In this document: one piece after another, positions 1 through 64,000 of the stretch
Numbering within the stretch: position 1 is the first letter of the stretch
Layout of the letters: each line of letters starts with the position of its first letter
Assembly (NCBI RefSeq): GCF_003675385.1
Contig: NZ_RCWZ01000004.1
Location: 372,001-436,000 of the forward strand
DNA length: 64,000 nt
Direction of reading: 5' to 3'
From: Mucilaginibacter kameinonensis
GTDB lineage: Bacteria > Bacteroidota > Bacteroidia > Sphingobacteriales > Sphingobacteriaceae
Program-made: the position numbers and the translations under genes
The notes under the pieces: generated by a model
The model's input: only the letters and a program-made list of their open reading frames with translations
Databases searched by the model: none
Told to the model about the DNA's origin: nothing

Positions 1-2485
1 TGATAATTGCCGGTTGCATCACCAGTTGCTTAAAGCCGGCGTTAACCGTTTTTATCCCGGCTACGTCCTGATAAAACCAGGCAATCAGATCGCCCAGCAG
101 CATAATGTGATTACGTGAATTCATAGCCGGATTGGCAGTATCGCCATTCCATAATTCCCAGATGGTAGTAGCGCCCCTCTCGGCCATATAGCCCCAGCTT
201 GGGTAAGTGGTATTAGATGCAATTTTCCAGGCCAGATCGGGGCGGCCAAACTCCGTAAGCCCACGCATAAGCCATTGGGTACCAATTACGCCGGTACTGA
301 TATGATTATGTGCCTCGTTGATCTTAGCTACTATATTTTTGAATACCGCTTGTTTATTTGCAGGTGGTGTGATCCCAAAATATAACGGCAGCAGGTTGGC
401 TGTTACTGTATTGTTGCTGTATTTCAATGTGGTTTCATCAAAATATTTATCATTAAATGCTTTAGCTATATTTTGCTTCATGCTGGCAAAAAACTGTGCA
501 TCAGCAGGTTTGTGCAGTATTGTCGCGAACTTTTCCATTAGTCCTGACAAGTGATAATAATAGGCCGTAGCAATCAGTTGTCCATCGGTATTCAATGATG
601 AATCTTTGGCGTGGATCAGTTCAAGTGATTCCGGCGGCACACACCAATCACCATATTTATCTTTGGTAACGATGGTGTTTTTCATGTACTTAACCCGCAT
701 ATAGTCCATCCATTTTTTCATGGAGGCATAATGCTTTTCAATAGGCGCTTTATCGGCAAACTGGCGGAAAAGCATATCAGCCACCAGGATATAGGTACCG
801 GGCCAGGTCATGTTGTCGCTGTAATAGTTCCAGTAAGCGGGCGCAACGTCCGGGATAGCGCCATCCGGCGTTTGCGATTGCGCGATATCATCCAGCCATT
901 TGGCGTAGAAATTACCGTTGGCAAACACAAAACTTTCGCCAAGCGAACCCACAGCCCTATCACCAAGCCAGGGCATCCGTTCGTTACGCTGCGGGCAATC
1001 TACGGGCATACCTTTGTAATTGCTCAGGATTCCCCAATACGCATTGTGATATATCTTATTGACGATGCCGTTAGATGTTTCAAAATGGCCAATAGTTGGT
1101 AAGGCATCGTAAACCACCTGCCCTTCAAAATCGGCTAATTCAGGCTTACCGGGATACCCGCTGATCTCTACATACCTGAAACCGTGGTACACAAATACCG
1201 GGTGCCAGGTTTCTTCTGCCCCGCCTTTCAGGGTATACACATCGGTTACTTTGGCATCGCGAAGGTTAGCTACGTAAAGTTCATTGTTGGGCTGAAGGGT
1301 TTCTGCATAACGGAGTGTTACTTTATCGCCGCGGTTTCCTTTTACACGCACCAGCAACCAGCCTGCCATGTTTTGCCCCATATCCAAAACCCACGTATCT
1401 TTTTTAAGCTGACTGATGCTAACAGGTTTAACGATATCCATCACCCTGATCGGCTCATTCATCTGCGCGTCGAGCTTTCCACCGGGAGCCTGCACCAGTT
1501 CCGCTTTAAGCCATTGGCTGTCGTCAAAATCTGCATTGTTCCATCCCGGAAATTCTTTGGTGGCATCGTATTCCTCACCGTCATATTCGTTATTGGTGCG
1601 GATAGGGCCATCAGCGGTAAAATGCCAACTGTTATCGCTTATGATAGTTTGCTTTGTTCCATCGGTATATTCCACCTCCAGTTGAAGCAGCATTTTTGGG
1701 AAACCAAATTCCTTGATCTTTTTAGGCTTGTATTTTGGCCGCATGGTAAAATAACGGCCGTTACCCAATACCGTTCCGATAGCATTATTGCCCTGTTTCA
1801 GATACCCGGTAACATCAAACGTGTTGTACTTAACCGATTGGGTATAGTCGGTAGGTGCTTCGGCCAAAACCTGGTCGCCTATGATCTGGCCATTAACATA
1901 TAGCTCGTAATGACCCAAGCCAACTATGTAGGCCGTGGCATGCTTGATGGCCTTATTCAAACTAAACCCTCGGCGATAATACCGGCCCGAAAGGCGCGAA
2001 AACTTGGAAACACTATCCCAGGCAAATCCACGATCACAACCTATCCATTTGGCTTTCCAGTCGGCTGGATTTAAAAGTCCAACACTCCATTTAGCGGGTT
2101 TACTCCAAGCGCTTCCACCGTTGTTTGTCCAAACCCTTACTTTCCAGTAACATACCGTACGACTCACCAGGGGCTTGCCCGCATAACTGATCATGATGGA
2201 TTCAGCAGAATTTACTTTGCGAGAATCCCACAGATCACCCTGCCCGACTGTTAGCTTTTCGGGAGTTGAGGCTACTAAAATTTGATAGGCCATCTGGTTG
2301 GTATTCCGTGCATCGCTGGTGATTTGCCAGCTTAAGCGTGGTTTATTGGTGCCGATGCCTAAAGGGTTATTCTGCATTTCGCATTTCAAGTTTTGCAAAC
2401 CGATGTGGGCATCCGCATAGCAATTGCCCAGGCAGGTTAACATAACCACTACAGCCAAACCGATATGTGCAAGCAACCTTCTCAT
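1..2485 (-). CDS. GH78 alpha-L-rhamnosidase (C-terminus beyond window)
   Basis: Secreted glycosidase predicted to remove terminal alpha-L-rhamnose from pectic side chains. It was read by translating the minus strand from the ATG at 2485; the frame stays open to base 1, so about 828 codons are visible and the end is missing. A signal peptide covers roughly residues 1-24. Fn3-like and jelly-roll domains follow (LSWQITSDAR near 51, GHYELYVNGQ near 191). The (alpha/alpha)6 catalytic domain carries the GH78 signature DCPQRNERMPWLGD at about 496-509, containing conserved acidic residues. The start lies 3 bases after the stop of the GH2 gene, so it is the last visible gene of the GH140-GH43-propeller-esterase-GH2 operon. 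Family is confident; the exact linkage cleaved is inferred. Confidence 0.9.
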   Translation of the reverse strand, partial: MRRLLAHIGLAVVVMLTCLGNCYADAHIGLQNLKCEMQNNPLGIGTNKPRLSWQITSDARNTNQMAYQILVASTPEKLTVGQGDLWDSRKVNSAESIMISYAGKPLVSRTVCYWKVRVWTNNGGSAWSKPAKWSVGLLNPADWKAKWIGCDRGFAWDSVSKFSRLSGRYYRRGFSLNKAIKHATAYIVGLGHYELYVNGQIIGDQVLAEAPTDYTQSVKYNTFDVTGYLKQGNNAIGTVLGNGRYFTMRPKYKPKKIKEFGFPKMLLQLEVEYTDGTKQTIISDNSWHFTADGPIRTNNEYDGEEYDATKEFPGWNNADFDDSQWLKAELVQAPGGKLDAQMNEPIRVMDIVKPVSISQLKKDTWVLDMGQNMAGWLLVRVKGNRGDKVTLRYAETLQPNNELYVANLRDAKVTDVYTLKGGAEETWHPVFVYHGFRYVEISGYPGKPELADFEGQVVYDALPTIGHFETSNGIVNKIYHNAYWGILSNYKGMPVDCPQRNERMPWLGDRAVGSLGESFVFANGNFYAKWLDDIAQSQTPDGAIPDVAPAYWNYYSDNMTWPGTYILVADMLFRQFADKAPIEKHYASMKKWMDYMRVKYMKNTIVTKDKYGDWCVPPESLELIHAKDSSLNTDGQLIATAYYYHLSGLMEKFATILHKPADAQFFASMKQNIAKAFNDKYFDETTLKYSNNTVTANLLPLYFGITPPANKQAVFKNIVAKINEAHNHISTGVIGTQWLMRGLTEFGRPDLAWKIASNTTYPSWGYMAERGATTIWELWNGDTANPAMNSRNHIMLLGDLIAWFYQDVAGIKTVNAGFKQLVMQPAII

Positions 2486-2488
2486 CGA

Positions 2489-5275
2489 TTATTTACCCGA
2501 AAAGTCGAAATACAGGTTCAGCGAAAGCGCGTCTTCTATATTCCTGTCGTAATTAAAATATTGGTTCTTTTGTCCGCCCGGGCCCAGCTTTTCAGGCTTT
2601 TGCGATTTGGTGCCGATGGGCGTGATACCATGCATAAACGAGATATCGCCCGAAGGGAAAGCTGGGGCCGTATTGTAAACCTTTGCAGGGTTTGTCGGCG
2701 TGAACAGACGCATAAAAACATCCCGGCTATTGCATACAATAGTTACAGGTTGCCCCGTGGTTTCCAGTTTCATCCAGTACAGGTTGGAGTAATAGCCTTT
2801 AAACTCAGGATAAACAACCTTGCCCTGCCCGGTTATGGTATTGTTGTAGGTTTTATCCCATACACCCAGCGAAGTACCCTTCATCCTGTTTTTCCATACC
2901 CGGTAAGGGCCATCGCCCATGTAGGTAACGCCTTTAATCTCTTTTTCGGGGAAGGAGAAATTAACACCCATCAGTGTAGCATCCTCGCCAATTGGCCAGT
3001 ATTTAACATCAAGCTGCACCCAGCCCGATGGATAGATAGTCCATTTCAGTAAAGGTTCTGATTTTTTGGGTGGGAATACCGCTTCAACTACCAGGTTATC
3101 GCCTTCGTAATGATAGCTGAGTTTTTCAAAACCTGTTTGATCCTGCCCTTCAACCAAAACAGGGCCGTTGTTAAAAGGAATATCACCTTTAGCATTTTTC
3201 ACACTAACCAATATGCCCGAATTACGGTTAAACGCCAGTTCGATCCCGTTGCCGGTTTTTACTTTATACAGCGAATCTGTTTCGGTAATTACAGCTTTAC
3301 TTCCGTCTTTTTTTGTGATGATACGGTTGGTGATTTGATCATGATTGCTTACCGGGAAACTCCAGGTAAACAGTTCGTGCTTGTTTACATCAAAAGCCGA
3401 TATATAAAGCACATCATAGCTTTGCCAGTCCTTTGGTAATTGTAATTGCAGGTTTCCATACTGTCCGGGCGCAACATCCGGCGACGCAATAGCCCCGGTT
3501 TTACTTGTTGATCTGGCGTCGTTTAGCGTAGCCAACTTATAGCTGAATGTGCATTGTTTAAGGTTAGTATAGGCGTACCTGTTCTCTAAACGCAAAATGC
3601 CGTTAAACTCGGGAGTTATTTCACGGGGTTCGAGGTAAACCGGGCTCCAGATTTCTTTAATAGCATAGTAGCTGCCTTCTTTTTCATGATATGGGCCTAC
3701 TATACCATCGGGACCGTGGTCGCCATCACTGTCAAGGTCTCCATTTTTATCGGTGCGAACTACGGCCTCATCAGCAAAATCCCAGATAAAACCACCCGCC
3801 GAAATTGGGGTATGCCACATCTGTTTCCAGAAATCATCCAGTCCGGCACCGCCGCCGCCATCATAAAGACCGTGTAAAAACTCGGTCGGGAAAAATACGT
3901 CGTGTCCATTTATACCTGTATTGGTACCGTAGTCATAATTGATATAATGCTGCGTATTTGTTCCGCGAAAGATCCCCCAGGGATGAATCAACGGGCGTTT
4001 TTGAAGATCCAGCTCATCAAACCAATGATCGAGGTTAAAGTTAAAGCCACCTTCGTTGCCGTTATCCCATATCACGATAGAGGGATGATTGATATCTTTT
4101 TCGATTAGTTCTTTGGTCAATTTCGATCCTACCACATCATCATATGCATGGTGCCAGCCGGTGAGCTCATCCAATACAAACAGACCTAATGAATCGCACA
4201 CGTCCAGGAAATGATCATCGGGCGGATAATGCGACATACGCACGGCGTTCATGTTCATATCTTTCATGAGCTGAACATCTTCGATGCTTACTTTTTTACT
4301 TAACGCCCTGCCTGTAGTTGGCCAGAAAGAATGGCGGTTTACGCCTTTAAACTTGATCTTGACGTTATTTACATAAATGCCGTCATGCTCCCGCAACTCA
4401 ACCGTGCGGAAGCCGATGCGTTGTTTTACGGCATGAACAGGCTTGCCATTTTCATTCAGAGTAAACACCACATTATACAGGTTAGGAAACTCCGGCGACC
4501 ATAATTTTGGCGAGGCGATGTGAGTATTGATATTAGCAACGGTATCACCCGCGTTAACTTTTACAGAAAAAGGAGCGCCAAACTTCTGCCCTGCCAATGT
4601 ATATACTTGTCCTGTCACCGTGCCGCTTTTTACAGATGCCAGTTTCAACTGTGCTTTTAAATTACCATTGGCTTTGGCATCAATAGCATAATAGCTGATG
4701 TGCGATTTAGGGGCAGCTTCCAGAAATACCGGTCTGAAAATTCCGCCGAAGATCCAGAAATCGCCTTTGCGTTCGGCCGCGTTTACCGATGCATTGGCCG
4801 AATGTTTAGATACTGTTACCTCCAACAAGTTTGATTTTCCGTAGTTGAGCAAAGCGCTTACATCGTATTTAAAACGATAAAATGATCCCTGGTGAATTGC
4901 TCCGGCCGATTTGCCATTTAGTTTCACTTCGGTATCGGTCATCGAGCCATCAAAAACAATATTGATAGCCTTACCCTGCCATGATGCGGGCACCTTAAAT
5001 TCGTATTTATATAACCCTTGCTCCTTACCTTTTAAACTATCTTTTGCAAGCCCGTAATTGTATTTGCCAAAGCCCTGAAACTCCCAGTTTGATGGCACCG
5101 GAATGGTAGTCCATTTACCTGAATTGTTGCCCGCGGTGCAATAAAACTGCCAGTTCACGGTATGGTCGCTCCCTGTACCCGACAGGAATAACTTTTGCGT
5201 TTCCTGGCCATGGCTTACCGACCAGTTAATAACAAACAGCAAAGCAATCCATATTTTAAAGCAGGCAGATCTCAT
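2489..5275 (-). CDS. GH2 family glycosidase (beta-galactosidase/glucuronidase-like)
   Basis: Secreted 928-residue GH2 enzyme that would release a beta-linked sugar, galactose or a uronic acid, from pectic oligosaccharides. Signal peptide about 1-23. The order is a sugar-binding jelly roll (about 35-195), an immunoglobulin-like domain (about 200-290), a TIM barrel (about 295-560) and a C-terminal beta-sandwich. The acid/base is E408 in NGNEGG and the likely nucleophile is E465 in FPTEFLHG. An Asp-rich calcium-type loop (D513, D515, D517, D519) interrupts the barrel near 509-524, which is unusual. It lies 8 bases after the esterase gene. GH2 substrate cannot be told from sequence alone. Confidence 0.88.
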   Translation of the reverse strand: MRSACFKIWIALLFVINWSVSHGQETQKLFLSGTGSDHTVNWQFYCTAGNNSGKWTTIPVPSNWEFQGFGKYNYGLAKDSLKGKEQGLYKYEFKVPASWQGKAINIVFDGSMTDTEVKLNGKSAGAIHQGSFYRFKYDVSALLNYGKSNLLEVTVSKHSANASVNAAERKGDFWIFGGIFRPVFLEAAPKSHISYYAIDAKANGNLKAQLKLASVKSGTVTGQVYTLAGQKFGAPFSVKVNAGDTVANINTHIASPKLWSPEFPNLYNVVFTLNENGKPVHAVKQRIGFRTVELREHDGIYVNNVKIKFKGVNRHSFWPTTGRALSKKVSIEDVQLMKDMNMNAVRMSHYPPDDHFLDVCDSLGLFVLDELTGWHHAYDDVVGSKLTKELIEKDINHPSIVIWDNGNEGGFNFNLDHWFDELDLQKRPLIHPWGIFRGTNTQHYINYDYGTNTGINGHDVFFPTEFLHGLYDGGGGAGLDDFWKQMWHTPISAGGFIWDFADEAVVRTDKNGDLDSDGDHGPDGIVGPYHEKEGSYYAIKEIWSPVYLEPREITPEFNGILRLENRYAYTNLKQCTFSYKLATLNDARSTSKTGAIASPDVAPGQYGNLQLQLPKDWQSYDVLYISAFDVNKHELFTWSFPVSNHDQITNRIITKKDGSKAVITETDSLYKVKTGNGIELAFNRNSGILVSVKNAKGDIPFNNGPVLVEGQDQTGFEKLSYHYEGDNLVVEAVFPPKKSEPLLKWTIYPSGWVQLDVKYWPIGEDATLMGVNFSFPEKEIKGVTYMGDGPYRVWKNRMKGTSLGVWDKTYNNTITGQGKVVYPEFKGYYSNLYWMKLETTGQPVTIVCNSRDVFMRLFTPTNPAKVYNTAPAFPSGDISFMHGITPIGTKSQKPEKLGPGGQKNQYFNYDRNIEDALSLNLYFDFSGK

Positions 5276-5283
5276 TAGTATAT

Positions 5284-6741
5284 TCAGTTAGCAGTTAAAG
5301 TAAATTTCAAAGGGTTATCTGTGCGGAAAGGGGCAGCAGGCAAACCATCTTTGTTATAAAAATTGGGTTGTGCCGATTCCGACCAGGCAAAGCGTGCGGT
5401 TACGGGTTTGGCAACCGACATGGCTAATACTTCAACCGTATTTCCTTTTATTGTGGCTGTGGCCACAGCAAAATTTCCGTCGGCGCCGGCAATGGTGAAA
5501 TCAGTAAGCGGTTTACCATCATGGCTCACCAAGCCAGCACCCACATGATCAAACTCAAGAATGATCTTGTTGTCGCTTATCTTCATGCTTTTATATACCG
5601 GGCCCGAAAAAACGACTGTTTTTTTGTAGGTGTTAGCAAGCGCCTGCAGCTCAAGCCTCCTGCCTATTTCCCATTTAAATGGCGGATGGATATTTTTAAG
5701 ATCATCGTTTAAATCGGTAGTGATGATCATGCCTGTATGCGGAATTTGCAGTGCGGCGGCTTGCGCCTCACGAAATTCGGGCTCGGTAAATTGCGTATAG
5801 GTTACGGGGCCTTTTCCCTGGGTATAGTAATACGGTGCTATCTGTACATAGTAAAACGGCAATGTTTTATCGCCCCAGAGCTTGCGCCAGTTATTGATCA
5901 GCGCCTCCATTTTGTAAGTGTAGCTGATGGTTTCACCTAAAAAACAGCCACTTTCGCCCTGGTACCATAAAAAACCTTTCAGCGCGTACGGCGCAACAGG
6001 CTCAATCATTTTGGCATAAAATTTACCCGGATCGCCGTCAATTTTAATATTATTGGCTTTGAAATAAGGGATAGCATCAAAACTTTCCTGCGATACCCAG
6101 GGCTCGATCCTACTACCGCTTACTGCCGATGAAATAATGCCCACCGGCACTTTCAGATCATGCTGCAGGTTTTTAGCGAAGAAATATCCCGCCGCCGAAA
6201 ATGCCCTCAAAGCCGAATCTTCGGCCACGCTCCATCCCGAATGGGTTGAATCGGGCTTTAACAAATTTTTCTGCGTAACCAGGAAGATCCTGATCTGCGG
6301 GTTATGCGCGCGGTCCAGTTCATCAACCGGCGAATTTGCCGTGCTTGTATCCGGCTTTTTCACCTTGCTGTTCTTGCGCATTTCGTATTGCATGTTTGAT
6401 TGGCCGGAGCAAAGCCACACCTCGCCCACCAGTATATTTTGCAGTTGGATAGTGTTTTTACCCAATATGGTTAGCGTTACCGGTTTGGCAGAGGCCGGCA
6501 TCGCGTCAAGCTTTATCATCCATTTGCCCGCCGCATCAGCTGTAGTTGTTTTGGTTTGCTTATTGAACTTTACCGTTACCTTTTCGCCCGGCGAGGCTGT
6601 GCCCCAAACAGGTACGGGAGCATTACGCTGCAATACCATATTGTTGCCCAAAACTTTAGGTAAAACTACCTGCGCCCCGGCAATCCCGGAACTTAGCAGG
6701 CAGACCGTTAACCAACAATATTTTATCAGGCGCGGTATCAT
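5284..6741 (-). CDS. SGNH sialate O-acetylesterase-type pectin acetylesterase
   Basis: Secreted 485-residue serine esterase of the SASA (DUF303) type, expected to remove acetyl groups from pectic sugars so that glycosidases can act. Signal peptide about 1-23 (GIAGAQ cleavage). An Ig-like N-terminal part is followed by the SGNH hydrolase: catalytic serine S115 in CSGQSNM, the YQGESG block near 260-265, and the late block DLNDDLKNIHP with catalytic H352. The stop is 8 bases from the next gene, and the ATG at 6741 shares one base with the stop of the upstream propeller gene, so translation is probably coupled. Its neighbours are RG-II-type enzymes; aceric acid and acetylated methylfucose are possible contexts, but the substrate is not shown by the sequence. 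Confidence 0.85.
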   Translation of the reverse strand: MIPRLIKYCWLTVCLLSSGIAGAQVVLPKVLGNNMVLQRNAPVPVWGTASPGEKVTVKFNKQTKTTTADAAGKWMIKLDAMPASAKPVTLTILGKNTIQLQNILVGEVWLCSGQSNMQYEMRKNSKVKKPDTSTANSPVDELDRAHNPQIRIFLVTQKNLLKPDSTHSGWSVAEDSALRAFSAAGYFFAKNLQHDLKVPVGIISSAVSGSRIEPWVSQESFDAIPYFKANNIKIDGDPGKFYAKMIEPVAPYALKGFLWYQGESGCFLGETISYTYKMEALINNWRKLWGDKTLPFYYVQIAPYYYTQGKGPVTYTQFTEPEFREAQAAALQIPHTGMIITTDLNDDLKNIHPPFKWEIGRRLELQALANTYKKTVVFSGPVYKSMKISDNKIILEFDHVGAGLVSHDGKPLTDFTIAGADGNFAVATATIKGNTVEVLAMSVAKPVTARFAWSESAQPNFYNKDGLPAAPFRTDNPLKFTLTAN

Positions 6742-8576
6742 TAGTAATTACTTGTTTTAAATGATTTGATGTAGAAAACAGCTTGCTTTGCTGCTTCACC
6801 AGCGTTTGGCCGGTCGAAGTCCTGATCGGTAGGTGTATCGGCATCCGGGAACCTTCTGATATCCCCCGTACGGAATACAACCCGATTTACGCTTAGCACC
6901 GGCGCGAAAAACAGGCCGGTAAGTACATCCTTTCCGTTCACATTCACCGTGTAAAAGCGGGTATCCGTATTGAGCCTGATGACTACGTGATATTGCGTAC
7001 CACCATCATACTTCATAAAGTTTTTATTGCGGTACCCAGCCTTGGTCCTGAACTGTCCCGCCGAATCAAGCGTAAGCCTGATGGCAGCAGTACCTTTTTC
7101 ATCCTGAAATTCAATGTCCAGCATACCTGCGTTGTTTTGCCCTGCAGTGATGGTGAAATCGGTCATTAATTTTTTAGAAACAGGCACAACACGTTCTGCT
7201 TTGGCAAAATCAAATGGATCGCTGTCTTTCAGGGTTAACGCGCGCTCACCATCAGGCGACTTGTCGATACTTGCTGGCGCCCACTGCGGACTGTAAGTAT
7301 TCCATTTCTCCAGTTCTTTACCGGAAGGTAATTCGTTAAAAACCTCGTTGGCGTGCGTATCCGCTTTTTCGGTGATCGGCACGGGGATGGATGATACCCA
7401 GATATCCTCCTTGTTCATGCTGTAGGTTACCCAAAGCTTACCATCTGGCGGGGCTCCGTTCCCTTCCTCAATACCGCGCGTATATTGCGGACCGTATGAT
7501 TTATAAGCCCCACCGTAACGCATGGTGGTTATCTCGCCATTAACCAGTAGTAGATTAGTATAATCTAATCCATCCTTACTAACGGATAAAGCCAGCGGCC
7601 AGCGGAACTCCGAGGGATTGTAAACCGTAGCGTATTTGCCGTCGGATGTGCGTTGTCCCCAGATCTTGGCATTGGCGGTTACAAAACGTGGTGCGCGGGC
7701 AGCATTAGCAGGCCATGTTTTGCCATTATCTGTGCTGATGGCGGTAAGCGCGTATTTCCATAAACCAACCACGCGTCCGTCGGGCAGGTGGTAGAAGTTA
7801 AATGCCTTATAATCCTTATGCAGCGGAATCAAAGGATCTTTCCTGTCGGTTTCCTCAACCCATTGCATCATCATTAGCGGGTTGGCCATCAACTCATCGC
7901 AGGCCTGTACAAAACCTTTGTCCTTACTGGTTTTGTAAAAGGGATATGAGGTATTCTTTTCGTTCCATTTGGGGTTGTAGTGAATAAAATAGACCGGCCC
8001 AAATTTGCCGTTTGGAAAAACTTCACGCACTACGCGGCCAACACCCAAACCATCGTTAGGGTCATCATGACCATCCAAACAAATGCCATAAAAACCAAGC
8101 ACCAGCAGGCGTTTTGATTTGGATGTATAAAAACCCATACGCTGGTGCATTACCGAATACAGGTCTTTAGCCACACCGGGATGCCCTTCTTTGGTGGTGC
8201 CATCAGGTATTTTATACTGAGGAAAAACTACAGTAGGCTTTGACCAGGTTTCGCCATCTTTTGAGGTCATGAGCAGGGTTTGGCCCGGTGGCACGCTTTC
8301 GCCTACCTTATCGCTCAGGTATTCTACATAAAAAGTATTGTTCCAGTAGGCCAGCATGGGCGCATGGTTATAGGTAAAACCAAACCCATCGGCCAGTTCC
8401 GGATGTTCGCGGTTGGCCCTGAAGATCTGTTTGCTATGCACGCCTATCACCGGAGTTAACTGTCCGTGATGATAATCAACATTGGCAACCGTATTGCCGC
8501 TGTAATGCACGGTGTCCTGTGCATTGGCAACGCAGGCCATCGATATAAAAAACAATATGCTGATGAACTTATTCAT
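6741..8576 (-). CDS. Secreted sialidase-type (BNR) beta-propeller with C-terminal beta-sandwich
   Basis: A 611-residue protein, probably a glycosidase or lyase of the sialidase-like propeller superfamily. The ATG at 8576 is chosen because it begins a clean signal peptide (MNKFISILFF, cleavage near VANAQ). The longer open frame to 8654 runs inside the upstream gene. The chosen start overlaps the upstream TAA by 8 bases. One canonical Asp box (S281-TDNGKT-W288) and two variants (SKDGETW near 105, SKDGLDY near 333) mark the propeller, about 40-400. Residues about 450-611 look like a LamG-type sandwich. The FRIP motif of classical GH33 is not seen. It could belong to a family acting on 3-deoxy-ulosonic sugars of RG-II (GH33- or GH143-like), but that is inference. 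Confidence 0.7.
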   Translation of the reverse strand: MNKFISILFFISMACVANAQDTVHYSGNTVANVDYHHGQLTPVIGVHSKQIFRANREHPELADGFGFTYNHAPMLAYWNNTFYVEYLSDKVGESVPPGQTLLMTSKDGETWSKPTVVFPQYKIPDGTTKEGHPGVAKDLYSVMHQRMGFYTSKSKRLLVLGFYGICLDGHDDPNDGLGVGRVVREVFPNGKFGPVYFIHYNPKWNEKNTSYPFYKTSKDKGFVQACDELMANPLMMMQWVEETDRKDPLIPLHKDYKAFNFYHLPDGRVVGLWKYALTAISTDNGKTWPANAARAPRFVTANAKIWGQRTSDGKYATVYNPSEFRWPLALSVSKDGLDYTNLLLVNGEITTMRYGGAYKSYGPQYTRGIEEGNGAPPDGKLWVTYSMNKEDIWVSSIPVPITEKADTHANEVFNELPSGKELEKWNTYSPQWAPASIDKSPDGERALTLKDSDPFDFAKAERVVPVSKKLMTDFTITAGQNNAGMLDIEFQDEKGTAAIRLTLDSAGQFRTKAGYRNKNFMKYDGGTQYHVVIRLNTDTRFYTVNVNGKDVLTGLFFAPVLSVNRVVFRTGDIRRFPDADTPTDQDFDRPNAGEAAKQAVFYIKSFKTSNY

Positions 8577-9519
8577 GTTTAGCTGCTTTGGTTTGCCCGG
8601 CGGCCTGTAAAAGCTGCGCAAGCTGTTTTTTGGTAACCTTAAATATGGTGCCATGCTTATGCCCTTCCGGTACGCTTACGCTGTCGGCCAGGTCGGTAAA
8701 AGTTTTAAAGTCGGTTGTGCGCATAGCGCCATATCTTTTTAATCGGTACGAATCGTAATAGATCAACCAGCTATTGCCCGCTTTGGTCATGCTCGGGCCT
8801 TCGCTGAAGGGCTCGGTAAATCTTGGGATATAGTTATTATATGGCCCCAGGGGATTATTGCTGAACGCTACAAGAATATTGCGGTTAGGCCGGGTATTAT
8901 CCTTCATCACCAGCGCGTAATCATTTTTGGCCCGCTTTACAATTTCGGCGTCGATTACACTAAAACCCGGATCAAGGAAGAGCTTTGAGGGACTGAAGGT
9001 TTTAAAATCTTTGGTTGTGGTGTAGTAAAGGCGGTGATTATTATTTTCATCCTCCTGCCCTTTTGAAAAGCGGAACGGTACAGTTGAAGCCCAAACGATA
9101 ATGAAATACTTATTACCCTCATCATAAAACAACTCCGGTGCCCAGGCATTCACCGCGGTGGGCTCGTTGGCCATCACTTCAATATGCTCTTCTGCCGACC
9201 AGTGAATCAGGTCCTTTGAACTGGCATAACCAATACCTTTATCGTTTTTCCAGCCGGTTGTCCATACCAGGTGATAAACTCCCTCGGGGCCCTGAGCTAT
9301 GGATGGGTCGCGCATGATTTTGGCGTCGCCAACTTCCGGTTTAATGAAAATATGATCGATGGCATTCCAGTGATAAGCATCATTGCTGTATAAAAAGCGT
9401 AAACCTTCATTAGCAGGCTCATGAAACGATGTAAAAAGGTACACGCTTTTACTGGCCTTGCATGAAAACATCAACGCAATTGCAAATAGTAAGCTGATAT
9501 GTTTAATCGCCCTTTTCAT
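8569..9519 (-). CDS. GH43-like five-bladed propeller lipoprotein
   Basis: A 316-residue lipoprotein (lipobox LMFSC, C20) likely anchored in a membrane and acting as an arabinosidase-like exo-enzyme. A GH43-style triad can be read: D71 in MRDPS as base, D190 in VIDA as pKa modulator and E240 in FSEGPS as acid. WAPELFYDE near 126-134 is the usual second-blade motif. The length fits a single-domain five-bladed propeller. It starts directly after the GH140 gene, whose stop is at 9520, and its own stop overlaps the next start, so it is a tight operon member. Arabinose is a common substrate in this family and RG-II carries several arabinose residues; the exact linkage is unknown. Confidence 0.78.
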   Translation of the reverse strand: MKRAIKHISLLFAIALMFSCKASKSVYLFTSFHEPANEGLRFLYSNDAYHWNAIDHIFIKPEVGDAKIMRDPSIAQGPEGVYHLVWTTGWKNDKGIGYASSKDLIHWSAEEHIEVMANEPTAVNAWAPELFYDEGNKYFIIVWASTVPFRFSKGQEDENNNHRLYYTTTKDFKTFSPSKLFLDPGFSVIDAEIVKRAKNDYALVMKDNTRPNRNILVAFSNNPLGPYNNYIPRFTEPFSEGPSMTKAGNSWLIYYDSYRLKRYGAMRTTDFKTFTDLADSVSVPEGHKHGTIFKVTKKQLAQLLQAAGQTKAAKHE

Positions 9520-10902
9520 TTATATCGCGTCTATGATAAGCACCCAGTCGTTACCGTTTGATACTTTACCGGGCGGTTTAAATTTTATTGTTTTAGCTTT
9601 CGCGAAGGTGCCAATAGCTGTAGTTTGCCCGTTGCGCGGGTTATACCATGATGCTTTTAGTTTTGTGCCTTCCAGTTTATCAGCATTGATATTGATCTCA
9701 CGACCGGTGTAGGTATACACAAAAGCATAATTTTTACCATGGGTAGCTATCAGCCTGTTATATTTTTCGCCATTGTTACCCGCTATTAATGATTGATCGG
9801 GTACCCGATCAAAATATGGGCGCGACAGCATTAGCTTCTTCAGATAAACCATCTGCTTAGCCCCCGGATCATTAACTGAATTATACCAATACCCTTTTGA
9901 ACCGTACGCACTGCCTTTATCAGTTGGCTTGTGCATTTGCATCACATCATTATCGCCATAAGTATATCCGCAAGCCCCGGCAAAAACCGACCAGTAACCG
10001 TAGCGTCTTACATCGGCGGCAGTCCAGCGGGGTAGCTTGATGTCATGCAGACCATAAGGGATCTTTTCATAGGATGGTTCGGCATCAAGCGTTGGTTTTG
10101 CAGGCGATAGATTGTAATCCGTTTGCACATAGCGCCAATTGTCCTCGCCATATTTCAGATCTTTTTTTGAGGTATCCTGCGCATAGGTACGATGGCCGGA
10201 TTGGAAGCAATTGAAATCTAACCAGTCTTGATTATGAAACCATTTTGATGATTGCGTGCGGCCACGTGGGTGGTAAGTTACCAGGTGTGTTCCGTCCTGA
10301 TCATGCAGCGTGTTACCTATGGCATTCCAGGTTTTTAATGAATCTGAACCAGCAATATCGCCACCATTCATCCAGATCACATTCGGCCGGTCGCGATATC
10401 TTTTGGCCAAAAATCCAGTATACGTTTTTGCTTTATCAGCACCAATATGGCTTTCCTTCACAACCGATCCCCAAACAGGAACCAAGGCAACGTACAAACC
10501 TTTTTCGGCAGCTTTGGTGATAATCCAGTCAATATGATCCCAGTAGTCATATTCGTTTCCTTTACCAAAGTTATTGCCGGGAGTTGTTTTTGGTTGAGCG
10601 ATATTTTTATTACTTAGCGCGGAATCCCCGTAGGCATTGGTTTCTTTAATGCTGTGCACTACCATCACCTGTATCACGTTAAAGCCCTGTTTTGAGCGAG
10701 TATCAAGATACTGTTCTGCTTCTTCTCTTTTCAGTTTGGAGAATAACAACCAGCCTGTATCACCCAGCCAAAAAAACGGCTTATCACGGGCCATAAAATA
10801 GCGGTGATTGGTGGATATGCTTAAACGTGGCATTTCCTCGTTGCTTTTAAAGGCAAAAAGCAAACAGGCTATAGCGATTAGTATGGTAGATTTTTTAAGC
10901 AT
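9520..10902 (-). CDS. GH140 apiosidase (DUF4038-type)
   Basis: A 460-residue secreted TIM-barrel enzyme matching the apiosidase family. The characterised member BT1012 of Bacteroides thetaiotaomicron cleaves D-apiose from the galacturonan backbone of RG-II. Seen here are a hydrophobic signal (about 1-20), the entry motif FFWLGDTGWLLF near 43-54, acid/base candidate D182 in NGGDIAG, and nucleophile candidate E275 in LDAEPSYE. These positions are close to the D187/E284 pair I recall for BT1012. The end carries the small beta-sandwich 'collagen-binding' domain of the family (about 370-460). As apiose is a hallmark of RG-II, this gene is the best single clue to the locus substrate. A 309-base repeat-filled gap precedes it. 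Confidence 0.85.
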   Translation of the reverse strand: MLKKSTILIAIACLLFAFKSNEEMPRLSISTNHRYFMARDKPFFWLGDTGWLLFSKLKREEAEQYLDTRSKQGFNVIQVMVVHSIKETNAYGDSALSNKNIAQPKTTPGNNFGKGNEYDYWDHIDWIITKAAEKGLYVALVPVWGSVVKESHIGADKAKTYTGFLAKRYRDRPNVIWMNGGDIAGSDSLKTWNAIGNTLHDQDGTHLVTYHPRGRTQSSKWFHNQDWLDFNCFQSGHRTYAQDTSKKDLKYGEDNWRYVQTDYNLSPAKPTLDAEPSYEKIPYGLHDIKLPRWTAADVRRYGYWSVFAGACGYTYGDNDVMQMHKPTDKGSAYGSKGYWYNSVNDPGAKQMVYLKKLMLSRPYFDRVPDQSLIAGNNGEKYNRLIATHGKNYAFVYTYTGREININADKLEGTKLKASWYNPRNGQTTAIGTFAKAKTIKFKPPGKVSNGNDWVLIIDAI

Positions 10903-10922
10903 AGTATAGTAACATTTATAAG

Positions 10923-11050
10923 TTCCCCTCTTGAGAGGGGGCGCGTTGGGTTGAGCATTGGCAGGGGTGTGTTTCGCACACGTTTATTATCACTTTGTTA
11001 ACACACCCCTTCGCCCCCCCCCCCAAGAGGGGAATCGCGCTGTCCGCCGC
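10923..11050. repeat. Palindromic repeat family R1, copy a
   Basis: Part of the 309-base gap 10903-11211. Outer arms TTCCCCTCTTG (10923-10933) and CAAGAGGGGAA (11024-11034) are perfect complements. Inner arms AGGGGTGTGTT (10963-10973) and AACACACCCCT (11000-11010) are also perfect. The end motif AATCGCGC...CCGCCGC leads into a run of T on the plus strand. A run of 11 C (11014-11024) is copy-specific. Copies b and c lie at 26278 and 36321. Confidence 0.85.
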
Positions 11051-11081
11051 TTTTTTAATCCCTTTATTTTCATTATCGCCA

Positions 11082-11199
11082 GTTCAAGCGCCCTTCGCTT
11101 GAACTATACCCGAAGTAAGCGTCCACGCTTACATTCCATACATTTTTACTGGAGCGTGGACGCTCCTACTAAGCCCAACACTCAAGCGTAGACGCTTGA
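11082..11199. repeat. Cluster of four small hairpins
   Basis: Fills the rest of the gap before the DUF6298 gene. Four palindromes follow one another: GTTCAAGCG/CGCTTGAAC (11082-11104), GTAAGCGTCCACGCTTAC (11115-11132), GGAGCGTGGACGCTCC (11151-11166) and TCAAGCGTAGACGCTTGA (11182-11199). The second and third are also complementary to each other over GTCCACGCT/AGCGTGGAC. No coding potential is seen. Such a cluster could end or attenuate transcription between the DUF6298 and GH140 genes. Confidence 0.8.
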
Positions 11200-11211
11200 C
11201 CGTGCGCAGCA

Positions 11212-14200
11212 TCAATTCCGGCTCAACCACAAAATTGCAGCCTCATTACCTTGTGCTTTAATTTCTGTATTAGCAGTGCCTTTTACCGTGTCAGCACCGG
11301 GTAAAAGTTCACCGGTTCTTGGGTCAATCCATTGTGCTTTATAAGTGGTACCAGCCGATAAATCAAGACGGATAGCATTACCACCATTACTGTAAACGAT
11401 ATACCCTTTTGATGAGGCCAATCCCCATTGATCTTTAGGCGAACCGGGCAGATCTGCAGGTTTCATGCTGCTTGCATCGGCCAGGAAAGCTTTATTGGTA
11501 TTGGCGGGCAGCACAGGTAATGAGCCACCAGCTATGAATACTGCCCAACCGAAATGGTCATAATCATCGGCAGAAAACAAGACCGCTTTATCAGGGTATT
11601 TGGTGCGATACTCATGAACTGCGCGGTAAACCTGCTCAAATGATGTTGCCTTTGGTTTCAAAATTCGGGCCTGCTGACGTGGCGCAAGGCTTTGACCACC
11701 TTCTGGCTGATAGGCCGTTCCGTTGGCCTGGTAATACCAGTACCGAATATCAATAACATTAATAACCGCAGCTGTCGCCGGGTTGGCAAGAATGGCATCC
11801 TGAACATCTTTGGTAGCGCTCAGGCCTATGATCTGTTTCTTTTTATGCGTGGTCTCCCATTGTTTAATAGTTTCTACCCAAAACTTCATAAAATGCAGCG
11901 GCCCAGTAAACTCTGCCCCTATTTGTTGGATCACCCCGGTATTACCGGCGAAGTTGTCCATGCATTTGTTGATGTAAGCGATATGAAGCTTACGACGGGA
12001 AAGGTCATTTTCATCATAAAACTGCTCGGCCATAAACTGGCGCTTGTCACCGGCATAAGGTACGGGTTCGGGAAAACCACTGCCATTGATGTTATTGGCA
12101 GTACGCCATGGAAAATCAGTATAGTGCGCTCCTGCCTCAATAATATTGTGCTGAAAATAGTTTTGATGAACCAGTACCAAACCTTTTTCATCGGCCAAAT
12201 CGGCGAATTGTTTTAGGCGGCTCCAGTACCAGGTATTGTATTTAGTAAGATCGTATTTGCTTAAGCCATCGTAAGCCAGTTCTTTACCACTGCGGGCAAA
12301 AGGCAACTCATAAAACGGTGCCCAAACATCACCATCCATCCGGCGAATGCGCTCATGATCATCACGACGGCGATCATACCATAAACCGTAGTTATGTTCA
12401 AAAACCACGATATTATCTTTCTTCATCCAATCGGTTACCGCGTTAAGATCGTCAGTTAAACCGGTTCCGGTTTGTCCGGGTACCCAACGGGAGATAGCTG
12501 GCTTGGCCTCTTTTTCCGTATAATCCGGATGAACTGTGCCATTCCACCATGGTGTTTCAAAATGTTTCCCGGTTAGCACAACATTACCACGGGTTAACCA
12601 ACCGTTGGTAACAGCCATTTTAGGGGCTAAACTCTCCGGCGCTACAGGCTTATATCCTATTTCATCAATAGTTTTTGCACCCGTTGATTCTGTGCTGATC
12701 GAATTTCTTTTTGGCGATTGATCTATCCAGGTGCTGATAGTTACCGCGGGTTTACGTGCAGCGGCCATTAACTCTGCCGCCTGCTCAACGGTTGGGCTGC
12801 TTGATGGCTCGGTGGCCGGGTAAAGGATATCGGCCTGCTTAGTTACATCTTTATTTAATCGGTTAGCCAGTTGCGTATAGTAAAAACTTCTTGGGCTTAT
12901 GGTGCTGTTTGGTGTGCTCCAATAGCCATCGCCTGCAAATTGCGCCCATGTACCAAAAGCCCAGTTTTGAGCAGTTGGGGGTTGGTAGCAATCAACACGG
13001 GCTGCGGTACAATTCCAGAACAGGCTGTTGGCAGCGCTCCATCCGGCACCTTGTCCGTCCTGTCCGCGGTTCATATAGCTTAGTGGCTGCCCATCAATAT
13101 TGGCAATATCAAACAAAACGCCCGAAGCCCAGCTATCAATACCTCCGCTGAAACCCAACGAACCTACCGACATACACTGCACAAAAGCATTTGGCCCCGG
13201 CGCGCAATAGCCGGTAGCAAAATCATGAAAGCCCTGTTCAGAATATAAGCGCTGAAACAGGTTTTGCCCGCCCATGGTCAGGAAGGTGTTTCGTCGTTGC
13301 CCTCCTATTTCTGAAACTGGCGCAAGCGATTTACAGTCCTCCACCGTAACGCGGTTACCGGTAGTGCCAACAAATACCGCCGAGCCTGCAAAATGTTCGA
13401 ACGTTACCTGCCGCACCCAGGCATCACTTACGTTTTCCATAGTGATAGCCATCCAGCGGTGGGCTTCATCTTTTGCATTAGCAGCGTTATAAGCCGACTG
13501 TAGTTTTAAGTTTTCGATACCTACCTGCGCTATTCTGCCGGGCCATTGGTAGGCTGATATTAAGCCCCCTCCGTAACTGGTATCTAAAGCTGTTGTTAAT
13601 GGCGCATCAAGGGTTATTTTATTACCATCTATTGATGTTACTTTACGGTCCCAGTAAATATCACGTTCGCCGGGTTTCCAGGCTAAGGCGGTTAAGTCGC
13701 CGCCAAAATGATCGGTTTTGATGGTACTGATCCAGACCTGTGTACTTGGGCGGTGAATTAAAACCGGATCGCCGGTTTTAAGATCCGCGCCATCCGCAAT
13801 ATGCACCGTATTGGCGTTTACCGGTACGTAAGCATCAGTAATTTTAATTTCTTTGGATGTTTTCCGGTCATTTTTACCGCTGACGTGGATAAAAGTTTCC
13901 CTATCCGTTCCGGCAGCGAATAGTACGGTACCGTTAGCTCCCATCCCACTTCCACGCAAAACAACGCCTGATGCATTTATTTTAAGGCTACCATTAACCT
14001 GGTAAGTGCCTTTGTTGAGCAGAACCGCCCCACGAAATCCGTCTTTATCGGCAGGTAAACCTGCAACATAATCTAACGCAGCCTGGATCCTCAGTGTAGC
14101 GTCACCTGCTTTTACAGGTACTACAACTTTTACAGGCACCAAAGGGATGGGCTTTTCAGAAGCCATGTACCCGCAATATGAGTAATCAGGAATACGGTCG

Positions 14201-14370
14201 CCGTTTGGTGCAACCGCGTAAGTTAGCTTACCGTTTTTATCGGCAGCAACGGGCGGCTGTGGTTTAGGGGCTTTTTTCTTATCCTGTGCAAATAAGGGGG
14301 AATGCATAAGCATCCCCCCAGTCATTAAACCAACCCAAATATAAATCCTTGTAAACCTCAATCCCCGCAT
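11212..14370 (-). CDS. Beta-helix plus DUF6298-type two-domain secreted protein
   Basis: A 1052-residue secreted protein, probably a pectin-active enzyme of uncharacterised type. The signal peptide is about 1-29 (MHSPLFAQ). Residues about 85-520 read as a right-handed parallel beta-helix like pectate-lyase-3 proteins (GTYQVNGSLKI, GVVLRGSGMGANGTVLF, and repeated turns such as VSDAWVRQVTFEHFAG). After a linker (about 530-600), residues about 600-1052 resemble the DUF6298 region, with aromatic and acidic motifs such as EHNYGLWYDRRRDDHERIRRMDG and QIGAEFTGPLHF, suggesting a barrel-type glycosidase fold. DUF6298 is recalled from similar Bacteroidota proteins, not searched. Its place between a PL1 lyase and a GH140 enzyme supports a role in RG-II or backbone breakdown. 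Confidence 0.7.
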   Translation of the reverse strand: MRGLRFTRIYIWVGLMTGGMLMHSPLFAQDKKKAPKPQPPVAADKNGKLTYAVAPNGDRIPDYSYCGYMASEKPIPLVPVKVVVPVKAGDATLRIQAALDYVAGLPADKDGFRGAVLLNKGTYQVNGSLKINASGVVLRGSGMGANGTVLFAAGTDRETFIHVSGKNDRKTSKEIKITDAYVPVNANTVHIADGADLKTGDPVLIHRPSTQVWISTIKTDHFGGDLTALAWKPGERDIYWDRKVTSIDGNKITLDAPLTTALDTSYGGGLISAYQWPGRIAQVGIENLKLQSAYNAANAKDEAHRWMAITMENVSDAWVRQVTFEHFAGSAVFVGTTGNRVTVEDCKSLAPVSEIGGQRRNTFLTMGGQNLFQRLYSEQGFHDFATGYCAPGPNAFVQCMSVGSLGFSGGIDSWASGVLFDIANIDGQPLSYMNRGQDGQGAGWSAANSLFWNCTAARVDCYQPPTAQNWAFGTWAQFAGDGYWSTPNSTISPRSFYYTQLANRLNKDVTKQADILYPATEPSSSPTVEQAAELMAAARKPAVTISTWIDQSPKRNSISTESTGAKTIDEIGYKPVAPESLAPKMAVTNGWLTRGNVVLTGKHFETPWWNGTVHPDYTEKEAKPAISRWVPGQTGTGLTDDLNAVTDWMKKDNIVVFEHNYGLWYDRRRDDHERIRRMDGDVWAPFYELPFARSGKELAYDGLSKYDLTKYNTWYWSRLKQFADLADEKGLVLVHQNYFQHNIIEAGAHYTDFPWRTANNINGSGFPEPVPYAGDKRQFMAEQFYDENDLSRRKLHIAYINKCMDNFAGNTGVIQQIGAEFTGPLHFMKFWVETIKQWETTHKKKQIIGLSATKDVQDAILANPATAAVINVIDIRYWYYQANGTAYQPEGGQSLAPRQQARILKPKATSFEQVYRAVHEYRTKYPDKAVLFSADDYDHFGWAVFIAGGSLPVLPANTNKAFLADASSMKPADLPGSPKDQWGLASSKGYIVYSNGGNAIRLDLSAGTTYKAQWIDPRTGELLPGADTVKGTANTEIKAQGNEAAILWLSRN

Positions 14371-14400
14371 TATAGCAGTTGTTTAAAATGTATTTTTTTT

Positions 14401-14531
14401 CATTGCCGTTGGTTTTAACCAACGGTTATATAAGCTAAAAAATCCAGGCTTCAGCCCAATTATGCATTGGCATTTGGGCTAAAGCCCTTTGTTTCCATTT
14501 ATTATTCCGTTGGTTAAAACCAACGGCAATG
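14401..14531. repeat. Long inverted repeat between lyase genes
   Basis: Two 25-base arms, 14401-14425 and 14507-14531, are perfect reverse complements and are each internally palindromic around GTTGGTTTTAACCAAC. An inner pair (GGCTTCAGCCCAAT near 14448 and ATTTGGGCTAAAGCCC near 14472) forms a second stem. The element fills most of the 205-base gap and no promoter was recognised in it. It may fold in the transcript and lower expression of the downstream genes. Confidence 0.85.
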
Positions 14532-14575
14532 ATTTTTATAAACGGCGCAAATGACTTCAAGGCTTTCTAATCTCT

Positions 14576-16237
14576 TTACTTTAACGAAGCCAATTTCTTT
14601 TCGCCTTTAGCGGCTACTGTATTTAAATATACTTCGATATTGGTATAACCACCGCCATTTTTTGCAGGCAGGGCCGAGTCTTTACCATCTTTAGGGTTCA
14701 GGCCATGTGCTGTTTCCCAATCATCTGGCAAACCATCATGATCCGAATCTTTGTAAGGCGTTCCTTTATATTCAGGATAGCCGCCAACCTGCCATGGGGC
14801 AGTGATGATACCCAGTTTGTACGAGTCTTTAGGTAATTTACGCACTTTAAACTGGTAAGCAGTATCGGTTTCCATTTCCTTGTAAGTAATTTTACCGGTG
14901 CGTACCTGCTCGGTGATGCGCACATCAACGGGGTCGCGTTTGGGAAGGGTTGCTCCGGCGTTTGCCACAACAAATTTGAAAGCATCCTTTGCCGACATGA
15001 TCGTCATTGAAGGCATCGGAAACGGATCATCCGATTTCATGTAATCTTTATATTCACCTGCATCAGGCAATTCTTTACCACCGGCACCTTCAACCTGGAT
15101 ACCACCGTTCCAGGCATCTTTAGTCACTTCAGGATAACCTTCCATAATATTGCCCGAAGCATAAACACGACCAAAGAATTTTTCTTTCAACTTGCTCCTG
15201 CCTGATTCTGGTTTCAGGATGCGGTGGCCTACCGGCTCATCTTTTGGTGTAACCGGACCCGGTTTAAAATAGTTATTGATAACGTTGTAGTTGGTAGTGT
15301 AATCGCCGCCATCCATTGAACGGTGGTGCCAGTTAAATACTACGTTGTTTACAAAGTTGTATACGCCATTCCAGCCTACAGATGGGTTACGACCAGTATT
15401 ATCGGCCCAAAGGTTACGCATCAATGAGCTGTTTTCGCCACCGGTTGTTGAGCCAAAAGCATGGTTCCAGTAATCCAATGATTCTGAATAGATACAGTTT
15501 TGGATGGTGATATTCACGGTACCCAGTTTCTCTTCTTTTGAGCCATCACCAGGGTCAAACATGTGACGATACATTGAGAAGTTTTCGTCAAGGCCCCAGC
15601 TTGCAGATACGTGATCGGCAATGATATTACCAACCGGGTTGCCACCCAAAGCATCATCCCTGCGACCAACATTAGTTTCACCACGACGGAAACGCATATA
15701 GCGGATAACCACATCATGCGTATTTACCCAAAATGATTCGCCTGCAATACAAACACCGTCGCCCGGGGCAGTTTGCCCTTCAATAGTGATATATGGCGCC
15801 CTTACAATAATTGGCGTTTTGATGCGGATAATACCGGCAACGTTAAATACCACGATGCGGGCACCTCCTTTTTCGCAGGCTTCGCGCAGGGTACCAGGGC
15901 CATTATCTTCCAGACTGGTAACTACATATACCTTACCGCCGCGACCTCCAAAAGTGAATTTACCCCCACCTTCGGCACCCGGGAAAGCCGGGATCTTAGC
16001 CTGTGGCAAATCGGTTGGGCGCGCAGCCCATGGTACATATACCTTGCCTTTTCTTTGATCGGCTTTTATAATAGGTAGTGCAACCGCCCATGCTGAATCT
16101 GAACGACGGGTAGCCTCTTTCATCAAAGCTTCACTCTCTGCTTTAACCTTCTCCGGCACTTCAGGGTACTGGGCAAAAGCCGGTTTAGCTAAACCCAATG
16201 CCGCTGCTACTAAAAATAAAGCTGTGTGTTTTTTCAT
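14576..16237 (-). CDS. PL1 pectate lyase
   Basis: A 553-residue secreted lyase that would cleave polygalacturonan by beta-elimination, giving unsaturated ends. Signal peptide about 1-22 (PAFAQ). The PL1 beta-helix starts with FPGAEGGGKFTFGGRGGKVYVVT-type sequence from residue 85, continues through TLREAC, the calcium-site candidates D194/D195 in RRDDAL, and IADHVSASWGLDEN near 206-219. The C-terminus has a calcium-loop segment, DSDHDGLPDDWE, followed by NIEVYLN, a common ending in Bacteroidota lyases. It lies 64 bases after SusD in the same direction, so it is probably co-transcribed with the SusCD pair and may be the surface endo-acting enzyme of the locus. Confidence 0.9.
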   Translation of the reverse strand: MKKHTALFLVAAALGLAKPAFAQYPEVPEKVKAESEALMKEATRRSDSAWAVALPIIKADQRKGKVYVPWAARPTDLPQAKIPAFPGAEGGGKFTFGGRGGKVYVVTSLEDNGPGTLREACEKGGARIVVFNVAGIIRIKTPIIVRAPYITIEGQTAPGDGVCIAGESFWVNTHDVVIRYMRFRRGETNVGRRDDALGGNPVGNIIADHVSASWGLDENFSMYRHMFDPGDGSKEEKLGTVNITIQNCIYSESLDYWNHAFGSTTGGENSSLMRNLWADNTGRNPSVGWNGVYNFVNNVVFNWHHRSMDGGDYTTNYNVINNYFKPGPVTPKDEPVGHRILKPESGRSKLKEKFFGRVYASGNIMEGYPEVTKDAWNGGIQVEGAGGKELPDAGEYKDYMKSDDPFPMPSMTIMSAKDAFKFVVANAGATLPKRDPVDVRITEQVRTGKITYKEMETDTAYQFKVRKLPKDSYKLGIITAPWQVGGYPEYKGTPYKDSDHDGLPDDWETAHGLNPKDGKDSALPAKNGGGYTNIEVYLNTVAAKGEKKLASLK

Positions 16238-16301
16238 ATTTGTATCGATAATATTCTTTTTGCTGAGTGATTAGCAGGCACCCATCGTTCTATTAATTTA
16301 A

Positions 16302-18110
16302 TTATTGAAGCGGATCAAACGGCCCACCCCAGGTGTTATTTTGTTGTAAATTGATATTGTTTAACAATGCTGCCGAAGGGATCCCGAAAAAGTAATCACC
16401 TGCCTGAACCGCGATGTTGTATGAATCTAAAGCTTTGGTTTTAACCGTGAACGACGTGCTGTACAGGACATCTAAAGATGCAGCTGCCGAAGCATCACGT
16501 GTACCGGTTATGTAATCCTTAGCACTCGCGTTATTGTTCAACGTAACCGTCAAACCGGTTCTTTTGGTACCGTTCAAGGTGCTTTCAAGCAATTTACGGC
16601 GACGAAGGTCCCAGTAACGTTTACCTTCAAAAGCGAACTCGATCTTGCGCTCGTTCATGATAGCGGTGATCATCTGGTCAGGACTCATGCCCGCGTCTAA
16701 GCCATATTGACTATCGCCACCGGCTTCAATGCCTGCACGTTTTCTGATAGCTATAATATTGGTATAACCGGTAGTTACGTTACCCAACGCGGCAGCACAT
16801 TCGGCCTGGTTTAGCAACACTTCGGCATAACGGATCTCCATCCAATCGGTACCCACATATTGCGCGTTAGATACGCTGATATTAGGATCGATAGCTTTAC
16901 GTAAGTAAAAGCCTGAGCCTGTTGCCGATGTAGGTTCGGTAGTTTTAACACCCGAGCCATCCGCCTTATTGTAGTAAAAATAAGTCCACAGGCGATATGA
17001 GGTATTACCGTTTATAGGCCAGTTACAACCGTTGTAAGCAATGGTTTTGTTAAACCTTGGGTCGCGGTTATCAAAAAACTTTGAATCATCATAAGCATAT
17101 TTGGTTGACGCGCCAGGGGCTTTACCATCAAGCATCGGGTACGATTTTACAATATCCCAGGTTGGCTGGTTTGAACCACCTTTGGTACCCAAATAAGCCG
17201 GACGGGTTGCATTGTCGTACGTATTGTTATTTTGGTTCTGATCGGTTGTTGATGTATTGTAACCTGTTACCAAAACCGCCTCCGGATTGCTGCTGCTTTC
17301 GGTAAACCACATGTTATCGTACGATGGGTTTAAGCCATAGTTATTGGCATTAAGTATTTGAATGGCCTTATCATTGGCGTCAGCAGCTGTTTGCCAGCGG
17401 GCTGCATCATTATTGGCATTAAACTGAGGACTTGCATAAGTTAACAATACCCTGCCTTTGAAAGCCGCGGCTGCAGCCGATGAGATTCTGCCATAGTCGC
17501 TTCCGCTCCATTTGGCGGGCAGGTATTTGATGCAGCTGTCCAGGTCGCTTACAATTTGTTTAAAGCATTCCGAAGTTTTGTTACGAGGTAGCAAAGCCGC
17601 GTTTTTAGCATCCTGTCCGATAGCATCCAACGGTTTTAATACCAGCGGAACACCACCGTATAACCTTACCAAATCAAAATACCTGAAAGCCCTCCAGAAA
17701 TAAGCCTGCGCTTTATACCTGTTTTTGGTTGATGCCGGTAAAGTGCTGGCATCAAGATCCTGAAGGGTTTGGTTGATGTTACGGATGCGGCCGTAGTTAT
17801 TGCTGATATTTACTGATGTACCGATATCGCCAACGGTTTCGGTAGTAACGGTACCTTTTACATATGCGTTATCGCTGTAAAATTCGTCGCATTTATCGCC
17901 GCCACCGCCAAGGGCGCCGCCGGTATCGCCAAACCAGCCGGGCTGATTAGCAGTGTAAAGGTAATTTATGTTTAGTATGGCTACTGTTGAGTCATTAAAC
18001 ACCTGACCGGGAGTACTATGGGTAAGATCCTCCTTATCAAGCACCTTTTTACAGTTTGTAAACAGGGCTGATACGATCAAAGCTGCAAATATGGTTTTAA
18101 ATAATTTCAT
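16302..18110 (-). CDS. SusD/RagB-family glycan-binding lipoprotein (pair 1)
   Basis: Outer-membrane lipoprotein that caps the SusC channel and captures oligosaccharides. The ATG at 18110 is preferred: the open frame can be pushed to 18119 only through a TTG codon. From this start the lipobox LFTNC places the lipidated cysteine at C20. The TPR-like SusD body is recognisable (YFWRAFRYFDLVRLYGGVPLV, RYAEVLLNQAECAAALGN, IEFAFEGKRYWDLRRR). About 602 residues, normal for the family. It starts 12 bases after the SusC stop. The ligand is inferred from neighbours to be a pectic oligosaccharide. Confidence 0.95.
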   Translation of the reverse strand: MKLFKTIFAALIVSALFTNCKKVLDKEDLTHSTPGQVFNDSTVAILNINYLYTANQPGWFGDTGGALGGGGDKCDEFYSDNAYVKGTVTTETVGDIGTSVNISNNYGRIRNINQTLQDLDASTLPASTKNRYKAQAYFWRAFRYFDLVRLYGGVPLVLKPLDAIGQDAKNAALLPRNKTSECFKQIVSDLDSCIKYLPAKWSGSDYGRISSAAAAAFKGRVLLTYASPQFNANNDAARWQTAADANDKAIQILNANNYGLNPSYDNMWFTESSSNPEAVLVTGYNTSTTDQNQNNNTYDNATRPAYLGTKGGSNQPTWDIVKSYPMLDGKAPGASTKYAYDDSKFFDNRDPRFNKTIAYNGCNWPINGNTSYRLWTYFYYNKADGSGVKTTEPTSATGSGFYLRKAIDPNISVSNAQYVGTDWMEIRYAEVLLNQAECAAALGNVTTGYTNIIAIRKRAGIEAGGDSQYGLDAGMSPDQMITAIMNERKIEFAFEGKRYWDLRRRKLLESTLNGTKRTGLTVTLNNNASAKDYITGTRDASAAASLDVLYSTSFTVKTKALDSYNIAVQAGDYFFGIPSAALLNNINLQQNNTWGGPFDPLQ

Positions 18111-18122
18111 GTCTTTCAAAGT

Positions 18123-21100
18123 TTAGAAGCCTAAGTTTAAACCAAAAGATACTGTACGTAAGTTAGGATATGCCCCAAATGGTGATGAAATATCACGGTA
18201 ATGATCAGGGAAAGGGTTTACAAAGTTGATAGGGTTTGTTGCTACCACGTATGCCCTTATGCTTGACATGCCAAGCCTTTTGGTTAAACCGGCAGGCAGG
18301 GTATAGCTTAAGTTAGCGCTGGAAATATTCCAGGTGAACGGACTAACAAACCAGAAATCACTTGTAGCACTCACATCATCTGAATAGTATGGATCCGGAT
18401 ATCTTGCGTTTGTGTTAGTCGGGGTCCAGTGATCGGCCCAGAATACCGGTCTGTTTTGGTTAGCCGTACCCTGTTTAATGGCCGCGCTCTCAATTGATTG
18501 CGTACCGCCCCAGCTCATTCCCATTACCACATTAAGGCTTAGTGTTTTATATGAACCACCTAAGTTTAACCCAAGATTATAGTGGTTGTTGGCTTTATGA
18601 CCTAAATAAAACTGATCGTTAATATCATTCTGCTTGATGATACCATCGCCGTTTTTATCAACGTAATTGATCATACCAGGAGCCGGAGTGTAACCGAAGA
18701 TCTTAACGTTTTGCGCGCCACCGGCAGCGGCAGCCCTTTCAGCAATGATCGCGTCGGCATCGGCTTGTGTACGGATGATACCTAAGGATTTGTAACCCAG
18801 TGTTCCGGGGTCGCCAGATTTGCCTGTCAAATCCTGGATGGTTCCAACCTGCGCCGCAGCGATATCATATTTGATGTATTTATTATCGCTCCATGAAAAG
18901 AACGGGCTGAAGTTGTAGCTAAAGTTTGATCCTATTTTATCTTTCCAGCTTACCGAGATCTCATAACCAAAAGTATTGATGATACCGTAGTTTTCGGCAG
19001 ATGGCGCGGCACCAATAGTTACCGGAACCGAAGTATTCAATGAAGCTAACATATCATAACGGTGCTCCCAGAAATAATCGGCCGAAACTGATAAACGGTT
19101 ATTCAGGAAAGCAGCGTCCAAACCGTAGTTTGTTTTCAAGTCGTGGTCCCAGGTTAGGTTAACGTTAGGGATAGCGATGTTTAACAACGCGCCCAGTCCC
19201 CTATCGCCATTACCACCGAAAACCGCGCCACCCTTGTTACCTGTACCAAACTGGTAGTTAACCGCGTACAGGAATGAAGGCGTATTATCAGACCCTAACA
19301 AACCTACCGAACCTCTGAATTTCAACAGGTCAACAAAGCTTACCGATTTAAAGAAGTTCTCTTTTGAGATTACCCAACCTGCCGATGCCGAAGGGAAATA
19401 ACCCCACTGGTGGCCCGGTGCAAAGTTGGTATTGGCATCCGCCCTCATGGCCAGTTCAACCAGGTATTTATCTGCGTAAGCATAGTTTATCCTGCCTGCA
19501 ACCGCTTTACGGCCATACTCTTTTACCAATGTAGCCTGGTTTGACGATTGATCGCCGATGGTGAAGGTCTGATTGTCTTTTCCGCCTACAATTACACCGT
19601 CGGCCTCAGCTGCAACACCTTCGCTGTATGATTCATACTGCTCATACAACGCAAGGGCGGTAATTTCATGCGCGCCAAAGCGTTTGTGGTATGTCAGGTT
19701 AGCATTGAACTGATAATTATCAGCCAATGATGGTGTAAGACGAACCTTGTCACCATTTTTGATGGCTTTTACGCCTACCACAGTTCCTCCCGGAATATGG
19801 TTATTATCGCCTTCGCCAGAGTATTGGTTGTAATAAAATGTTGAACCATATTGCTTGTTAAAAGCGTTATTGATGTTACGGTTATAGCTTACATTGGCGG
19901 TTAACCCGTTAATGCCCGGAATTTCGTAACTCAAATTGGCTAAACCATTAAATACAGTATTATTGTTACCTGTGTAGTTGTTTGAATTTTGAACAGCAAA
20001 GAAGTTAAGGTTATCGTTATTGCTGGTTCCTAAGTATACAGGATGCCCGTCGATAAAATATTTTTGCCATGGTGGTGCCTGGTTAAGCGACAGAAAGTCG
20101 TTATCAGGGCTTTCGCTGGTGCTTGCCAGTTTGTACCAGTATATTTTACTTTTGGCAAGATCCTCGCTTAATGATAACGATAGTTTTAAACCTTTGGCCA
20201 CTTTAGCGTCAACACTTGCCCTAAACCCGAAACGGTTGGTATTTACACCTTTAAAATTTGAGTTTTGGTTTACGTAGTTAGCACCGGCAAAATAAGTAAC
20301 CTTATCATTACCGCCGGTTATGCTAAGTGCGTTCCTGGTGGTAACGGCCGGTTTAAATGCCTGCTCCAGGAAATTTTGGTTATTGTTTTTGAAGTACTCC
20401 AGCTCATCAGGCGTATAATATTTTAAGTCTTTATTGCTTAAATCGCCATTGATGTAACCTTCAGGAGTAATGGTGTGGTTATATCGTGTTTGCTCAATAT
20501 CATTCAGATAAGTAGCCATTTGAACGCCCGACATCATTTTAGGTAACTGAATAGCGTCTGCAACACCTACCGATGAACTGAAGCTCACTTTAGGCGCACC
20601 TGCCTGACCACGTTTTGTAGTTACCACGATAACACCATTCGCGCCCAAAATACCGTAGATAGCTGCAGCTGCATCCTTCAATATCGAAATGTTTTCAACC
20701 TCACTCTGATCAAGCAGGTTAAAATCGCTTTCTGTACGTTGCACTCCGTCAATAATATATAAGGGAGTTGTGCTACCACCATTCTTGGCCAGGAAAACCG
20801 GGTTACGGATAGTGATGGTACCGCTTTGGCCTGGCCTGGCTATACCACCGGTAACGCTAACCGCCGCATTGGTTCCACGTAATGCTGCCGCAAGGTTGGT
20901 AGTAGGAATATCCTGAATGGTCTTCATATCAACCGCGGCAACCGCGCCTGTTAAGTGAACCTTTTTCTGGGTACCGTAACCAACTACAACCACCTCTTCG
21001 AGGGCGTTTTGTGATGGCAACATTTTAAAGTCGGCATTCATTTCGCCAATCTTCAACGTTTTTTCCTGGTAGTTGTAGCCCAGAAATTTAACCCCAACAA

Positions 21101-21308
21101 CAATGGCCTGCAGGTTGGTAGCCTTAAGTGAATACTTACCATCGGCATTGGTTAATGTACCTGTGTTGCTGCCTTTTACCTGTACGGCAACCCCTGGCAG
21201 CGGAGCACCTTTCTCGTCCGTAACGGTACCCGTTATGTTACGATCCTGGGCTTTTAGCGCGCTGCCTAAGCACAGCAACACCGAAAGTAAGAGGAAAAGT
21301 TTTCTCAT
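18123..21308 (-). CDS. SusC/RagA TonB-dependent outer-membrane transporter (pair 1)
   Basis: A 1061-residue importer that takes up oligosaccharides with energy from TonB. Domains in order: signal peptide (about 1-20), carboxypeptidase-like regulatory domain (ITGTVTDEKGAPLPGVAV, about 25-95), TonB-box region EEVVVVGYGTQKK (about 105-117), plug domain with PLYIIDGVQ and SILKDAAAAIYGILGANGVI, then a 22-strand-type barrel ending in the classic terminal phenylalanine (FGLNLGF). The gap of 107 bases to the upstream DUF3826 gene shows no clear TAnnTTTG box, so transcription probably comes from the promoter upstream of DUF3826. Confidence 0.96.
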   Translation of the reverse strand: MRKLFLLLSVLLCLGSALKAQDRNITGTVTDEKGAPLPGVAVQVKGSNTGTLTNADGKYSLKATNLQAIVVGVKFLGYNYQEKTLKIGEMNADFKMLPSQNALEEVVVVGYGTQKKVHLTGAVAAVDMKTIQDIPTTNLAAALRGTNAAVSVTGGIARPGQSGTITIRNPVFLAKNGGSTTPLYIIDGVQRTESDFNLLDQSEVENISILKDAAAAIYGILGANGVIVVTTKRGQAGAPKVSFSSSVGVADAIQLPKMMSGVQMATYLNDIEQTRYNHTITPEGYINGDLSNKDLKYYTPDELEYFKNNNQNFLEQAFKPAVTTRNALSITGGNDKVTYFAGANYVNQNSNFKGVNTNRFGFRASVDAKVAKGLKLSLSLSEDLAKSKIYWYKLASTSESPDNDFLSLNQAPPWQKYFIDGHPVYLGTSNNDNLNFFAVQNSNNYTGNNNTVFNGLANLSYEIPGINGLTANVSYNRNINNAFNKQYGSTFYYNQYSGEGDNNHIPGGTVVGVKAIKNGDKVRLTPSLADNYQFNANLTYHKRFGAHEITALALYEQYESYSEGVAAEADGVIVGGKDNQTFTIGDQSSNQATLVKEYGRKAVAGRINYAYADKYLVELAMRADANTNFAPGHQWGYFPSASAGWVISKENFFKSVSFVDLLKFRGSVGLLGSDNTPSFLYAVNYQFGTGNKGGAVFGGNGDRGLGALLNIAIPNVNLTWDHDLKTNYGLDAAFLNNRLSVSADYFWEHRYDMLASLNTSVPVTIGAAPSAENYGIINTFGYEISVSWKDKIGSNFSYNFSPFFSWSDNKYIKYDIAAAQVGTIQDLTGKSGDPGTLGYKSLGIIRTQADADAIIAERAAAAGGAQNVKIFGYTPAPGMINYVDKNGDGIIKQNDINDQFYLGHKANNHYNLGLNLGGSYKTLSLNVVMGMSWGGTQSIESAAIKQGTANQNRPVFWADHWTPTNTNARYPDPYYSDDVSATSDFWFVSPFTWNISSANLSYTLPAGLTKRLGMSSIRAYVVATNPINFVNPFPDHYRDISSPFGAYPNLRTVSFGLNLGF

Positions 21309-21415
21309 AAACTTGATAATTTAATTTTCATGATCAGGTTAATTAATTGGTATAATTGGTTGGCCCGGCTAAAGCTTATATCATGATACCGGGGATATTT
21401 AGGTTAGTTCAAAAA

Positions 21416-22081
21416 TTACTGCTTTGCAGCCTGTCGCTCCTTGATGCGCTTTTGCCATTCTTCCCCCTCCTTCTTCATATCGTAGCCCTGTGCAGACAGG
21501 TAGTTATTAATGCGGCCTTTAAACTTGCCAAACCAGGCATGTTTTTTCTCTGATGATTCGGCGTCGATAGCGTTTTCCCTTGCTTCCAGCAGCCAGCCTT
21601 TTATCTTACTTTTTTGCTCTTCAGTAAGGTTCGGGATTTCGTCCTGGTAAGCCGTATAAGTGATTGGATAAATGCGGTAGGTCATGCCGTCTTTTATTTT
21701 ATCAACCTCATCGGCACTTAACTCTTTATTTAACTTCTTGATGTATGCGGTATGTAACACTTTAACCTGCTTTACCACATCGGTATCTATAAGGGCTATT
21801 TTGGCATTAGCACCGTTTTTGTCATCGGGCATCTGCGCTTTAATATCGTTTACCTTGGTTTTGCGAGCTTCGTAAACTGTGTTCAAATCGTTGTATTGTG
21901 CAACCACAATATCACGCACTTTCTTAAATTTTACAGAATCGGTAATGCCTGCTCCGGTGACAATTTTGTTTGAGCGCTCGGTTATTACTTTAATGTAGTT
22001 GTTATCGGCAGGTGACTGCGCAAAAGCGGCGTTGCATGCAGCTGATAATAACAATATGGCTATGTATTTAAAGTGCTTCAT
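21416..22081 (-). CDS. DUF3826 family secreted protein
   Basis: A 221-residue secreted or periplasmic protein with a signal peptide (cleavage near NAAFAQ, residue 22). The rest is mostly charged alpha-helix (for example ADEVDKIKDGMTYRIYPITYTAYQDEIPNL, and a Lys/Glu-rich end). It resembles DUF3826, a small family I recall beside pectin loci in Bacteroidota; its function is unknown. It is the first gene of the SusC-SusD transcript, behind promoter C, so it may act in sensing, assembly or chaperoning of the pectin system. That role is inference from position only. Confidence 0.75.
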   Translation of the reverse strand: MKHFKYIAILLLSAACNAAFAQSPADNNYIKVITERSNKIVTGAGITDSVKFKKVRDIVVAQYNDLNTVYEARKTKVNDIKAQMPDDKNGANAKIALIDTDVVKQVKVLHTAYIKKLNKELSADEVDKIKDGMTYRIYPITYTAYQDEIPNLTEEQKSKIKGWLLEARENAIDAESSEKKHAWFGKFKGRINNYLSAQGYDMKKEGEEWQKRIKERQAAKQ

Positions 22082-22164
22082 GGTTGTTTTAATTGGTTAA
22101 ATTATTATACAGCTTATTATAAAAGCCTCTCAAAATTTTATAGAATACTGCCGTTTTTCAATGC

Positions 22165-22191
22165 AATTAATTGTTTATATCACAATTAATT
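22165..22191. promoter_or_regulatory. Palindrome in the long leader of the DUF3826-susCD operon
   Basis: AATTAATTGT (22165-22174) and ACAATTAATT (22182-22191) are perfect reverse complements around a 7-base spacer. It lies between the predicted promoter C and the DUF3826 start, in a leader of about 200 bases. It may be an operator or an RNA hairpin. The rest of the 437-base divergent gap (22082-22518) is AT-rich with no coding potential; a weak candidate -7 box for the AraC gene (TACTTTTA) is at 22442-22449. Confidence 0.45.
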
Positions 22192-22296
22192 AAATATTAA
22201 AATCTTGTCAGTTCTAAAAGCCTGATAAAAAGTATAATTAATTTTATTGGTTTATATTTCCTGGTATCCTGCAGCCTGATTTACAAGTTGCTTTAA

Positions 22297-22365
22297 CAAA
22301 TATCACGTGTTAGGCTTTGCGTTTCCTATTTGTATTTATCTATTTATTATACAATCTTACCATAA
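22297..22365 (-). promoter_or_regulatory. Promoter C with shared upstream motif (DUF3826-susCD)
   Basis: On the minus strand GATATTTG (22304-22297) matches TAnnTTTG except for its first base. Upstream lies a 33-base motif at 22333-22365 that matches the motif of promoter B at 26 of 34 aligned positions with one gap. The distance from the -7 box to the far motif edge is 61 bases, the same as in promoters A (26165) and B (42250). The fixed spacing supports an activator site. Predicted start of transcription is near 22290. Confidence 0.65.
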
Positions 22366-22518
22366 GCCATTTTTCCTGTAAAGCTAAATTTTTGTCAAAA
22401 GAAAATTACATTGTCACAAATAGGGTTTAATTAAAAATTGCTACTTTTAAAAATATAAACCGAAGCGGCGCATACCTAATCGCCTGCCGATCTGCTAACC
22501 TTTATTGATTTTTACAAA

Positions 22519-23412
22519 ATGAAGCCCCATTTTCTCAAGGTTGCGGTAAAACCGCAAAATTCATTCAGTATCAGGCATGATATTTTGCCCACCTTCAGGG
22601 GTATCTGGCATTATCATCCTGAGCTTGAATTACACTACGTAATAAAGGGCGAAGGGGTTAGGTTTATCGGTGATAATATCAGCAATTTTTCGCCGGGCGA
22701 AATTACTTTGCTTGGCGAAGCTTTGCCACACTGCTGGCGCTGCAAGGATGAATATTTTTTGCCCGATTCCGGATTGAATGTCGAAGTGATCGTGATTCAT
22801 TTTTTGCCCGACTGCCTTGGCCGTTACTTGTTAAATTTACCCGAAGCATACATGCTGCCCAAGCTTTTTGAAAAAGCCAAAAGCGGTATGGTAATTAAGG
22901 GCGAAGCAAAAACCGAACTGGCCAAACTGATGCGCCAGGCTGTTGAAGCAACCAACCTCGACAGGATCATTATCCTGTTATCGATACTGAAAGTACTGGC
23001 GGAAAATGAAGAATTTGAACCGATAACACTATCACACAGCGACTTCCACCAATCAAACGAATCGGATACCATCCGTCTCAATAAAGTATGTTCTTATACC
23101 CTGGCCAACTATAAGCAGGAGATCAGCCTGGAAAAAATAGCAGCTATCGGCAATCTTAGTGTTACCTCATTTTGCCGCTATTTTAAGCTGATGACCAAGA
23201 AAACTTATTTTGATTTTTTAACTGAGATCAGGATCAGTCATGCCTGCCGCTTTTTGATTGAGGACAAGCTGCCTACCGAAGTTTTGTGCTTTGAATGCGG
23301 TTACAACAATATCTCCAACTTTTACCGTCACTTTAAAAGGGTTACCGGGATGACACCGCTTGAATATAAACGCCGTTACATCAAAGGGCAAAAGCAGGCA
23401 GTTTCAGCTTGA
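22519..23412 (+). CDS. AraC-family transcriptional regulator
   Basis: The only convincing plus-strand gene: 297 residues, cytoplasmic. The N-terminal half is a cupin-type sensor (RGIWHYHPELELHYVIKGEG near 27-46, then FSPGEITLLGEALPHCWRC). The C-terminal part, about 195-290, is a double helix-turn-helix AraC domain (ISLEKIAAIGNLSVTSFCRYFK, then CFECGYNNISNFYRHFKRVTGMTPLEYKRRY). It is divergent from DUF3826-susCD and convergent with the aldolase gene. Its position amid the locus makes it the best candidate to bind the motif shared by promoters A, B and C; an oligosaccharide or monosaccharide product would be the inducer. Binding is inferred. Confidence 0.93.
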   Translation: MKPHFLKVAVKPQNSFSIRHDILPTFRGIWHYHPELELHYVIKGEGVRFIGDNISNFSPGEITLLGEALPHCWRCKDEYFLPDSGLNVEVIVIHFLPDCLGRYLLNLPEAYMLPKLFEKAKSGMVIKGEAKTELAKLMRQAVEATNLDRIIILLSILKVLAENEEFEPITLSHSDFHQSNESDTIRLNKVCSYTLANYKQEISLEKIAAIGNLSVTSFCRYFKLMTKKTYFDFLTEIRISHACRFLIEDKLPTEVLCFECGYNNISNFYRHFKRVTGMTPLEYKRRYIKGQKQAVSA

Positions 23413-23466
23413 TTTTTGTTAAGTTTTAAGTCCTTAGCCGGAAGTTCTAAGAGGTTGTTTTAAAAT

Positions 23467-23565
23467 GTAGAGACGCATCACATGCGTCTCCCACATGCAA
23501 ATCCTTGTTTTAATGAATTTACAAAGCGGCTTGTCCTATGGGAGACGCATGTGATGCGTCTCTAC
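23467..23565. repeat. Inverted repeat between convergent genes
   Basis: Two perfect 27-base complementary arms (23467-23493 and 23539-23565), each itself palindromic around GACGCATCACATGCGTC, separated by 45 bases. It fills the 199-base gap between the AraC gene and the aldolase gene, which converge here, so it could act as a two-way terminator. Similar GTAGAGACGCAT hairpins are known to me as dispersed repeats in Bacteroidota genomes. Confidence 0.88.
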
Positions 23566-23611
23566 GTAAAAACTTCTCAACAAATTTAAATAAGAACTTT
23601 CGACTCCAGAC

Positions 23612-24544
23612 TTAGTACTTCCCAATACCTATCTCGCTTCGCAACATTGTATAATTGCTATGCAGATCTTCGATCTTATTGCGGATAGCGGGTGAAAAAT
23701 AACCAACATCTCTACGGGTGGTAGTTGATATTTTCAAGCCCCGTTTGGTAAGATAATATTTTGCAATAACCGGGTATACATTGTGCATTACATCCATGTT
23801 TTCGGTTAAAAACTCCTGCACCATAGCAACCTCATGCTCATGCGATTCATCTACATAATGATCACATAACCAAACAATAAGCTCCGGAAAAAAATTCCCC
23901 TGGATACATGACAATCCCGCCGAACCCGCTTTCAACGATTCAACCGCGTGGACCATGTAAGCATCATACAAACCAAAGGCCGGGTTAATTTTACTTGCCT
24001 CCAGTTTCTGTTTTACCATATCCAGGTTCAGGCAGGTATCTTTATGATATATTATCCTGCGGGTAGCTGCAAAATGATGAAGCTGCTCTGCCGATAATAA
24101 CCTTTTGTAAGGCACCGGGCATTCATAGAAACCTAAAGGAATATTTTTGGTTTGATCAAACAGATCAAATACGCGGTCATTAAATACTGCGTCTGGTTCA
24201 TTGGCATCAGCCAATAAACTTGAGATGGCAATTACCGCCGAAGTACCTGTATCATAAACTCTTTTTACAAAATCAGCTTGCTTTTCAACCGGGCCGCCAA
24301 AGGTTCCAGTGGCAACTACGGGCACAGCGCCGTCAACAGTTTCAACCACGTGCCTGATAATGGCCAGCCGCTCCTCACCACTCAGTTCAAACATTTCGCT
24401 TGAGAGACAATTGGCAAACACACCGGCGGCGCCGGCGCGTAAATACATTTCGGTAAGGCGGGTCAGGGCTACATAATCAACCGCGCCGTTATCTTTAAAA
24501 GGCGTTAACATTACCGGGATAAAACCCTTTTTTGATTGTTCCAT
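23612..24544 (-). CDS. DHDPS/NAL-family aldolase
   Basis: A 310-residue cytoplasmic class I aldolase of the dihydrodipicolinate synthase/N-acetylneuraminate lyase family. The Schiff-base lysine is K168 in IIYHKDT and the catalytic tyrosine is Y140 in GFYECPVPY. The usual GTTGE/GSTGE carboxylate-binding motif reads NCLSSEMFELS (about 45-55), so the substrate is probably not that of housekeeping DapA. The gene lies 10 bases after a sodium symporter gene and behind promoter A, which shares its motif with the susCD promoter. A 2-keto-3-deoxy sugar acid from the pectin (Kdo, DHA or a deoxy-aldonate) is a plausible substrate. This is inference. Confidence 0.85.
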   Translation of the reverse strand: MEQSKKGFIPVMLTPFKDNGAVDYVALTRLTEMYLRAGAAGVFANCLSSEMFELSGEERLAIIRHVVETVDGAVPVVATGTFGGPVEKQADFVKRVYDTGTSAVIAISSLLADANEPDAVFNDRVFDLFDQTKNIPLGFYECPVPYKRLLSAEQLHHFAATRRIIYHKDTCLNLDMVKQKLEASKINPAFGLYDAYMVHAVESLKAGSAGLSCIQGNFFPELIVWLCDHYVDESHEHEVAMVQEFLTENMDVMHNVYPVIAKYYLTKRGLKISTTTRRDVGYFSPAIRNKIEDLHSNYTMLRSEIGIGKY

Positions 24545-24554
24545 TTGATGATGA

Positions 24555-26111
24555 TTAAACTGTTAACTGCCTGGTTTTGGTTAAAAATATTCCTGTTAAA
24601 AATATAGCGAGGGTACCTGCAACAATGATCATATTGGTATTGAGCGTGCTGCGAAGAGCGGCATATTGTTCCGGAATGAGCGATGGAAAAGTAAGCCAAA
24701 GGATCACTAAAACGCCAATAATACTGGCGATAATGGCTTCATGGTTGCGGGTTTGCCTGCTGATAATGCCCAGCAAAAACAAGCCCAGCATACCCGCGGC
24801 AAAAATGCCCGAAAGCTGCCACCACAAATCAAGGATACTCTTTACCCCTATCATGGCTATCCCAGCCGCCATACCCGCGAACCCGAAAAGTACGGTGCCA
24901 ATATGCAGGGCATTCAAAGTATTTTTGTCGTTGAGTTGTGGCTTAAAATACCTTTTATAGATATCGATGGTAAAAACAGTAGCTGAGGCGTTCATGCCCG
25001 AACTGATGGTACTCATAGCGGCCGATAAAATAGCTGCTACAATAACGCCAACCAGCCCTGCCGGGATTTTGGTAACCATAAAATGCGGCATGATCTTATC
25101 ACCATAATCGGCAGGGGTAAGTTTGCTTATAAATGCCGAAACCTCATTTGCCGAAGCCGTAGCAGGCAGACGCTCAATGGCTACCTGGTGTTTAAGGCTC
25201 AGGATCAGATCGGGATGCTGACTGTAGTAAGCATATAAGCATGAGCCTATTACAAAAAACAGAAAAGATGCAGGTACATAAATACCAACGCAAAGCCAAA
25301 CCGATTTGGCCGCCTGTTTCGTAGATGTTGCCGCATGATAACGCTGAATATAATTTTGATCCATCCCAAAATTGTTGAGATTGATAAAAAAACCATAGAA
25401 CAGGATCACCCAAAAAGTTGGTTCAGTAAGGTTGAGCGAAAAACTGCCCAGGCTAAACTTATGATCAGCTTTGCCAATTTCTACAATTTTATCAAAGCCG
25501 CCGGGGATACTGTTTATCACCAGGTAAATGATCAGCAAAGCTCCTAAAGTTTTAATGATAGCCTGTACCACCTCCGTCCAGATCACAGCCTTGATCCCTC
25601 CGGATACGGTATACAATATGATGGAGATGCCCATAACGATCATGATGGTTTTCATAGAGAGCCCGGTAAGCGCCTGCAAACTCAATGCAATGCCGAAGAA
25701 TACCGAACCCATACGGGCTATCTGCGTAAGCAAAAAACATATTACCGCGTAAACCCTTGCCCAGGGACCAAAGCGTTTTTCGAAATGGGTGTATGCCGAA
25801 ATATTACCGGTATTACGGTAAAATGGTATAAAATACTTAACCGCTATCCATGCCGCGAATGGCATGGATAAACTAAATACAAAAGCGTTCCAGTTACCTC
25901 CGTAAGCCTTGCCCGGTACGCCTAAAAAGGTGTTACTGCTTAAAAAAGTGGCATAAATTGATAAACCGATAGCCCAGCCCGGTATTAACCCAGAGGCGAC
26001 GGTGAACTGCTCGGCATTTTTATTTTTACGTGAAAAATAAAAACCAACCAGTACCATAGCTATAAGGTAAATACCTATAATCGCGAAATCTAACACGGGC
26101 AACACTTTCAT
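24555..26111 (-). CDS. SSS-family sodium:solute symporter 1
   Basis: A 518-residue inner-membrane protein with about 13 hydrophobic segments, typical of the SSS (SLC5-like) family. It starts FAIIGIYLIAMVLVGFYFSRK and carries SLSIYATFLSSNTFLGVPGKAYGG and GGIKAVIWTEVVQAI, characteristic of the family. It would import a sugar or sugar acid with sodium. It forms a two-gene unit with the aldolase, so the cargo is probably the aldolase substrate or its precursor. Its promoter carries the regulon motif. Sialic-acid-type carriers and aldolases often pair like this, but no sialic acid genes are seen here. Confidence 0.9.
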   Translation of the reverse strand: MKVLPVLDFAIIGIYLIAMVLVGFYFSRKNKNAEQFTVASGLIPGWAIGLSIYATFLSSNTFLGVPGKAYGGNWNAFVFSLSMPFAAWIAVKYFIPFYRNTGNISAYTHFEKRFGPWARVYAVICFLLTQIARMGSVFFGIALSLQALTGLSMKTIMIVMGISIILYTVSGGIKAVIWTEVVQAIIKTLGALLIIYLVINSIPGGFDKIVEIGKADHKFSLGSFSLNLTEPTFWVILFYGFFINLNNFGMDQNYIQRYHAATSTKQAAKSVWLCVGIYVPASFLFFVIGSCLYAYYSQHPDLILSLKHQVAIERLPATASANEVSAFISKLTPADYGDKIMPHFMVTKIPAGLVGVIVAAILSAAMSTISSGMNASATVFTIDIYKRYFKPQLNDKNTLNALHIGTVLFGFAGMAAGIAMIGVKSILDLWWQLSGIFAAGMLGLFLLGIISRQTRNHEAIIASIIGVLVILWLTFPSLIPEQYAALRSTLNTNMIIVAGTLAIFLTGIFLTKTRQLTV

Positions 26112-26164
26112 GCGTTAATCGGGTAGTACGGTAAAAATTAGTATTGTGGTTTAAAATTGTATAA

Positions 26165-26233
26165 CAAATTTAACAACCCACAGTTAAGCTTTACTGTAAT
26201 ATTTTCTCCTGCTATTGTAGGATATTATCACCA
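26165..26233 (-). promoter_or_regulatory. Promoter A with shared upstream motif (symporter-aldolase)
   Basis: TAAATTTG on the minus strand (26172-26165) matches TAnnTTTG exactly and lies about 54 bases before the ATG. The motif at 26200-26233 (begins TATTTTCTC, ends GATATTATCACCA on the plus strand) agrees with that of promoter B at 28 of 35 positions when one flanking base is included. Box and motif are 28 bases apart in both. It is in the 336-base gap 26112-26447, whose other half is repeat R1b. Confidence 0.72.
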
Positions 26234-26277
26234 ACGAAATAAATAAAGTCCCCTCGGCTGACTGGAGGTTTTAAAAA

Positions 26278-26401
26278 TTCCCCTCTTGAGAGGGGGCGCG
26301 TAGGAACGTGTGATAGCAGGGGTGTGTTTCTGCTATATACTTATCAAAGCAGAAACACACCCCTCCACCCCTCTCAAGAGGGGAATCGCACAATCCGGCG
26401 C
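26278..26401. repeat. Palindromic repeat family R1, copy b
   Basis: Perfect outer arms TTCCCCTCTTGAGAG (26278-26292) and CTCTCAAGAGGGGAA (26371-26385). Inner arms GGGGTGTGTTTCTGCT and AGCAGAAACACACCCC. It ends in AATCGCACAATCCGGCGC followed by six T. Best preserved of the three copies. It lies between the GH2 gene and the symporter promoter, so it may end the GH138-GH95-GH2-GH78 transcript. Confidence 0.9.
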
Positions 26402-26447
26402 TTTTTTCGTTAACGGCAATGAACCCCCTTTCGCTTTTAACAACTGC

Positions 26448-28847
26448 TTAACGCTTGCCCTGAATAACTAACCGGGCCGGTTGTAATCCATCTGCCGTAG
26501 CGACTATAGTAATTTCGCCCGCAACTGATTTAGATTGAATAATTGCCAGCCCCAAGCCATTAAACAAATGGTGCTGATCAGACACAAACGGATCCAGATC
26601 TGTTTGTGAACCATTATCCAAACCCTTCAAAATCCCTTGCCCCGTTACTTTAAACTTTACCAGTTGATTAGCATCGGGCACGGGCACATTGTTTTTATCC
26701 AAAACAGACACGGTAATATATGACAGATCTTTGCCATCGGCATTAATCTTATCCCGATCTGCTTTTAACTGTATTTTATAAGGCTCGCCTGCTGTAACCA
26801 CCTGCGTGGTCATGACTACTTTACCGTTACGACGGGACACCGCTTTTAACACTCCCGGTTCATATTTAACACTCCACATGACATGCAGGTCATCGCCGTT
26901 CTTTTTCTTAACCGCTATCGATTTACCGTTTAAAAAAGCTTCCACTTCATCGGCATTATTGTAATAGGCCCAAACATCAATTATCTGTCCAGGCTTCCAG
27001 TTCCAGTGCGGTAACAGGTGTAAAACAGGCTTGGTTGTCCACTCGCTTTGGTACATGTAATAAACATCTTTGGGGAAGCCGGCAAGATCAACAATGCCAA
27101 AATATGAACTGCGGGCAGGCCACAGGTATGGGGTTGGTTCGCCGATATAATCGAAGCCTGTCCACACAAAAAGGCCTGAAAGGAAATCATGTTTTTTGAT
27201 GATCTTCCAGGTTTCCTCGTGCGTTGAACCCCAATAGGCCGAAACATTATCGTAAGATGATACCGTAAAATCGGCATTACCATCTTTTAAAGGAGTTTTA
27301 CCATCTTTTGGCCAGCGCCTGACACTATCCGAGGGCATATCATAATGTCCCCTTGTTGCCAGGGCCGACATATTTTCGGTGCCGATAAACTTCTGACCGG
27401 GATAGTTTTTTTGAAAATCGGCATATACTTCCTGGTGGTAATTTAAGCCAACCAGATCAAGCGCGCCCGACTGATAAATAAAATTCTTTTTAGGGTCGGC
27501 ATCACTCAAGGCCGATGTAACCGGCCTGGTATTATCCAACTGCTTTACAATTTTAACCAGCTCGCGGCCTATGCTCACGCCGGTACTATCAAACTGCTCC
27601 CTGATCTCGTTTCCAATACTCCAGGCAAAAACGGACGGGTGGTTACGGTCGCGTAAAACCTGGTCTTGCAAGTCTTTCACATGCCATTCATCCCAATCTT
27701 CGTGATAGTCGTGTTTGCTCTTTTTCTTCTTCCACATATCAAAGGCTTCATCCATCACCAGCAAACCCATTTTATCGCACAGATCAAGTAACTCCGGGGC
27801 TGGCGGATTGTGTGAGGTACGGATGGCGTTGCAACCCATTTCTTTTAAGATCTGCAATTGCCGCTCTATAGCACGTGTATTAACAGCCGTGCCCAAAGCC
27901 CCCTGATCATGATGCAGACAAACACCAAGAATCTTCATTGGCTCACCATTTAGACTGAAACCTTTATCCGCGTCGAAATTAAAATACCTGATGCCTGTAG
28001 TTGTAACATAATCATCAACCACTTTGCCCCCCGCCATCAACTGCAGCTTTACTTTATACAGGTAAGGATGCTTTACCGACCATAGTTGAGGATTGCTTAG
28101 CCGGATACTTTGCTGAATTACAGTGTCGGTTATCGGAGTTATGACAGATCCAACAACCTTACGCTTATCATCCAAAACAACGGCTTTAAGCTTATACTTT
28201 GAGTTGATGGAACCCGGCAAAACTGTACTAATAGTGATCTCTGCCTTTTGATGATCAACCTGCGGTGTAGTGATAAATGATGACCATTGCGGCAGATGAA
28301 TTTTATTGACGGTCGTCAGCCAAACATTACGGTAAATACCAGAACCGGTATACCAGCGCGAATTAGGCTGATCGCTGTTATCCACCCTCACAGCTACAAC
28401 ATTTTGTTGTGTGCCGAATTGGAGGTAAGGCGTTAAATTATACATGAACGAGATATAGCCGTTAGGCCGTTTGCCTAAATAATGGCCATTGATCCAAACC
28501 TCGCTGTTATGAAAAACACCGTCAAAATCAATCAAAATAATTTTAGCTTTTGATGATGCGGGGATAGAAAAACTTTTACGGTACCAGCCAATGCCGGCTG
28601 GCAATCCACCTTCGGCCTGTGTGGAGGGGTTTTTACTGTCGAATTTCCCTTCGATGCCCCAATCATGCGGAAGGTCGAGTTTCCGCCAATGACTATCATC
28701 ATATTTTATCGCGTTAGCTGTTGGATCATCGCCTAAAAAAAACTTCCACCCGGCATTAAAGCTCGTTGTTTGGCGTACGTTTTGGGCAGATACAAAACCG
28801 GCCGTGAAAAGCACCAAACACAGCGTATATAGATAACGTAGCCTCAT
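26448..28847 (-). CDS. GH2 family glycosidase (GalB-like architecture)
   Basis: A 799-residue secreted GH2 enzyme removing a beta-linked galactose or uronic acid. Signal peptide about 1-21 (GFVSAQ). Sugar-binding domain (about 30-185, with GWYRKSF and VWINGHYLGKRPNGY), Ig-like domain (about 190-290), TIM barrel (about 293-580; TSHNPPAPELLDLCD), and C-terminal Ig-like domains with DUF4982 features. The acid/base is E414 in SIGNEIRE and the nucleophile is E491 in IGTENMS. It follows the five-bladed propeller gene with no spacer. If that propeller is GH137, the pair equals a split form of the fused GH137-GH2 enzyme BT0996, whose GH2 part is a beta-glucuronidase; that link is inferred. Confidence 0.88.
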   Translation of the reverse strand: MRLRYLYTLCLVLFTAGFVSAQNVRQTTSFNAGWKFFLGDDPTANAIKYDDSHWRKLDLPHDWGIEGKFDSKNPSTQAEGGLPAGIGWYRKSFSIPASSKAKIILIDFDGVFHNSEVWINGHYLGKRPNGYISFMYNLTPYLQFGTQQNVVAVRVDNSDQPNSRWYTGSGIYRNVWLTTVNKIHLPQWSSFITTPQVDHQKAEITISTVLPGSINSKYKLKAVVLDDKRKVVGSVITPITDTVIQQSIRLSNPQLWSVKHPYLYKVKLQLMAGGKVVDDYVTTTGIRYFNFDADKGFSLNGEPMKILGVCLHHDQGALGTAVNTRAIERQLQILKEMGCNAIRTSHNPPAPELLDLCDKMGLLVMDEAFDMWKKKKSKHDYHEDWDEWHVKDLQDQVLRDRNHPSVFAWSIGNEIREQFDSTGVSIGRELVKIVKQLDNTRPVTSALSDADPKKNFIYQSGALDLVGLNYHQEVYADFQKNYPGQKFIGTENMSALATRGHYDMPSDSVRRWPKDGKTPLKDGNADFTVSSYDNVSAYWGSTHEETWKIIKKHDFLSGLFVWTGFDYIGEPTPYLWPARSSYFGIVDLAGFPKDVYYMYQSEWTTKPVLHLLPHWNWKPGQIIDVWAYYNNADEVEAFLNGKSIAVKKKNGDDLHVMWSVKYEPGVLKAVSRRNGKVVMTTQVVTAGEPYKIQLKADRDKINADGKDLSYITVSVLDKNNVPVPDANQLVKFKVTGQGILKGLDNGSQTDLDPFVSDQHHLFNGLGLAIIQSKSVAGEITIVATADGLQPARLVIQGKR

Positions 28848-29969
28848 TTATTTGGATTTGCTTTTCTTAACAGGCGGCGCTACAAAGTTGAGCCCGCTTT
28901 TACCCTGATCTTTTGATACAGCTACGGCTATACCACGCTGATCGGCTTTGTTTACGGCGCAATAAAAATGATAAACCATGCCCTTATACTTCACCACGCA
29001 CGATTTATGGGCGAACATATTATCGTAAGGCTCGGACGATTGAATGAGCTTCTCCCCTGTCCAGTCTGTCCAGTGCACCAGGTCGTACGAGCAGGCAAAG
29101 CGGTTAAACACGCCAGAGTCACCGGTTTTCCAAAAAGCTCCGAAATAGAACATTACATACACATTTCCTATTTGCTGGATATATGGATCACCCGTGATAC
29201 CGTCGCCATGATTCAATACAGGGTCTTTGCCAAAACGTTTCCAGTGCAGCATATCGTCTGATACGGCCATGCCAATCCGCTCGGCACCACGTTTTTTATT
29301 TACGCTGTCGCCATTGGCATTGTAATACATAATGAAAGGGTGACCTGTCAGCTTCTTTTTATCCCAGATCACGGTTTGTTTGTATTGCGTATGGTTATCC
29401 CACCAACTTACATCTTTATCAATACTCGATAATACCGGATGATCTAAACCTTGCCACTCATGTACCGTACCCGGATCTTTATCGGTAGAAGCTACGCTTA
29501 TAGATAGCAGACCTTTTTCATACCCCCTGCTTTGTCCGCCGAAGTACGACAACCAGTACTTACCATTGTATTGCTGCAATTTATATGAGCCGCCCCATTT
29601 ATAATCCTGCAAACCTACGTAACCCGCCTTTTGGTTATTATCCCATTTAGTGGTATCGTCCGAAAACGACAGGATCCGGCCACAGGTTTTCCAGTGCAGC
29701 AGGTCCTTACTATCAGCCAGCCAGGTTTCATAACCCCTGCCATTGAAAATGATATAACTCATATACCAGCTATCGCCCTGGCGAAAAACCGTGGGGCAAT
29801 CGGCCTTTTGGCTATTATCTTCAGGTGCTATCACCAGGCCATATTTGTAAGGTGTTTTTACCTGTTCATAAATATCCTTCATCACCTTTTCGGGTACATC
29901 CTGGGCGTGTGCCTTCAGCATTAAAAAAACGCAAATGAGGAATGCAGATGATTTGAAAATGTGTTTCAT
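28848..29969 (-). CDS. Secreted five-bladed propeller glycosidase, possibly GH137 beta-L-arabinofuranosidase
   Basis: A 373-residue protein with signal peptide (MLKAHAQ, about 1-22). Repeated blade motifs of the type YE-x2-LA-x-SKDLLHW (about 80-93), YEKGLLSISVASTD (150-163) and AERIGMAVSDDMLHW (229-243) define a five-bladed propeller. A GH43 acid of the EGP or EAP type is not found, which argues against GH43. E151 and E230 are 79 residues apart, close to the spacing of the E159/E240 pair I recall for GH137 of BT0996, a beta-L-arabinofuranosidase of RG-II. Family assignment is therefore a hypothesis. It abuts the GH2 gene and follows GH78 by 14 bases. Confidence 0.6.
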   Translation of the reverse strand: MKHIFKSSAFLICVFLMLKAHAQDVPEKVMKDIYEQVKTPYKYGLVIAPEDNSQKADCPTVFRQGDSWYMSYIIFNGRGYETWLADSKDLLHWKTCGRILSFSDDTTKWDNNQKAGYVGLQDYKWGGSYKLQQYNGKYWLSYFGGQSRGYEKGLLSISVASTDKDPGTVHEWQGLDHPVLSSIDKDVSWWDNHTQYKQTVIWDKKKLTGHPFIMYYNANGDSVNKKRGAERIGMAVSDDMLHWKRFGKDPVLNHGDGITGDPYIQQIGNVYVMFYFGAFWKTGDSGVFNRFACSYDLVHWTDWTGEKLIQSSEPYDNMFAHKSCVVKYKGMVYHFYCAVNKADQRGIAVAVSKDQGKSGLNFVAPPVKKSKSK

Positions 29970-29983
29970 GGTCTGTTTAAATA

Positions 29984-32746
29984 TTATTTGGCGATGAATG
30001 TATAGTTGCCTGAACCTGCCTTGATCTCAGCTTTCCCATCGTGATAACCTATAAATTTAATATCATGGCGAGTTTTAATATTTTGTCCGTCTACCATAAT
30101 AGTTGCGTTATTTTTTACGGGCAAAAAGATGCTTGCAGTTGTATTTGCAGGGATGCTCACCTCCAATTTAAACTGGCCCTGCCCCTTCGCCCAACTGCTT
30201 GAAATATCGCCATAGGGCGATTGATAATTGGCCTTAGCCCAGGTTACATTGCCCACCGTTTCGGGCCTGATCTCGATTTTATTAAACGCGATGGCATCAT
30301 CTGCAGGACGGATTCCTGCCAGGCCGCTGTAAAACCATTCCATCAGGTGCCCCAACATAAAGTGGTTATTAGATACTGAAGGCAGCGCCGCCCATGATTC
30401 TGTCAAAGCGGTAGCCCCATGAGCCAGTTGATAACCATAACCGGGTACATCGGCACGGCTGTTCATATCATATATTACATCCGAAAGCCCCTCGTCATCC
30501 AACACACGCAACAGGTAACGATAACCAATATCACCTGCCGTTAAGGCATTGCCACGCCCACGGATATCTTTTACGATATTGTTCACCACTGCTTTTTTAT
30601 ACTGTTGCTCAACCAAACCGGCATAAACAGACATAGCATTAGCCGCCTGACTGCCGGTGCCGTACTGCTTGGTACCGGCATTAAAAAATGTTTTATTATA
30701 GGCTTGCTTTACTTCAGCAGCCAACTTTTTGTATGATAGGGCATCATCGTTTTTGCCAAGCAGGGTAGCTATTTTGGCGGCTATATCCAGATCGTAATAA
30801 TAAAGCGAGGTTGCGGTAATGCCCTCAGGTGTTAATTGCGAAACACCGGGAGGGTTTGGGCCCAGATCATACCAATCGCCAAGGCCTTGGTACAATAAAT
30901 GATTTTTTGATTTTTTATCGAGATAGGCCAGGTACCGTTTAATCATATCATAATTTTGCGTAAGCACTTCCTTATCGCCATACCATTGGTACACATACCA
31001 TGGCAGGATTACCGCATTACTCCCCCACTCGGGCGAATCACGGAAAGGTTCGTCAAACTTTACATATTCGGGCGAGATCTCGGGAATCAACCCATCCTCG
31101 GTTTGGGAGATGCGCATATCGTTGATACACTTACGCGCTAACCCAACTATATCGTAATTGTAATGCAGGGAACTGCCAACCAGATGCGCTTCTTCCAGCC
31201 AGCCCAATTTTTCGCGGTGAGGACAATCGGTAAATACACTGGCCATATTGCTTTTCATGGCCCAGTCAATCAGTTTAAAAGTTTTGTTAAACAGCTCGTT
31301 TGAGCAGGCGAAACTCCCTACTGTTGCCGCGGAGTTACGGGTATGCAGTCCTTTAATCTCAATAATCACAGGTAGCTTCGAGGTATTGCGCTCATTTACA
31401 GGAACCGCGCCCTGCACCTGCAAATACCTGAAACCATAATAAGTAAACAGTGGATGCCAGGTTTCAACGCCGTTACCCTTCAATACGTAGCTATAATAAT
31501 GCGGACTGCCGGATGCTTTCTGATTGGCGCTACCATCCTCGTTAACCAATTCGGCGGGGATAATGCGTACAGTATCGCCTTTTTTGCCCTGAACGCTGAT
31601 TTGTGGGATGCCTGAAAAGTTTTGACCAAGATCATAGATCCATGCGCCATTAGCGAGCTGCTTTTTACTTTGCGGTTTCAACTCCTGCATAATTTTCAAA
31701 GGCTCGGCCGTTTGCGCATTTAACTCAGGTATGCCATCTACCTTAACCACACTGCGCCATTTGGAATCATCAAAGTTGTTGGTGTCCCATTCCGGTTGTT
31801 CAAGATTGGCGTTATAATCCTCGCCACCGTAAATACTGCTAAAAGTAACCGGCGAAGGGGCTGTTTTCCATGAGCCATCGCTCACTACATTATCTATCCG
31901 GCCATTGTCATATTCTAACATCAAACGGCAAATCATTTTGGGATATCCAAAAGCACCGGTGAGCTTTCGGTAACGCCTGTCGCGCGGGATATAGTAAAAC
32001 CCGTTGCCCAGCGCTACGCCAATGGTATTTTTACCAGAAACAAGCTGATCAGTGATATCAAAAGGCACATACAAGGCCTGTTTATCATACTTTGTCCAAC
32101 CTGGATCAAGGAAATGATCTCCTACTTTTTTACCATTCAGACTCAGCTCAAAATGCCCCAATCCGCATAAATAAAGCGTGGCTTTTTTTAGCTTGCCATC
32201 AACATTAAAGCCCCTACGCATTAAAGGCAAAACATCATTGGCGGCACCCAACTTTTTAGGCCCTTTACCATGAAAAAAAGGTACTATTGCCGATGAATCG
32301 GGCAATTTATCATAAACAATCCACTCGGCATTATGCCAGTCGGCTTTTGTGAGCAGGCCCATTTGCCAGTTGGCTATGTTGCTCCACGCCGATGCTTTGC
32401 CGTGATTATCCCAAACCATTACCTTCCAGTAATAAGTTTTTGCGGCCTGCATAGGCTTGCCATTATAGGAAACCTGTAACGATGCGCTGGATGGAACCTT
32501 ACCCGAATCCCATATATCGGCATTGTTGTTTGCCAGTTTAGCAGCTTCATCGGCAATCAAAACACGGTAAGCGGTTTGCATTGTATTGCGCGCATCGCTT
32601 TGTATTTGCCAGCTTAACTTTGGCTTAAGCGATTCAATACCCAGCGGATCGGTTTTGTACTCGCATTGCAGGTTTAACACTTTCAGACTTTGAGCAAAAG
32701 CGCCGAAGGGCAGTAGCAAAAACAACAGGCAGATACTTTTTTTCAT
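29984..32746 (-). CDS. GH78 alpha-L-rhamnosidase
   Basis: A complete 920-residue secreted rhamnosidase. Signal peptide about 1-19 (FGAFAQ). An N-terminal Fn3-like domain (LSWQIQSDARNTMQTAYRV near 44-62), jelly-roll domains (GHFELSLNGKKVGDHFLDPGW near 197-217), the beta-sandwich before the barrel (WIYDLGQNFSG near 369), and the (alpha/alpha)6 catalytic domain with FTDCPHREKLGWLEEAH near 505-521. A small C-terminal beta-domain ends the protein. It is paralogous to the partial gene at the window start and they share the NTxQxAYxxL core. Rhamnose linkages in RG-II or RG-I are the expected targets. Confidence 0.93.
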   Translation of the reverse strand: MKKSICLLFLLLPFGAFAQSLKVLNLQCEYKTDPLGIESLKPKLSWQIQSDARNTMQTAYRVLIADEAAKLANNNADIWDSGKVPSSASLQVSYNGKPMQAAKTYYWKVMVWDNHGKASAWSNIANWQMGLLTKADWHNAEWIVYDKLPDSSAIVPFFHGKGPKKLGAANDVLPLMRRGFNVDGKLKKATLYLCGLGHFELSLNGKKVGDHFLDPGWTKYDKQALYVPFDITDQLVSGKNTIGVALGNGFYYIPRDRRYRKLTGAFGYPKMICRLMLEYDNGRIDNVVSDGSWKTAPSPVTFSSIYGGEDYNANLEQPEWDTNNFDDSKWRSVVKVDGIPELNAQTAEPLKIMQELKPQSKKQLANGAWIYDLGQNFSGIPQISVQGKKGDTVRIIPAELVNEDGSANQKASGSPHYYSYVLKGNGVETWHPLFTYYGFRYLQVQGAVPVNERNTSKLPVIIEIKGLHTRNSAATVGSFACSNELFNKTFKLIDWAMKSNMASVFTDCPHREKLGWLEEAHLVGSSLHYNYDIVGLARKCINDMRISQTEDGLIPEISPEYVKFDEPFRDSPEWGSNAVILPWYVYQWYGDKEVLTQNYDMIKRYLAYLDKKSKNHLLYQGLGDWYDLGPNPPGVSQLTPEGITATSLYYYDLDIAAKIATLLGKNDDALSYKKLAAEVKQAYNKTFFNAGTKQYGTGSQAANAMSVYAGLVEQQYKKAVVNNIVKDIRGRGNALTAGDIGYRYLLRVLDDEGLSDVIYDMNSRADVPGYGYQLAHGATALTESWAALPSVSNNHFMLGHLMEWFYSGLAGIRPADDAIAFNKIEIRPETVGNVTWAKANYQSPYGDISSSWAKGQGQFKLEVSIPANTTASIFLPVKNNATIMVDGQNIKTRHDIKFIGYHDGKAEIKAGSGNYTFIAK

Positions 32747-32755
32747 GTTAATATT

Positions 32756-35700
32756 TTATTGCATTTCAATACCCGAAACAGCCAAACCATCGGCCTTAAT
32801 ACCTGTGATTATCAGTTTATAATTACCCGCGTTGATACTTGTGCCTGTATTGGTTGCAACCGTGCCCGATTTATTTTTGGCAACCGGTTTAAAACTCAGT
32901 TCTTCCTCCTTCATCACCGTACCATCGGCGGCCAGTAATTGCATTTTTGCCGTAAAAGTTTGATTACTCAGGTTATAATATTTTATGCGTAAGGCATATA
33001 CATCTGCAACTCCCGGTGTTAACGCGAATGCCACACTGCCGCCTGCCACACTGCTAAATTTAATTACTTTCTTTCCGTTCAGGGTGTCGGCTTTTAAGCC
33101 CTCGCCTTTTATTTCAGCCGTCTCCGCCTTATAGCTTACGGTTTTACGAAGATCAGTAGCCGGTTGCAACGAAGTAACAGGCAGTACCACTACGGTGTAC
33201 ATGAACCTGCCTTTATTTTCGCCCAAGGTTACTACATCAGCCTTTTTAAAACGCTTCCTGTAAACAGACAGTTGACGCCGCCCATCGGCATCATTTTTTA
33301 CAAATAAACCGGTATTTTCATAACCGGCAACCCAATCTGTCTTGTCCGATGCTGACTTGTCCATGGCAACATATACGTCAGCATCAGCATTTAAAGTAAA
33401 CGAGCCTGTTTGCCCTTGAATCGAATTTGCTGTACTTATCCAATCGGCACCGTAAAATATGGGGGGCAGATCATTAAAAGTTACCCCGACATCGGTATAT
33501 TGCTTTTGGCCGATATCCATCCAGCTTTTTATTACCCATTTGTTATTGCCCTGTAATTGGCTAATTATTCCTTTGCCCGACTGATTTGGCTTGGCTGCTT
33601 TATTTAAAGTACCTATAGCAATGCCTGATATGATAGCTTCACCGGCCGCAGCGTTTGGAAAAGATATGGTTAGCATCCCGCCGGTAACATGAGCAGTAAT
33701 ATTTTTCTTAAGCGCCTTAGTATAGCCTGCTTCTTTCCAGATATCCAGATTGCGGATCATGGTTTTACCATTTACTGCCACATCAAACAAACGCCAGCCT
33801 GAGCAGTCTATCCCGCCGCCCGTGCCGTACCAGGGTTCAGCAAAATATAGTTCGATGCGATAATCGCCATCCGGCACCGGGAAGTTGAACTTCAACTTAT
33901 CCAAACCATACCTGAAAGTCCGGAACAAAGCCTCATCGGTGGTATTGCTGATTCTGTCAAAAGTGCGCTGCTGACTGGCAAAAAATGCAGGCATACCGGG
34001 GTAATCATCCGTCCATGATTTGGAACCGGGTTGTTGTTTATTATCCTGATGTTTGTCGGCCATCCAGGTATTACCGTAGGTGTCGGTATAATCCGGTTCG
34101 CCGCAATTGAGGCGGTACAAATAGTTGTAACCTGCTTCCGGTTTCAGAATGACGGGATTCCCTTTAAGCAGATGCGGTGCCGATGGCAGGTGGTTCAGCA
34201 TCACCTCATCATGAGCTACCTGCTTACCATTAACATATCCCACAGCATACAGCACATTGTATTTAATATCCACCCCATCCCACTGAAAATGTGTGCCGAC
34301 GCCCTGTCGTTTTCTTCGGCCTAAAGATTCATGATTGACATCATTAAAAAGCTCAACCTCATCGCAGTTGGAATAAACGATTATGCTATCCTTTTTGCCC
34401 GGAGCCAACCAGCGGTTTGGCCAGGTATGCGATGCAATATAAACCATCGGCTCCTTATTCTTTGGGGCATAATTGGCCCGGTACATGTAAAAAGCATCGG
34501 TTGGCTGGCCCCATGGCGTAAACAGGCCTTTATAATTAACAGGGCCAACCCTGTCCAATTCACGCTGACCTTCGCCGCCCTGCGTTCTTCCAGGATTTTC
34601 ATGTGAGTATAACAGCCATTGGAAATGTCCCGCTACCTGATCTTTTACAGACTCGGCCAGGCGGACTTTAGTTTCCATCAGCTGGGTCATGCGGTCTTCA
34701 CTTAGCGGGCCGTTTGCATCAAACGGCCCCTCGGTATGCAAACCAAGGCTTCGCCAGGCGCCATACTCGCCTACTAAGATTTGTTTTTTCAGATCTTCAC
34801 CATAAGTAAGCGGATTACCGCCATAAGTGCCCGTCCAGTTTTGGGGCACATCCCAATCGGTACCCTCGCCGCCGTTACAGGTTGTTATTTTGCGTTGCGA
34901 TGAAGCCGTAGGATCAAACTTGCGGATAATGTCGCTGCATTCCCGGGCAAAATCGGCAGGTAATTTACTTTCGTTTTGTAAGCCCCACAATATTACCGAT
35001 GGATTGTTACGACGCTCTTTTATCCAATCAACCAATAAAGCTTTATAATTGGCCCTGAACTCAGGCGAATCATACCAGATATGCGCCGAATACTGCGGCC
35101 ACCACAAAATGCCCAACTTATCCCAATATTGCTGATAGGCGAGATTATGAGGCTGATGCGCATCCCGGAAAGCATTAAAACCGGCGGCTTTTACCTGCAT
35201 TACCCGGGCTTTGATCTCCTGCGCTTCAAAAGCCTGGCTTTTACCCATCAGGTGTTCATACTCGGCAATGCCATTGATAAACACAGGTTTCCCGTTAAGA
35301 TAAAAACGATTATCGTTATTATTCCTGCCAATGGGCCAGCTGATCCACCGGATACCATAAGGTGTTTGCGTTCTGTCAATCAATTTTCCATCAGCCCAAA
35401 CCTCTGTTGTTACATGATACAGGTAAGGTTTCTCCAGCGACCATAGCTGCACGTTTTTAACATCGGCAAATTGTTGACTTACTGTATTAACTTCACCGGC
35501 TTTTAATGTTTTGTTTGTTTTTGCTTGCGCGATAGTTTTGCCACCGGCATCAACCAGACTGTTTATTACGGTTATTGCAGATGGCTTGCCGTTGTAGTTT
35601 TTAACTTCAGTTTCGAGGTTGAGTGTAGCTGATTTTTCGCGAACAGTGGTATCATTCCAGATATGTACGCCAAAAGGTTCAATCCTGATAGCGTTAGTGA

Positions 35701-36574
35701 CCATCAAATGCACCGGCCTGAAAATCCCCATCGGCTGCGAACCCTCTGAAAAACCCGGATCATCCGAGCAGGCCCCGCAAACCCAGGGCAAATCTTTAAT
35801 AAACGAAGGATGATCGGCCCTAACGCATAGCAGGTTTTGTTTGCCTGCTTTGATAGCATCTGTTACATCAATAGTAAAAGACGTACGTCCGCCGGCGTGG
35901 TATCCAACCTGCTTTCCGTTGAGCCAAATAGTAGCATAAGAACCTACCCCCTCAAACCACAGGAAATACCGCTTATCATTTTGTTTACTTTCAAGCGGGA
36001 ATATTTTGCGGTACCAGGCAGTGCCGTGCCTGTTGCCATGCTTCAGCCGGCGATAGCCTCCGTAAGTGTCCCAGTTATGAGGTACGTTTACCGTTTGCCA
36101 TTGGGTATCGTTAAAACCAGTTTGTTCAAAACCGGCATTAGCTTTTGGATTGGTATCATCGGCGATGCTTTTCCAATTGGTATTTAATAAAACATCTTTA
36201 GGCTGTGCAAAAAGGTAACTATTGGAAAAAAGGAGTAGAAGCAGCAGCGAGGCGATCAATTTTAAAAAAGGAAAACACAGCCCTCCCTCTTTCCCAAGAG
36301 TAATAGCCCATGAATTGACAATTCCCTCCCCTGGGAGGGGCGCGTTAGGATTGCGTGTTGGCAGGGAGGGGTTTATGCGCCTTTCTGACGACAATACATC
36401 TCGCCGAACCCCCTCCCTACACCCTCCCAGGGGAGGGAATCGCACAACCCAACGCGCTTTAAACTCCTCTATAGCCTTATGGGCTACTACTCTCTCAAAA
36501 GGGCAATCACACAGCGCCAAAACACATTGCGCTTTCCCTGCTATCCCGCAGTAATATTTTTGCGCTTCGCCCAT
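32756..36574 (-). CDS. GH2 glycosidase with malectin domain; 5' end invaded by repeat
   Basis: An open frame of 1272 codons. The GH2 core is clear: sugar-binding domain (about 130-300), Ig-like (about 300-410), TIM barrel with acid/base E535 in WGLQNES and nucleophile E603 in LVGEYGAW. It is followed by DUF4982-like and malectin-type domains (RLNCGEPDYTDTYGN) and a C-terminal carbohydrate-binding sandwich. The Sec signal core (LIASLLLLLLFSNSYLFAQ) sits only at about 106-124. Residues 1 to about 100 are encoded by palindromic repeat R1c and have no protein character. No ATG lies between the repeat and the signal core. The native start appears lost; the true start is uncertain, and secretion may be impaired or rely on internal initiation. 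Confidence 0.8.
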   Translation of the reverse strand: MGEAQKYYCGIAGKAQCVLALCDCPFERVVAHKAIEEFKARWVVRFPPLGGCREGVRRDVLSSERRINPSLPTRNPNAPLPGEGIVNSWAITLGKEGGLCFPFLKLIASLLLLLLFSNSYLFAQPKDVLLNTNWKSIADDTNPKANAGFEQTGFNDTQWQTVNVPHNWDTYGGYRRLKHGNRHGTAWYRKIFPLESKQNDKRYFLWFEGVGSYATIWLNGKQVGYHAGGRTSFTIDVTDAIKAGKQNLLCVRADHPSFIKDLPWVCGACSDDPGFSEGSQPMGIFRPVHLMVTNAIRIEPFGVHIWNDTTVREKSATLNLETEVKNYNGKPSAITVINSLVDAGGKTIAQAKTNKTLKAGEVNTVSQQFADVKNVQLWSLEKPYLYHVTTEVWADGKLIDRTQTPYGIRWISWPIGRNNNDNRFYLNGKPVFINGIAEYEHLMGKSQAFEAQEIKARVMQVKAAGFNAFRDAHQPHNLAYQQYWDKLGILWWPQYSAHIWYDSPEFRANYKALLVDWIKERRNNPSVILWGLQNESKLPADFARECSDIIRKFDPTASSQRKITTCNGGEGTDWDVPQNWTGTYGGNPLTYGEDLKKQILVGEYGAWRSLGLHTEGPFDANGPLSEDRMTQLMETKVRLAESVKDQVAGHFQWLLYSHENPGRTQGGEGQRELDRVGPVNYKGLFTPWGQPTDAFYMYRANYAPKNKEPMVYIASHTWPNRWLAPGKKDSIIVYSNCDEVELFNDVNHESLGRRKRQGVGTHFQWDGVDIKYNVLYAVGYVNGKQVAHDEVMLNHLPSAPHLLKGNPVILKPEAGYNYLYRLNCGEPDYTDTYGNTWMADKHQDNKQQPGSKSWTDDYPGMPAFFASQQRTFDRISNTTDEALFRTFRYGLDKLKFNFPVPDGDYRIELYFAEPWYGTGGGIDCSGWRLFDVAVNGKTMIRNLDIWKEAGYTKALKKNITAHVTGGMLTISFPNAAAGEAIISGIAIGTLNKAAKPNQSGKGIISQLQGNNKWVIKSWMDIGQKQYTDVGVTFNDLPPIFYGADWISTANSIQGQTGSFTLNADADVYVAMDKSASDKTDWVAGYENTGLFVKNDADGRRQLSVYRKRFKKADVVTLGENKGRFMYTVVVLPVTSLQPATDLRKTVSYKAETAEIKGEGLKADTLNGKKVIKFSSVAGGSVAFALTPGVADVYALRIKYYNLSNQTFTAKMQLLAADGTVMKEEELSFKPVAKNKSGTVATNTGTSINAGNYKLIITGIKADGLAVSGIEMQ
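36297..36518. repeat. Nested palindromic repeat, R1 copy c, inside the 5' end of a GH2 frame
   Basis: The core (36321-36457) has perfect 19-base outer arms at 36321-36339 and 36422-36440, an inner pair AGGGAGGGG/CCCCTCCCT, and the R1 end motif AATCGCACAACCCAACGCGC. Outside it, AGAGTAATAGCCCAT (36297-36311) pairs with ATGGGCTACTACTCT (36479-36493), 14 of 15. The following CTCTCAAAAGGGCAATCAC...GCGCC (36492-36518) resembles a decayed R1 right end. So one R1 copy seems inserted in an older one. Confidence 0.82.
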
Positions 36575-36577
36575 CTT

Positions 36578-39391
36578 TTACAATTGTTTCAGATCAGCAT
36601 CGAAGCGATAGCTTTTACCTTTTTGAGTTTCGATATCAACTGTTTTTCCGGCATAATTTAAGCGACAGGTTTTGCCCAATTTTGAAAGTACCTGCAGGTT
36701 TTTCAAGCGGCCATTTTGCCATTCAAAATCCAGCACAAAGCCGCCCCTTGCACAAATACCTTTAATGCTACCTTGTGGCAAAGCAGTTGATAAGGCTGGC
36801 AGCAATTCTATAGCATCGCCCTGACTTTGTAAAAGCATTTCGGCTAAACCTGCCGCGCCGCCAAAATTTCCATCAATCTGAAATGGTGGATGTGCATCAA
36901 ACAGGTTATGATAAACGCCGCCCTTCTCTTTACCCGAACTTACATCGGCTGGCGAAAGCAGTTTGGTTAACATGAGATAAGCATGATCGCCCTGGTGCAT
37001 CCGCGCCCAGATATTTACCTTCCAGGCAATGCTCCAGCCGGTACCTTCATCGCCACGGTATTTCATAGATTTTTCGGCGGCATTCAATAGTTCCGGCGTT
37101 TTAAAAGTGATATCTGTTCCGGGATAAACGCCCCACATGTGCGAAACATGACGATGAGTATCAGTGGTATCATCTTTATCTTCCATCCACTCCTGCAACT
37201 GGCCATACCTGCCAATTTTATTGGGTGCTATCTGGCTGTATTTCAACTTCAGCGTATCGGCAAAAGCCTTATCAATGTTAAGCACTTTAGCTGCTTCGAT
37301 GCAGTTTTTAAACAAATCGCGGATGATCTGGTGATCCATCGTTGGCCCGGCAACCAAACCGCCATGCTCGGGCGAGTTAGACGGCGTGCTGATGAGGTAT
37401 CCTGTTTTAGGATCTTTAACCAAAAAGTGTACGAAAAACTCCGCGGCACCTTTCATTTCGGGATATGCCCTTTTTTGCAGAAAATCCTTATCGCCGGTGT
37501 ATAAATAATGCTCCCATAACTGGTGGCAAAGCCATGCAGCCCCGCTAACCCAGATCCCATGATTGGAGGCGTTAACAGGTGCCGCCCCACGCCACAGATC
37601 GGTATTATGGTGCAATACCCAACCCGGGGCACCGTAATGCTCAACCGCGGTTTCATGACCCGTTTTTGAAAGATCATCGACAATACTAAAAAACGGCTGA
37701 CTACAAGCCGATAAGTTGAGTACCTCAGCAGGCCAGTAATTCATTTGAAGGTTGATGTTGGTGGTAAACTTGCTACCCCAGGGCGGCGTAAGCAGGTTGT
37801 TCCACAAACCTTGCAAGTTTGCGGGCCCGTTGCCCGGTCTTGATGACGAGATCAGCAAATACCGGCCATATTGCGCATACAAGCTGATAAAAGAAGGATC
37901 AAGTGATTGGCCAAATTTCAGGATCCTTTCATCTGTCGGCAGCTCCGCATTTTCGCCCTTGCCTAAATCGATAGAAAATGTATTGAAATACCTTTGATAA
38001 TCTTTAATGTGAGCAGCTTTGATAGCCGCATAAGTCTTGTGCGTTATTGCTTCTATTTGAGCTTTGCAGATAGCCTCGGGATTGCCCGATACATCATGAT
38101 AGTTTTTAAAATTGGTTGCCGCTGTAAGGTAAAAAGTAGCTTCGTTAGCTCCTGTGACTGATATATTCTTCGGACTTACCACAACCTTACCAACCGCGAC
38201 CTGTACATACAGGTAGCTTACGCCACGCAAAACACCACTTTTTATTTTTAAAGATAGCGCCAGCGTATGGTCATCAACTTTACGGATAACATAGTTTTTT
38301 TGCAGACTACTAAGCAAAGCTTTCACGCCGATTTTGCCCGGTTTATCGGCAGTTAAATGTACCGCCATCACCTGATCCGGTGCACTGCTGAAATACTCGC
38401 GACTGTAAGTAACACCATCTGCCTTATAACTCACATGGGCGTTAGCATTAGTAAGATCAAGGTCGCGTTTGTAATCCGTAGCCTCCTGCTTTGGAAATTG
38501 CAGGTACAAATCAGCGAAGGGCTGATAATCGGCATTGTAGCGGGGATATGCAGGTGGGTTATCATCCTGTATAAAATATTTCCACTGTCCGGCAAGGCTA
38601 ATCGCATCATTTTCACTTCCTTCGGGATAAACTGATAAAGTTTTAGCGTTGCTCGTAAAGCCACCCTTATCATAAAAGTTGATTACCTGTACTGCAAGCC
38701 TATTCTCACCGATATGTATTTTATTTGCCGGGATAATGTATTTCCGGTAGGCGTTACCCGAAGTTGTGCCGATGTAATCTCCATTAAGCCAGGTGCGGTC
38801 GATATCTCGTATCCTGCCTAAACTGATCACCACGTTCTTCCCTTTCCAATCAGCCGGAACATTAAAATGTTCGATGAACCAAACTGCGCCATCAACTCCT
38901 TCAAACCCTGGCGAGACTTCCCATCCCTGTTCTGTCGGCAAATTGATAGTTTTAAAATTATCATCATGAAACAGCTCGTCTTGCGGCAAATGGTACGCAC
39001 CTATCATCTTAAACCACCTTGCAGAATCAGCAGCATAAGTAGCTTCATCGCTCTTCGTACCCATAAAATGTTGTTGGGCCATGGCCTCTGCTTCGGCTTG
39101 TTTACCATCAGCAAGGAGCTTACGGATGGGCTCCAAATATTTCACGGCACCTTTGCGGTTATAGTCGCGCGGGCCGCCTGTCCACAGGCTTTGTTCGTTA
39201 TACTGGATATGGTCTTCGGTAACGCCGCCATAAATCATGCCACCAATGCGGCCATTACCTATGGGTAAGGCATCCGTCCATTTTTGAGCGGGCTGTTTAT
39301 ACCAAAGCTTAAGGGGTTGCTGGGCAAAAGCCTGTACAACTCCAAACATTAACATAGCGATATAAAAACTTTTCCTGCTATTCATAAACAT
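36578..39391 (-). CDS. GH95 alpha-L-fucosidase/alpha-L-galactosidase with inserted domain
   Basis: A 937-residue secreted GH95 enzyme. Signal peptide about 1-24 (QAFAQ). The N-terminal GH95 sandwich begins WYKQPAQKWTDALPIGNGRIGGM and is interrupted after about residue 110. An extra jelly roll of about 170 residues (GWEVSPGFEG, AVWFIEHFNVP, DRTWLNGDYIGTTSG) occupies about 120-285 and looks like a GH2-type sugar-binding domain. The sandwich then resumes (YKRDLDLTNANAHVSYKADG). The (alpha/alpha)6 barrel follows with the catalytic asparagine motif NINLQMNYWPAE at 545-556. In RG-II degradation a GH95 enzyme removes alpha-L-galactose; fucose is the alternative. Its start overlaps the GH138-like stop by one base. 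Confidence 0.92.
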   Translation of the reverse strand: MFMNSRKSFYIAMLMFGVVQAFAQQPLKLWYKQPAQKWTDALPIGNGRIGGMIYGGVTEDHIQYNEQSLWTGGPRDYNRKGAVKYLEPIRKLLADGKQAEAEAMAQQHFMGTKSDEATYAADSARWFKMIGAYHLPQDELFHDDNFKTINLPTEQGWEVSPGFEGVDGAVWFIEHFNVPADWKGKNVVISLGRIRDIDRTWLNGDYIGTTSGNAYRKYIIPANKIHIGENRLAVQVINFYDKGGFTSNAKTLSVYPEGSENDAISLAGQWKYFIQDDNPPAYPRYNADYQPFADLYLQFPKQEATDYKRDLDLTNANAHVSYKADGVTYSREYFSSAPDQVMAVHLTADKPGKIGVKALLSSLQKNYVIRKVDDHTLALSLKIKSGVLRGVSYLYVQVAVGKVVVSPKNISVTGANEATFYLTAATNFKNYHDVSGNPEAICKAQIEAITHKTYAAIKAAHIKDYQRYFNTFSIDLGKGENAELPTDERILKFGQSLDPSFISLYAQYGRYLLISSSRPGNGPANLQGLWNNLLTPPWGSKFTTNINLQMNYWPAEVLNLSACSQPFFSIVDDLSKTGHETAVEHYGAPGWVLHHNTDLWRGAAPVNASNHGIWVSGAAWLCHQLWEHYLYTGDKDFLQKRAYPEMKGAAEFFVHFLVKDPKTGYLISTPSNSPEHGGLVAGPTMDHQIIRDLFKNCIEAAKVLNIDKAFADTLKLKYSQIAPNKIGRYGQLQEWMEDKDDTTDTHRHVSHMWGVYPGTDITFKTPELLNAAEKSMKYRGDEGTGWSIAWKVNIWARMHQGDHAYLMLTKLLSPADVSSGKEKGGVYHNLFDAHPPFQIDGNFGGAAGLAEMLLQSQGDAIELLPALSTALPQGSIKGICARGGFVLDFEWQNGRLKNLQVLSKLGKTCRLNYAGKTVDIETQKGKSYRFDADLKQL

Positions 39392-42144
39392 CAGTTAAAA
39401 AGCCAGCGTAAATCTTTGATATTACCTTCGTTGCTTAAGCCGGCATCGTACACCGGCACATTGGCCTCCGCATCAACAATGCCCAAAACCAAGGCCGCAC
39501 CTTTACCCAAGGTAAGCGTATTTGAACCCGCTTTAAAGGTGTAGGTATGGATATTTACAGGCGGCAAGCCATCAATTTGAATGGCATTGGCAATCTTGAT
39601 ATCTGCCTGACCATAATCGTTAGCGCTGGCATCTGTTTCCAGTTGTGGTTCGGGCAGGTATTGAGGCATTTTACTGTTGAAAAAGCCAACCAATACCTTT
39701 ACCGGTTTATCATTTTTAAAGCTGATGGTTGTGCCATTTTTATGCTGATCAGCCTTAGATAGCTTTGCACCTTTTAAACCCGCCAGTTCTTTCGCGATAT
39801 TTTTGATTGCCGCTGATGTATCGGCAAATACCATCTCACCGGCGTTGACTTGATAGCTATTATTTTCAAACTTCACAGGCGCATCTTTCAAAACTGCAAC
39901 CTCTTTTTGCTTTTGCTGTGTTTGAGGCGATTTCAGCGAATCAATATTGCGTTTAAAATTGTCAAGTTCCTTTTGGTAAACTGGCAAAAGCTCGGCCCAG
40001 GTTTTCATTTTGGCATCGTTGCCCCCAACCGGGATTTTGCGCTGCTTGGTTTGCATGCTGTTGGCATACAGGTAAGTGTTTTCGGTTAATTTCACCAGTT
40101 GTTTATAATAATCCAGACTGGTTTGCAGTTCGGGCAAAGCCTTTTCAAGATCGGCAACATTATCCGAATATTTATAGCGCAATACCCATAATGCCGCTTT
40201 TGCCTTGTAGGCATAGTTATTGGCCATGGCGTTGTAGCAATACATGTCGTTTTTTAGGCGGTTAAACTCCGCTTTATCTTTAGTTACCTTTGCAGACGCT
40301 TCGTTAATAGCCTCAACCGCCTTTTGTCCCTGTACTATTACGCTATCGATCACCTTAACCGGCGTTTCGCCGATATGCGGCTGGTGTTTCCATTCTCTCT
40401 CGGCATATTCGCTCATCATTTCACCAACCGGGCCCTCTGAATTGTACAGCAGCGAAAACAAACCATATTTTTCGGGATTAACCAACTGGCTCATCAGCAT
40501 GCCCAAAGTCATGGTTTGGCGGTTGCCATCGGTAATACCAAAGCGGCGCAGCAGTTCGGGCGAGATATTGCCCGATTGCTCATATGCTTTCAAAACAGCC
40601 TCGCCATGAGCCTTATCGCATCCATATTTATCCGCCAACTGCTTTGCCCAATAACTTATTTCGCCGACCCTGTCCCGCTTGCTATCCCAGGCATAGCGCG
40701 ACCATGCTTTATACCAAATCCAGTCCCTGTCTAATTGCAATAAGCGCTCGCCGCCGGTATTATCGGCAGTATAAGGCCAATCCCAGTATGATGCCTGCGG
40801 ATACAAGTGCAGGGCATTAGCTCCGTAAATTTGATGCATAGCCTGTACACATTTCTGAATAAAATCGGCCGAGCCATAGCGGAAAGGCTCCAGGTTGGCC
40901 ATGATATGCACATTCTCTATCTGTACGGTTCCAATACTACTCAGCGTACGATGCAGATCGGCCCATGGGCCATGCGGTTCATAAGTAGTCAAGGCCTCGC
41001 CGTTATACTTTGCTTCGGTGTATAAATTTGAATAAAGTGGCTTAGCATATTTCATCACAGCAGGGGCGTCCGTGTCATGTGCACGGAGCACAATCGGCGG
41101 TTCATCAGTGCGGCCCAAAGCTTTTAATCCGTCCTTTACCCCCGGAATAATGGTTTGGGTAAACCAGTCAATATCATCCTGACCAACACCTTCCATGGCC
41201 TCTCCCAACGTAACCAATAAACCAACGTGAGGGTATTTTTGTACAAAGGCTGCGATAGATTTGCGGGTATAATCGGCTATGATGGGTACAATATGGCGGT
41301 TCCTGTCCTGCGTTTTCAGGTTGTTTTTTTCGGCGAAGGGTTTGGATACGATGATATTATAAAATCCCTGAATAAGCCAGATGCCGCGCTTATCAGCTTC
41401 ATCGGCCAAAAAGCTATAGATCTCTTCATTTTTCTTAAAAGTAGCATCATCAACTTCCACGGCATAAGGATATTCCTTTACCCGCACCAGCGAGGCAAAG
41501 GGGTGGCCGTTCCACAAATACAGAGAGTTCATGCGGTTATACGCCAGCGAATCCAGGTAACGGATCCATAAAGCTTTATCATAAAACCATGGGAAATTTT
41601 GAGGGGTGTAAGGGTACTCATAAGTACCGCGACCAGGAAGTAGCGCAGGTTTTTGCACCCCGATACAGGTCCCTCGCAAAACCATTTCGGGCTGATCATG
41701 CAGATTGATATTTACCGGAAGTTTTCTATTTAAGGCGATCCTATCCGCCAGTTCAAGACAGCCGTAAAGCGCACCGGAATTATCAGCACCCGCTATCAAT
41801 AGTTTATTTTTTAGGCCGTTATCACTGATGATAAAACCCTCTTTTCCGGGACGATTACTTGCAGTACCAGCCAGTTTCTTAACCGGGGCATCCGTAAGTA
41901 AACCAACAACTATAGCATTGGCTGAAGGAAGTGTGCCTTTATATGCTTGTTCGGTAACCGAATACCCGGCATGTTGCAAAGCCAGCGTTAGCTTTTGTAC
42001 GCCATAACTTATCCTTGCGTGATGCTGGGGCAAAGTAACGATGGTAATTTTTTTAAATTGGTTTTGAGCGTGTGAAGTTGAATAAAAACAAAAGATCAGC
42101 GTAAAAAACAGCAACAGGTAACGGTTGAACATCTTCATTTTCAT
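39391..42144 (-). CDS. GH138-like alpha-galacturonidase (alpha-glucuronidase-type fold)
   Basis: A 917-residue secreted enzyme. Signal peptide about 1-27 (STSHAQ). An N-terminal alpha/beta domain like those preceding GH20/GH67 barrels (about 30-150) leads into a TIM barrel (about 155-500; NRMNSLYLWNGHPFASL, GIWLIQGFYNI, LLVTLGEAMEG). A helical region and a C-terminal beta-domain complete it. Candidate catalytic acids E315 (LGEAMEG) and E377 or E383 (NLYTEAKYNGE) have a spacing near that recalled for the GH138 enzyme BPA0997 (E294/E361), which removes galacturonic acid from RG-II chain A. It heads the operon driven by promoter B and is coupled to GH95. GH138 is a reasoned guess, not searched. 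Confidence 0.65.
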   Translation of the reverse strand: MKMKMFNRYLLLFFTLIFCFYSTSHAQNQFKKITIVTLPQHHARISYGVQKLTLALQHAGYSVTEQAYKGTLPSANAIVVGLLTDAPVKKLAGTASNRPGKEGFIISDNGLKNKLLIAGADNSGALYGCLELADRIALNRKLPVNINLHDQPEMVLRGTCIGVQKPALLPGRGTYEYPYTPQNFPWFYDKALWIRYLDSLAYNRMNSLYLWNGHPFASLVRVKEYPYAVEVDDATFKKNEEIYSFLADEADKRGIWLIQGFYNIIVSKPFAEKNNLKTQDRNRHIVPIIADYTRKSIAAFVQKYPHVGLLVTLGEAMEGVGQDDIDWFTQTIIPGVKDGLKALGRTDEPPIVLRAHDTDAPAVMKYAKPLYSNLYTEAKYNGEALTTYEPHGPWADLHRTLSSIGTVQIENVHIMANLEPFRYGSADFIQKCVQAMHQIYGANALHLYPQASYWDWPYTADNTGGERLLQLDRDWIWYKAWSRYAWDSKRDRVGEISYWAKQLADKYGCDKAHGEAVLKAYEQSGNISPELLRRFGITDGNRQTMTLGMLMSQLVNPEKYGLFSLLYNSEGPVGEMMSEYAEREWKHQPHIGETPVKVIDSVIVQGQKAVEAINEASAKVTKDKAEFNRLKNDMYCYNAMANNYAYKAKAALWVLRYKYSDNVADLEKALPELQTSLDYYKQLVKLTENTYLYANSMQTKQRKIPVGGNDAKMKTWAELLPVYQKELDNFKRNIDSLKSPQTQQKQKEVAVLKDAPVKFENNSYQVNAGEMVFADTSAAIKNIAKELAGLKGAKLSKADQHKNGTTISFKNDKPVKVLVGFFNSKMPQYLPEPQLETDASANDYGQADIKIANAIQIDGLPPVNIHTYTFKAGSNTLTLGKGAALVLGIVDAEANVPVYDAGLSNEGNIKDLRWLFN

Positions 42145-42249
42145 TCGTATTAAAACAGGCTTACCAAAGCCCGTTTCGTTGATTTGAATGAAGGCTTTAG
42201 TATCTTAAATGATACCCAGGGTTTTGAACTTAATTGGTTGTATAGTATT

Positions 42250-42318
42250 CAAAAATATCAGTGCAAGGCTGCAATTTCATCTGATATTTTCTCTATCTAC
42301 TATACGATATTATCATCA
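42250..42318 (-). promoter_or_regulatory. Promoter B with shared upstream motif (GH138-GH95-GH2 operon)
   Basis: TATTTTTG on the minus strand (42257-42250) matches TAnnTTTG exactly, about 106 bases before the ATG at 42144. The 34-base motif at 42285-42318 (plus strand begins TATTTTCTCTATC, ends GATATTATCATCA) begins 28 bases from the box, as in promoter A. Two similar blocks, GATATTTTC (42283) and GATATTATC (42306), are 23 bases apart in direct orientation, as expected for AraC-type binding. The motif lies in a 216-base gap (42145-42360). Confidence 0.75.
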
Positions 42319-42360
42319 TTAAAGTCAGCAAACCAACAAACAAGAAAAAATGAGTCAAGA

Positions 42361-43908
42361 TTAGCCCGGAAGCTTAACCAGGATACGTTTCAATTGCGCA
42401 CTCCGGGATATTTCCTTACCATCGGCATAAATAATAAAACCTTTGCCTTTATGGTATTTGGTACCCGTTTTATCCCATACCACGCTGATGGTATGACCGT
42501 GATAAAGCACATTATCCAGCGCAAACCATTTCCACTGGTTTTGAGGGATAAGCGGGAAAACTTCTAACATATTATCTTCACGTGGTTTCAGGCCAACAAG
42601 ATCATTGATCACCAGATCACAAAATCCGGAGTGGTTGTAATAGCTGCTTCGCGGGTTATCGCCTTTAAGCCAGTAGCCGGTCTTTTCGTCCTGGTATTCG
42701 CCAAGGTAAGGTTGCCCACGCTTAATGTGCGAAAGGGCATATTTGTGCAACTCGTCATAAAAAATACCCGGCGTCATATTGCCCCTATTTTGATAGGCGG
42801 TAAGCAGGTTGGCCAGTCCTTTTAAGGTTTGCGTAGTAGCAAAAGGCCATACCGCACCGTCCCACTCGCAGCCATGCCCGGTACCATGGGTACGGAACAG
42901 GGGGTGCCTGCGTTCGGCTGTGGTAATGCCCCAGGGAGCTTTGAAACCTTTATCGTCAGTTAACTGATCCCATTGTTTAGCATAGGCTGCTTTATCATCG
43001 GGCAGGTTAAAGTACCAGGGGATAAAACCCAGTTCCTCGCGGGCACCGGCAAAATGTCCATCGGGTTTGCGTACTTCAAAAAAGGAGGCACTATCGTTCC
43101 ACAAGCTATCCTGCACCAGTTTTTTCAGGTCGATAGCTTTTTGTGTGTATTTTATTTTCAGCGAATCATTGCCGGTTAAGGCGGCCATTTTTGATAGCGC
43201 CAAAGCATTACCATACATATAACTGTTAATGGTAGGCCGGATGTTTTTGACTTTGCGCCCCCCGCTGATACTTTCTTCCATGGCGTCGCGCACATCAAAC
43301 TGCCAGAACAATTTGGATGGCAGCTGCTTTTCCGTTTCCCAAACGTGGTAATCGGTGTTAAGCAAAGGCAAAGCCTGTTCAACAAAGTGTTTGTCAAGGT
43401 TTACAAGATAGTAATTGTACACTGCGTCATCAATCCAACTGCTGAAAGCATGCAAATGCGGCTTCTTTTGCTTAGGATCAACATACAGCCAGAAGTTAAT
43501 ATACTGGTTTATATATTGCGGATCATGCAGCCAGCGCCCTTCGTAAACCTGGTGACCAAGCGCACTGCTTGAACTGTTATAAACACCGGTAAAGCTAACG
43601 GGAGTTATAAATTCGGTAAAAATAAAACCATCTGGTGTTTGTTTCAGGTGTTTCCGGAATGTCCACCAGCGGTAATAATAGATTTTTTGAATAGCCGAAT
43701 CCGGACATTCAAATAAGGGTACATTTTTGGATAACCATTCGTAGGCATGATCGTTGGTGATGTAATTTTTAACCATTTCGGTATCGGCTTTGTTAAAGCT
43801 GTTTACATACGTTTTCAGCTTGTCAAAACTCAATACACGCTTTTGCTGTGCAAAAAGATTACCCGCCACACAAAAAAACAAACTAATTAAAAATGCCCTT
43901 TTCATCAT
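42361..43908 (-). CDS. Secreted six-hairpin glycosidase, MGH1/GH63-like, unassigned
   Basis: A 515-residue protein with signal peptide (about 1-20, GNLFAQ). Its (alpha/alpha)6-type pattern includes AREELGFIPWYFNLP, GHGCEWDGAVWPFATTQTL and SSYYNHSGFCDLVINDLVGL. The acidic residue in CEWDG is a likely general acid by analogy with trehalase/GH63-like families. The C-terminal about 70 residues form a small beta-domain (LYHGHTISVVWDKTG). I cannot place it in a named GH family; GH142-like or MGH1-like are possibilities. It follows the zinc dehydrogenase gene by 3 bases, so it seems to belong to the galacturonate operon rather than to the operon behind promoter B. Confidence 0.7.
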   Translation of the reverse strand: MMKRAFLISLFFCVAGNLFAQQKRVLSFDKLKTYVNSFNKADTEMVKNYITNDHAYEWLSKNVPLFECPDSAIQKIYYYRWWTFRKHLKQTPDGFIFTEFITPVSFTGVYNSSSSALGHQVYEGRWLHDPQYINQYINFWLYVDPKQKKPHLHAFSSWIDDAVYNYYLVNLDKHFVEQALPLLNTDYHVWETEKQLPSKLFWQFDVRDAMEESISGGRKVKNIRPTINSYMYGNALALSKMAALTGNDSLKIKYTQKAIDLKKLVQDSLWNDSASFFEVRKPDGHFAGAREELGFIPWYFNLPDDKAAYAKQWDQLTDDKGFKAPWGITTAERRHPLFRTHGTGHGCEWDGAVWPFATTQTLKGLANLLTAYQNRGNMTPGIFYDELHKYALSHIKRGQPYLGEYQDEKTGYWLKGDNPRSSYYNHSGFCDLVINDLVGLKPREDNMLEVFPLIPQNQWKWFALDNVLYHGHTISVVWDKTGTKYHKGKGFIIYADGKEISRSAQLKRILVKLPG

Positions 43909-43911
43909 CGC

Positions 43912-44925
43912 TTATACCTCTACAATAGCCTTAATAACTCCATTTGCCGGGTTAAGCCAGCCTTCAAACTGATCTTTTACTTCATCAAACTTTAACCGGT
44001 GAGTGATATAGGTCTGCGGGTTTACCAAACCACTTTTCATTGATTTGATCACATGCTCAAAATCCTCGCGGGTAGCATTACGGCTGCTCATCAACGTGCT
44101 TTCGCGTTTGTGAAACTCGGGGTGACTTACAATAATATCATCACGCTGTAAGCCAACCAGCACATACCTGCCGCCATGGGCCAGGTACAAAAACGCGCCA
44201 TTAATAGCTTTTTGATTGCCGGTAGCATCAATTATCACGGTAGGCATATCGCCATTGGTGATCTGTTTAAGCCGCTCCGTTACATCTTCGTTTTTTACGT
44301 TGATGGCATAGTTGACTTTAAGGTTTTCACGGCAAAAATTCAGGCGTTGTTCGTTTACATCAGCAGCTATAACCTTTGCGCCGGCAATACGGGCAAACTC
44401 CATAATACCCAGACCGATAGGTCCCGCGCCGATGACCAGTACAAACTCGCCTGGTTTTACATCAGCTCGTCGCACACCATGCGCACCTATAGCCAATGGC
44501 TCAACCAATGCCAGTTCGTCAAAGCTCAATCCCTCGCCATGAACCAGTAAATGCGATGGAACCTGCAGGTATTCGGCCATACCGCCATCGGTATGTACAC
44601 CGCAAACCTGGATATTTACGCAACAATTTGGTTTGCCCGAGCGGCAGGCAATACAATGCCCACAATTGAAATATGGGATAAATGTAACGGCCTCGGCCTT
44701 TTCAAAACCTTCGGCGTCGCCTGCTTCAACCAGTTCGGCGGCAAGCTCGTGGCCCAAAATTCTGGGGTAACTAAAAAAGGGCTGGGTACCTTCAAAGGCA
44801 TGCAGATCGGTACCGCAAATGCCTATGCGTTTTATTTTAAGCAGCGCATTACCCGGTTTTAATTGCGGAGCTTCGGCAGTGCCGTACTCCAGTTGACCGG
44901 GCGTTGTACAGGTTAGTATTTTCAT
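43912..44925 (-). CDS. Zinc-dependent medium-chain alcohol dehydrogenase
   Basis: A 337-residue cytoplasmic MDR-family sugar or polyol dehydrogenase. The catalytic zinc ligands C37 (GICGTD) and H59-E60 (GHE) and the structural zinc cysteines (C88, C91, C94, C102) are present. The NAD-binding motif GAGPIGLG is near 165-172. It resembles RspB/L-gulonate- or galactonate-type oxidoreductases. It lies downstream of uxaA and so may handle a pectin-derived aldonate or an unusual sugar. It is separated from uxaA by a 147-base palindromic element. The substrate is not evident. Confidence 0.85.
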   Translation of the reverse strand: MKILTCTTPGQLEYGTAEAPQLKPGNALLKIKRIGICGTDLHAFEGTQPFFSYPRILGHELAAELVEAGDAEGFEKAEAVTFIPYFNCGHCIACRSGKPNCCVNIQVCGVHTDGGMAEYLQVPSHLLVHGEGLSFDELALVEPLAIGAHGVRRADVKPGEFVLVIGAGPIGLGIMEFARIAGAKVIAADVNEQRLNFCRENLKVNYAINVKNEDVTERLKQITNGDMPTVIIDATGNQKAINGAFLYLAHGGRYVLVGLQRDDIIVSHPEFHKRESTLMSSRNATREDFEHVIKSMKSGLVNPQTYITHRLKFDEVKDQFEGWLNPANGVIKAIVEV

Positions 44926-44947
44926 TGGCTTTTCGTCGTGTTTTTAT

Positions 44948-45063
44948 CCCGTTTCCGTGTCCTCACGGAAACCCGATGTTTTTTTACTATGGTTGTTCTC
45001 TTTTCATTCCATATCCCCCCTCAATACCTGTCTACGGGTGTTCGTGAGGACACGAACACGGGG
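44948..45063. repeat. Imperfect inverted repeat between dehydrogenase and uxaA
   Basis: Arms 44948-44975 and 45035-45062 pair at about 24 of 28 positions. Each arm is itself a hairpin: TTTCCGTGTCCTCACGGAAA on the left and TGTTCGTGAGGACACGAACA on the right. It fills the 147-base gap. It may reduce read-through from uxaA into the dehydrogenase. Confidence 0.8.
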
Positions 45064-45072
45064 AGGAGGAAA

Positions 45073-46725
45073 TTAAAGCGAAACCCCTCTTTTCCAGGGA
45101 ATAAAATCATCCTGCCCGTGCCGTACAGCATGAACTTCAATTTCTCCGCTGGCTACTTTTACCACGTAATCCAGGATACGTTCGCCGGCTTGTTCAATGG
45201 TTTCGTCACCTTCTACAATAGTACCGGTATTGATGTCGATAATATCGCTCATACGGTTATATAACGCCGTATTGGTAGCAATTTTTACAACAGGGGCTAT
45301 CGGGTTGCCGGTAGGCGTTCCTAAGCCCGTAGTAAATAATACGATATTAGCGCCCGAACCAACTTCGGCCGTGGTCGATTCCACATCATTCCCTGGCGTG
45401 CAAAGCAGGTTAAGTCCGGGTTGTGTTACCTTTTCGGGATAATCCAATACATCTGCCACCGGCGATGTGCCGCCCTTTTTAGCCGCCCCGGCCGATTTGA
45501 TAGCATCAGTGATCAATCCGTCTTTAATATTACCCGGCGACGGATTCATGTAAAAACCGGAACCGGCTTCCTCTGCACGTTGGCTGTAAGTACGAACGAG
45601 ATCAGCGAAGCGATCAGCTTTAGATTTATCTATACAACGGTCAATCAGGTTTTGCTCAACACCGCAAAGCTCCGGAAACTCGGCTAAAATAACCGAACCG
45701 CCCATAGCCACCAGCAGATCTGAAGTATAACCAATAGCAGGATTTGCAGAAATACCCGAAAAGCCATCCGAGCCGCCGCACTCCAAACCAATAGTGAGTT
45801 TACTTAGCGGGGCCGGCTTACGGGTGTGCTGATTAGCCTGCATCAAACCGGCAAGCGTTTGCCTAATAGCCAGTTCCATCAAATCGGCCTCTTTCCCTGT
45901 TTTTTGCTGATCTAAAATGTATAGTGGCTTGTTAAACTCCGGCGAGCGTTTATTGATCTCTTCCTGCAAAGTTTTCACTTCGGCATTCTGGCAGCCTAAG
46001 CTCAAAACCGTTGCACCGGCTACGTTGGGGTGAGTAATATATCCTGCCAGCAAACCACAAAGCGCCGTTGAATCCTGACGGGTGCCCCCGCAGCCGCCGG
46101 TATGTGTTAAAAACTTAATGCCATCAACATTTGGGAAAACTTTGTTACCGGCATTTTGGGCGGTATCGCTGCCTATTTCGGTATATAAAACCTCATCTAT
46201 TTCCGCGCCAGCCTTTATTTTACCAATAAGCTCCTGCGCTTTGATCTCATATGTTTTTTTTCGCCCGTAACCCAGCGGTTTTACCAATGCTTCCCGCAAT
46301 ACTTCAATGTTGCGGTTTTCGCAAAACACCATGGGTACTACCAACCAGTAATTTGCCGTACCCACGCCGCCATCTTCACGATGATAGCCACTGAATGTTT
46401 TACCCTCCCATTTGCTGATATCCGGCTTGTGCCAATCGATATGGCTTTGGCCTGTCAAAAAGCTGTTTGCAGCGTGCTTAACATTGGCCGTACTTATCAA
46501 ACCACCAACCGGGATCGGGCTTTGGGCCTTGCCTACCAACACGCCATACATAATAATTTCGTCACCTTCCGGGATCTCCACGATAGCGAATTTATGTTTG
46601 GCCGGAATCAGTTCTTTTACGGTATATGTTTTATCCTGGTAAGTAACCTGCTCATTAGCCTGTAAATCGGTAAGTGCTACAAGCACATTATCGGCAGGGT
46701 GTACTTTTAATATATTCTGTTTCAT
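45073..46725 (-). CDS. uxaA: Altronate dehydratase
   Basis: A 550-residue cytoplasmic enzyme converting D-altronate to 2-keto-3-deoxy-D-gluconate, the third step of the isomerase pathway for galacturonate. The N-terminal SAF domain (about 1-95, ILKVHPADNVLVALTDL) is joined to the dehydratase domain, with GYHREDGGVGTANYW, LTHTGGCGGTRQDS and LECGGSDGFSGISANPA as strong family blocks. The length is slightly above E. coli UxaA. It starts 11 bases after uxaB. UxaC and the KDG kinase/aldolase genes are outside the window. Confidence 0.94.
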   Translation of the reverse strand: MKQNILKVHPADNVLVALTDLQANEQVTYQDKTYTVKELIPAKHKFAIVEIPEGDEIIMYGVLVGKAQSPIPVGGLISTANVKHAANSFLTGQSHIDWHKPDISKWEGKTFSGYHREDGGVGTANYWLVVPMVFCENRNIEVLREALVKPLGYGRKKTYEIKAQELIGKIKAGAEIDEVLYTEIGSDTAQNAGNKVFPNVDGIKFLTHTGGCGGTRQDSTALCGLLAGYITHPNVAGATVLSLGCQNAEVKTLQEEINKRSPEFNKPLYILDQQKTGKEADLMELAIRQTLAGLMQANQHTRKPAPLSKLTIGLECGGSDGFSGISANPAIGYTSDLLVAMGGSVILAEFPELCGVEQNLIDRCIDKSKADRFADLVRTYSQRAEEAGSGFYMNPSPGNIKDGLITDAIKSAGAAKKGGTSPVADVLDYPEKVTQPGLNLLCTPGNDVESTTAEVGSGANIVLFTTGLGTPTGNPIAPVVKIATNTALYNRMSDIIDINTGTIVEGDETIEQAGERILDYVVKVASGEIEVHAVRHGQDDFIPWKRGVSL

Positions 46726-46736
46726 TGTTATTCTGT

Positions 46737-48230
46737 TTAAATAGCGCGTATGGCTAATTCTCCCTCTTCATTAATCAATTTAAACTGACGTGTTACGGCC
46801 TCGGTAAAGCCGGATAAAGTTGTCAGGTCAGCATCCCAAAGGCTTTTATTTTTTAAGATAGCAGCTATCGCGGTTTCAGCATCAGCCCCGCTCCATGCTT
46901 TGCTCAAAGTAGGCGCCTGATCGTCAGTTACCGTGTAGTTATCTGCATGAGCTATACCTATGTATTTGCCTTCGGCGGTTTCCGTGATCTGCATAAAGCG
47001 AATAAAAGCCGCGAAACCGAGGGCCATCATTTGCGGTGCTTTATTGTTTTGTTTATAGTAGTTCAATAATAACGGAATAACCCGCATTTTAATTTTAGTA
47101 GCGTATTGTACCGAAATACTTAACCACTCATGCCTGATGTTGGGGTTACGGAACCTGTCGAGCACTTTATTACCAAAATCGCGGGCTACATCTTCATCAA
47201 TTTGATAAGGGATGGATGGCATAATTTCGGTGAACATCAGTTGGGTAATGAACTTGGTGAAATGGGCATCGTCCATAGCTTCCTTAACGGTATTGAAGCC
47301 AGAAAGGTAGGCTACAGCGCAACTTAACGTGTGCGTGCCGTTAAGTAACCTTAGTTTCAATTCCCTGAACAGTTCAATATCTGGGGTGATCACAACACCT
47401 TTATCAGCCTGGGCAAACGATAAAACTTCGGCTATTTTTTCATCGCCCTGGATAGCCCAAAGGCTGTAAGTTTCAGACATGATGCTCAGGTTATCGGTAT
47501 AACCACGTTCTGTTTCCATGGCTTCACTAAGCTGCTGATCAGGCCTGCCGGGAACGATCCTATCTACCAGCGAATTGCAAAAGCTATTGCTGCTCTCCAG
47601 CCAGTCCATAAACGCAGGTTCAAGCTTATTCAAATGGGCAAGCTCCAGTACTATAGCTTCCAGTTTTTTGCCGTTATCGATGATCAGCTCGGTTGGAATG
47701 ATCACCAGACCGGTATCCGGTCGGCCATCAAATGCCCTGTAACGCTCATATAAAATAGCCAGTAATTTGCCGGGGAATGATACAGGCGGATGTTTACGAA
47801 CATCCTCCTTAACCAGTTGAATGCCTACTTCAGTTGTATTGGAAATCACTACTTGTAAACTTTTACTGCGGGCTATCTCCAGGATCTCTTCCCACTCGTT
47901 TGAGGCAGACAGCACACGACTTATCGCCGAACAGATGACCTGCTCGTTAACTTCTTTACCATCTTCAATACCTTTTGAGTAAATGGTATACAAACCGTCC
48001 TGCATATCAAAATCCGTGGTCGAACCTTTGTCGGTTGATTTAACAACGGCTACCCTGCCGTTGAAAATGCCCGCGCGGTTCGCCTTATCAATAAAGTAAT
48101 CGGGCAGGCCACGCAGCAATACGCCCGTGCCGAATTGCAGCACTTTTTCAGGCAGATCGAATACATTTGCAGGAGGCAGTTCGCCTGCCGGTACAGTGGT
48201 TTTGTTCAGGTTATATCGTGATAATATCAT
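46737..48230 (-). CDS. uxaB: Tagaturonate reductase (altronate oxidoreductase)
   Basis: A 497-residue cytoplasmic NAD-dependent enzyme reducing D-tagaturonate to D-altronate. It belongs to the mannitol-dehydrogenase family: the N-terminal Rossmann region has LQFGTGVLLRGLPDYFIDKAN, and the catalytic C-terminal part has KLRLLNGTHTLSCAVAYLSG and FTEIMPSIPYQID. It forms a cassette with uxaA and follows the GH105 gene by 24 bases, tying extracellular pectin cleavage to uronate catabolism in one transcript. Confidence 0.94.
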   Translation of the reverse strand: MILSRYNLNKTTVPAGELPPANVFDLPEKVLQFGTGVLLRGLPDYFIDKANRAGIFNGRVAVVKSTDKGSTTDFDMQDGLYTIYSKGIEDGKEVNEQVICSAISRVLSASNEWEEILEIARSKSLQVVISNTTEVGIQLVKEDVRKHPPVSFPGKLLAILYERYRAFDGRPDTGLVIIPTELIIDNGKKLEAIVLELAHLNKLEPAFMDWLESSNSFCNSLVDRIVPGRPDQQLSEAMETERGYTDNLSIMSETYSLWAIQGDEKIAEVLSFAQADKGVVITPDIELFRELKLRLLNGTHTLSCAVAYLSGFNTVKEAMDDAHFTKFITQLMFTEIMPSIPYQIDEDVARDFGNKVLDRFRNPNIRHEWLSISVQYATKIKMRVIPLLLNYYKQNNKAPQMMALGFAAFIRFMQITETAEGKYIGIAHADNYTVTDDQAPTLSKAWSGADAETAIAAILKNKSLWDADLTTLSGFTEAVTRQFKLINEEGELAIRAI

Positions 48231-48254
48231 TTGCTTATGGATTGTAAGGGGTTA

Positions 48255-50168
48255 CTATTTTTTTGTTTGAGGGATTTGTTTAACCAGCCAGCTCACCAAA
48301 TCGTTAGCTGCTTTAAAATTGTCATATTCGGGAGGCAGTTTCCGGCCGTCTACATATTCGTTGTAAAACCAGGGGTCACCAACGACAAACACGGTGCCTT
48401 TACCATATTTGGCAGTGGCTACGATAATATCCTTGCCATTGGTTAGCTGCGGAACTGCCGGGTTGCTTAGCTGCAGCGTGCTTAACTCTTTGATGTAGAC
48501 TTTGCGGGCCGTTTTAAAGATAGTGTTGCCGGCAGGAATATTAACAGCACCCTGCTCAAAGTTACGCCCAACCACTTTGTTAATGCTATTTTGGTTAAAA
48601 CTGATGCCAAACCTCGCCATCAATTTGTTCAGATGTGTAAACTCTGCATTGCCGGTATCATTATTTAATACCACCAGTACACCGCCATTTTTCACCCAGT
48701 TACCGATGGCTTTGCTATGCGGCTCTTCGATATATTTAGCATCCGGGTTTTCCTTTGGGATATCAGGGTCAACAATAATGTAAACTGAAGCTTTTTTCAG
48801 GTTGGCATCTTCCGGCGCATCATTTAAAGTCTGGGTATGCAGACCGTAATTATTAAAGATCTGCTCAAGGAACGAAAAACCGTTAGGACTCAGCTCATCC
48901 CACTTGTAATGATACGGAATACTTTTACCGGTAACATCTGTGCGGTGCTCATTGTTGAAGTAGCTATCCAGCAGCACGGTTTTGCCTTTTCCCAGGTTCA
49001 GGTTAGCAAGGCGTTCCATTTCCACACTGGCCAACATAAACGCACCAACGCCTTTAGTTTCATTAGTGATGGTTTTAACGCTTGTGTAATATTCGTAGCT
49101 ACCATCGCGATAAGGCTCGCCGCCCAGGCCCACCGCACCTGCCGTACCTTTAAGATTTACCTGCCCGGATGCATCTGTTTCGATAAAGTTTTTGATAATA
49201 CCATCATAGGCTTTTCGGGCAACCGGTAAATATTTTTGAGGCAGATATCCTTCCCTTACACCTTTTGCCAGTGTATAAACAAACATGCATGACGCGGACG
49301 CTTCCAGATAATTGCCTTTTTTAGCGCCCTGATCAAGCACCTGGTACCACAAGCCCGAAGCTTTGTCCTGGCTACCTTGTATAGCCACAGCAAGGCGGTT
49401 TAAAATAGCTACTAACGCGGCACGTTTAGGATGATTGACAGGAAAATACGGCAACACATCAACCAATGCCATGGCATACCAGCCATCGGCTCGGGCCCAT
49501 AAACTTGCCGATAAGCCAGTTTGCGGGTTTGCCCAGCGTTCTTTTTTACTTTCGTCCCAGGCATGATACAACAAACCTGTTTTGCTATCACGCGCGTGTT
49601 GTTCCATCCAGATAAACTGATCGGCTATCTGGTCAAAATCCGCATCCTCATGATAAACAGAAGCGTATTCGGCATAAAAAGGTTCGGCCATGTACAAGCC
49701 ATCAAGCCACATTTGGTTAGGATATCTTTTTTTATGCCAGAAACCGCCTTCGGGTGTTTTAGGTTGCCCATCCAACTGCTTACGAAGCAATGAAGCTGCT
49801 TTATAATACTTTTCTGTATTTAATACCCGGTGCAGCAGCAACAAGCTCCGGCCCGAAAGGATATTATCCAGTGTATAATCATTGGCTTTATAGGTGCGGA
49901 TATTCCCATCAGCACTTACATACCTGTCCATTGATTTTTGGATATAACCGAAATACTCGCCCTGTGCCGATTGTTGCCACACGCTTTGCAAGCCCAACAA
50001 AACAATCCCCTGATCATACGACCAATTGGTACCCGGCAATGAATCTTTCCAGATATGCAGAGCGGTATTAGCCATGCGTTTTGACCAGGGCAGTGTCTGC
50101 GCGCTAATCCCCAAACCCGTAAACAGGAATACAGCTAACAACCATATTTTTTTCATCGTCCAATTCAT
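48255..50168 (-). CDS. GH105 unsaturated uronyl hydrolase with C-terminal DUF4350-like domain
   Basis: A secreted enzyme removing the unsaturated galacturonyl residue left by pectin or rhamnogalacturonan lyases. The ATG at 50168 (MNWTMKKIW) overlaps the stop of the pectinesterase as ATGA; ATG 50156 is an alternative, and the frame to 50189 lies in the upstream gene. Signal peptide ends near GISAQ. The (alpha/alpha)6 domain (about 25-380) has the YteR-type motif MWLDGLYMAEPFYAEY with the catalytic aspartate, plus ARADGWYAMALVDVL. Residues about 390-640 form a DUF4350/GATase-like domain (GVLVVLNNDTGNAEF, KYGKGTVFVVGDPWFYNEY), an extra module not present in YteR. Confidence 0.88.
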   Translation of the reverse strand: MNWTMKKIWLLAVFLFTGLGISAQTLPWSKRMANTALHIWKDSLPGTNWSYDQGIVLLGLQSVWQQSAQGEYFGYIQKSMDRYVSADGNIRTYKANDYTLDNILSGRSLLLLHRVLNTEKYYKAASLLRKQLDGQPKTPEGGFWHKKRYPNQMWLDGLYMAEPFYAEYASVYHEDADFDQIADQFIWMEQHARDSKTGLLYHAWDESKKERWANPQTGLSASLWARADGWYAMALVDVLPYFPVNHPKRAALVAILNRLAVAIQGSQDKASGLWYQVLDQGAKKGNYLEASASCMFVYTLAKGVREGYLPQKYLPVARKAYDGIIKNFIETDASGQVNLKGTAGAVGLGGEPYRDGSYEYYTSVKTITNETKGVGAFMLASVEMERLANLNLGKGKTVLLDSYFNNEHRTDVTGKSIPYHYKWDELSPNGFSFLEQIFNNYGLHTQTLNDAPEDANLKKASVYIIVDPDIPKENPDAKYIEEPHSKAIGNWVKNGGVLVVLNNDTGNAEFTHLNKLMARFGISFNQNSINKVVGRNFEQGAVNIPAGNTIFKTARKVYIKELSTLQLSNPAVPQLTNGKDIIVATAKYGKGTVFVVGDPWFYNEYVDGRKLPPEYDNFKAANDLVSWLVKQIPQTKK

Positions 50169-51157
50169 TTTATCAGCGTTACATCCCATTTATCGTTCCC
50201 GGCAAGTATGTTATTCAAAGTATATTTTTTCGCTTCAGCATTCGTCAATTGGCGCGACCATGGTGCCCGCTTGCTTACATCGGTACCCTTGCTTTTGTAT
50301 TCGGCAAAAAATGCGGTCTTTTCATTTTCGGGGTTACGCCAGTTGTCCCAACCTGTGGCGGAGATTTGGGTATCTATCTGCGTATTGATGAAAACCGATT
50401 TGGCATACGGTCGCCATGGTCGGCCCAGGAAAACTTTTTTAACAGATGTATCAGCCGGGATCAGCTTACAAGCCAGAAACACAAAGCCAAACTGCTGCCT
50501 TGCTGTGGTTGCCGGTGCGGTTATAAAAGAGTTTTTAAGACTCCTGATCACACAGTTTTGAAAAACAGCGGTGGCTTCGCCAAAAATAAAATCGGTAGTA
50601 CCTTCAATATAGCAGTCCTTATAAAACTGGCGACTGCCCTCCGTTCCCGCGTATACCGTATCCTGGTTACCCAATAGCCTGCAATCGATCACGGCACACC
50701 TATCACCTTCAATATGCAGGGCCACAGCCTGCCCTACCGGTCCGGCGGCATTTGCTATGGTTAAATTACTGGCGGTAAAATCGTTGCCCTGAACCAAAAC
50801 CGTATAGGAAGTATAGGTTGTAAACTCGGCTTTTCCGAAAGCATCCTTGCCCTGAGGGTTTGGTTTACCGGAGAAATCGCTGTTGGTTATGATGGTTTCA
50901 TTTTGATCCTCGCCCAACAGTTCGATATTACATTTCCAGGAGGGGATCACCAGTTTTTCCTGGTAAATACCTGCTTTTATATTGATGACAACTCTCTGTT
51001 GCGACAGATCGCGAACAGCGTTTACCGCCTGCTGGATGGTTTTAAAATCGCCGCTGCCATCCTGCGCTACAGTAAAATGATTTGGATATGTAACCGCCTG
51101 TGCCAGCAGCAAAGCAGGTACAAAAACAATCCACATCAATAGCGCCGCCCTCTTCAT
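50165..51157 (-). CDS. CE8 pectin methylesterase
   Basis: A 330-residue secreted esterase that removes methyl groups from galacturonan, allowing polygalacturonase and lyases to act. Signal peptide about 1-20 (LLLAQ). The right-handed beta-helix has the CE8 signatures: Q143 in GQAVAL, D166 in GNQDTVY, D189 in TDFIFG, and R246/W248 in LGRPWRP. The length is typical for a single catalytic domain. Its ATG overlaps the TAA of GH28 by one base and its stop overlaps GH105, so the three genes are translationally coupled. Confidence 0.95.
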   Translation of the reverse strand: MKRAALLMWIVFVPALLLAQAVTYPNHFTVAQDGSGDFKTIQQAVNAVRDLSQQRVVINIKAGIYQEKLVIPSWKCNIELLGEDQNETIITNSDFSGKPNPQGKDAFGKAEFTTYTSYTVLVQGNDFTASNLTIANAAGPVGQAVALHIEGDRCAVIDCRLLGNQDTVYAGTEGSRQFYKDCYIEGTTDFIFGEATAVFQNCVIRSLKNSFITAPATTARQQFGFVFLACKLIPADTSVKKVFLGRPWRPYAKSVFINTQIDTQISATGWDNWRNPENEKTAFFAEYKSKGTDVSKRAPWSRQLTNAEAKKYTLNNILAGNDKWDVTLIK

Positions 51158-52812
51158 TATTTTGAACTAATTAAAGCGTTTTCCGCCGCTCCTGAACTAA
51201 ACGCTGCTTTGTTTTTAGCTTTCGAGGTATCTGTATTCAGTAATTTTATTTGCTGTGATTTTTTCCCGCTGATCCTGAACAGTAGCTGTGTATCGCCATA
51301 AGTGATATGATCGAAGCTTATATTACTACTATTTTGAATGTTGATGAGCGGATTGGTTTCCTTACTTTCGAAATGGATATTTTTCAGGGAGATATTCTGT
51401 GCTTCAATCACATCCGCTCCTTTAGTAGTTTTGAACGTACTGTTTTCGATGTGGATGTCCTTAATTCCCATCTCAGGTAGCCCCCTGATCATAAGCGCTT
51501 TTTCGGCGCCATTGCAGGCCACATTGTTTACATAAAATTTGCGGAAAGATGGAGTAGCTTCGGTTACCGGTACAACGGCCTGGTCATTTACATCGCCATC
51601 TTCGCCGGGCGATTTACCGCCATAGTACATATCAAACAAGATGGCCTCATGAACAATATCTTTCATGGCGATATCCTTAATAAAGATATTTTCGACCACG
51701 CCACCCCGGCCACGGGTAGTTTTAAAACGCAAACCAATATCCGAGCCTATGAATGTGCAGTTAGATACAAAAATATTCCTCGCCCCGCCAGACATTTCGC
51801 TGCCTATCACAAAACCTCCGTGCGAGCGGTAAACAACATTATCTCTCACAATTACATTTTCGGTAGGTTTGCCCCGTTTGCGGCCTTCCTCGTCCCTGCC
51901 CGATTTGATGCAGATACCATCATCGCCGGCATCAAAAGTACTGCCTTCTATCAGAACATTCCGGCACGATTCAACATCAATACCATCACCATTCTGCGCG
52001 TTCCAGGGATTTCTAACCTTTACGTTTTGCACCGAGAGGTCTTCGCACAATAGCGTGTGAATATCCCAGGCAGGCGAATTCTGCAGCGTAACGCCCTGTA
52101 GTAATACCTTTTTACAATTGGTAAGTACCAGCATATTGGGCCTGAAAAAATCTTTAAAGGCTTCGTTGTCCTTTATGGTTTTGCCGTTGCCTATCACACC
52201 GGCTCCGGGAGTTTTTAATCCGTTAACATAGCTTTGGGACGGATACCAAGCCTTGCCATGTTCACTTACCACGCCTCCCGAGGCCACCAGTTTATTCCAT
52301 TCGGCTTCGGTTAGCCTGTCTTTGCCTATGGCCCGCCAAACTTCGCCATGCCCATCAATGACACCCTCGCCGGTAATGGCAATGTTTGTAAGATCTGTTC
52401 CCGAAATCGGCGATTCATTACGTACGGCGGCGTGACCTTCATAATTGCCTTCAACAAGCTTGTATTGGGTTTTATCGTCGGTAAATTGCAACAACGCAGC
52501 ACGGCTTACATGCAGGTTAACATTACTTTTCATCACCAGCGGACCAGTCAGCCATAATCCCTGTGGAATAAGCACTACCCCACCGCCTTTGGCGCTGCAG
52601 GCAGCTATGGTTTTGTTGATACTAACCGTATTCAATGTAATGCCATCGGGTTTAGCGCCGTATTTTAAAATGCTGATGGTGTCTTTTTTAAACACAGGCT
52701 TGCTCACCTGCGGCAAATGCTGCCAGGAGTATTGCTGTACCTGTGCCTGCGATGTAACACAGCCTGCCAAAAGCAAAACCACTACCCTAACCGTTGTTTT
52801 TATTACCGACAT
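51157..52812 (-). CDS. GH28 polygalacturonase (exo-type likely)
   Basis: A 551-residue secreted enzyme hydrolysing alpha-1,4-galacturonan. Signal peptide about 1-23 (TSQAQ). The beta-helix carries the catalytic set: D276 and D279 in NGDGIDVES, D297/D298 in AGDDGICIKSG, H331 in SHGGFVIGSEMSGG, and the RFKT motif (usually RIKT) for substrate binding. The extra N-terminal segment and long loops (EHGKAWYPSQSYVNGLK) suggest an exo-acting or oligosaccharide-active form. First gene of the GH28-CE8-GH105-uxaB-uxaA run, after a 535-base repeat region. A precise promoter was not identified. Confidence 0.94.
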   Translation of the reverse strand: MSVIKTTVRVVVLLLAGCVTSQAQVQQYSWQHLPQVSKPVFKKDTISILKYGAKPDGITLNTVSINKTIAACSAKGGGVVLIPQGLWLTGPLVMKSNVNLHVSRAALLQFTDDKTQYKLVEGNYEGHAAVRNESPISGTDLTNIAITGEGVIDGHGEVWRAIGKDRLTEAEWNKLVASGGVVSEHGKAWYPSQSYVNGLKTPGAGVIGNGKTIKDNEAFKDFFRPNMLVLTNCKKVLLQGVTLQNSPAWDIHTLLCEDLSVQNVKVRNPWNAQNGDGIDVESCRNVLIEGSTFDAGDDGICIKSGRDEEGRKRGKPTENVIVRDNVVYRSHGGFVIGSEMSGGARNIFVSNCTFIGSDIGLRFKTTRGRGGVVENIFIKDIAMKDIVHEAILFDMYYGGKSPGEDGDVNDQAVVPVTEATPSFRKFYVNNVACNGAEKALMIRGLPEMGIKDIHIENSTFKTTKGADVIEAQNISLKNIHFESKETNPLINIQNSSNISFDHITYGDTQLLFRISGKKSQQIKLLNTDTSKAKNKAAFSSGAAENALISSK

Positions 52813-52920
52813 GTTTTTATTTTAAAACAGCTATTTATCGCCTTATAATTGGATGCAGGATTGTTAAATCCCAAACAAGATTAAAGGCTGAGGGCAATAA
52901 AAAAAAGGAATTGTCCAACT

Positions 52921-52953
52921 AAAAAAGCGCAAACGTTCCCAGAAACGTTTGCG
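52921..52953 (-). terminator. Rho-independent terminator
   Basis: Stem CGCAAACGTT (52928-52937) and AACGTTTGCG (52944-52953), loop 6 bases. On the minus strand the stem is followed by CTTTTTT (52926-52921 in A on the plus strand). It lies about 400 bases after the stop of the upstream six-hairpin gene and before the GH28 gene, so it should separate the two transcripts. Confidence 0.82.
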
Positions 52954-52967
52954 TAAAATTTTAAGCG

Positions 52968-53301
52968 GTTTGAAAACATAGCCGGATTGCTAAGTTGGCC
53001 GGACGGACACATCCCGCCAATTTGCACCGTCAGTTGCTGTTCAATCAATACACGGGAGAAGCATGTTTGAAAGGGTAGCACCTACGGCGCAAAAAATCCA
53101 ATCTGTTATTCTGCTACAAACAGGTATCCCCTACGGGGAATTAAGGTCTGATAAAAATTATGCTCATGGGGATTGGGCCAATTTGAAAACATAGCAGAAT
53201 CACTATCCCAGTTGGATAGCAATCCTGCCAATTTGCGCCGTTAGGTGCTACCTATTTGTAGATTATCATCCCGAAAATCCAATTGCGCCGTAGGTGCTAC
53301 C
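52968..53301. repeat. Mosaic of direct and inverted repeats (GTAGCACCTACGGCGC type)
   Basis: Occupies most of the 535-base gap 52813-53347. A direct repeat of about 65 bases starts TTTGAAAACATAGC at about 52970 and 53182 and includes GCCAATTTGC. GTAGCACCTACGGCGC (53075-53090) is inverted as GCGCCGTAGGTGCTAC (53285-53300), with a third relative, GCGCCGTTAGGTGCTACC, at about 53235. No coding potential. This sequence type is recalled as a dispersed repeat in Bacteroidota. The GH28 promoter should lie between it and 52812. Confidence 0.75.
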
Positions 53302-53347
53302 CAATCGTACATGGAAGAATCATCTTTAAGAGGGTATCATCAAGGCC

Positions 53348-55396
53348 TTACAATACCACCTTGATGGTATCGCCGCTTTTGATAACGTAGGTATGCTGTT
53401 TGGCTCCTTGGATAACTTTTACGGCAATTTTTCCACCCGCCCGTCTTGAAATTCGGACATCGAAAACTGTTCCGAAGGCTTTAATTTTATTCAAGGCCAT
53501 ATTATTCCAATTGGTTGGTAACCTTGGCGTACAATCAAAACTGTTAAAACCGATAGGTCTTATGCCGAACAGCCCCTCGGTGAAGATCCGGCAATACAGA
53601 CCGCTTTCGGCCGATAGATGACGTTGGTTGCCCTCAGGATAGGCCTCAACCGGGTATGGCACATGCTCACCCAACAGTCTGCGGGTTGAATAGTAATGCA
53701 GATAATCTATTGCCTTGTCAGTTGCACCGGCTTGCAGCACGCCTCGCAAAGCATACAAAGTTGACCGATCCCAGAATGTTTCTTTTCCGGCTTCGGTTGC
53801 CAGTCCATCTGCTGTCCATAGTTTTGGCGAAAACAGCGCCTGGATAGTTCCTTCTTTCCTGTCGAAAATACCCATGGCCAATGGCATACAGATCCAAGCC
53901 CGGAGGATATTGTTGGTTTCGTAATAACGATAGGTTTGGTATCCGTCGATAGTCGCGCCAAAGTATTTTTCTATTGCGGCTTTAAGCTGGGCCGCTTCTT
54001 TCCGGTAGCCATCGGTAATTTTAGCAGGAACCTGCAACTGTTTACCAAGCAGCGCTGCTGATGTCAAAGCATCATAATACAAGCAATTGGTTGATAAATT
54101 GGCTTTCCCCGCCGGAAACCGTCCTTCCAGTTCGTCGGCATCAGAAGTTACCACACCTTCCTGGTTAATATGCCTGCGGCTGTACTCCAGGCACCAGGTT
54201 ATCAGCGGCCATAATTTGCGGGCCGAATCTATTTTACCATAGGCAAGCGCAAATCTTGACGCACCATAAGCTATCATAGCCTGGTCGCCGCGGTCGCCTG
54301 CGCCATTCCAGTAGGTATCGCCCTCGGCTACAATTGAACTTGGAATGGGCTTGTACTGCGGGTTCATATAACTTGCAAACAAGCGATAACAATTCATGGC
54401 AGATAAAACGCCTATGCTATCGCCAGAAAAAGCAAAATACGGACTTACATATTCTGCCTGGTCATTAGCCCAGATAGCCGCATAGTATGATAAGCCACCC
54501 GGCCCATGCATATAACCGGCTTTTGTTTTAAAGATGCTCTCTGTGGCGCGTATTTTGGCAAAAGCAAATTCGGTATTTAAAATACTATCGGGTGTTTGTA
54601 ACTGCAGCGGCGCTAAAATCTCGGTTACACGCTGCTTTCTTGCGGTTTCTTCGGCTAAGGGATTAACCGGGTTTGACATTCCCGGATGATCGGTAGCGAG
54701 GTAACAAACAGACAAAGCTACCGATTGCCCCGGCTGCAACACATGCCTTCCATCATTAACCGTTTGCATGATCACCTTATGCGGTGCCGATTTACTGGTT
54801 GCCGAATCAGTTGTAACCATGCGACTTAACTTTTCCATCGAAACAGTTACCTGTTCGCTGCCCTTATTTGTGATGGTAAACTTTTCAATAGCCAAAGGTT
54901 TGTCGACAGAAGGAAACAAACTGCGGTCGACGCTGATAGTCCCTTTTCTACCTGCCTGGCCCAATAAGTGCATAATGCCATGCTGATTAATACTCTTAAC
55001 CTTCAAGCTTATATCCCCGGTACCATCTTCGCCGGTTAAATGCAGCAATTGGTTATCAATATAAATGCGCGGCAGTTCATTATCATGGAAAGTGTAAGCG
55101 ATATGGCTCCGGGTATCATCGGGCAGCATCCGGAAAGTTGGAAAAACCACCGTGCGGGTCAGGTTAGCCAATTCGCTGGTGTCTATTCCATACTTAACCC
55201 ATAATGAAACCTTTTCGCCCGACATTTCAATGTGGTCGCTATGTGGCAGACGGTTATCTGTTTTCCAGGAGATACTGCCGTCGGGTTGTATAGCCCACCT
55301 GTTATTTTGTTTAGCAAGACCAGCTTGTTGCGCCTGAGCTGTACAACAGGTCGATACAATAGAATATAAGAAGATGCAGTTTTTAATAAACTTCAT
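53348..55396 (-). CDS. Secreted six-hairpin glycosidase-like protein, unassigned
   Basis: A 682-residue protein with signal peptide (about 1-22, CTAQAQ). An N-terminal beta-sandwich (about 25-250) is followed by an (alpha/alpha)6-type domain (about 260-600) and a small C-terminal beta-domain. Notable blocks are LSYYAAIWANDQAEYVSPYF, SIVAEGDTYWNGAGDRGDQAM and VTSDADELEGRFPAG, rich in Asp/Glu, which may hold the catalytic acids. The layout resembles GH78/GH95/GH65-type enzymes but I cannot place it. It follows the next gene upstream by 27 bases and shares its context with pectin enzymes. Confidence 0.68.
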   Translation of the reverse strand: MKFIKNCIFLYSIVSTCCTAQAQQAGLAKQNNRWAIQPDGSISWKTDNRLPHSDHIEMSGEKVSLWVKYGIDTSELANLTRTVVFPTFRMLPDDTRSHIAYTFHDNELPRIYIDNQLLHLTGEDGTGDISLKVKSINQHGIMHLLGQAGRKGTISVDRSLFPSVDKPLAIEKFTITNKGSEQVTVSMEKLSRMVTTDSATSKSAPHKVIMQTVNDGRHVLQPGQSVALSVCYLATDHPGMSNPVNPLAEETARKQRVTEILAPLQLQTPDSILNTEFAFAKIRATESIFKTKAGYMHGPGGLSYYAAIWANDQAEYVSPYFAFSGDSIGVLSAMNCYRLFASYMNPQYKPIPSSIVAEGDTYWNGAGDRGDQAMIAYGASRFALAYGKIDSARKLWPLITWCLEYSRRHINQEGVVTSDADELEGRFPAGKANLSTNCLYYDALTSAALLGKQLQVPAKITDGYRKEAAQLKAAIEKYFGATIDGYQTYRYYETNNILRAWICMPLAMGIFDRKEGTIQALFSPKLWTADGLATEAGKETFWDRSTLYALRGVLQAGATDKAIDYLHYYSTRRLLGEHVPYPVEAYPEGNQRHLSAESGLYCRIFTEGLFGIRPIGFNSFDCTPRLPTNWNNMALNKIKAFGTVFDVRISRRAGGKIAVKVIQGAKQHTYVIKSGDTIKVVL

Positions 55397-55423
55397 AAGG
55401 TAGAAAGCATAATTGCCGATAGA

Positions 55424-56860
55424 TTAATATACTTTGATGTTAACTTTTTGATTGGGGTTAACGGTGGTTTCCACAAAAGACACTACTTTGTTTTGCAAGT
55501 CTTTTCCCGCTTTAGTGGCCGTGATTTTACCATTAACATTGGCATGCTTAAAAGTGCCATAAAACATGGCTTTCCATTTAAAAGCGCGGGCTCCTGTATT
55601 TTTCATGGCCGATTGCTGCCTGCTTAAATGATCCAAACTGATATTGGTGTTTAAAAGCGGCACATTGCTGATTGCAGCATTACCGGGCGCATCGGTTTTG
55701 TAAATGGTGCTTAAGGTTTGTGTGCGGGCATCGGGCGATATCCCCATCAGGCCCTGCACAACACCCTCCACTATACCATACGATACTTCAGGATATTCCC
55801 GGCGGGCGGTTGACGGATCGGAAAGCAGCAGGATATAATCGCGGGCCTTTTCCCACCGGCCAAACTTGTAAAACAGGAAAGGATAGTACGACATATTTTC
55901 GACATTAATCCTGGCCGCGGTAACCCTATCCAGGGTTTTGCCTGCCCTTACGTTATCCTTCAAAGCATCAAACCAAAGCAAAAACGTTTCACCTTCGTCT
56001 TTTCCAAATTGCCCCGTATTACTGTAATAGGTATAGTATTGATTATCCTTATCGCTCCACCAATCGGCCTCAAGTCGGTCGAGATATTTTTGCGCTTTTT
56101 TCGCGTAAACCGCGGCTTCCTTAGTTTTTCCTTTAAGCGTAAGGATATCCGAGTAAGTAATCATTCCACGATAAAGCGCGGCAACCAGATCGACACCGGT
56201 TTTAAGGTTTTGTACTCCTTCCGAATAAGAAGGTAAGCCCCGGCAGCGGTGAAAAGAATCACTTTCATTATACGGAACAGGAGCATTGGGATGGGCAGGC
56301 CTTTTCAATAAAGAATCGGCGGCCAATACCCAGCTGTTGATATACTCGTTCACAGATCTCTGCTGAAAATTAACAAACGCGGGGGCATCAATATAGTGGC
56401 GGTTGCCGGTCCACAGGTACATTCGCCAGCTTGCATTTAACACATCAAAATTCGCGGGCAGGTTATACCAAAACTCCTTATCGTTGCGGTAATCATCTGG
56501 AGCAGGCTTGTTCCATTTATTGATTTCCCAGTACGAACACCAATCTTTTGACTGCGAAATGTTGTCCGCAAATAAGTTGAACATATTAACGTTCTCAGGG
56601 CTCAAACCCAATACTTCGGCACCAATGCACTGATGCGATACATCCCGCATACAAAATGCAGATCTTGGAGGAAGCGCAGATTCATACCAGGGGCCAACAG
56701 GGTCTGTAGCACCACCTCTGTAATGCAGGGCTTGCTCTTTTGCCCAATTAAAGGCCTTTTCAACAGCCTTATCCGACGATGTAAAGGCCGGTTGAGCGAC
56801 GGCGTTAAAACATACCAAAAGCAATAAAAGCAGGCTTGCTTTATATTTCATTAAGGCCAT
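55424..56860 (-). CDS. Secreted six-hairpin-like protein, unassigned
   Basis: A 478-residue protein. The ATG at 56860 or at 56851 (MKYKASLLLLLLVC) could be used; the latter gives the more typical signal peptide ending NAVAQ. Helical-toroid features: PRSAFCMRDVSHQCIGAEVLGL near 65-87, then CSYWEINKWNKPAP, RRYHYIDAP-like segments and YPFLFYKFGRWEKARDY. The CMRD motif with following His and the later DEGETFLLWFD block may be active-site elements. I know similar unassigned proteins near pectin and arabinogalactan loci; GH154-like is one possibility but unproven. A TAnnTTTG promoter lies upstream. Confidence 0.65.
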   Translation of the reverse strand: MALMKYKASLLLLLLVCFNAVAQPAFTSSDKAVEKAFNWAKEQALHYRGGATDPVGPWYESALPPRSAFCMRDVSHQCIGAEVLGLSPENVNMFNLFADNISQSKDWCSYWEINKWNKPAPDDYRNDKEFWYNLPANFDVLNASWRMYLWTGNRHYIDAPAFVNFQQRSVNEYINSWVLAADSLLKRPAHPNAPVPYNESDSFHRCRGLPSYSEGVQNLKTGVDLVAALYRGMITYSDILTLKGKTKEAAVYAKKAQKYLDRLEADWWSDKDNQYYTYYSNTGQFGKDEGETFLLWFDALKDNVRAGKTLDRVTAARINVENMSYYPFLFYKFGRWEKARDYILLLSDPSTARREYPEVSYGIVEGVVQGLMGISPDARTQTLSTIYKTDAPGNAAISNVPLLNTNISLDHLSRQQSAMKNTGARAFKWKAMFYGTFKHANVNGKITATKAGKDLQNKVVSFVETTVNPNQKVNIKVY

Positions 56861-56901
56861 ATCGTAAATTATTTAATGTTTATAATGTATTAAGGTTATA
56901 G

Positions 56902-56921
56902 CAAATATACAATAAAGTATA
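56902..56921 (-). promoter_or_regulatory. Promoter with overlapping palindrome before six-hairpin genes
   Basis: TATATTTG on the minus strand (56909-56902) matches TAnnTTTG exactly, about 42-51 bases before the gene start. TATAC (56906-56910) and GTATA (56917-56921) form an inverted repeat overlapping it, a possible operator. The flank has two tandem TTCTATTCT-like units (56924-56943) with 10-base period. The gap is 111 bases and AT-rich. Confidence 0.55.
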
Positions 56922-56971
56922 AATTCTATTCTGTTCTATTCTATAAATTGTAAAATATATTTTAAACAAAC

Positions 56972-58570
56972 TTACTTTGCCAGAATCAAGGGAGAGAACA
57001 TCACAAATAACGCTATCATAAGAATAAGCAGAATACCTGCAAAATAGTACCGGTTTTCCCAGGGGCGGATATCTACCAGGTTATTCAGCTTTAAAGTATA
57101 GGGCACCGGCATAGGATATAGCTTGCCAATAAGCAACATCAAACCACACGTAAGCACAAACAAAATGGCCAGGATATGCAGGAAATGAATATGCGTATTC
57201 ACCACTAACTGGGTACACGCGTAGCAGGTAATAAAAAAGCCCAACCCTACTTTAGCAGCTACACCGGGCACTTTTTTAGTTACAAAACCGATGAACATGA
57301 TTGTAAAAATGGGCACGTTGAAAAAGCCGTTAACAATTTGCACGTAAGTGTAAAAACCATTTTTAACAAACATGATAAGCGGGGCTATAAACATGGCCAG
57401 CAGGCAAATCAAAATCTCAAACTGTTTGGCTGTGCGCACCAGCTTTTTTTCTGTAACCGGTTTTGAGTGTTTTTTTAACCAGGGCTTGTAAATGTTCAGC
57501 ATAAAAAGTGTGCTTGAACTATTGAGCCCGGCATTAAACGTTGTAAGCGATGCCACAAAAACAATTGCCGAAATAAAGCCCGCGATAAAAGGCGGCGATA
57601 CCTGGCTAACCAATCTCGGAAAAGCCTCGGCGGTGTTATGCATATTGGCAAAAACATGAACAGCAATAATCCCAGGGATATTGAGCAGCAGTGGTGATAC
57701 CAGCTTTCCTAAACCGGCAAGAGCGATGCCTTTTTGGGAGGTTTCCAGATCTTTGGATGACAACACCTGCTGAATAATATATTGCTCGGTACCCCAATAA
57801 TAAAGATTAACCAGCAGCATCCCCGTAAACATAGTACCAAATGGTATAGCGTCATGCGCTGAACCTATGCTGTTCAAGTGCCAGGTATTTTTGGTAAGCA
57901 CTTGCTGCAAGCCGTTACCTATGTTTCCATGCCCAATATACCTGAGGCCGAAGAATGGCAGCAGGATCCCCCCGCAGAAAAAGCCTACACCCAATAATAT
58001 ATCCAGCTTTGTGATTGCCTTTAATCCCCCAATGATGGATACAATGCAACCGATAGTCCCCATGATCCACACCAACACCACAATCACGGTAGTATATGAT
58101 ATTCCCCATACATCGGAAAAATGGTATAAACCATTAAATGCGACTGCGCCTGCATAAAGCACAGACGGTAACAGGTTGAATATATAACTGATCAGGAATA
58201 TTACCGACACCAGTCTGCCCACATCAGCCCCATATCTCGCGGTCAAAAAATCGGGAGTTGTTGCTATTCCCATTTTGAGGTACAACGGCATCATAAATTC
58301 CGATACCAGCAGCATAGCAACCACCGAACTTACGCCCCAGGCCATAACCGTCATGTTATTGGTATAAGTAAGCTCATTTTCGCCTATGATGGATGCTGCA
58401 TTGATATTGGTGAATAACAAACCGCTGCCCACCAGCACAAAGCCAAGGCTCCTGTTAGCAAAAAACAGGTTATTCAGGGTATTAACCCGCGCACTGCCCC
58501 GTCGGTACCATGATATAAAAACTACTATACCGGCAAAAAATAAAAAACCGGCAATCATCATGGCATTCAT
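56972..58570 (-). CDS. SSS-family sodium:sugar symporter 2 (SglT/YidK-like)
   Basis: A 532-residue inner-membrane protein with about 14 hydrophobic segments. Family blocks are LNNLFFANRSLGFVLVGSGLLFTNINAASIIGENE, GLKAITKLDILLGVGFF and NLYYWGTEQYIIQQVLSS. It resembles the YidK/SglT branch of solute:sodium symporters and would import a mono- or disaccharide released in the periplasm, such as galacturonate or an unsaturated product. It lies 9 bases after the GntR gene, probably in one transcript, so the regulator may control its own importer. Confidence 0.9.
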   Translation of the reverse strand: MNAMMIAGFLFFAGIVVFISWYRRGSARVNTLNNLFFANRSLGFVLVGSGLLFTNINAASIIGENELTYTNNMTVMAWGVSSVVAMLLVSEFMMPLYLKMGIATTPDFLTARYGADVGRLVSVIFLISYIFNLLPSVLYAGAVAFNGLYHFSDVWGISYTTVIVVLVWIMGTIGCIVSIIGGLKAITKLDILLGVGFFCGGILLPFFGLRYIGHGNIGNGLQQVLTKNTWHLNSIGSAHDAIPFGTMFTGMLLVNLYYWGTEQYIIQQVLSSKDLETSQKGIALAGLGKLVSPLLLNIPGIIAVHVFANMHNTAEAFPRLVSQVSPPFIAGFISAIVFVASLTTFNAGLNSSSTLFMLNIYKPWLKKHSKPVTEKKLVRTAKQFEILICLLAMFIAPLIMFVKNGFYTYVQIVNGFFNVPIFTIMFIGFVTKKVPGVAAKVGLGFFITCYACTQLVVNTHIHFLHILAILFVLTCGLMLLIGKLYPMPVPYTLKLNNLVDIRPWENRYYFAGILLILMIALFVMFSPLILAK

Positions 58571-58579
58571 ATCGATGGG

Positions 58580-59590
58580 TTATAGCGTATTCCTGTCAAA
58601 CAATAACATCGGAACGGTTAGCTGCAGTTTTTCCTTAGATAAAACAGCCTGCCCGGCCCTTTGCCCCATGCTCGAGAAATCGGCAGAGAATGTCGTTATA
58701 CCGATGATTTCCTTGGCTGGCTCATCATTATGCGATAACACCCCCAAGTCCTTACCCGGTTCAAGCATCTGCGTTTTACAGTCGCGCATAATTTGCCAGA
58801 GCGCAAAGTTGTCGAGCGTAAAATATACCTTTCCTTTTTGGATAGACCCGGGTACGTACTCTTCCAGGATCTTACCTTTCACATCAAAATCTTTCAGGAA
58901 CTTTTTAAACGATTGTACGATCTCTTTTGGGTCGAGCGAGTTTTTAGAATGGTAAAATATAAACTCATCAAACTGCTTTATCCGCGGGGCAAGCTTCGAA
59001 AAAACATCATAGGAGCTTTGTCCAAACTCCTGGGTAATGTGGTTAAACTCCCCTTCCAACGACTCGAACCTATCAAACATCAGGAATTTATTACGGGGAA
59101 TAATCTCCAGCAACTCTTTGGTTTTAGGATGCGGGATAGGTGCAACTACATACATTTCGTACTTCCCTCTTATCTGCAAAAGTATGGTTTCAAATATCTC
59201 GATATTACCATGATGAAAATAGGTGGTAAGCTGTACGGTTTCCCCAAGCTCATGCCTGAAGTTGCGGTAAAACTGCTCCTCAAAAGTATCCAGGTTATAC
59301 ATGAGCAAGGCTACATTTAAGGTTTGCCCGGTATTTCCGTTGCCAACAAAGTAGCCCAGCCTGTTTTTACTCTCCACAATCCCCCTGCTGATGAGGTCTT
59401 TATAACCTTTCATGATGGTTTCGCGTGAGAAGCCCAGTTCCTTGATCAACCTGTTCACCGATGGTAACACCTCATCCTGGCCGATGAATTTTTCGTCGAT
59501 AGCGTTGATAATTCCCTGAACAAACCTGTCATGCTTGGAGTAAGAAGGAACTTCCGCCAGCTTTCTTATCTCATCAAATATCTTATCCAT
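58580..59590 (-). CDS. GntR-type regulator with LacI-like sugar sensor domain
   Basis: The ATG at 59590 (MDKIFDEIRK) is preferred; the frame to 59611 needs a TTG start. About 336 residues. The N-terminal winged helix (about 1-70: LPSVNRLIKELGFSRETIMKGYKDLISRGIVESKNRLGYFV) is of the GntR kind. The remainder (about 75-336) resembles a periplasmic-binding-protein sensor (LNVALLMYNLDTF, MYVVAPIPH, GKVYFTLDNFALWQIMRDC, GVLSHNDEPAKEIIGITTFSADF). This fusion is common in Bacteroidota sugar loci. It is placed between SusD and a symporter and likely responds to an imported sugar. Confidence 0.92.
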   Translation of the reverse strand: MDKIFDEIRKLAEVPSYSKHDRFVQGIINAIDEKFIGQDEVLPSVNRLIKELGFSRETIMKGYKDLISRGIVESKNRLGYFVGNGNTGQTLNVALLMYNLDTFEEQFYRNFRHELGETVQLTTYFHHGNIEIFETILLQIRGKYEMYVVAPIPHPKTKELLEIIPRNKFLMFDRFESLEGEFNHITQEFGQSSYDVFSKLAPRIKQFDEFIFYHSKNSLDPKEIVQSFKKFLKDFDVKGKILEEYVPGSIQKGKVYFTLDNFALWQIMRDCKTQMLEPGKDLGVLSHNDEPAKEIIGITTFSADFSSMGQRAGQAVLSKEKLQLTVPMLLFDRNTL

Positions 59591-59620
59591 TAAGTACGTA
59601 GTTTTAGGCAAAGTAAGAAA

Positions 59621-59648
59621 AAAAGGCAGCTACGCTGCTGCCTTTTTT
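59621..59648 (-). terminator. Terminator after susC-susD pair 2
   Basis: Stem GGCAGC (59625-59630) and GCTGCC (59637-59642) with a 6-base loop, flanked by A-run (59618-59624) and T-run (59643-59648). It reads as a terminator in both directions. On the minus strand it ends the SusC-SusD transcript just before the GntR gene. Confidence 0.88.
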
Positions 59649-59662
59649 ATGCATTGTTTATT

Positions 59663-61315
59663 TTAATTGTAATTAGGGTTCTGTTTAATATTAGGATTGA
59701 TCTGGATCTCTTTACGAGGGATCGGGTAATAATAAAAACTTGGCACCCAGGTACGTTTTTGTATCGTGGTTACTTTATAAGTGAACGATGTATTGGCCGG
59801 CGAGGTTGGAGTAATAGTAATACCCAGCGCGTCTTTAGAGCCTATTTCGGCCATGCCCCATCTCCTGATATCAAAGAAGCGGTGCCCTTCAAAACATAGC
59901 TCGATCCTGCGTTCATGGCGGATAGCATCTGTTAGTGCCGCGCCTGTAGCGGTAATAGTTGGCATGCCGGCCCTTACCCTGATTTTGTTCAGATAATTCA
60001 GCGCCTCGCTGCTGTTGCCAAGTGCGGCTTCAGCCTCGGCATAGTTCAGATAGATCTCGCCCAAACGGAAAGCAACCCACTGGCAGGCACTATAAGGCTG
60101 CACATTAAAGTCATAGCTTTCATCAACCATCTTCCTGATTGTATAGCCTGTTTTTGAAGCATTCCATGGAGATAATGAGCTTGTTTTTGAATCAAGCCCG
60201 CCCTCGTAAAACTGCGCACTGCGCTTCTGGAAAGGTGCTCCATTATATAAGATATCGGCATAAAAACGTGGCTCCCTATTTTGATAAGGGTTAGTGCCGT
60301 TTGCGGTCCAGCTAAAGTGGCTGCCATCGGCCATATCAAAATCCTCAACCATTTGCTCCAGTACATTGTATGCGCTGTAGCCGTTGTAACCGTTAGGGCT
60401 CAGGTCGCGGTAAAGGGTGTTGTAGCGGTCTTCCTGTACCTGGGCATTAAACACCCGCGAAAAGATCACTTCACTGTTAAAGAAATCGGTGAAGATGGTG
60501 TTATAGGTTGTCGCATTTCCGTGTAGAGAATAAACGTTAAGATCAATCACCGCCTTTGCAGCATCGGCAGCAGCCTGCCAGCGGCTTACATCATTACCGG
60601 TGTTAAAAGTTGGACTGGCAGCATACAACAGCAAACGGGATTTAAGGGCAAGAGCCGCGCCAAGCGTAGCTTTACCATAATCGCTGCTGTTGGCATACGT
60701 TTTTGGTAGTATTGCAGCGGCGGCAGCTATCTCGGTCAAAATAAAATCACGTGTCTGATCATAAGTAGCTCTCGATTCCGTAAAAGTATTATCGTTAGCG
60801 GTATATACTTTGGTAATCAGCGGAACGCCGCCAAAACGCTTCAACAACTCAAAATAACAGAGCGCTCTCAGAAAGTGCACCTCTCCTTTCATATTGTTCA
60901 GCTGTGCACCATGCCCAACGCTATCGGCCATACTTACGTTTTGAAAAAACAGGTTCGTTTTCTGGATGGTGCTGTATAGCGTTGTCCAGTAATTTAATGT
61001 GGAGCTGTAATTTAAAGGGAACGAACTCGATTGGTTATCAGGCGTAGCCTGACCCATGATATAGGTATTTTCATTACACCAGTTAAAATTACTGTACAAT
61101 TCGTCTGTTTGTGATCCCCAGCCAAAGCCGCCGTCTTTAAAGGCAAATACCGACTCTTTATAGATCTGGTTAACAAACACCTGTATCAGCGAGGGGTCCT
61201 TCCAAACGTTGTTGGTTGTGAAGGAGCTGGTGGGCTGCAGATCGATTACCTTTTTACAGGAAAAACCCATAATCAGCAGCAGTAGTAAACTAAAAGTTAT
61301 ATATATCTTTTTCAT
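59663..61315 (-). CDS. SusD/RagB-family glycan-binding lipoprotein (pair 2)
   Basis: Outer-membrane lipoprotein of about 550 residues. The ATG at 61315 (MKKIYITF) is preferred over a GTG three bases upstream; it places the lipidated cysteine at C20 in MGFSC. SusD features: EVHFLRALCYFELLKRFGGVPLI, LGEIYLNYAEAEAALGNSSEALNYLNKIRVRAGMP and RRIELCFEGHRFFDIRRWG. It starts 11 bases after the SusC stop and is followed by a terminator. It likely binds galacturonan oligosaccharides, judging only from neighbouring genes. Confidence 0.95.
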   Translation of the reverse strand: MKKIYITFSLLLLLIMGFSCKKVIDLQPTSSFTTNNVWKDPSLIQVFVNQIYKESVFAFKDGGFGWGSQTDELYSNFNWCNENTYIMGQATPDNQSSSFPLNYSSTLNYWTTLYSTIQKTNLFFQNVSMADSVGHGAQLNNMKGEVHFLRALCYFELLKRFGGVPLITKVYTANDNTFTESRATYDQTRDFILTEIAAAAAILPKTYANSSDYGKATLGAALALKSRLLLYAASPTFNTGNDVSRWQAAADAAKAVIDLNVYSLHGNATTYNTIFTDFFNSEVIFSRVFNAQVQEDRYNTLYRDLSPNGYNGYSAYNVLEQMVEDFDMADGSHFSWTANGTNPYQNREPRFYADILYNGAPFQKRSAQFYEGGLDSKTSSLSPWNASKTGYTIRKMVDESYDFNVQPYSACQWVAFRLGEIYLNYAEAEAALGNSSEALNYLNKIRVRAGMPTITATGAALTDAIRHERRIELCFEGHRFFDIRRWGMAEIGSKDALGITITPTSPANTSFTYKVTTIQKRTWVPSFYYYPIPRKEIQINPNIKQNPNYN

Positions 61316-61326
61316 CACTCAATTCA

Positions 61327-64000
61327 TTAAAATGTAACGTTTACGCCCAAATTGATGATCCTTTGTTGCGGGTAGATCCTGCCATCGTTAACAGTACCTG
61401 TGGCACTTTCAGGATCAAACGAAGGCCCGAACTTATCAAACGAGAACAGGTTGTTACCGCTTACAAATACCCTGGCGCCTTTTACTTTGATCTTGCTCAG
61501 CAACTCTTTTGAAAAGCTGTAACCCAATTCAACATTTTTGAGGCGAAGGAAGGAATCATTACGCAGCCAGAAAGTTGAGGGATAAGCATTGGAACCGAAC
61601 GTGCGGCTGGTTGGCCCGTTGAACGTGCGTGGGTAGTTGTTATCTCCCTCTTTTAGCCAGCGGCCGTCAAAAAACTCTTCGGCCATATTTAAGCCATTAG
61701 GTTTCAAAATAGCCTGAGCCCTTGCCTGTCCCTGGAAAAACACAGTAAAATCAAAGTTTTTGTACCGGCCACCAAGCGTTAAACCGTAAAGGATCTGGGG
61801 GGTGTTAGATAAAGTATTCCTTACTTTATCCAGGTCGTTAATAACACCATCATGATTTACATCTTTATACCTGATATCGCCCACACCTGTACCTACCGGA
61901 TGTGGATAAGCGTTCAGTTCGGCAGTGTTTTGAAAAATGCCATCGGCCTGGTATAAAAGCCATGAATCAATCGGATGACCGGTAACGCGCTGGTAATCGG
62001 GCACATTGGCTGGCTCGGCACCATAAACTACTTTGTTAACCGCGTAAGTAAGGTTTCCGTTGATGTTAAAAGAGAAATCATTGCTGAGTTTTTTGCTGTA
62101 GCCCAGGTCAAGCTCGATACCTTTGTTATCAACTTTACCCAGGTTCACGTCCGGCAAAGTTAAACCGGTGTAATCAGGTACCGACGCGCTTGGCGGAACC
62201 AGGATATTTCTGCGCGATGAACGAAACGCGTCGACACTTACCGAAAAGGCATGAAACAACTGCGCGTCAAAACCGATGTTAGTAGTTGTAGCAACCTCCC
62301 AGGTTATGTTGGCATTAGGCGTTGGGCCTAAAGTAAAACCAGGTGTCTGTGTTGCATTGGGTCCGTAGTAGTAACCGGCACCCAGGTACTGTGAAATCTG
62401 GCCGGCCTGCAATCCGTAAGTTTGCAGATATTGAAACGCTGCCACAGCATCGTTACCCGTTTTACCCCATGAACCCCTCAGTTTCAGGTCATCGATAACT
62501 GATGAATGGAAGAAAGGTTCCTGTGAGATACGCCATGCAGCCGAAACTGATGGGAAGAAACCGAAGCGCTTACCAGCTGGGAAGTTTGGCGAACCATCAT
62601 AACGCATGTTATAATCAAGCAGGTACCTGTCGTCATAATTGTAAGAGAGCCTGCTGATGAAATTTTGGCGGGCAAACTGGGTTGTTGCCGAGTTATTGGT
62701 TTGCCCTTCGGTGCTGCCTGCAAACAATTCCTGCACGTTATTACTCAGGAAACCGGTACGGTAAGCATCCAACTCGGTATAAGTTTGCTGTTGCTGCTCG
62801 TAAGCCACAAAAGCCTCAATCCCATGTTTACCAAATTTACGCTCATAACCAAGTTTGATGTTGGTTAGCCTGCTTTTGGTTTGATAATTACTGATAGAAA
62901 GGTTTGGCGGCACGGTAGAGGTATACTCATCATAGTTAGTGGTGATTTTGTTATAGCTGTAAGCAGGCGGTGGCATAGCGTTAAAGCCTTTGTACGCCCT
63001 GCTATTGACATCATAAGCAAAATAACCGTCCAAATGCAAACCGGGGGTAACTTTAGGTAAAGCCCAGCTAAATGATGTTTTGGTCTGTAAAAAGTCGTAG
63101 GTATTGTGGGTGTAACCTAAATCCTGGTTGAGGATGTAAACCATACTGGTAGCGGGACCGCCACCAATACCAACACCCACTTTCCCATTTGGATAAACTG
63201 GTGTAAGGTAAGGATAGGCATTCCACAACTGCTGGAAAATACCATTGGCGTCATAGCCTGGTGCTTCGCCATTTTTAAATTCACTCCGGTACATCACATC
63301 TACGCCAATTTTAAAATTGTCGGTAGCGGCAATGTCCACGTTGGCGCGGGCGTTATCATTTTTATAATAATCGGCTCCGCTGTTATAAATACTGTTTTGG
63401 TAAAGGTGCTGGCCCGAAATGTAATATTTCACCTTATCCGAACCGCCCCTTAATGTAAGTATGTTGTTGGTTTGTGTTGCCCATTTACGCATAACAGCAT
63501 CCCACCAATTGGTATTCGGGTGGCCAAGCGGATCAGATCCGTCGCGGTATTTCTGAATATCATCGGCAGTATACTCGTGCTGCTGGCCAACCAGGTCGTC
63601 ATATTCATTGGCCGCCTGTGCGTATTGCCATGAACTTAACATTTTAGGTACCCGGGTAGGCTGGGTAATAGAAAAATTAGAGGTAAACGATAAAGTTGCT
63701 TTACCGGCAGTACCCCTTTTGGTGGTAATCAGGATTACACCGTTCGCCGCCCTTGCACCGTAGATAGCTCCCGAGGCGTCTTTCAATACCGTAAAAGATT
63801 CTATGTCGGCAGGATCTAAACGGTTAAAGCCACGGTCGGGAATACCATCAATTACCACCAGCGGACTGGTATTGCCTAATGTTCCTTTACCACGTACAAG
63901 GATGCTGGCATCATCCGCACCAGGTTCACCACTGCGGGTGTTCACGATGAGGCCGGGTACCGCGCCCGCCAAGGTATTGGATACGTTAGCAACCGGCGAT
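61327..64000 (-). CDS. SusC/RagA TonB-dependent transporter (pair 2, N-terminus beyond window)
   Basis: The frame is open to the window end. The apparent TTG start at 63972 is internal: the upstream codons read SPVANVSNT, typical plug-domain sequence. So the signal peptide, regulatory domain and TonB box lie outside. Visible are the plug (GKGTLGNTSPLVVIDGIPDRG, FTVLKDASGAIYGARAANGVI) and the whole barrel with C-terminal INLGVNVTF. At least 890 residues are visible. It imports oligosaccharides together with the SusD encoded 11 bases downstream. Confidence 0.95.
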   Translation of the reverse strand, partial: SPVANVSNTLAGAVPGLIVNTRSGEPGADDASILVRGKGTLGNTSPLVVIDGIPDRGFNRLDPADIESFTVLKDASGAIYGARAANGVILITTKRGTAGKATLSFTSNFSITQPTRVPKMLSSWQYAQAANEYDDLVGQQHEYTADDIQKYRDGSDPLGHPNTNWWDAVMRKWATQTNNILTLRGGSDKVKYYISGQHLYQNSIYNSGADYYKNDNARANVDIAATDNFKIGVDVMYRSEFKNGEAPGYDANGIFQQLWNAYPYLTPVYPNGKVGVGIGGGPATSMVYILNQDLGYTHNTYDFLQTKTSFSWALPKVTPGLHLDGYFAYDVNSRAYKGFNAMPPPAYSYNKITTNYDEYTSTVPPNLSISNYQTKSRLTNIKLGYERKFGKHGIEAFVAYEQQQQTYTELDAYRTGFLSNNVQELFAGSTEGQTNNSATTQFARQNFISRLSYNYDDRYLLDYNMRYDGSPNFPAGKRFGFFPSVSAAWRISQEPFFHSSVIDDLKLRGSWGKTGNDAVAAFQYLQTYGLQAGQISQYLGAGYYYGPNATQTPGFTLGPTPNANITWEVATTTNIGFDAQLFHAFSVSVDAFRSSRRNILVPPSASVPDYTGLTLPDVNLGKVDNKGIELDLGYSKKLSNDFSFNINGNLTYAVNKVVYGAEPANVPDYQRVTGHPIDSWLLYQADGIFQNTAELNAYPHPVGTGVGDIRYKDVNHDGVINDLDKVRNTLSNTPQILYGLTLGGRYKNFDFTVFFQGQARAQAILKPNGLNMAEEFFDGRWLKEGDNNYPRTFNGPTSRTFGSNAYPSTFWLRNDSFLRLKNVELGYSFSKELLSKIKVKGARVFVSGNNLFSFDKFGPSFDPESATGTVNDGRIYPQQRIINLGVNVTF

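Follow-up and report, generated by a model that had tools for sequence, protein, structure and literature searches.

The window, a stretch of 64,000 nucleotides from Mucilaginibacter kameinonensis, carries three minus-strand operons. Operon A starts with the gene for a DUF3826 protein (21416..22081, minus strand). Genes for a SusC-like TonB-dependent transporter (18123..21308), a SusD-like protein (16302..18119) and a pectate-lyase PelZ-like protein (14576..16237) also belong to this operon. All are on the minus strand, and the PelZ-like assignment is below the NCBIfam cut-off. On the same strand are genes encoding a DUF6298 protein (11212..14370), an apiosidase-like (GH140-type) enzyme (9520..10902) and a BT_1020-like protein (6741..8654). 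The latter two are markers for use of rhamnogalacturonan II (RG-II). The DUF6298 protein had no sequence match among solved structures. Operon B (minus strand) encodes a sodium:solute symporter (24555..26111) and an aldolase of the dihydrodipicolinate-synthase superfamily (23612..24544), whose nearest solved relatives include YagE. Operon C (minus strand) begins with a GH138 enzyme (39391..42144), matched by phmmer to BPa0997 (6HZF, 6HZE) with an E value of 4e-301. It continues with a GH95 enzyme (36578..39391) and a segment encoding a GH2 enzyme with a malectin domain, GH78, GH130-like and GH2 enzymes (26448..36574). From the predicted GH138, apiosidase and BT_1020-like proteins, we take this to be an RG-II utilisation locus. 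RG-II is the most complex plant pectin. To our knowledge, how bacteria co-ordinate the many enzymes that attack it is poorly known. A gene for an AraC-family regulator of 297 aa, with an N-terminal cupin and a C-terminal double helix-turn-helix (HTH), is on the plus strand (22519..23412).

The initial annotation placed a shared motif at 22333-22365, 26200-26233 and 42285-42318, upstream of operons A, B and C, respectively. We find it at these positions. In every case the motif edge lies 61 bases from the edge of the -7 box, as described (22365 and 22304; 26233 and 26172; 42318 and 42257). The pairwise identities had been misassigned: 28 of 35 was given for A and B, and 26 of 34 with one gap for C and B. 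Our recount is 28/35 for B and C, 24/35 for A and C, and 19/35 for A and B. The alignment of C with B needs no gap over 35 bases. Similarly, the proposed repeat of GATATTTTC and GATATTATC at 23 bp is replaced, on the basis of column similarity, by two 18-bp half-sites at 21 bp.

All three promoters are on the minus strand. Read in the sense of the genes, site A is GGTAAGATTGTATAATAAATAGATAAATACAAATAGGAA (minus strand, from 22361), site B is GATAATATCCTACAATAGCAGGAGAAAATATTACAGTAA (minus strand, from 26229) and site C is GATAATATCGTATAGTAGATAGAGAAAATATCAGATGAA (minus strand, from 42314). The divergent araC and DUF3826 genes flank site A, which is 157 bases ahead of the start codon of araC. Its distal half-site, GGTAAGATTGTATAATAA (22344..22361), is conserved beside AraC orthologues. 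The promoter-proximal half-site, GATAAATACAAATAGGAA (22323..22340), is 21 bp from the distal one, and the -7 box of the DUF3826-SusC-SusD operon is GATATTTG (22297..22304). For site B, upstream of the symporter-aldolase operon, the corresponding elements are GATAATATCCTACAATAG (26212..26229), GAGAAAATATTACAGTAA (26191..26208) and TAAATTTG (26165..26172). For site C, upstream of the GH138-GH95-GH2 operon, they are GATAATATCGTATAGTAG (42297..42314), GAGAAAATATCAGATGAA (42276..42293) and TATTTTTG (42250..42257). All of these elements are on the minus strand. The boxes had been described as TAnnTTTG-like. Their placement at 61 holds in all three promoters, but the box of site A is one base off TAnnTTTG. 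The TGATATTTG of this box is retained in most same-genus orthologues. Separately, a long inverted repeat (CCCCTCTTGAGAGGGG ... CCCCTCTCAAGAGGGG, with GCAGAAACACACCCCT enclosed by the arms) occupies positions 26260-26390 of the window, in the gap that separates the end of operon C from site B. It resembles a mobile repeat element of intergenic regions.

We compared the similarity of the three sites with that found by free sliding in 500 dinucleotide shuffles of the upstream regions. Sites B and C were above chance (30/39; the best shuffle reached 27). Sites A and C (26, maximum 28) and sites A and B (23, maximum 26) were within chance. Because only the B-C pair exceeds the shuffles, similarity within the window is insufficient for site A. 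Taken alone, the window is suggestive, and makes membership of site A plausible rather than proven. The reality of the motif is confirmed by independent data: a genome scan, the fixed position of TTTG and co-occurrence with the regulator.

A whole-genome scan had been proposed in the initial annotation. With up to 3 mismatches allowed, a degenerate pattern matched the 7.33-Mb genome at exactly A, B and C, and scattered sites were absent, as that annotation had anticipated. The pattern was built from A, B and C, which are recovered by construction; the informative part is the absence of other matches. A reversed-pattern control gave 0 matches in the same 7.33 Mb. With a matrix of 42 sites that included A, B and C, these three scored 41-48 bits and the next position in the window scored 10. 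Weak matches in the window, such as one near 56,940, were discarded on this basis.

The 42 sites were selected by homology of the downstream gene alone and then stacked. TTTG begins at offset 61 in 39/42 sites, and any other offset between 29 and 109 has it in at most 1/42. Among the remaining sites, which lay outside the stack, 13 non-duplicate ones likewise have TTTG at offset 61. Conserved columns occupy offsets 0-17 and 21-38, while offsets 40-56 of the spacer carry almost no information across the 42 sites. Since the spacer is nearly uninformative, the match is attributable to constraint and not to a recent shared ancestor. The half-site is 18 bp (GATAAnATCSTAYAnTAR) and is directly repeated every 21 bp, so that the whole site spans 39 bp. 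Comparison of columns gave a single peak: a shift of 21 scored 1.4 and the runner-up -15.8, and 1/20,000 column permutations reached the value of the peak. The same comparison shows no palindrome, and a palindromic operator was dismissed.

The Bacteroidota promoter consensus is TAnnTTTG with a -33 element (PMC7366714). Among the 42 stacked sites, no separate -33 element (TTTG) is conserved; the proximal half-site, whose end is 18 bp upstream of the TAnnTTTG box, occupies the -33 position. Counting from a start presumed to lie about 6 bases past the box, the half-sites would fall at about -70 to -53 and -49 to -32. These positions are close to the geometry of araI1-I2 in E. coli. Such an arrangement suggests an AraC dimer acting as a class II activator. 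Because the site is upstream of the -7 box and replaces the -33 element, an activator is expected rather than a repressor.

We next consider the distribution of the site. Orthologues of the AraC protein are 85-98% identical within the genus and about 60-76% identical in other genera. A broader pattern was used to scan 301 genomes of the family, with orthologues defined by an E value of at most 1e-118. The site was present in 96/117 genomes with an orthologue and 11/184 without (Fisher p 2e-44), although this p-value is inflated by kinship among the genomes and the contrast within the genus is the safer figure. There, the site occurs in 22/23 genomes with the orthologue and 1/46 without. Co-occurrence alone leaves room for another co-inherited factor because the whole RG-II locus travels together. 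In 21 genomes with an orthologue, the site was not found at 2 or fewer mismatches, and in some of these (e.g. G093, G028 and G174) no site accompanied by the standard box lies near AraC. Many apparent misses are diverged sites, recognisable and with TTTG at the same offset (20/24 orthologues of 59-71% identity).

The motif also adjoins the araC gene itself. It does so in 30/30 of the closest loci, pointing away from the gene. Among named loci, an AraC-adjacent site with TTTG in place was found in 70/80, and in 70/73 of those with at least 60% identity. In other genomes, 7 AraC homologues with 36-38% identity, also among the named loci, had no site beside them. The named relatives belong to Mucilaginibacter, Pedobacter, Hufsiella and Desertivirga and, in the Cytophagales, to Spirosoma, Larkinella, Flectobacillus and Arsenicibacter. 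Hence, AraC-adjacent sites reach beyond the Sphingobacteriales. In Flectobacillus, and in a Cytophagales MAG, araC again has DUF3826-SusCD on one side and the symporter-aldolase pair on the other, with sites at both promoters.

The same RG-II operons are preceded by sites across genera of the Sphingobacteriales. In most genomes a site is found upstream of the DUF3826-SusCD orthologues. Orthologues of GH138 have one in G048, G025, G011, G219, G213, G165, G234 and G270, and those of the symporter-aldolase pair in G113 and G084. Elsewhere, the PelZ-like and DUF6298-apiosidase orthologues have sites of their own (G048, G025, G162, G192, G011, G094, G013, G081, G108 and G211), as do the GH78-GH130-like-GH2 orthologues in G011. 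The presence of DUF3826 and DUF6298 downstream of sites across genera ties both families to RG-II use. By comparison, the part of the window from about 43 to 64 kb (43912-64000) contains no AraC site. Its genes include those for altronate and mannitol-type dehydrogenases, galacturonate, GH88, pectinesterase and GH28 functions, a second SusCD pair and a GntR-type regulator (58580). Given that they lack the site, these genes probably form a separate regulon.

The AraC protein encoded at 22519 matches HTH_18 (E 1e-18) and AraC_binding (24.5 bits, cut-off 21.1). Its NCBIfam matches are far below cut-offs, indicating a weak sequence relation to characterised members. The predicted model has a mean pLDDT of 86 and a MarA-like double HTH, with recognition helices at residues 215-226 and 265-276. 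It aligns with the DNA-binding domains of MarA and AraC (Z about 13). In the same model, the sensor domain is structurally similar to the regulatory domains of RhaR, AraC and BgaR (Z 12-14; RhaR 14.3, AraC 12.4). From the fold and the regulon only, we infer that the protein binds a sugar or other inducer.

Paralogues of this protein inform its mode of DNA recognition. Ten of them, with 46-50% identity, have the same arrangement near their own genes, mostly with the 61-base offset (the sites of L164-L174). At these sites the distal box, GATAA, is unchanged and the second box is GTTRGA instead of CSTAYA. In the proteins, residues 215-226, which form the first recognition helix, hardly change and HTH2 differs at C257, C260, N263 and V/I265. 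AraC-type proteins are usually read as touching the distal box with HTH1 and the proximal box with HTH2. The same assignment probably applies here, although the codivergence is not statistically independent because one clade split underlies it. The clade offers a natural experiment in how an AraC protein changes DNA specificity. Paralogues encoded by the M. kameinonensis genome itself (30-43% identity) were also considered as binders of A, B and C. None has a site and -7 box beside its own gene.

Together, these observations make it very probable that the AraC protein encoded at 22519 activates all three RG-II operons via tandem operators A, B and C. The support comes from the sites themselves, which have a fixed geometry, are conserved ahead of the same operons and co-occur with the AraC orthologue; binding and activation are deduced from these features. 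The initial annotation had put forward an activator site common to the three operons and this protein as its binder. Co-occurrence, adjacency and codivergence all argue for that proposal.

In the mechanism we favour, each site would be a tandem operator of this protein. A dimer would lie on one face of the DNA, with one monomer per 18-bp half-site. The first HTH would contact GATAA and the second TAYAnTA, with the half-sites 21 bp, or two helical turns, apart. As no -33 element is conserved, the promoters should require the bound activator to bring in polymerase, as in class II activation. One-component sensors respond to signals in the cytoplasm. Hence, the inducer would be an RG-II-derived sugar or sugar acid that has crossed the inner membrane. 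Its binding to the cupin domain would turn on the three operons together. Operon A would provide surface capture and side-chain enzymes. The products of operon B would carry a keto-deoxy sugar acid across the inner membrane and cleave it, and operon C would provide the GH138-GH95-GH2-GH78 enzymes. Our guess, from the symporter and aldolase of operon B, is that the inducer is Kdo, Dha or a similar keto-deoxy sugar acid.

Other explanations for the sites are less attractive. Similarity between A and B, or A and C, would alone be consistent with chance resemblance or a general promoter signature of the genome, since both values are within the shuffles. This explanation is extremely improbable given just three sites in 7.3 Mb, their absence from 45/46 same-genus genomes lacking the AraC orthologue, and conservation across orders with fixed spacing. 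A second possibility is that AraC binds the sites but mainly represses, or has a dual role like that of E. coli AraC and represses its own gene from site A. AraC-family proteins can repress in the absence of inducer, and the location of site A between divergent genes would suit such a role. However, the site is upstream of the -7 box, in the place of the -33 element, and covers neither the -7 box nor the start. Moreover, B and C have no divergent araC gene. We therefore regard repression as the main role, or a dual role, as unlikely.

The sites might instead belong to a hybrid two-component system (HTCS). These regulators of Bacteroides have an AraC-type output domain and control pectin loci, the HTCS_Rgu regulons among them, and their predicted motifs are direct repeats averaging 21 bp apart (PMC3878776). 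The RG-II locus of B. thetaiotaomicron, BT0977-1030, has such a protein, BT0981 (PMC3243724), for which a binding motif could not be predicted (PMC3878776). One HTCS is assigned to that locus, and two further RG-II-responsive loci have no associated regulator (PMC3243724, PMC3878776). However, an HTCS sits in the membrane, senses periplasmic oligosaccharides and contains kinase and receiver domains, whereas the protein encoded at 22519 is a one-component regulator with cupin and HTH domains only. Across two orders, the site adjoins the gene for this one-component protein, and it diverges together with its HTH2. With no HTCS-type Y_Y_Y match in the window, and the nearest on the contig about 64 kb outside, an HTCS is a very unlikely binder.

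The preferred reading, activation by the one-component AraC protein, has clear precedents. Class II activators of the AraC/RhaS type, such as E. coli AraC at araI1-I2 and RhaS, likewise combine a cupin sensor with a double HTH. They also use direct half-sites of about 17-18 bp at 21 bp, with the proximal one at -35/-33. The system described here differs from them in half-site sequence, in its Bacteroidota promoter, which has TAnnTTTG but lacks a conserved -33 element, and in its RG-II-related regulon and probable inducer. Another one-component AraC protein of the Bacteroidota exerts positive control over a dispersed polysaccharide regulon, with a rare monosaccharide as proposed effector. Its polysaccharide is different, and we found no binding motif in the searched passages of its description. 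In the open-access literature searched, we found no description of a one-component AraC regulator for RG-II, its motif or its regulon. The AraC family and the operator architecture are already known. The regulator, the motif and the placing of an RG-II regulon under a one-component AraC protein may be new.

More broadly, and tentatively, the RG-II programme of Sphingobacteriales and Cytophagales may be under a cytoplasmic one-component AraC protein that reads an RG-II-specific monosaccharide (e.g. Kdo, Dha, aceric acid or a breakdown product). This would replace the HTCS sensor of periplasmic oligosaccharides found in gut Bacteroides, and the paralogue clade would have switched specificity through HTH2 and the second box alone. 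A candidate regulator, operator, promoter geometry and regulon are defined together across two Bacteroidota orders, giving a directly testable switch that fills a gap in RG-II regulation. The motif can help to locate missing RG-II genes, and it links DUF3826 and DUF6298, families of unknown function, to RG-II use.

Two observations concern the gene content of related loci. In many relatives (L107:1374-3011, L109-L113, L115, L116, L119 and L121), the putatively AraC-controlled operon has an additional gene of about 1.6 kb ahead of DUF3826. In L107, the product is 545 aa with an L-fucose-isomerase C-terminal domain. The gene is absent from the corresponding place in the window. Elsewhere, L069, L073 and L074 (from G240, G180 and G121, respectively) carry a distant SusC-type gene, 25% identical to that of the window and far from the AraC locus. 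This second SusC-type gene has a matching site, with TTTG at 61, and is a possible extra member of the regulon.
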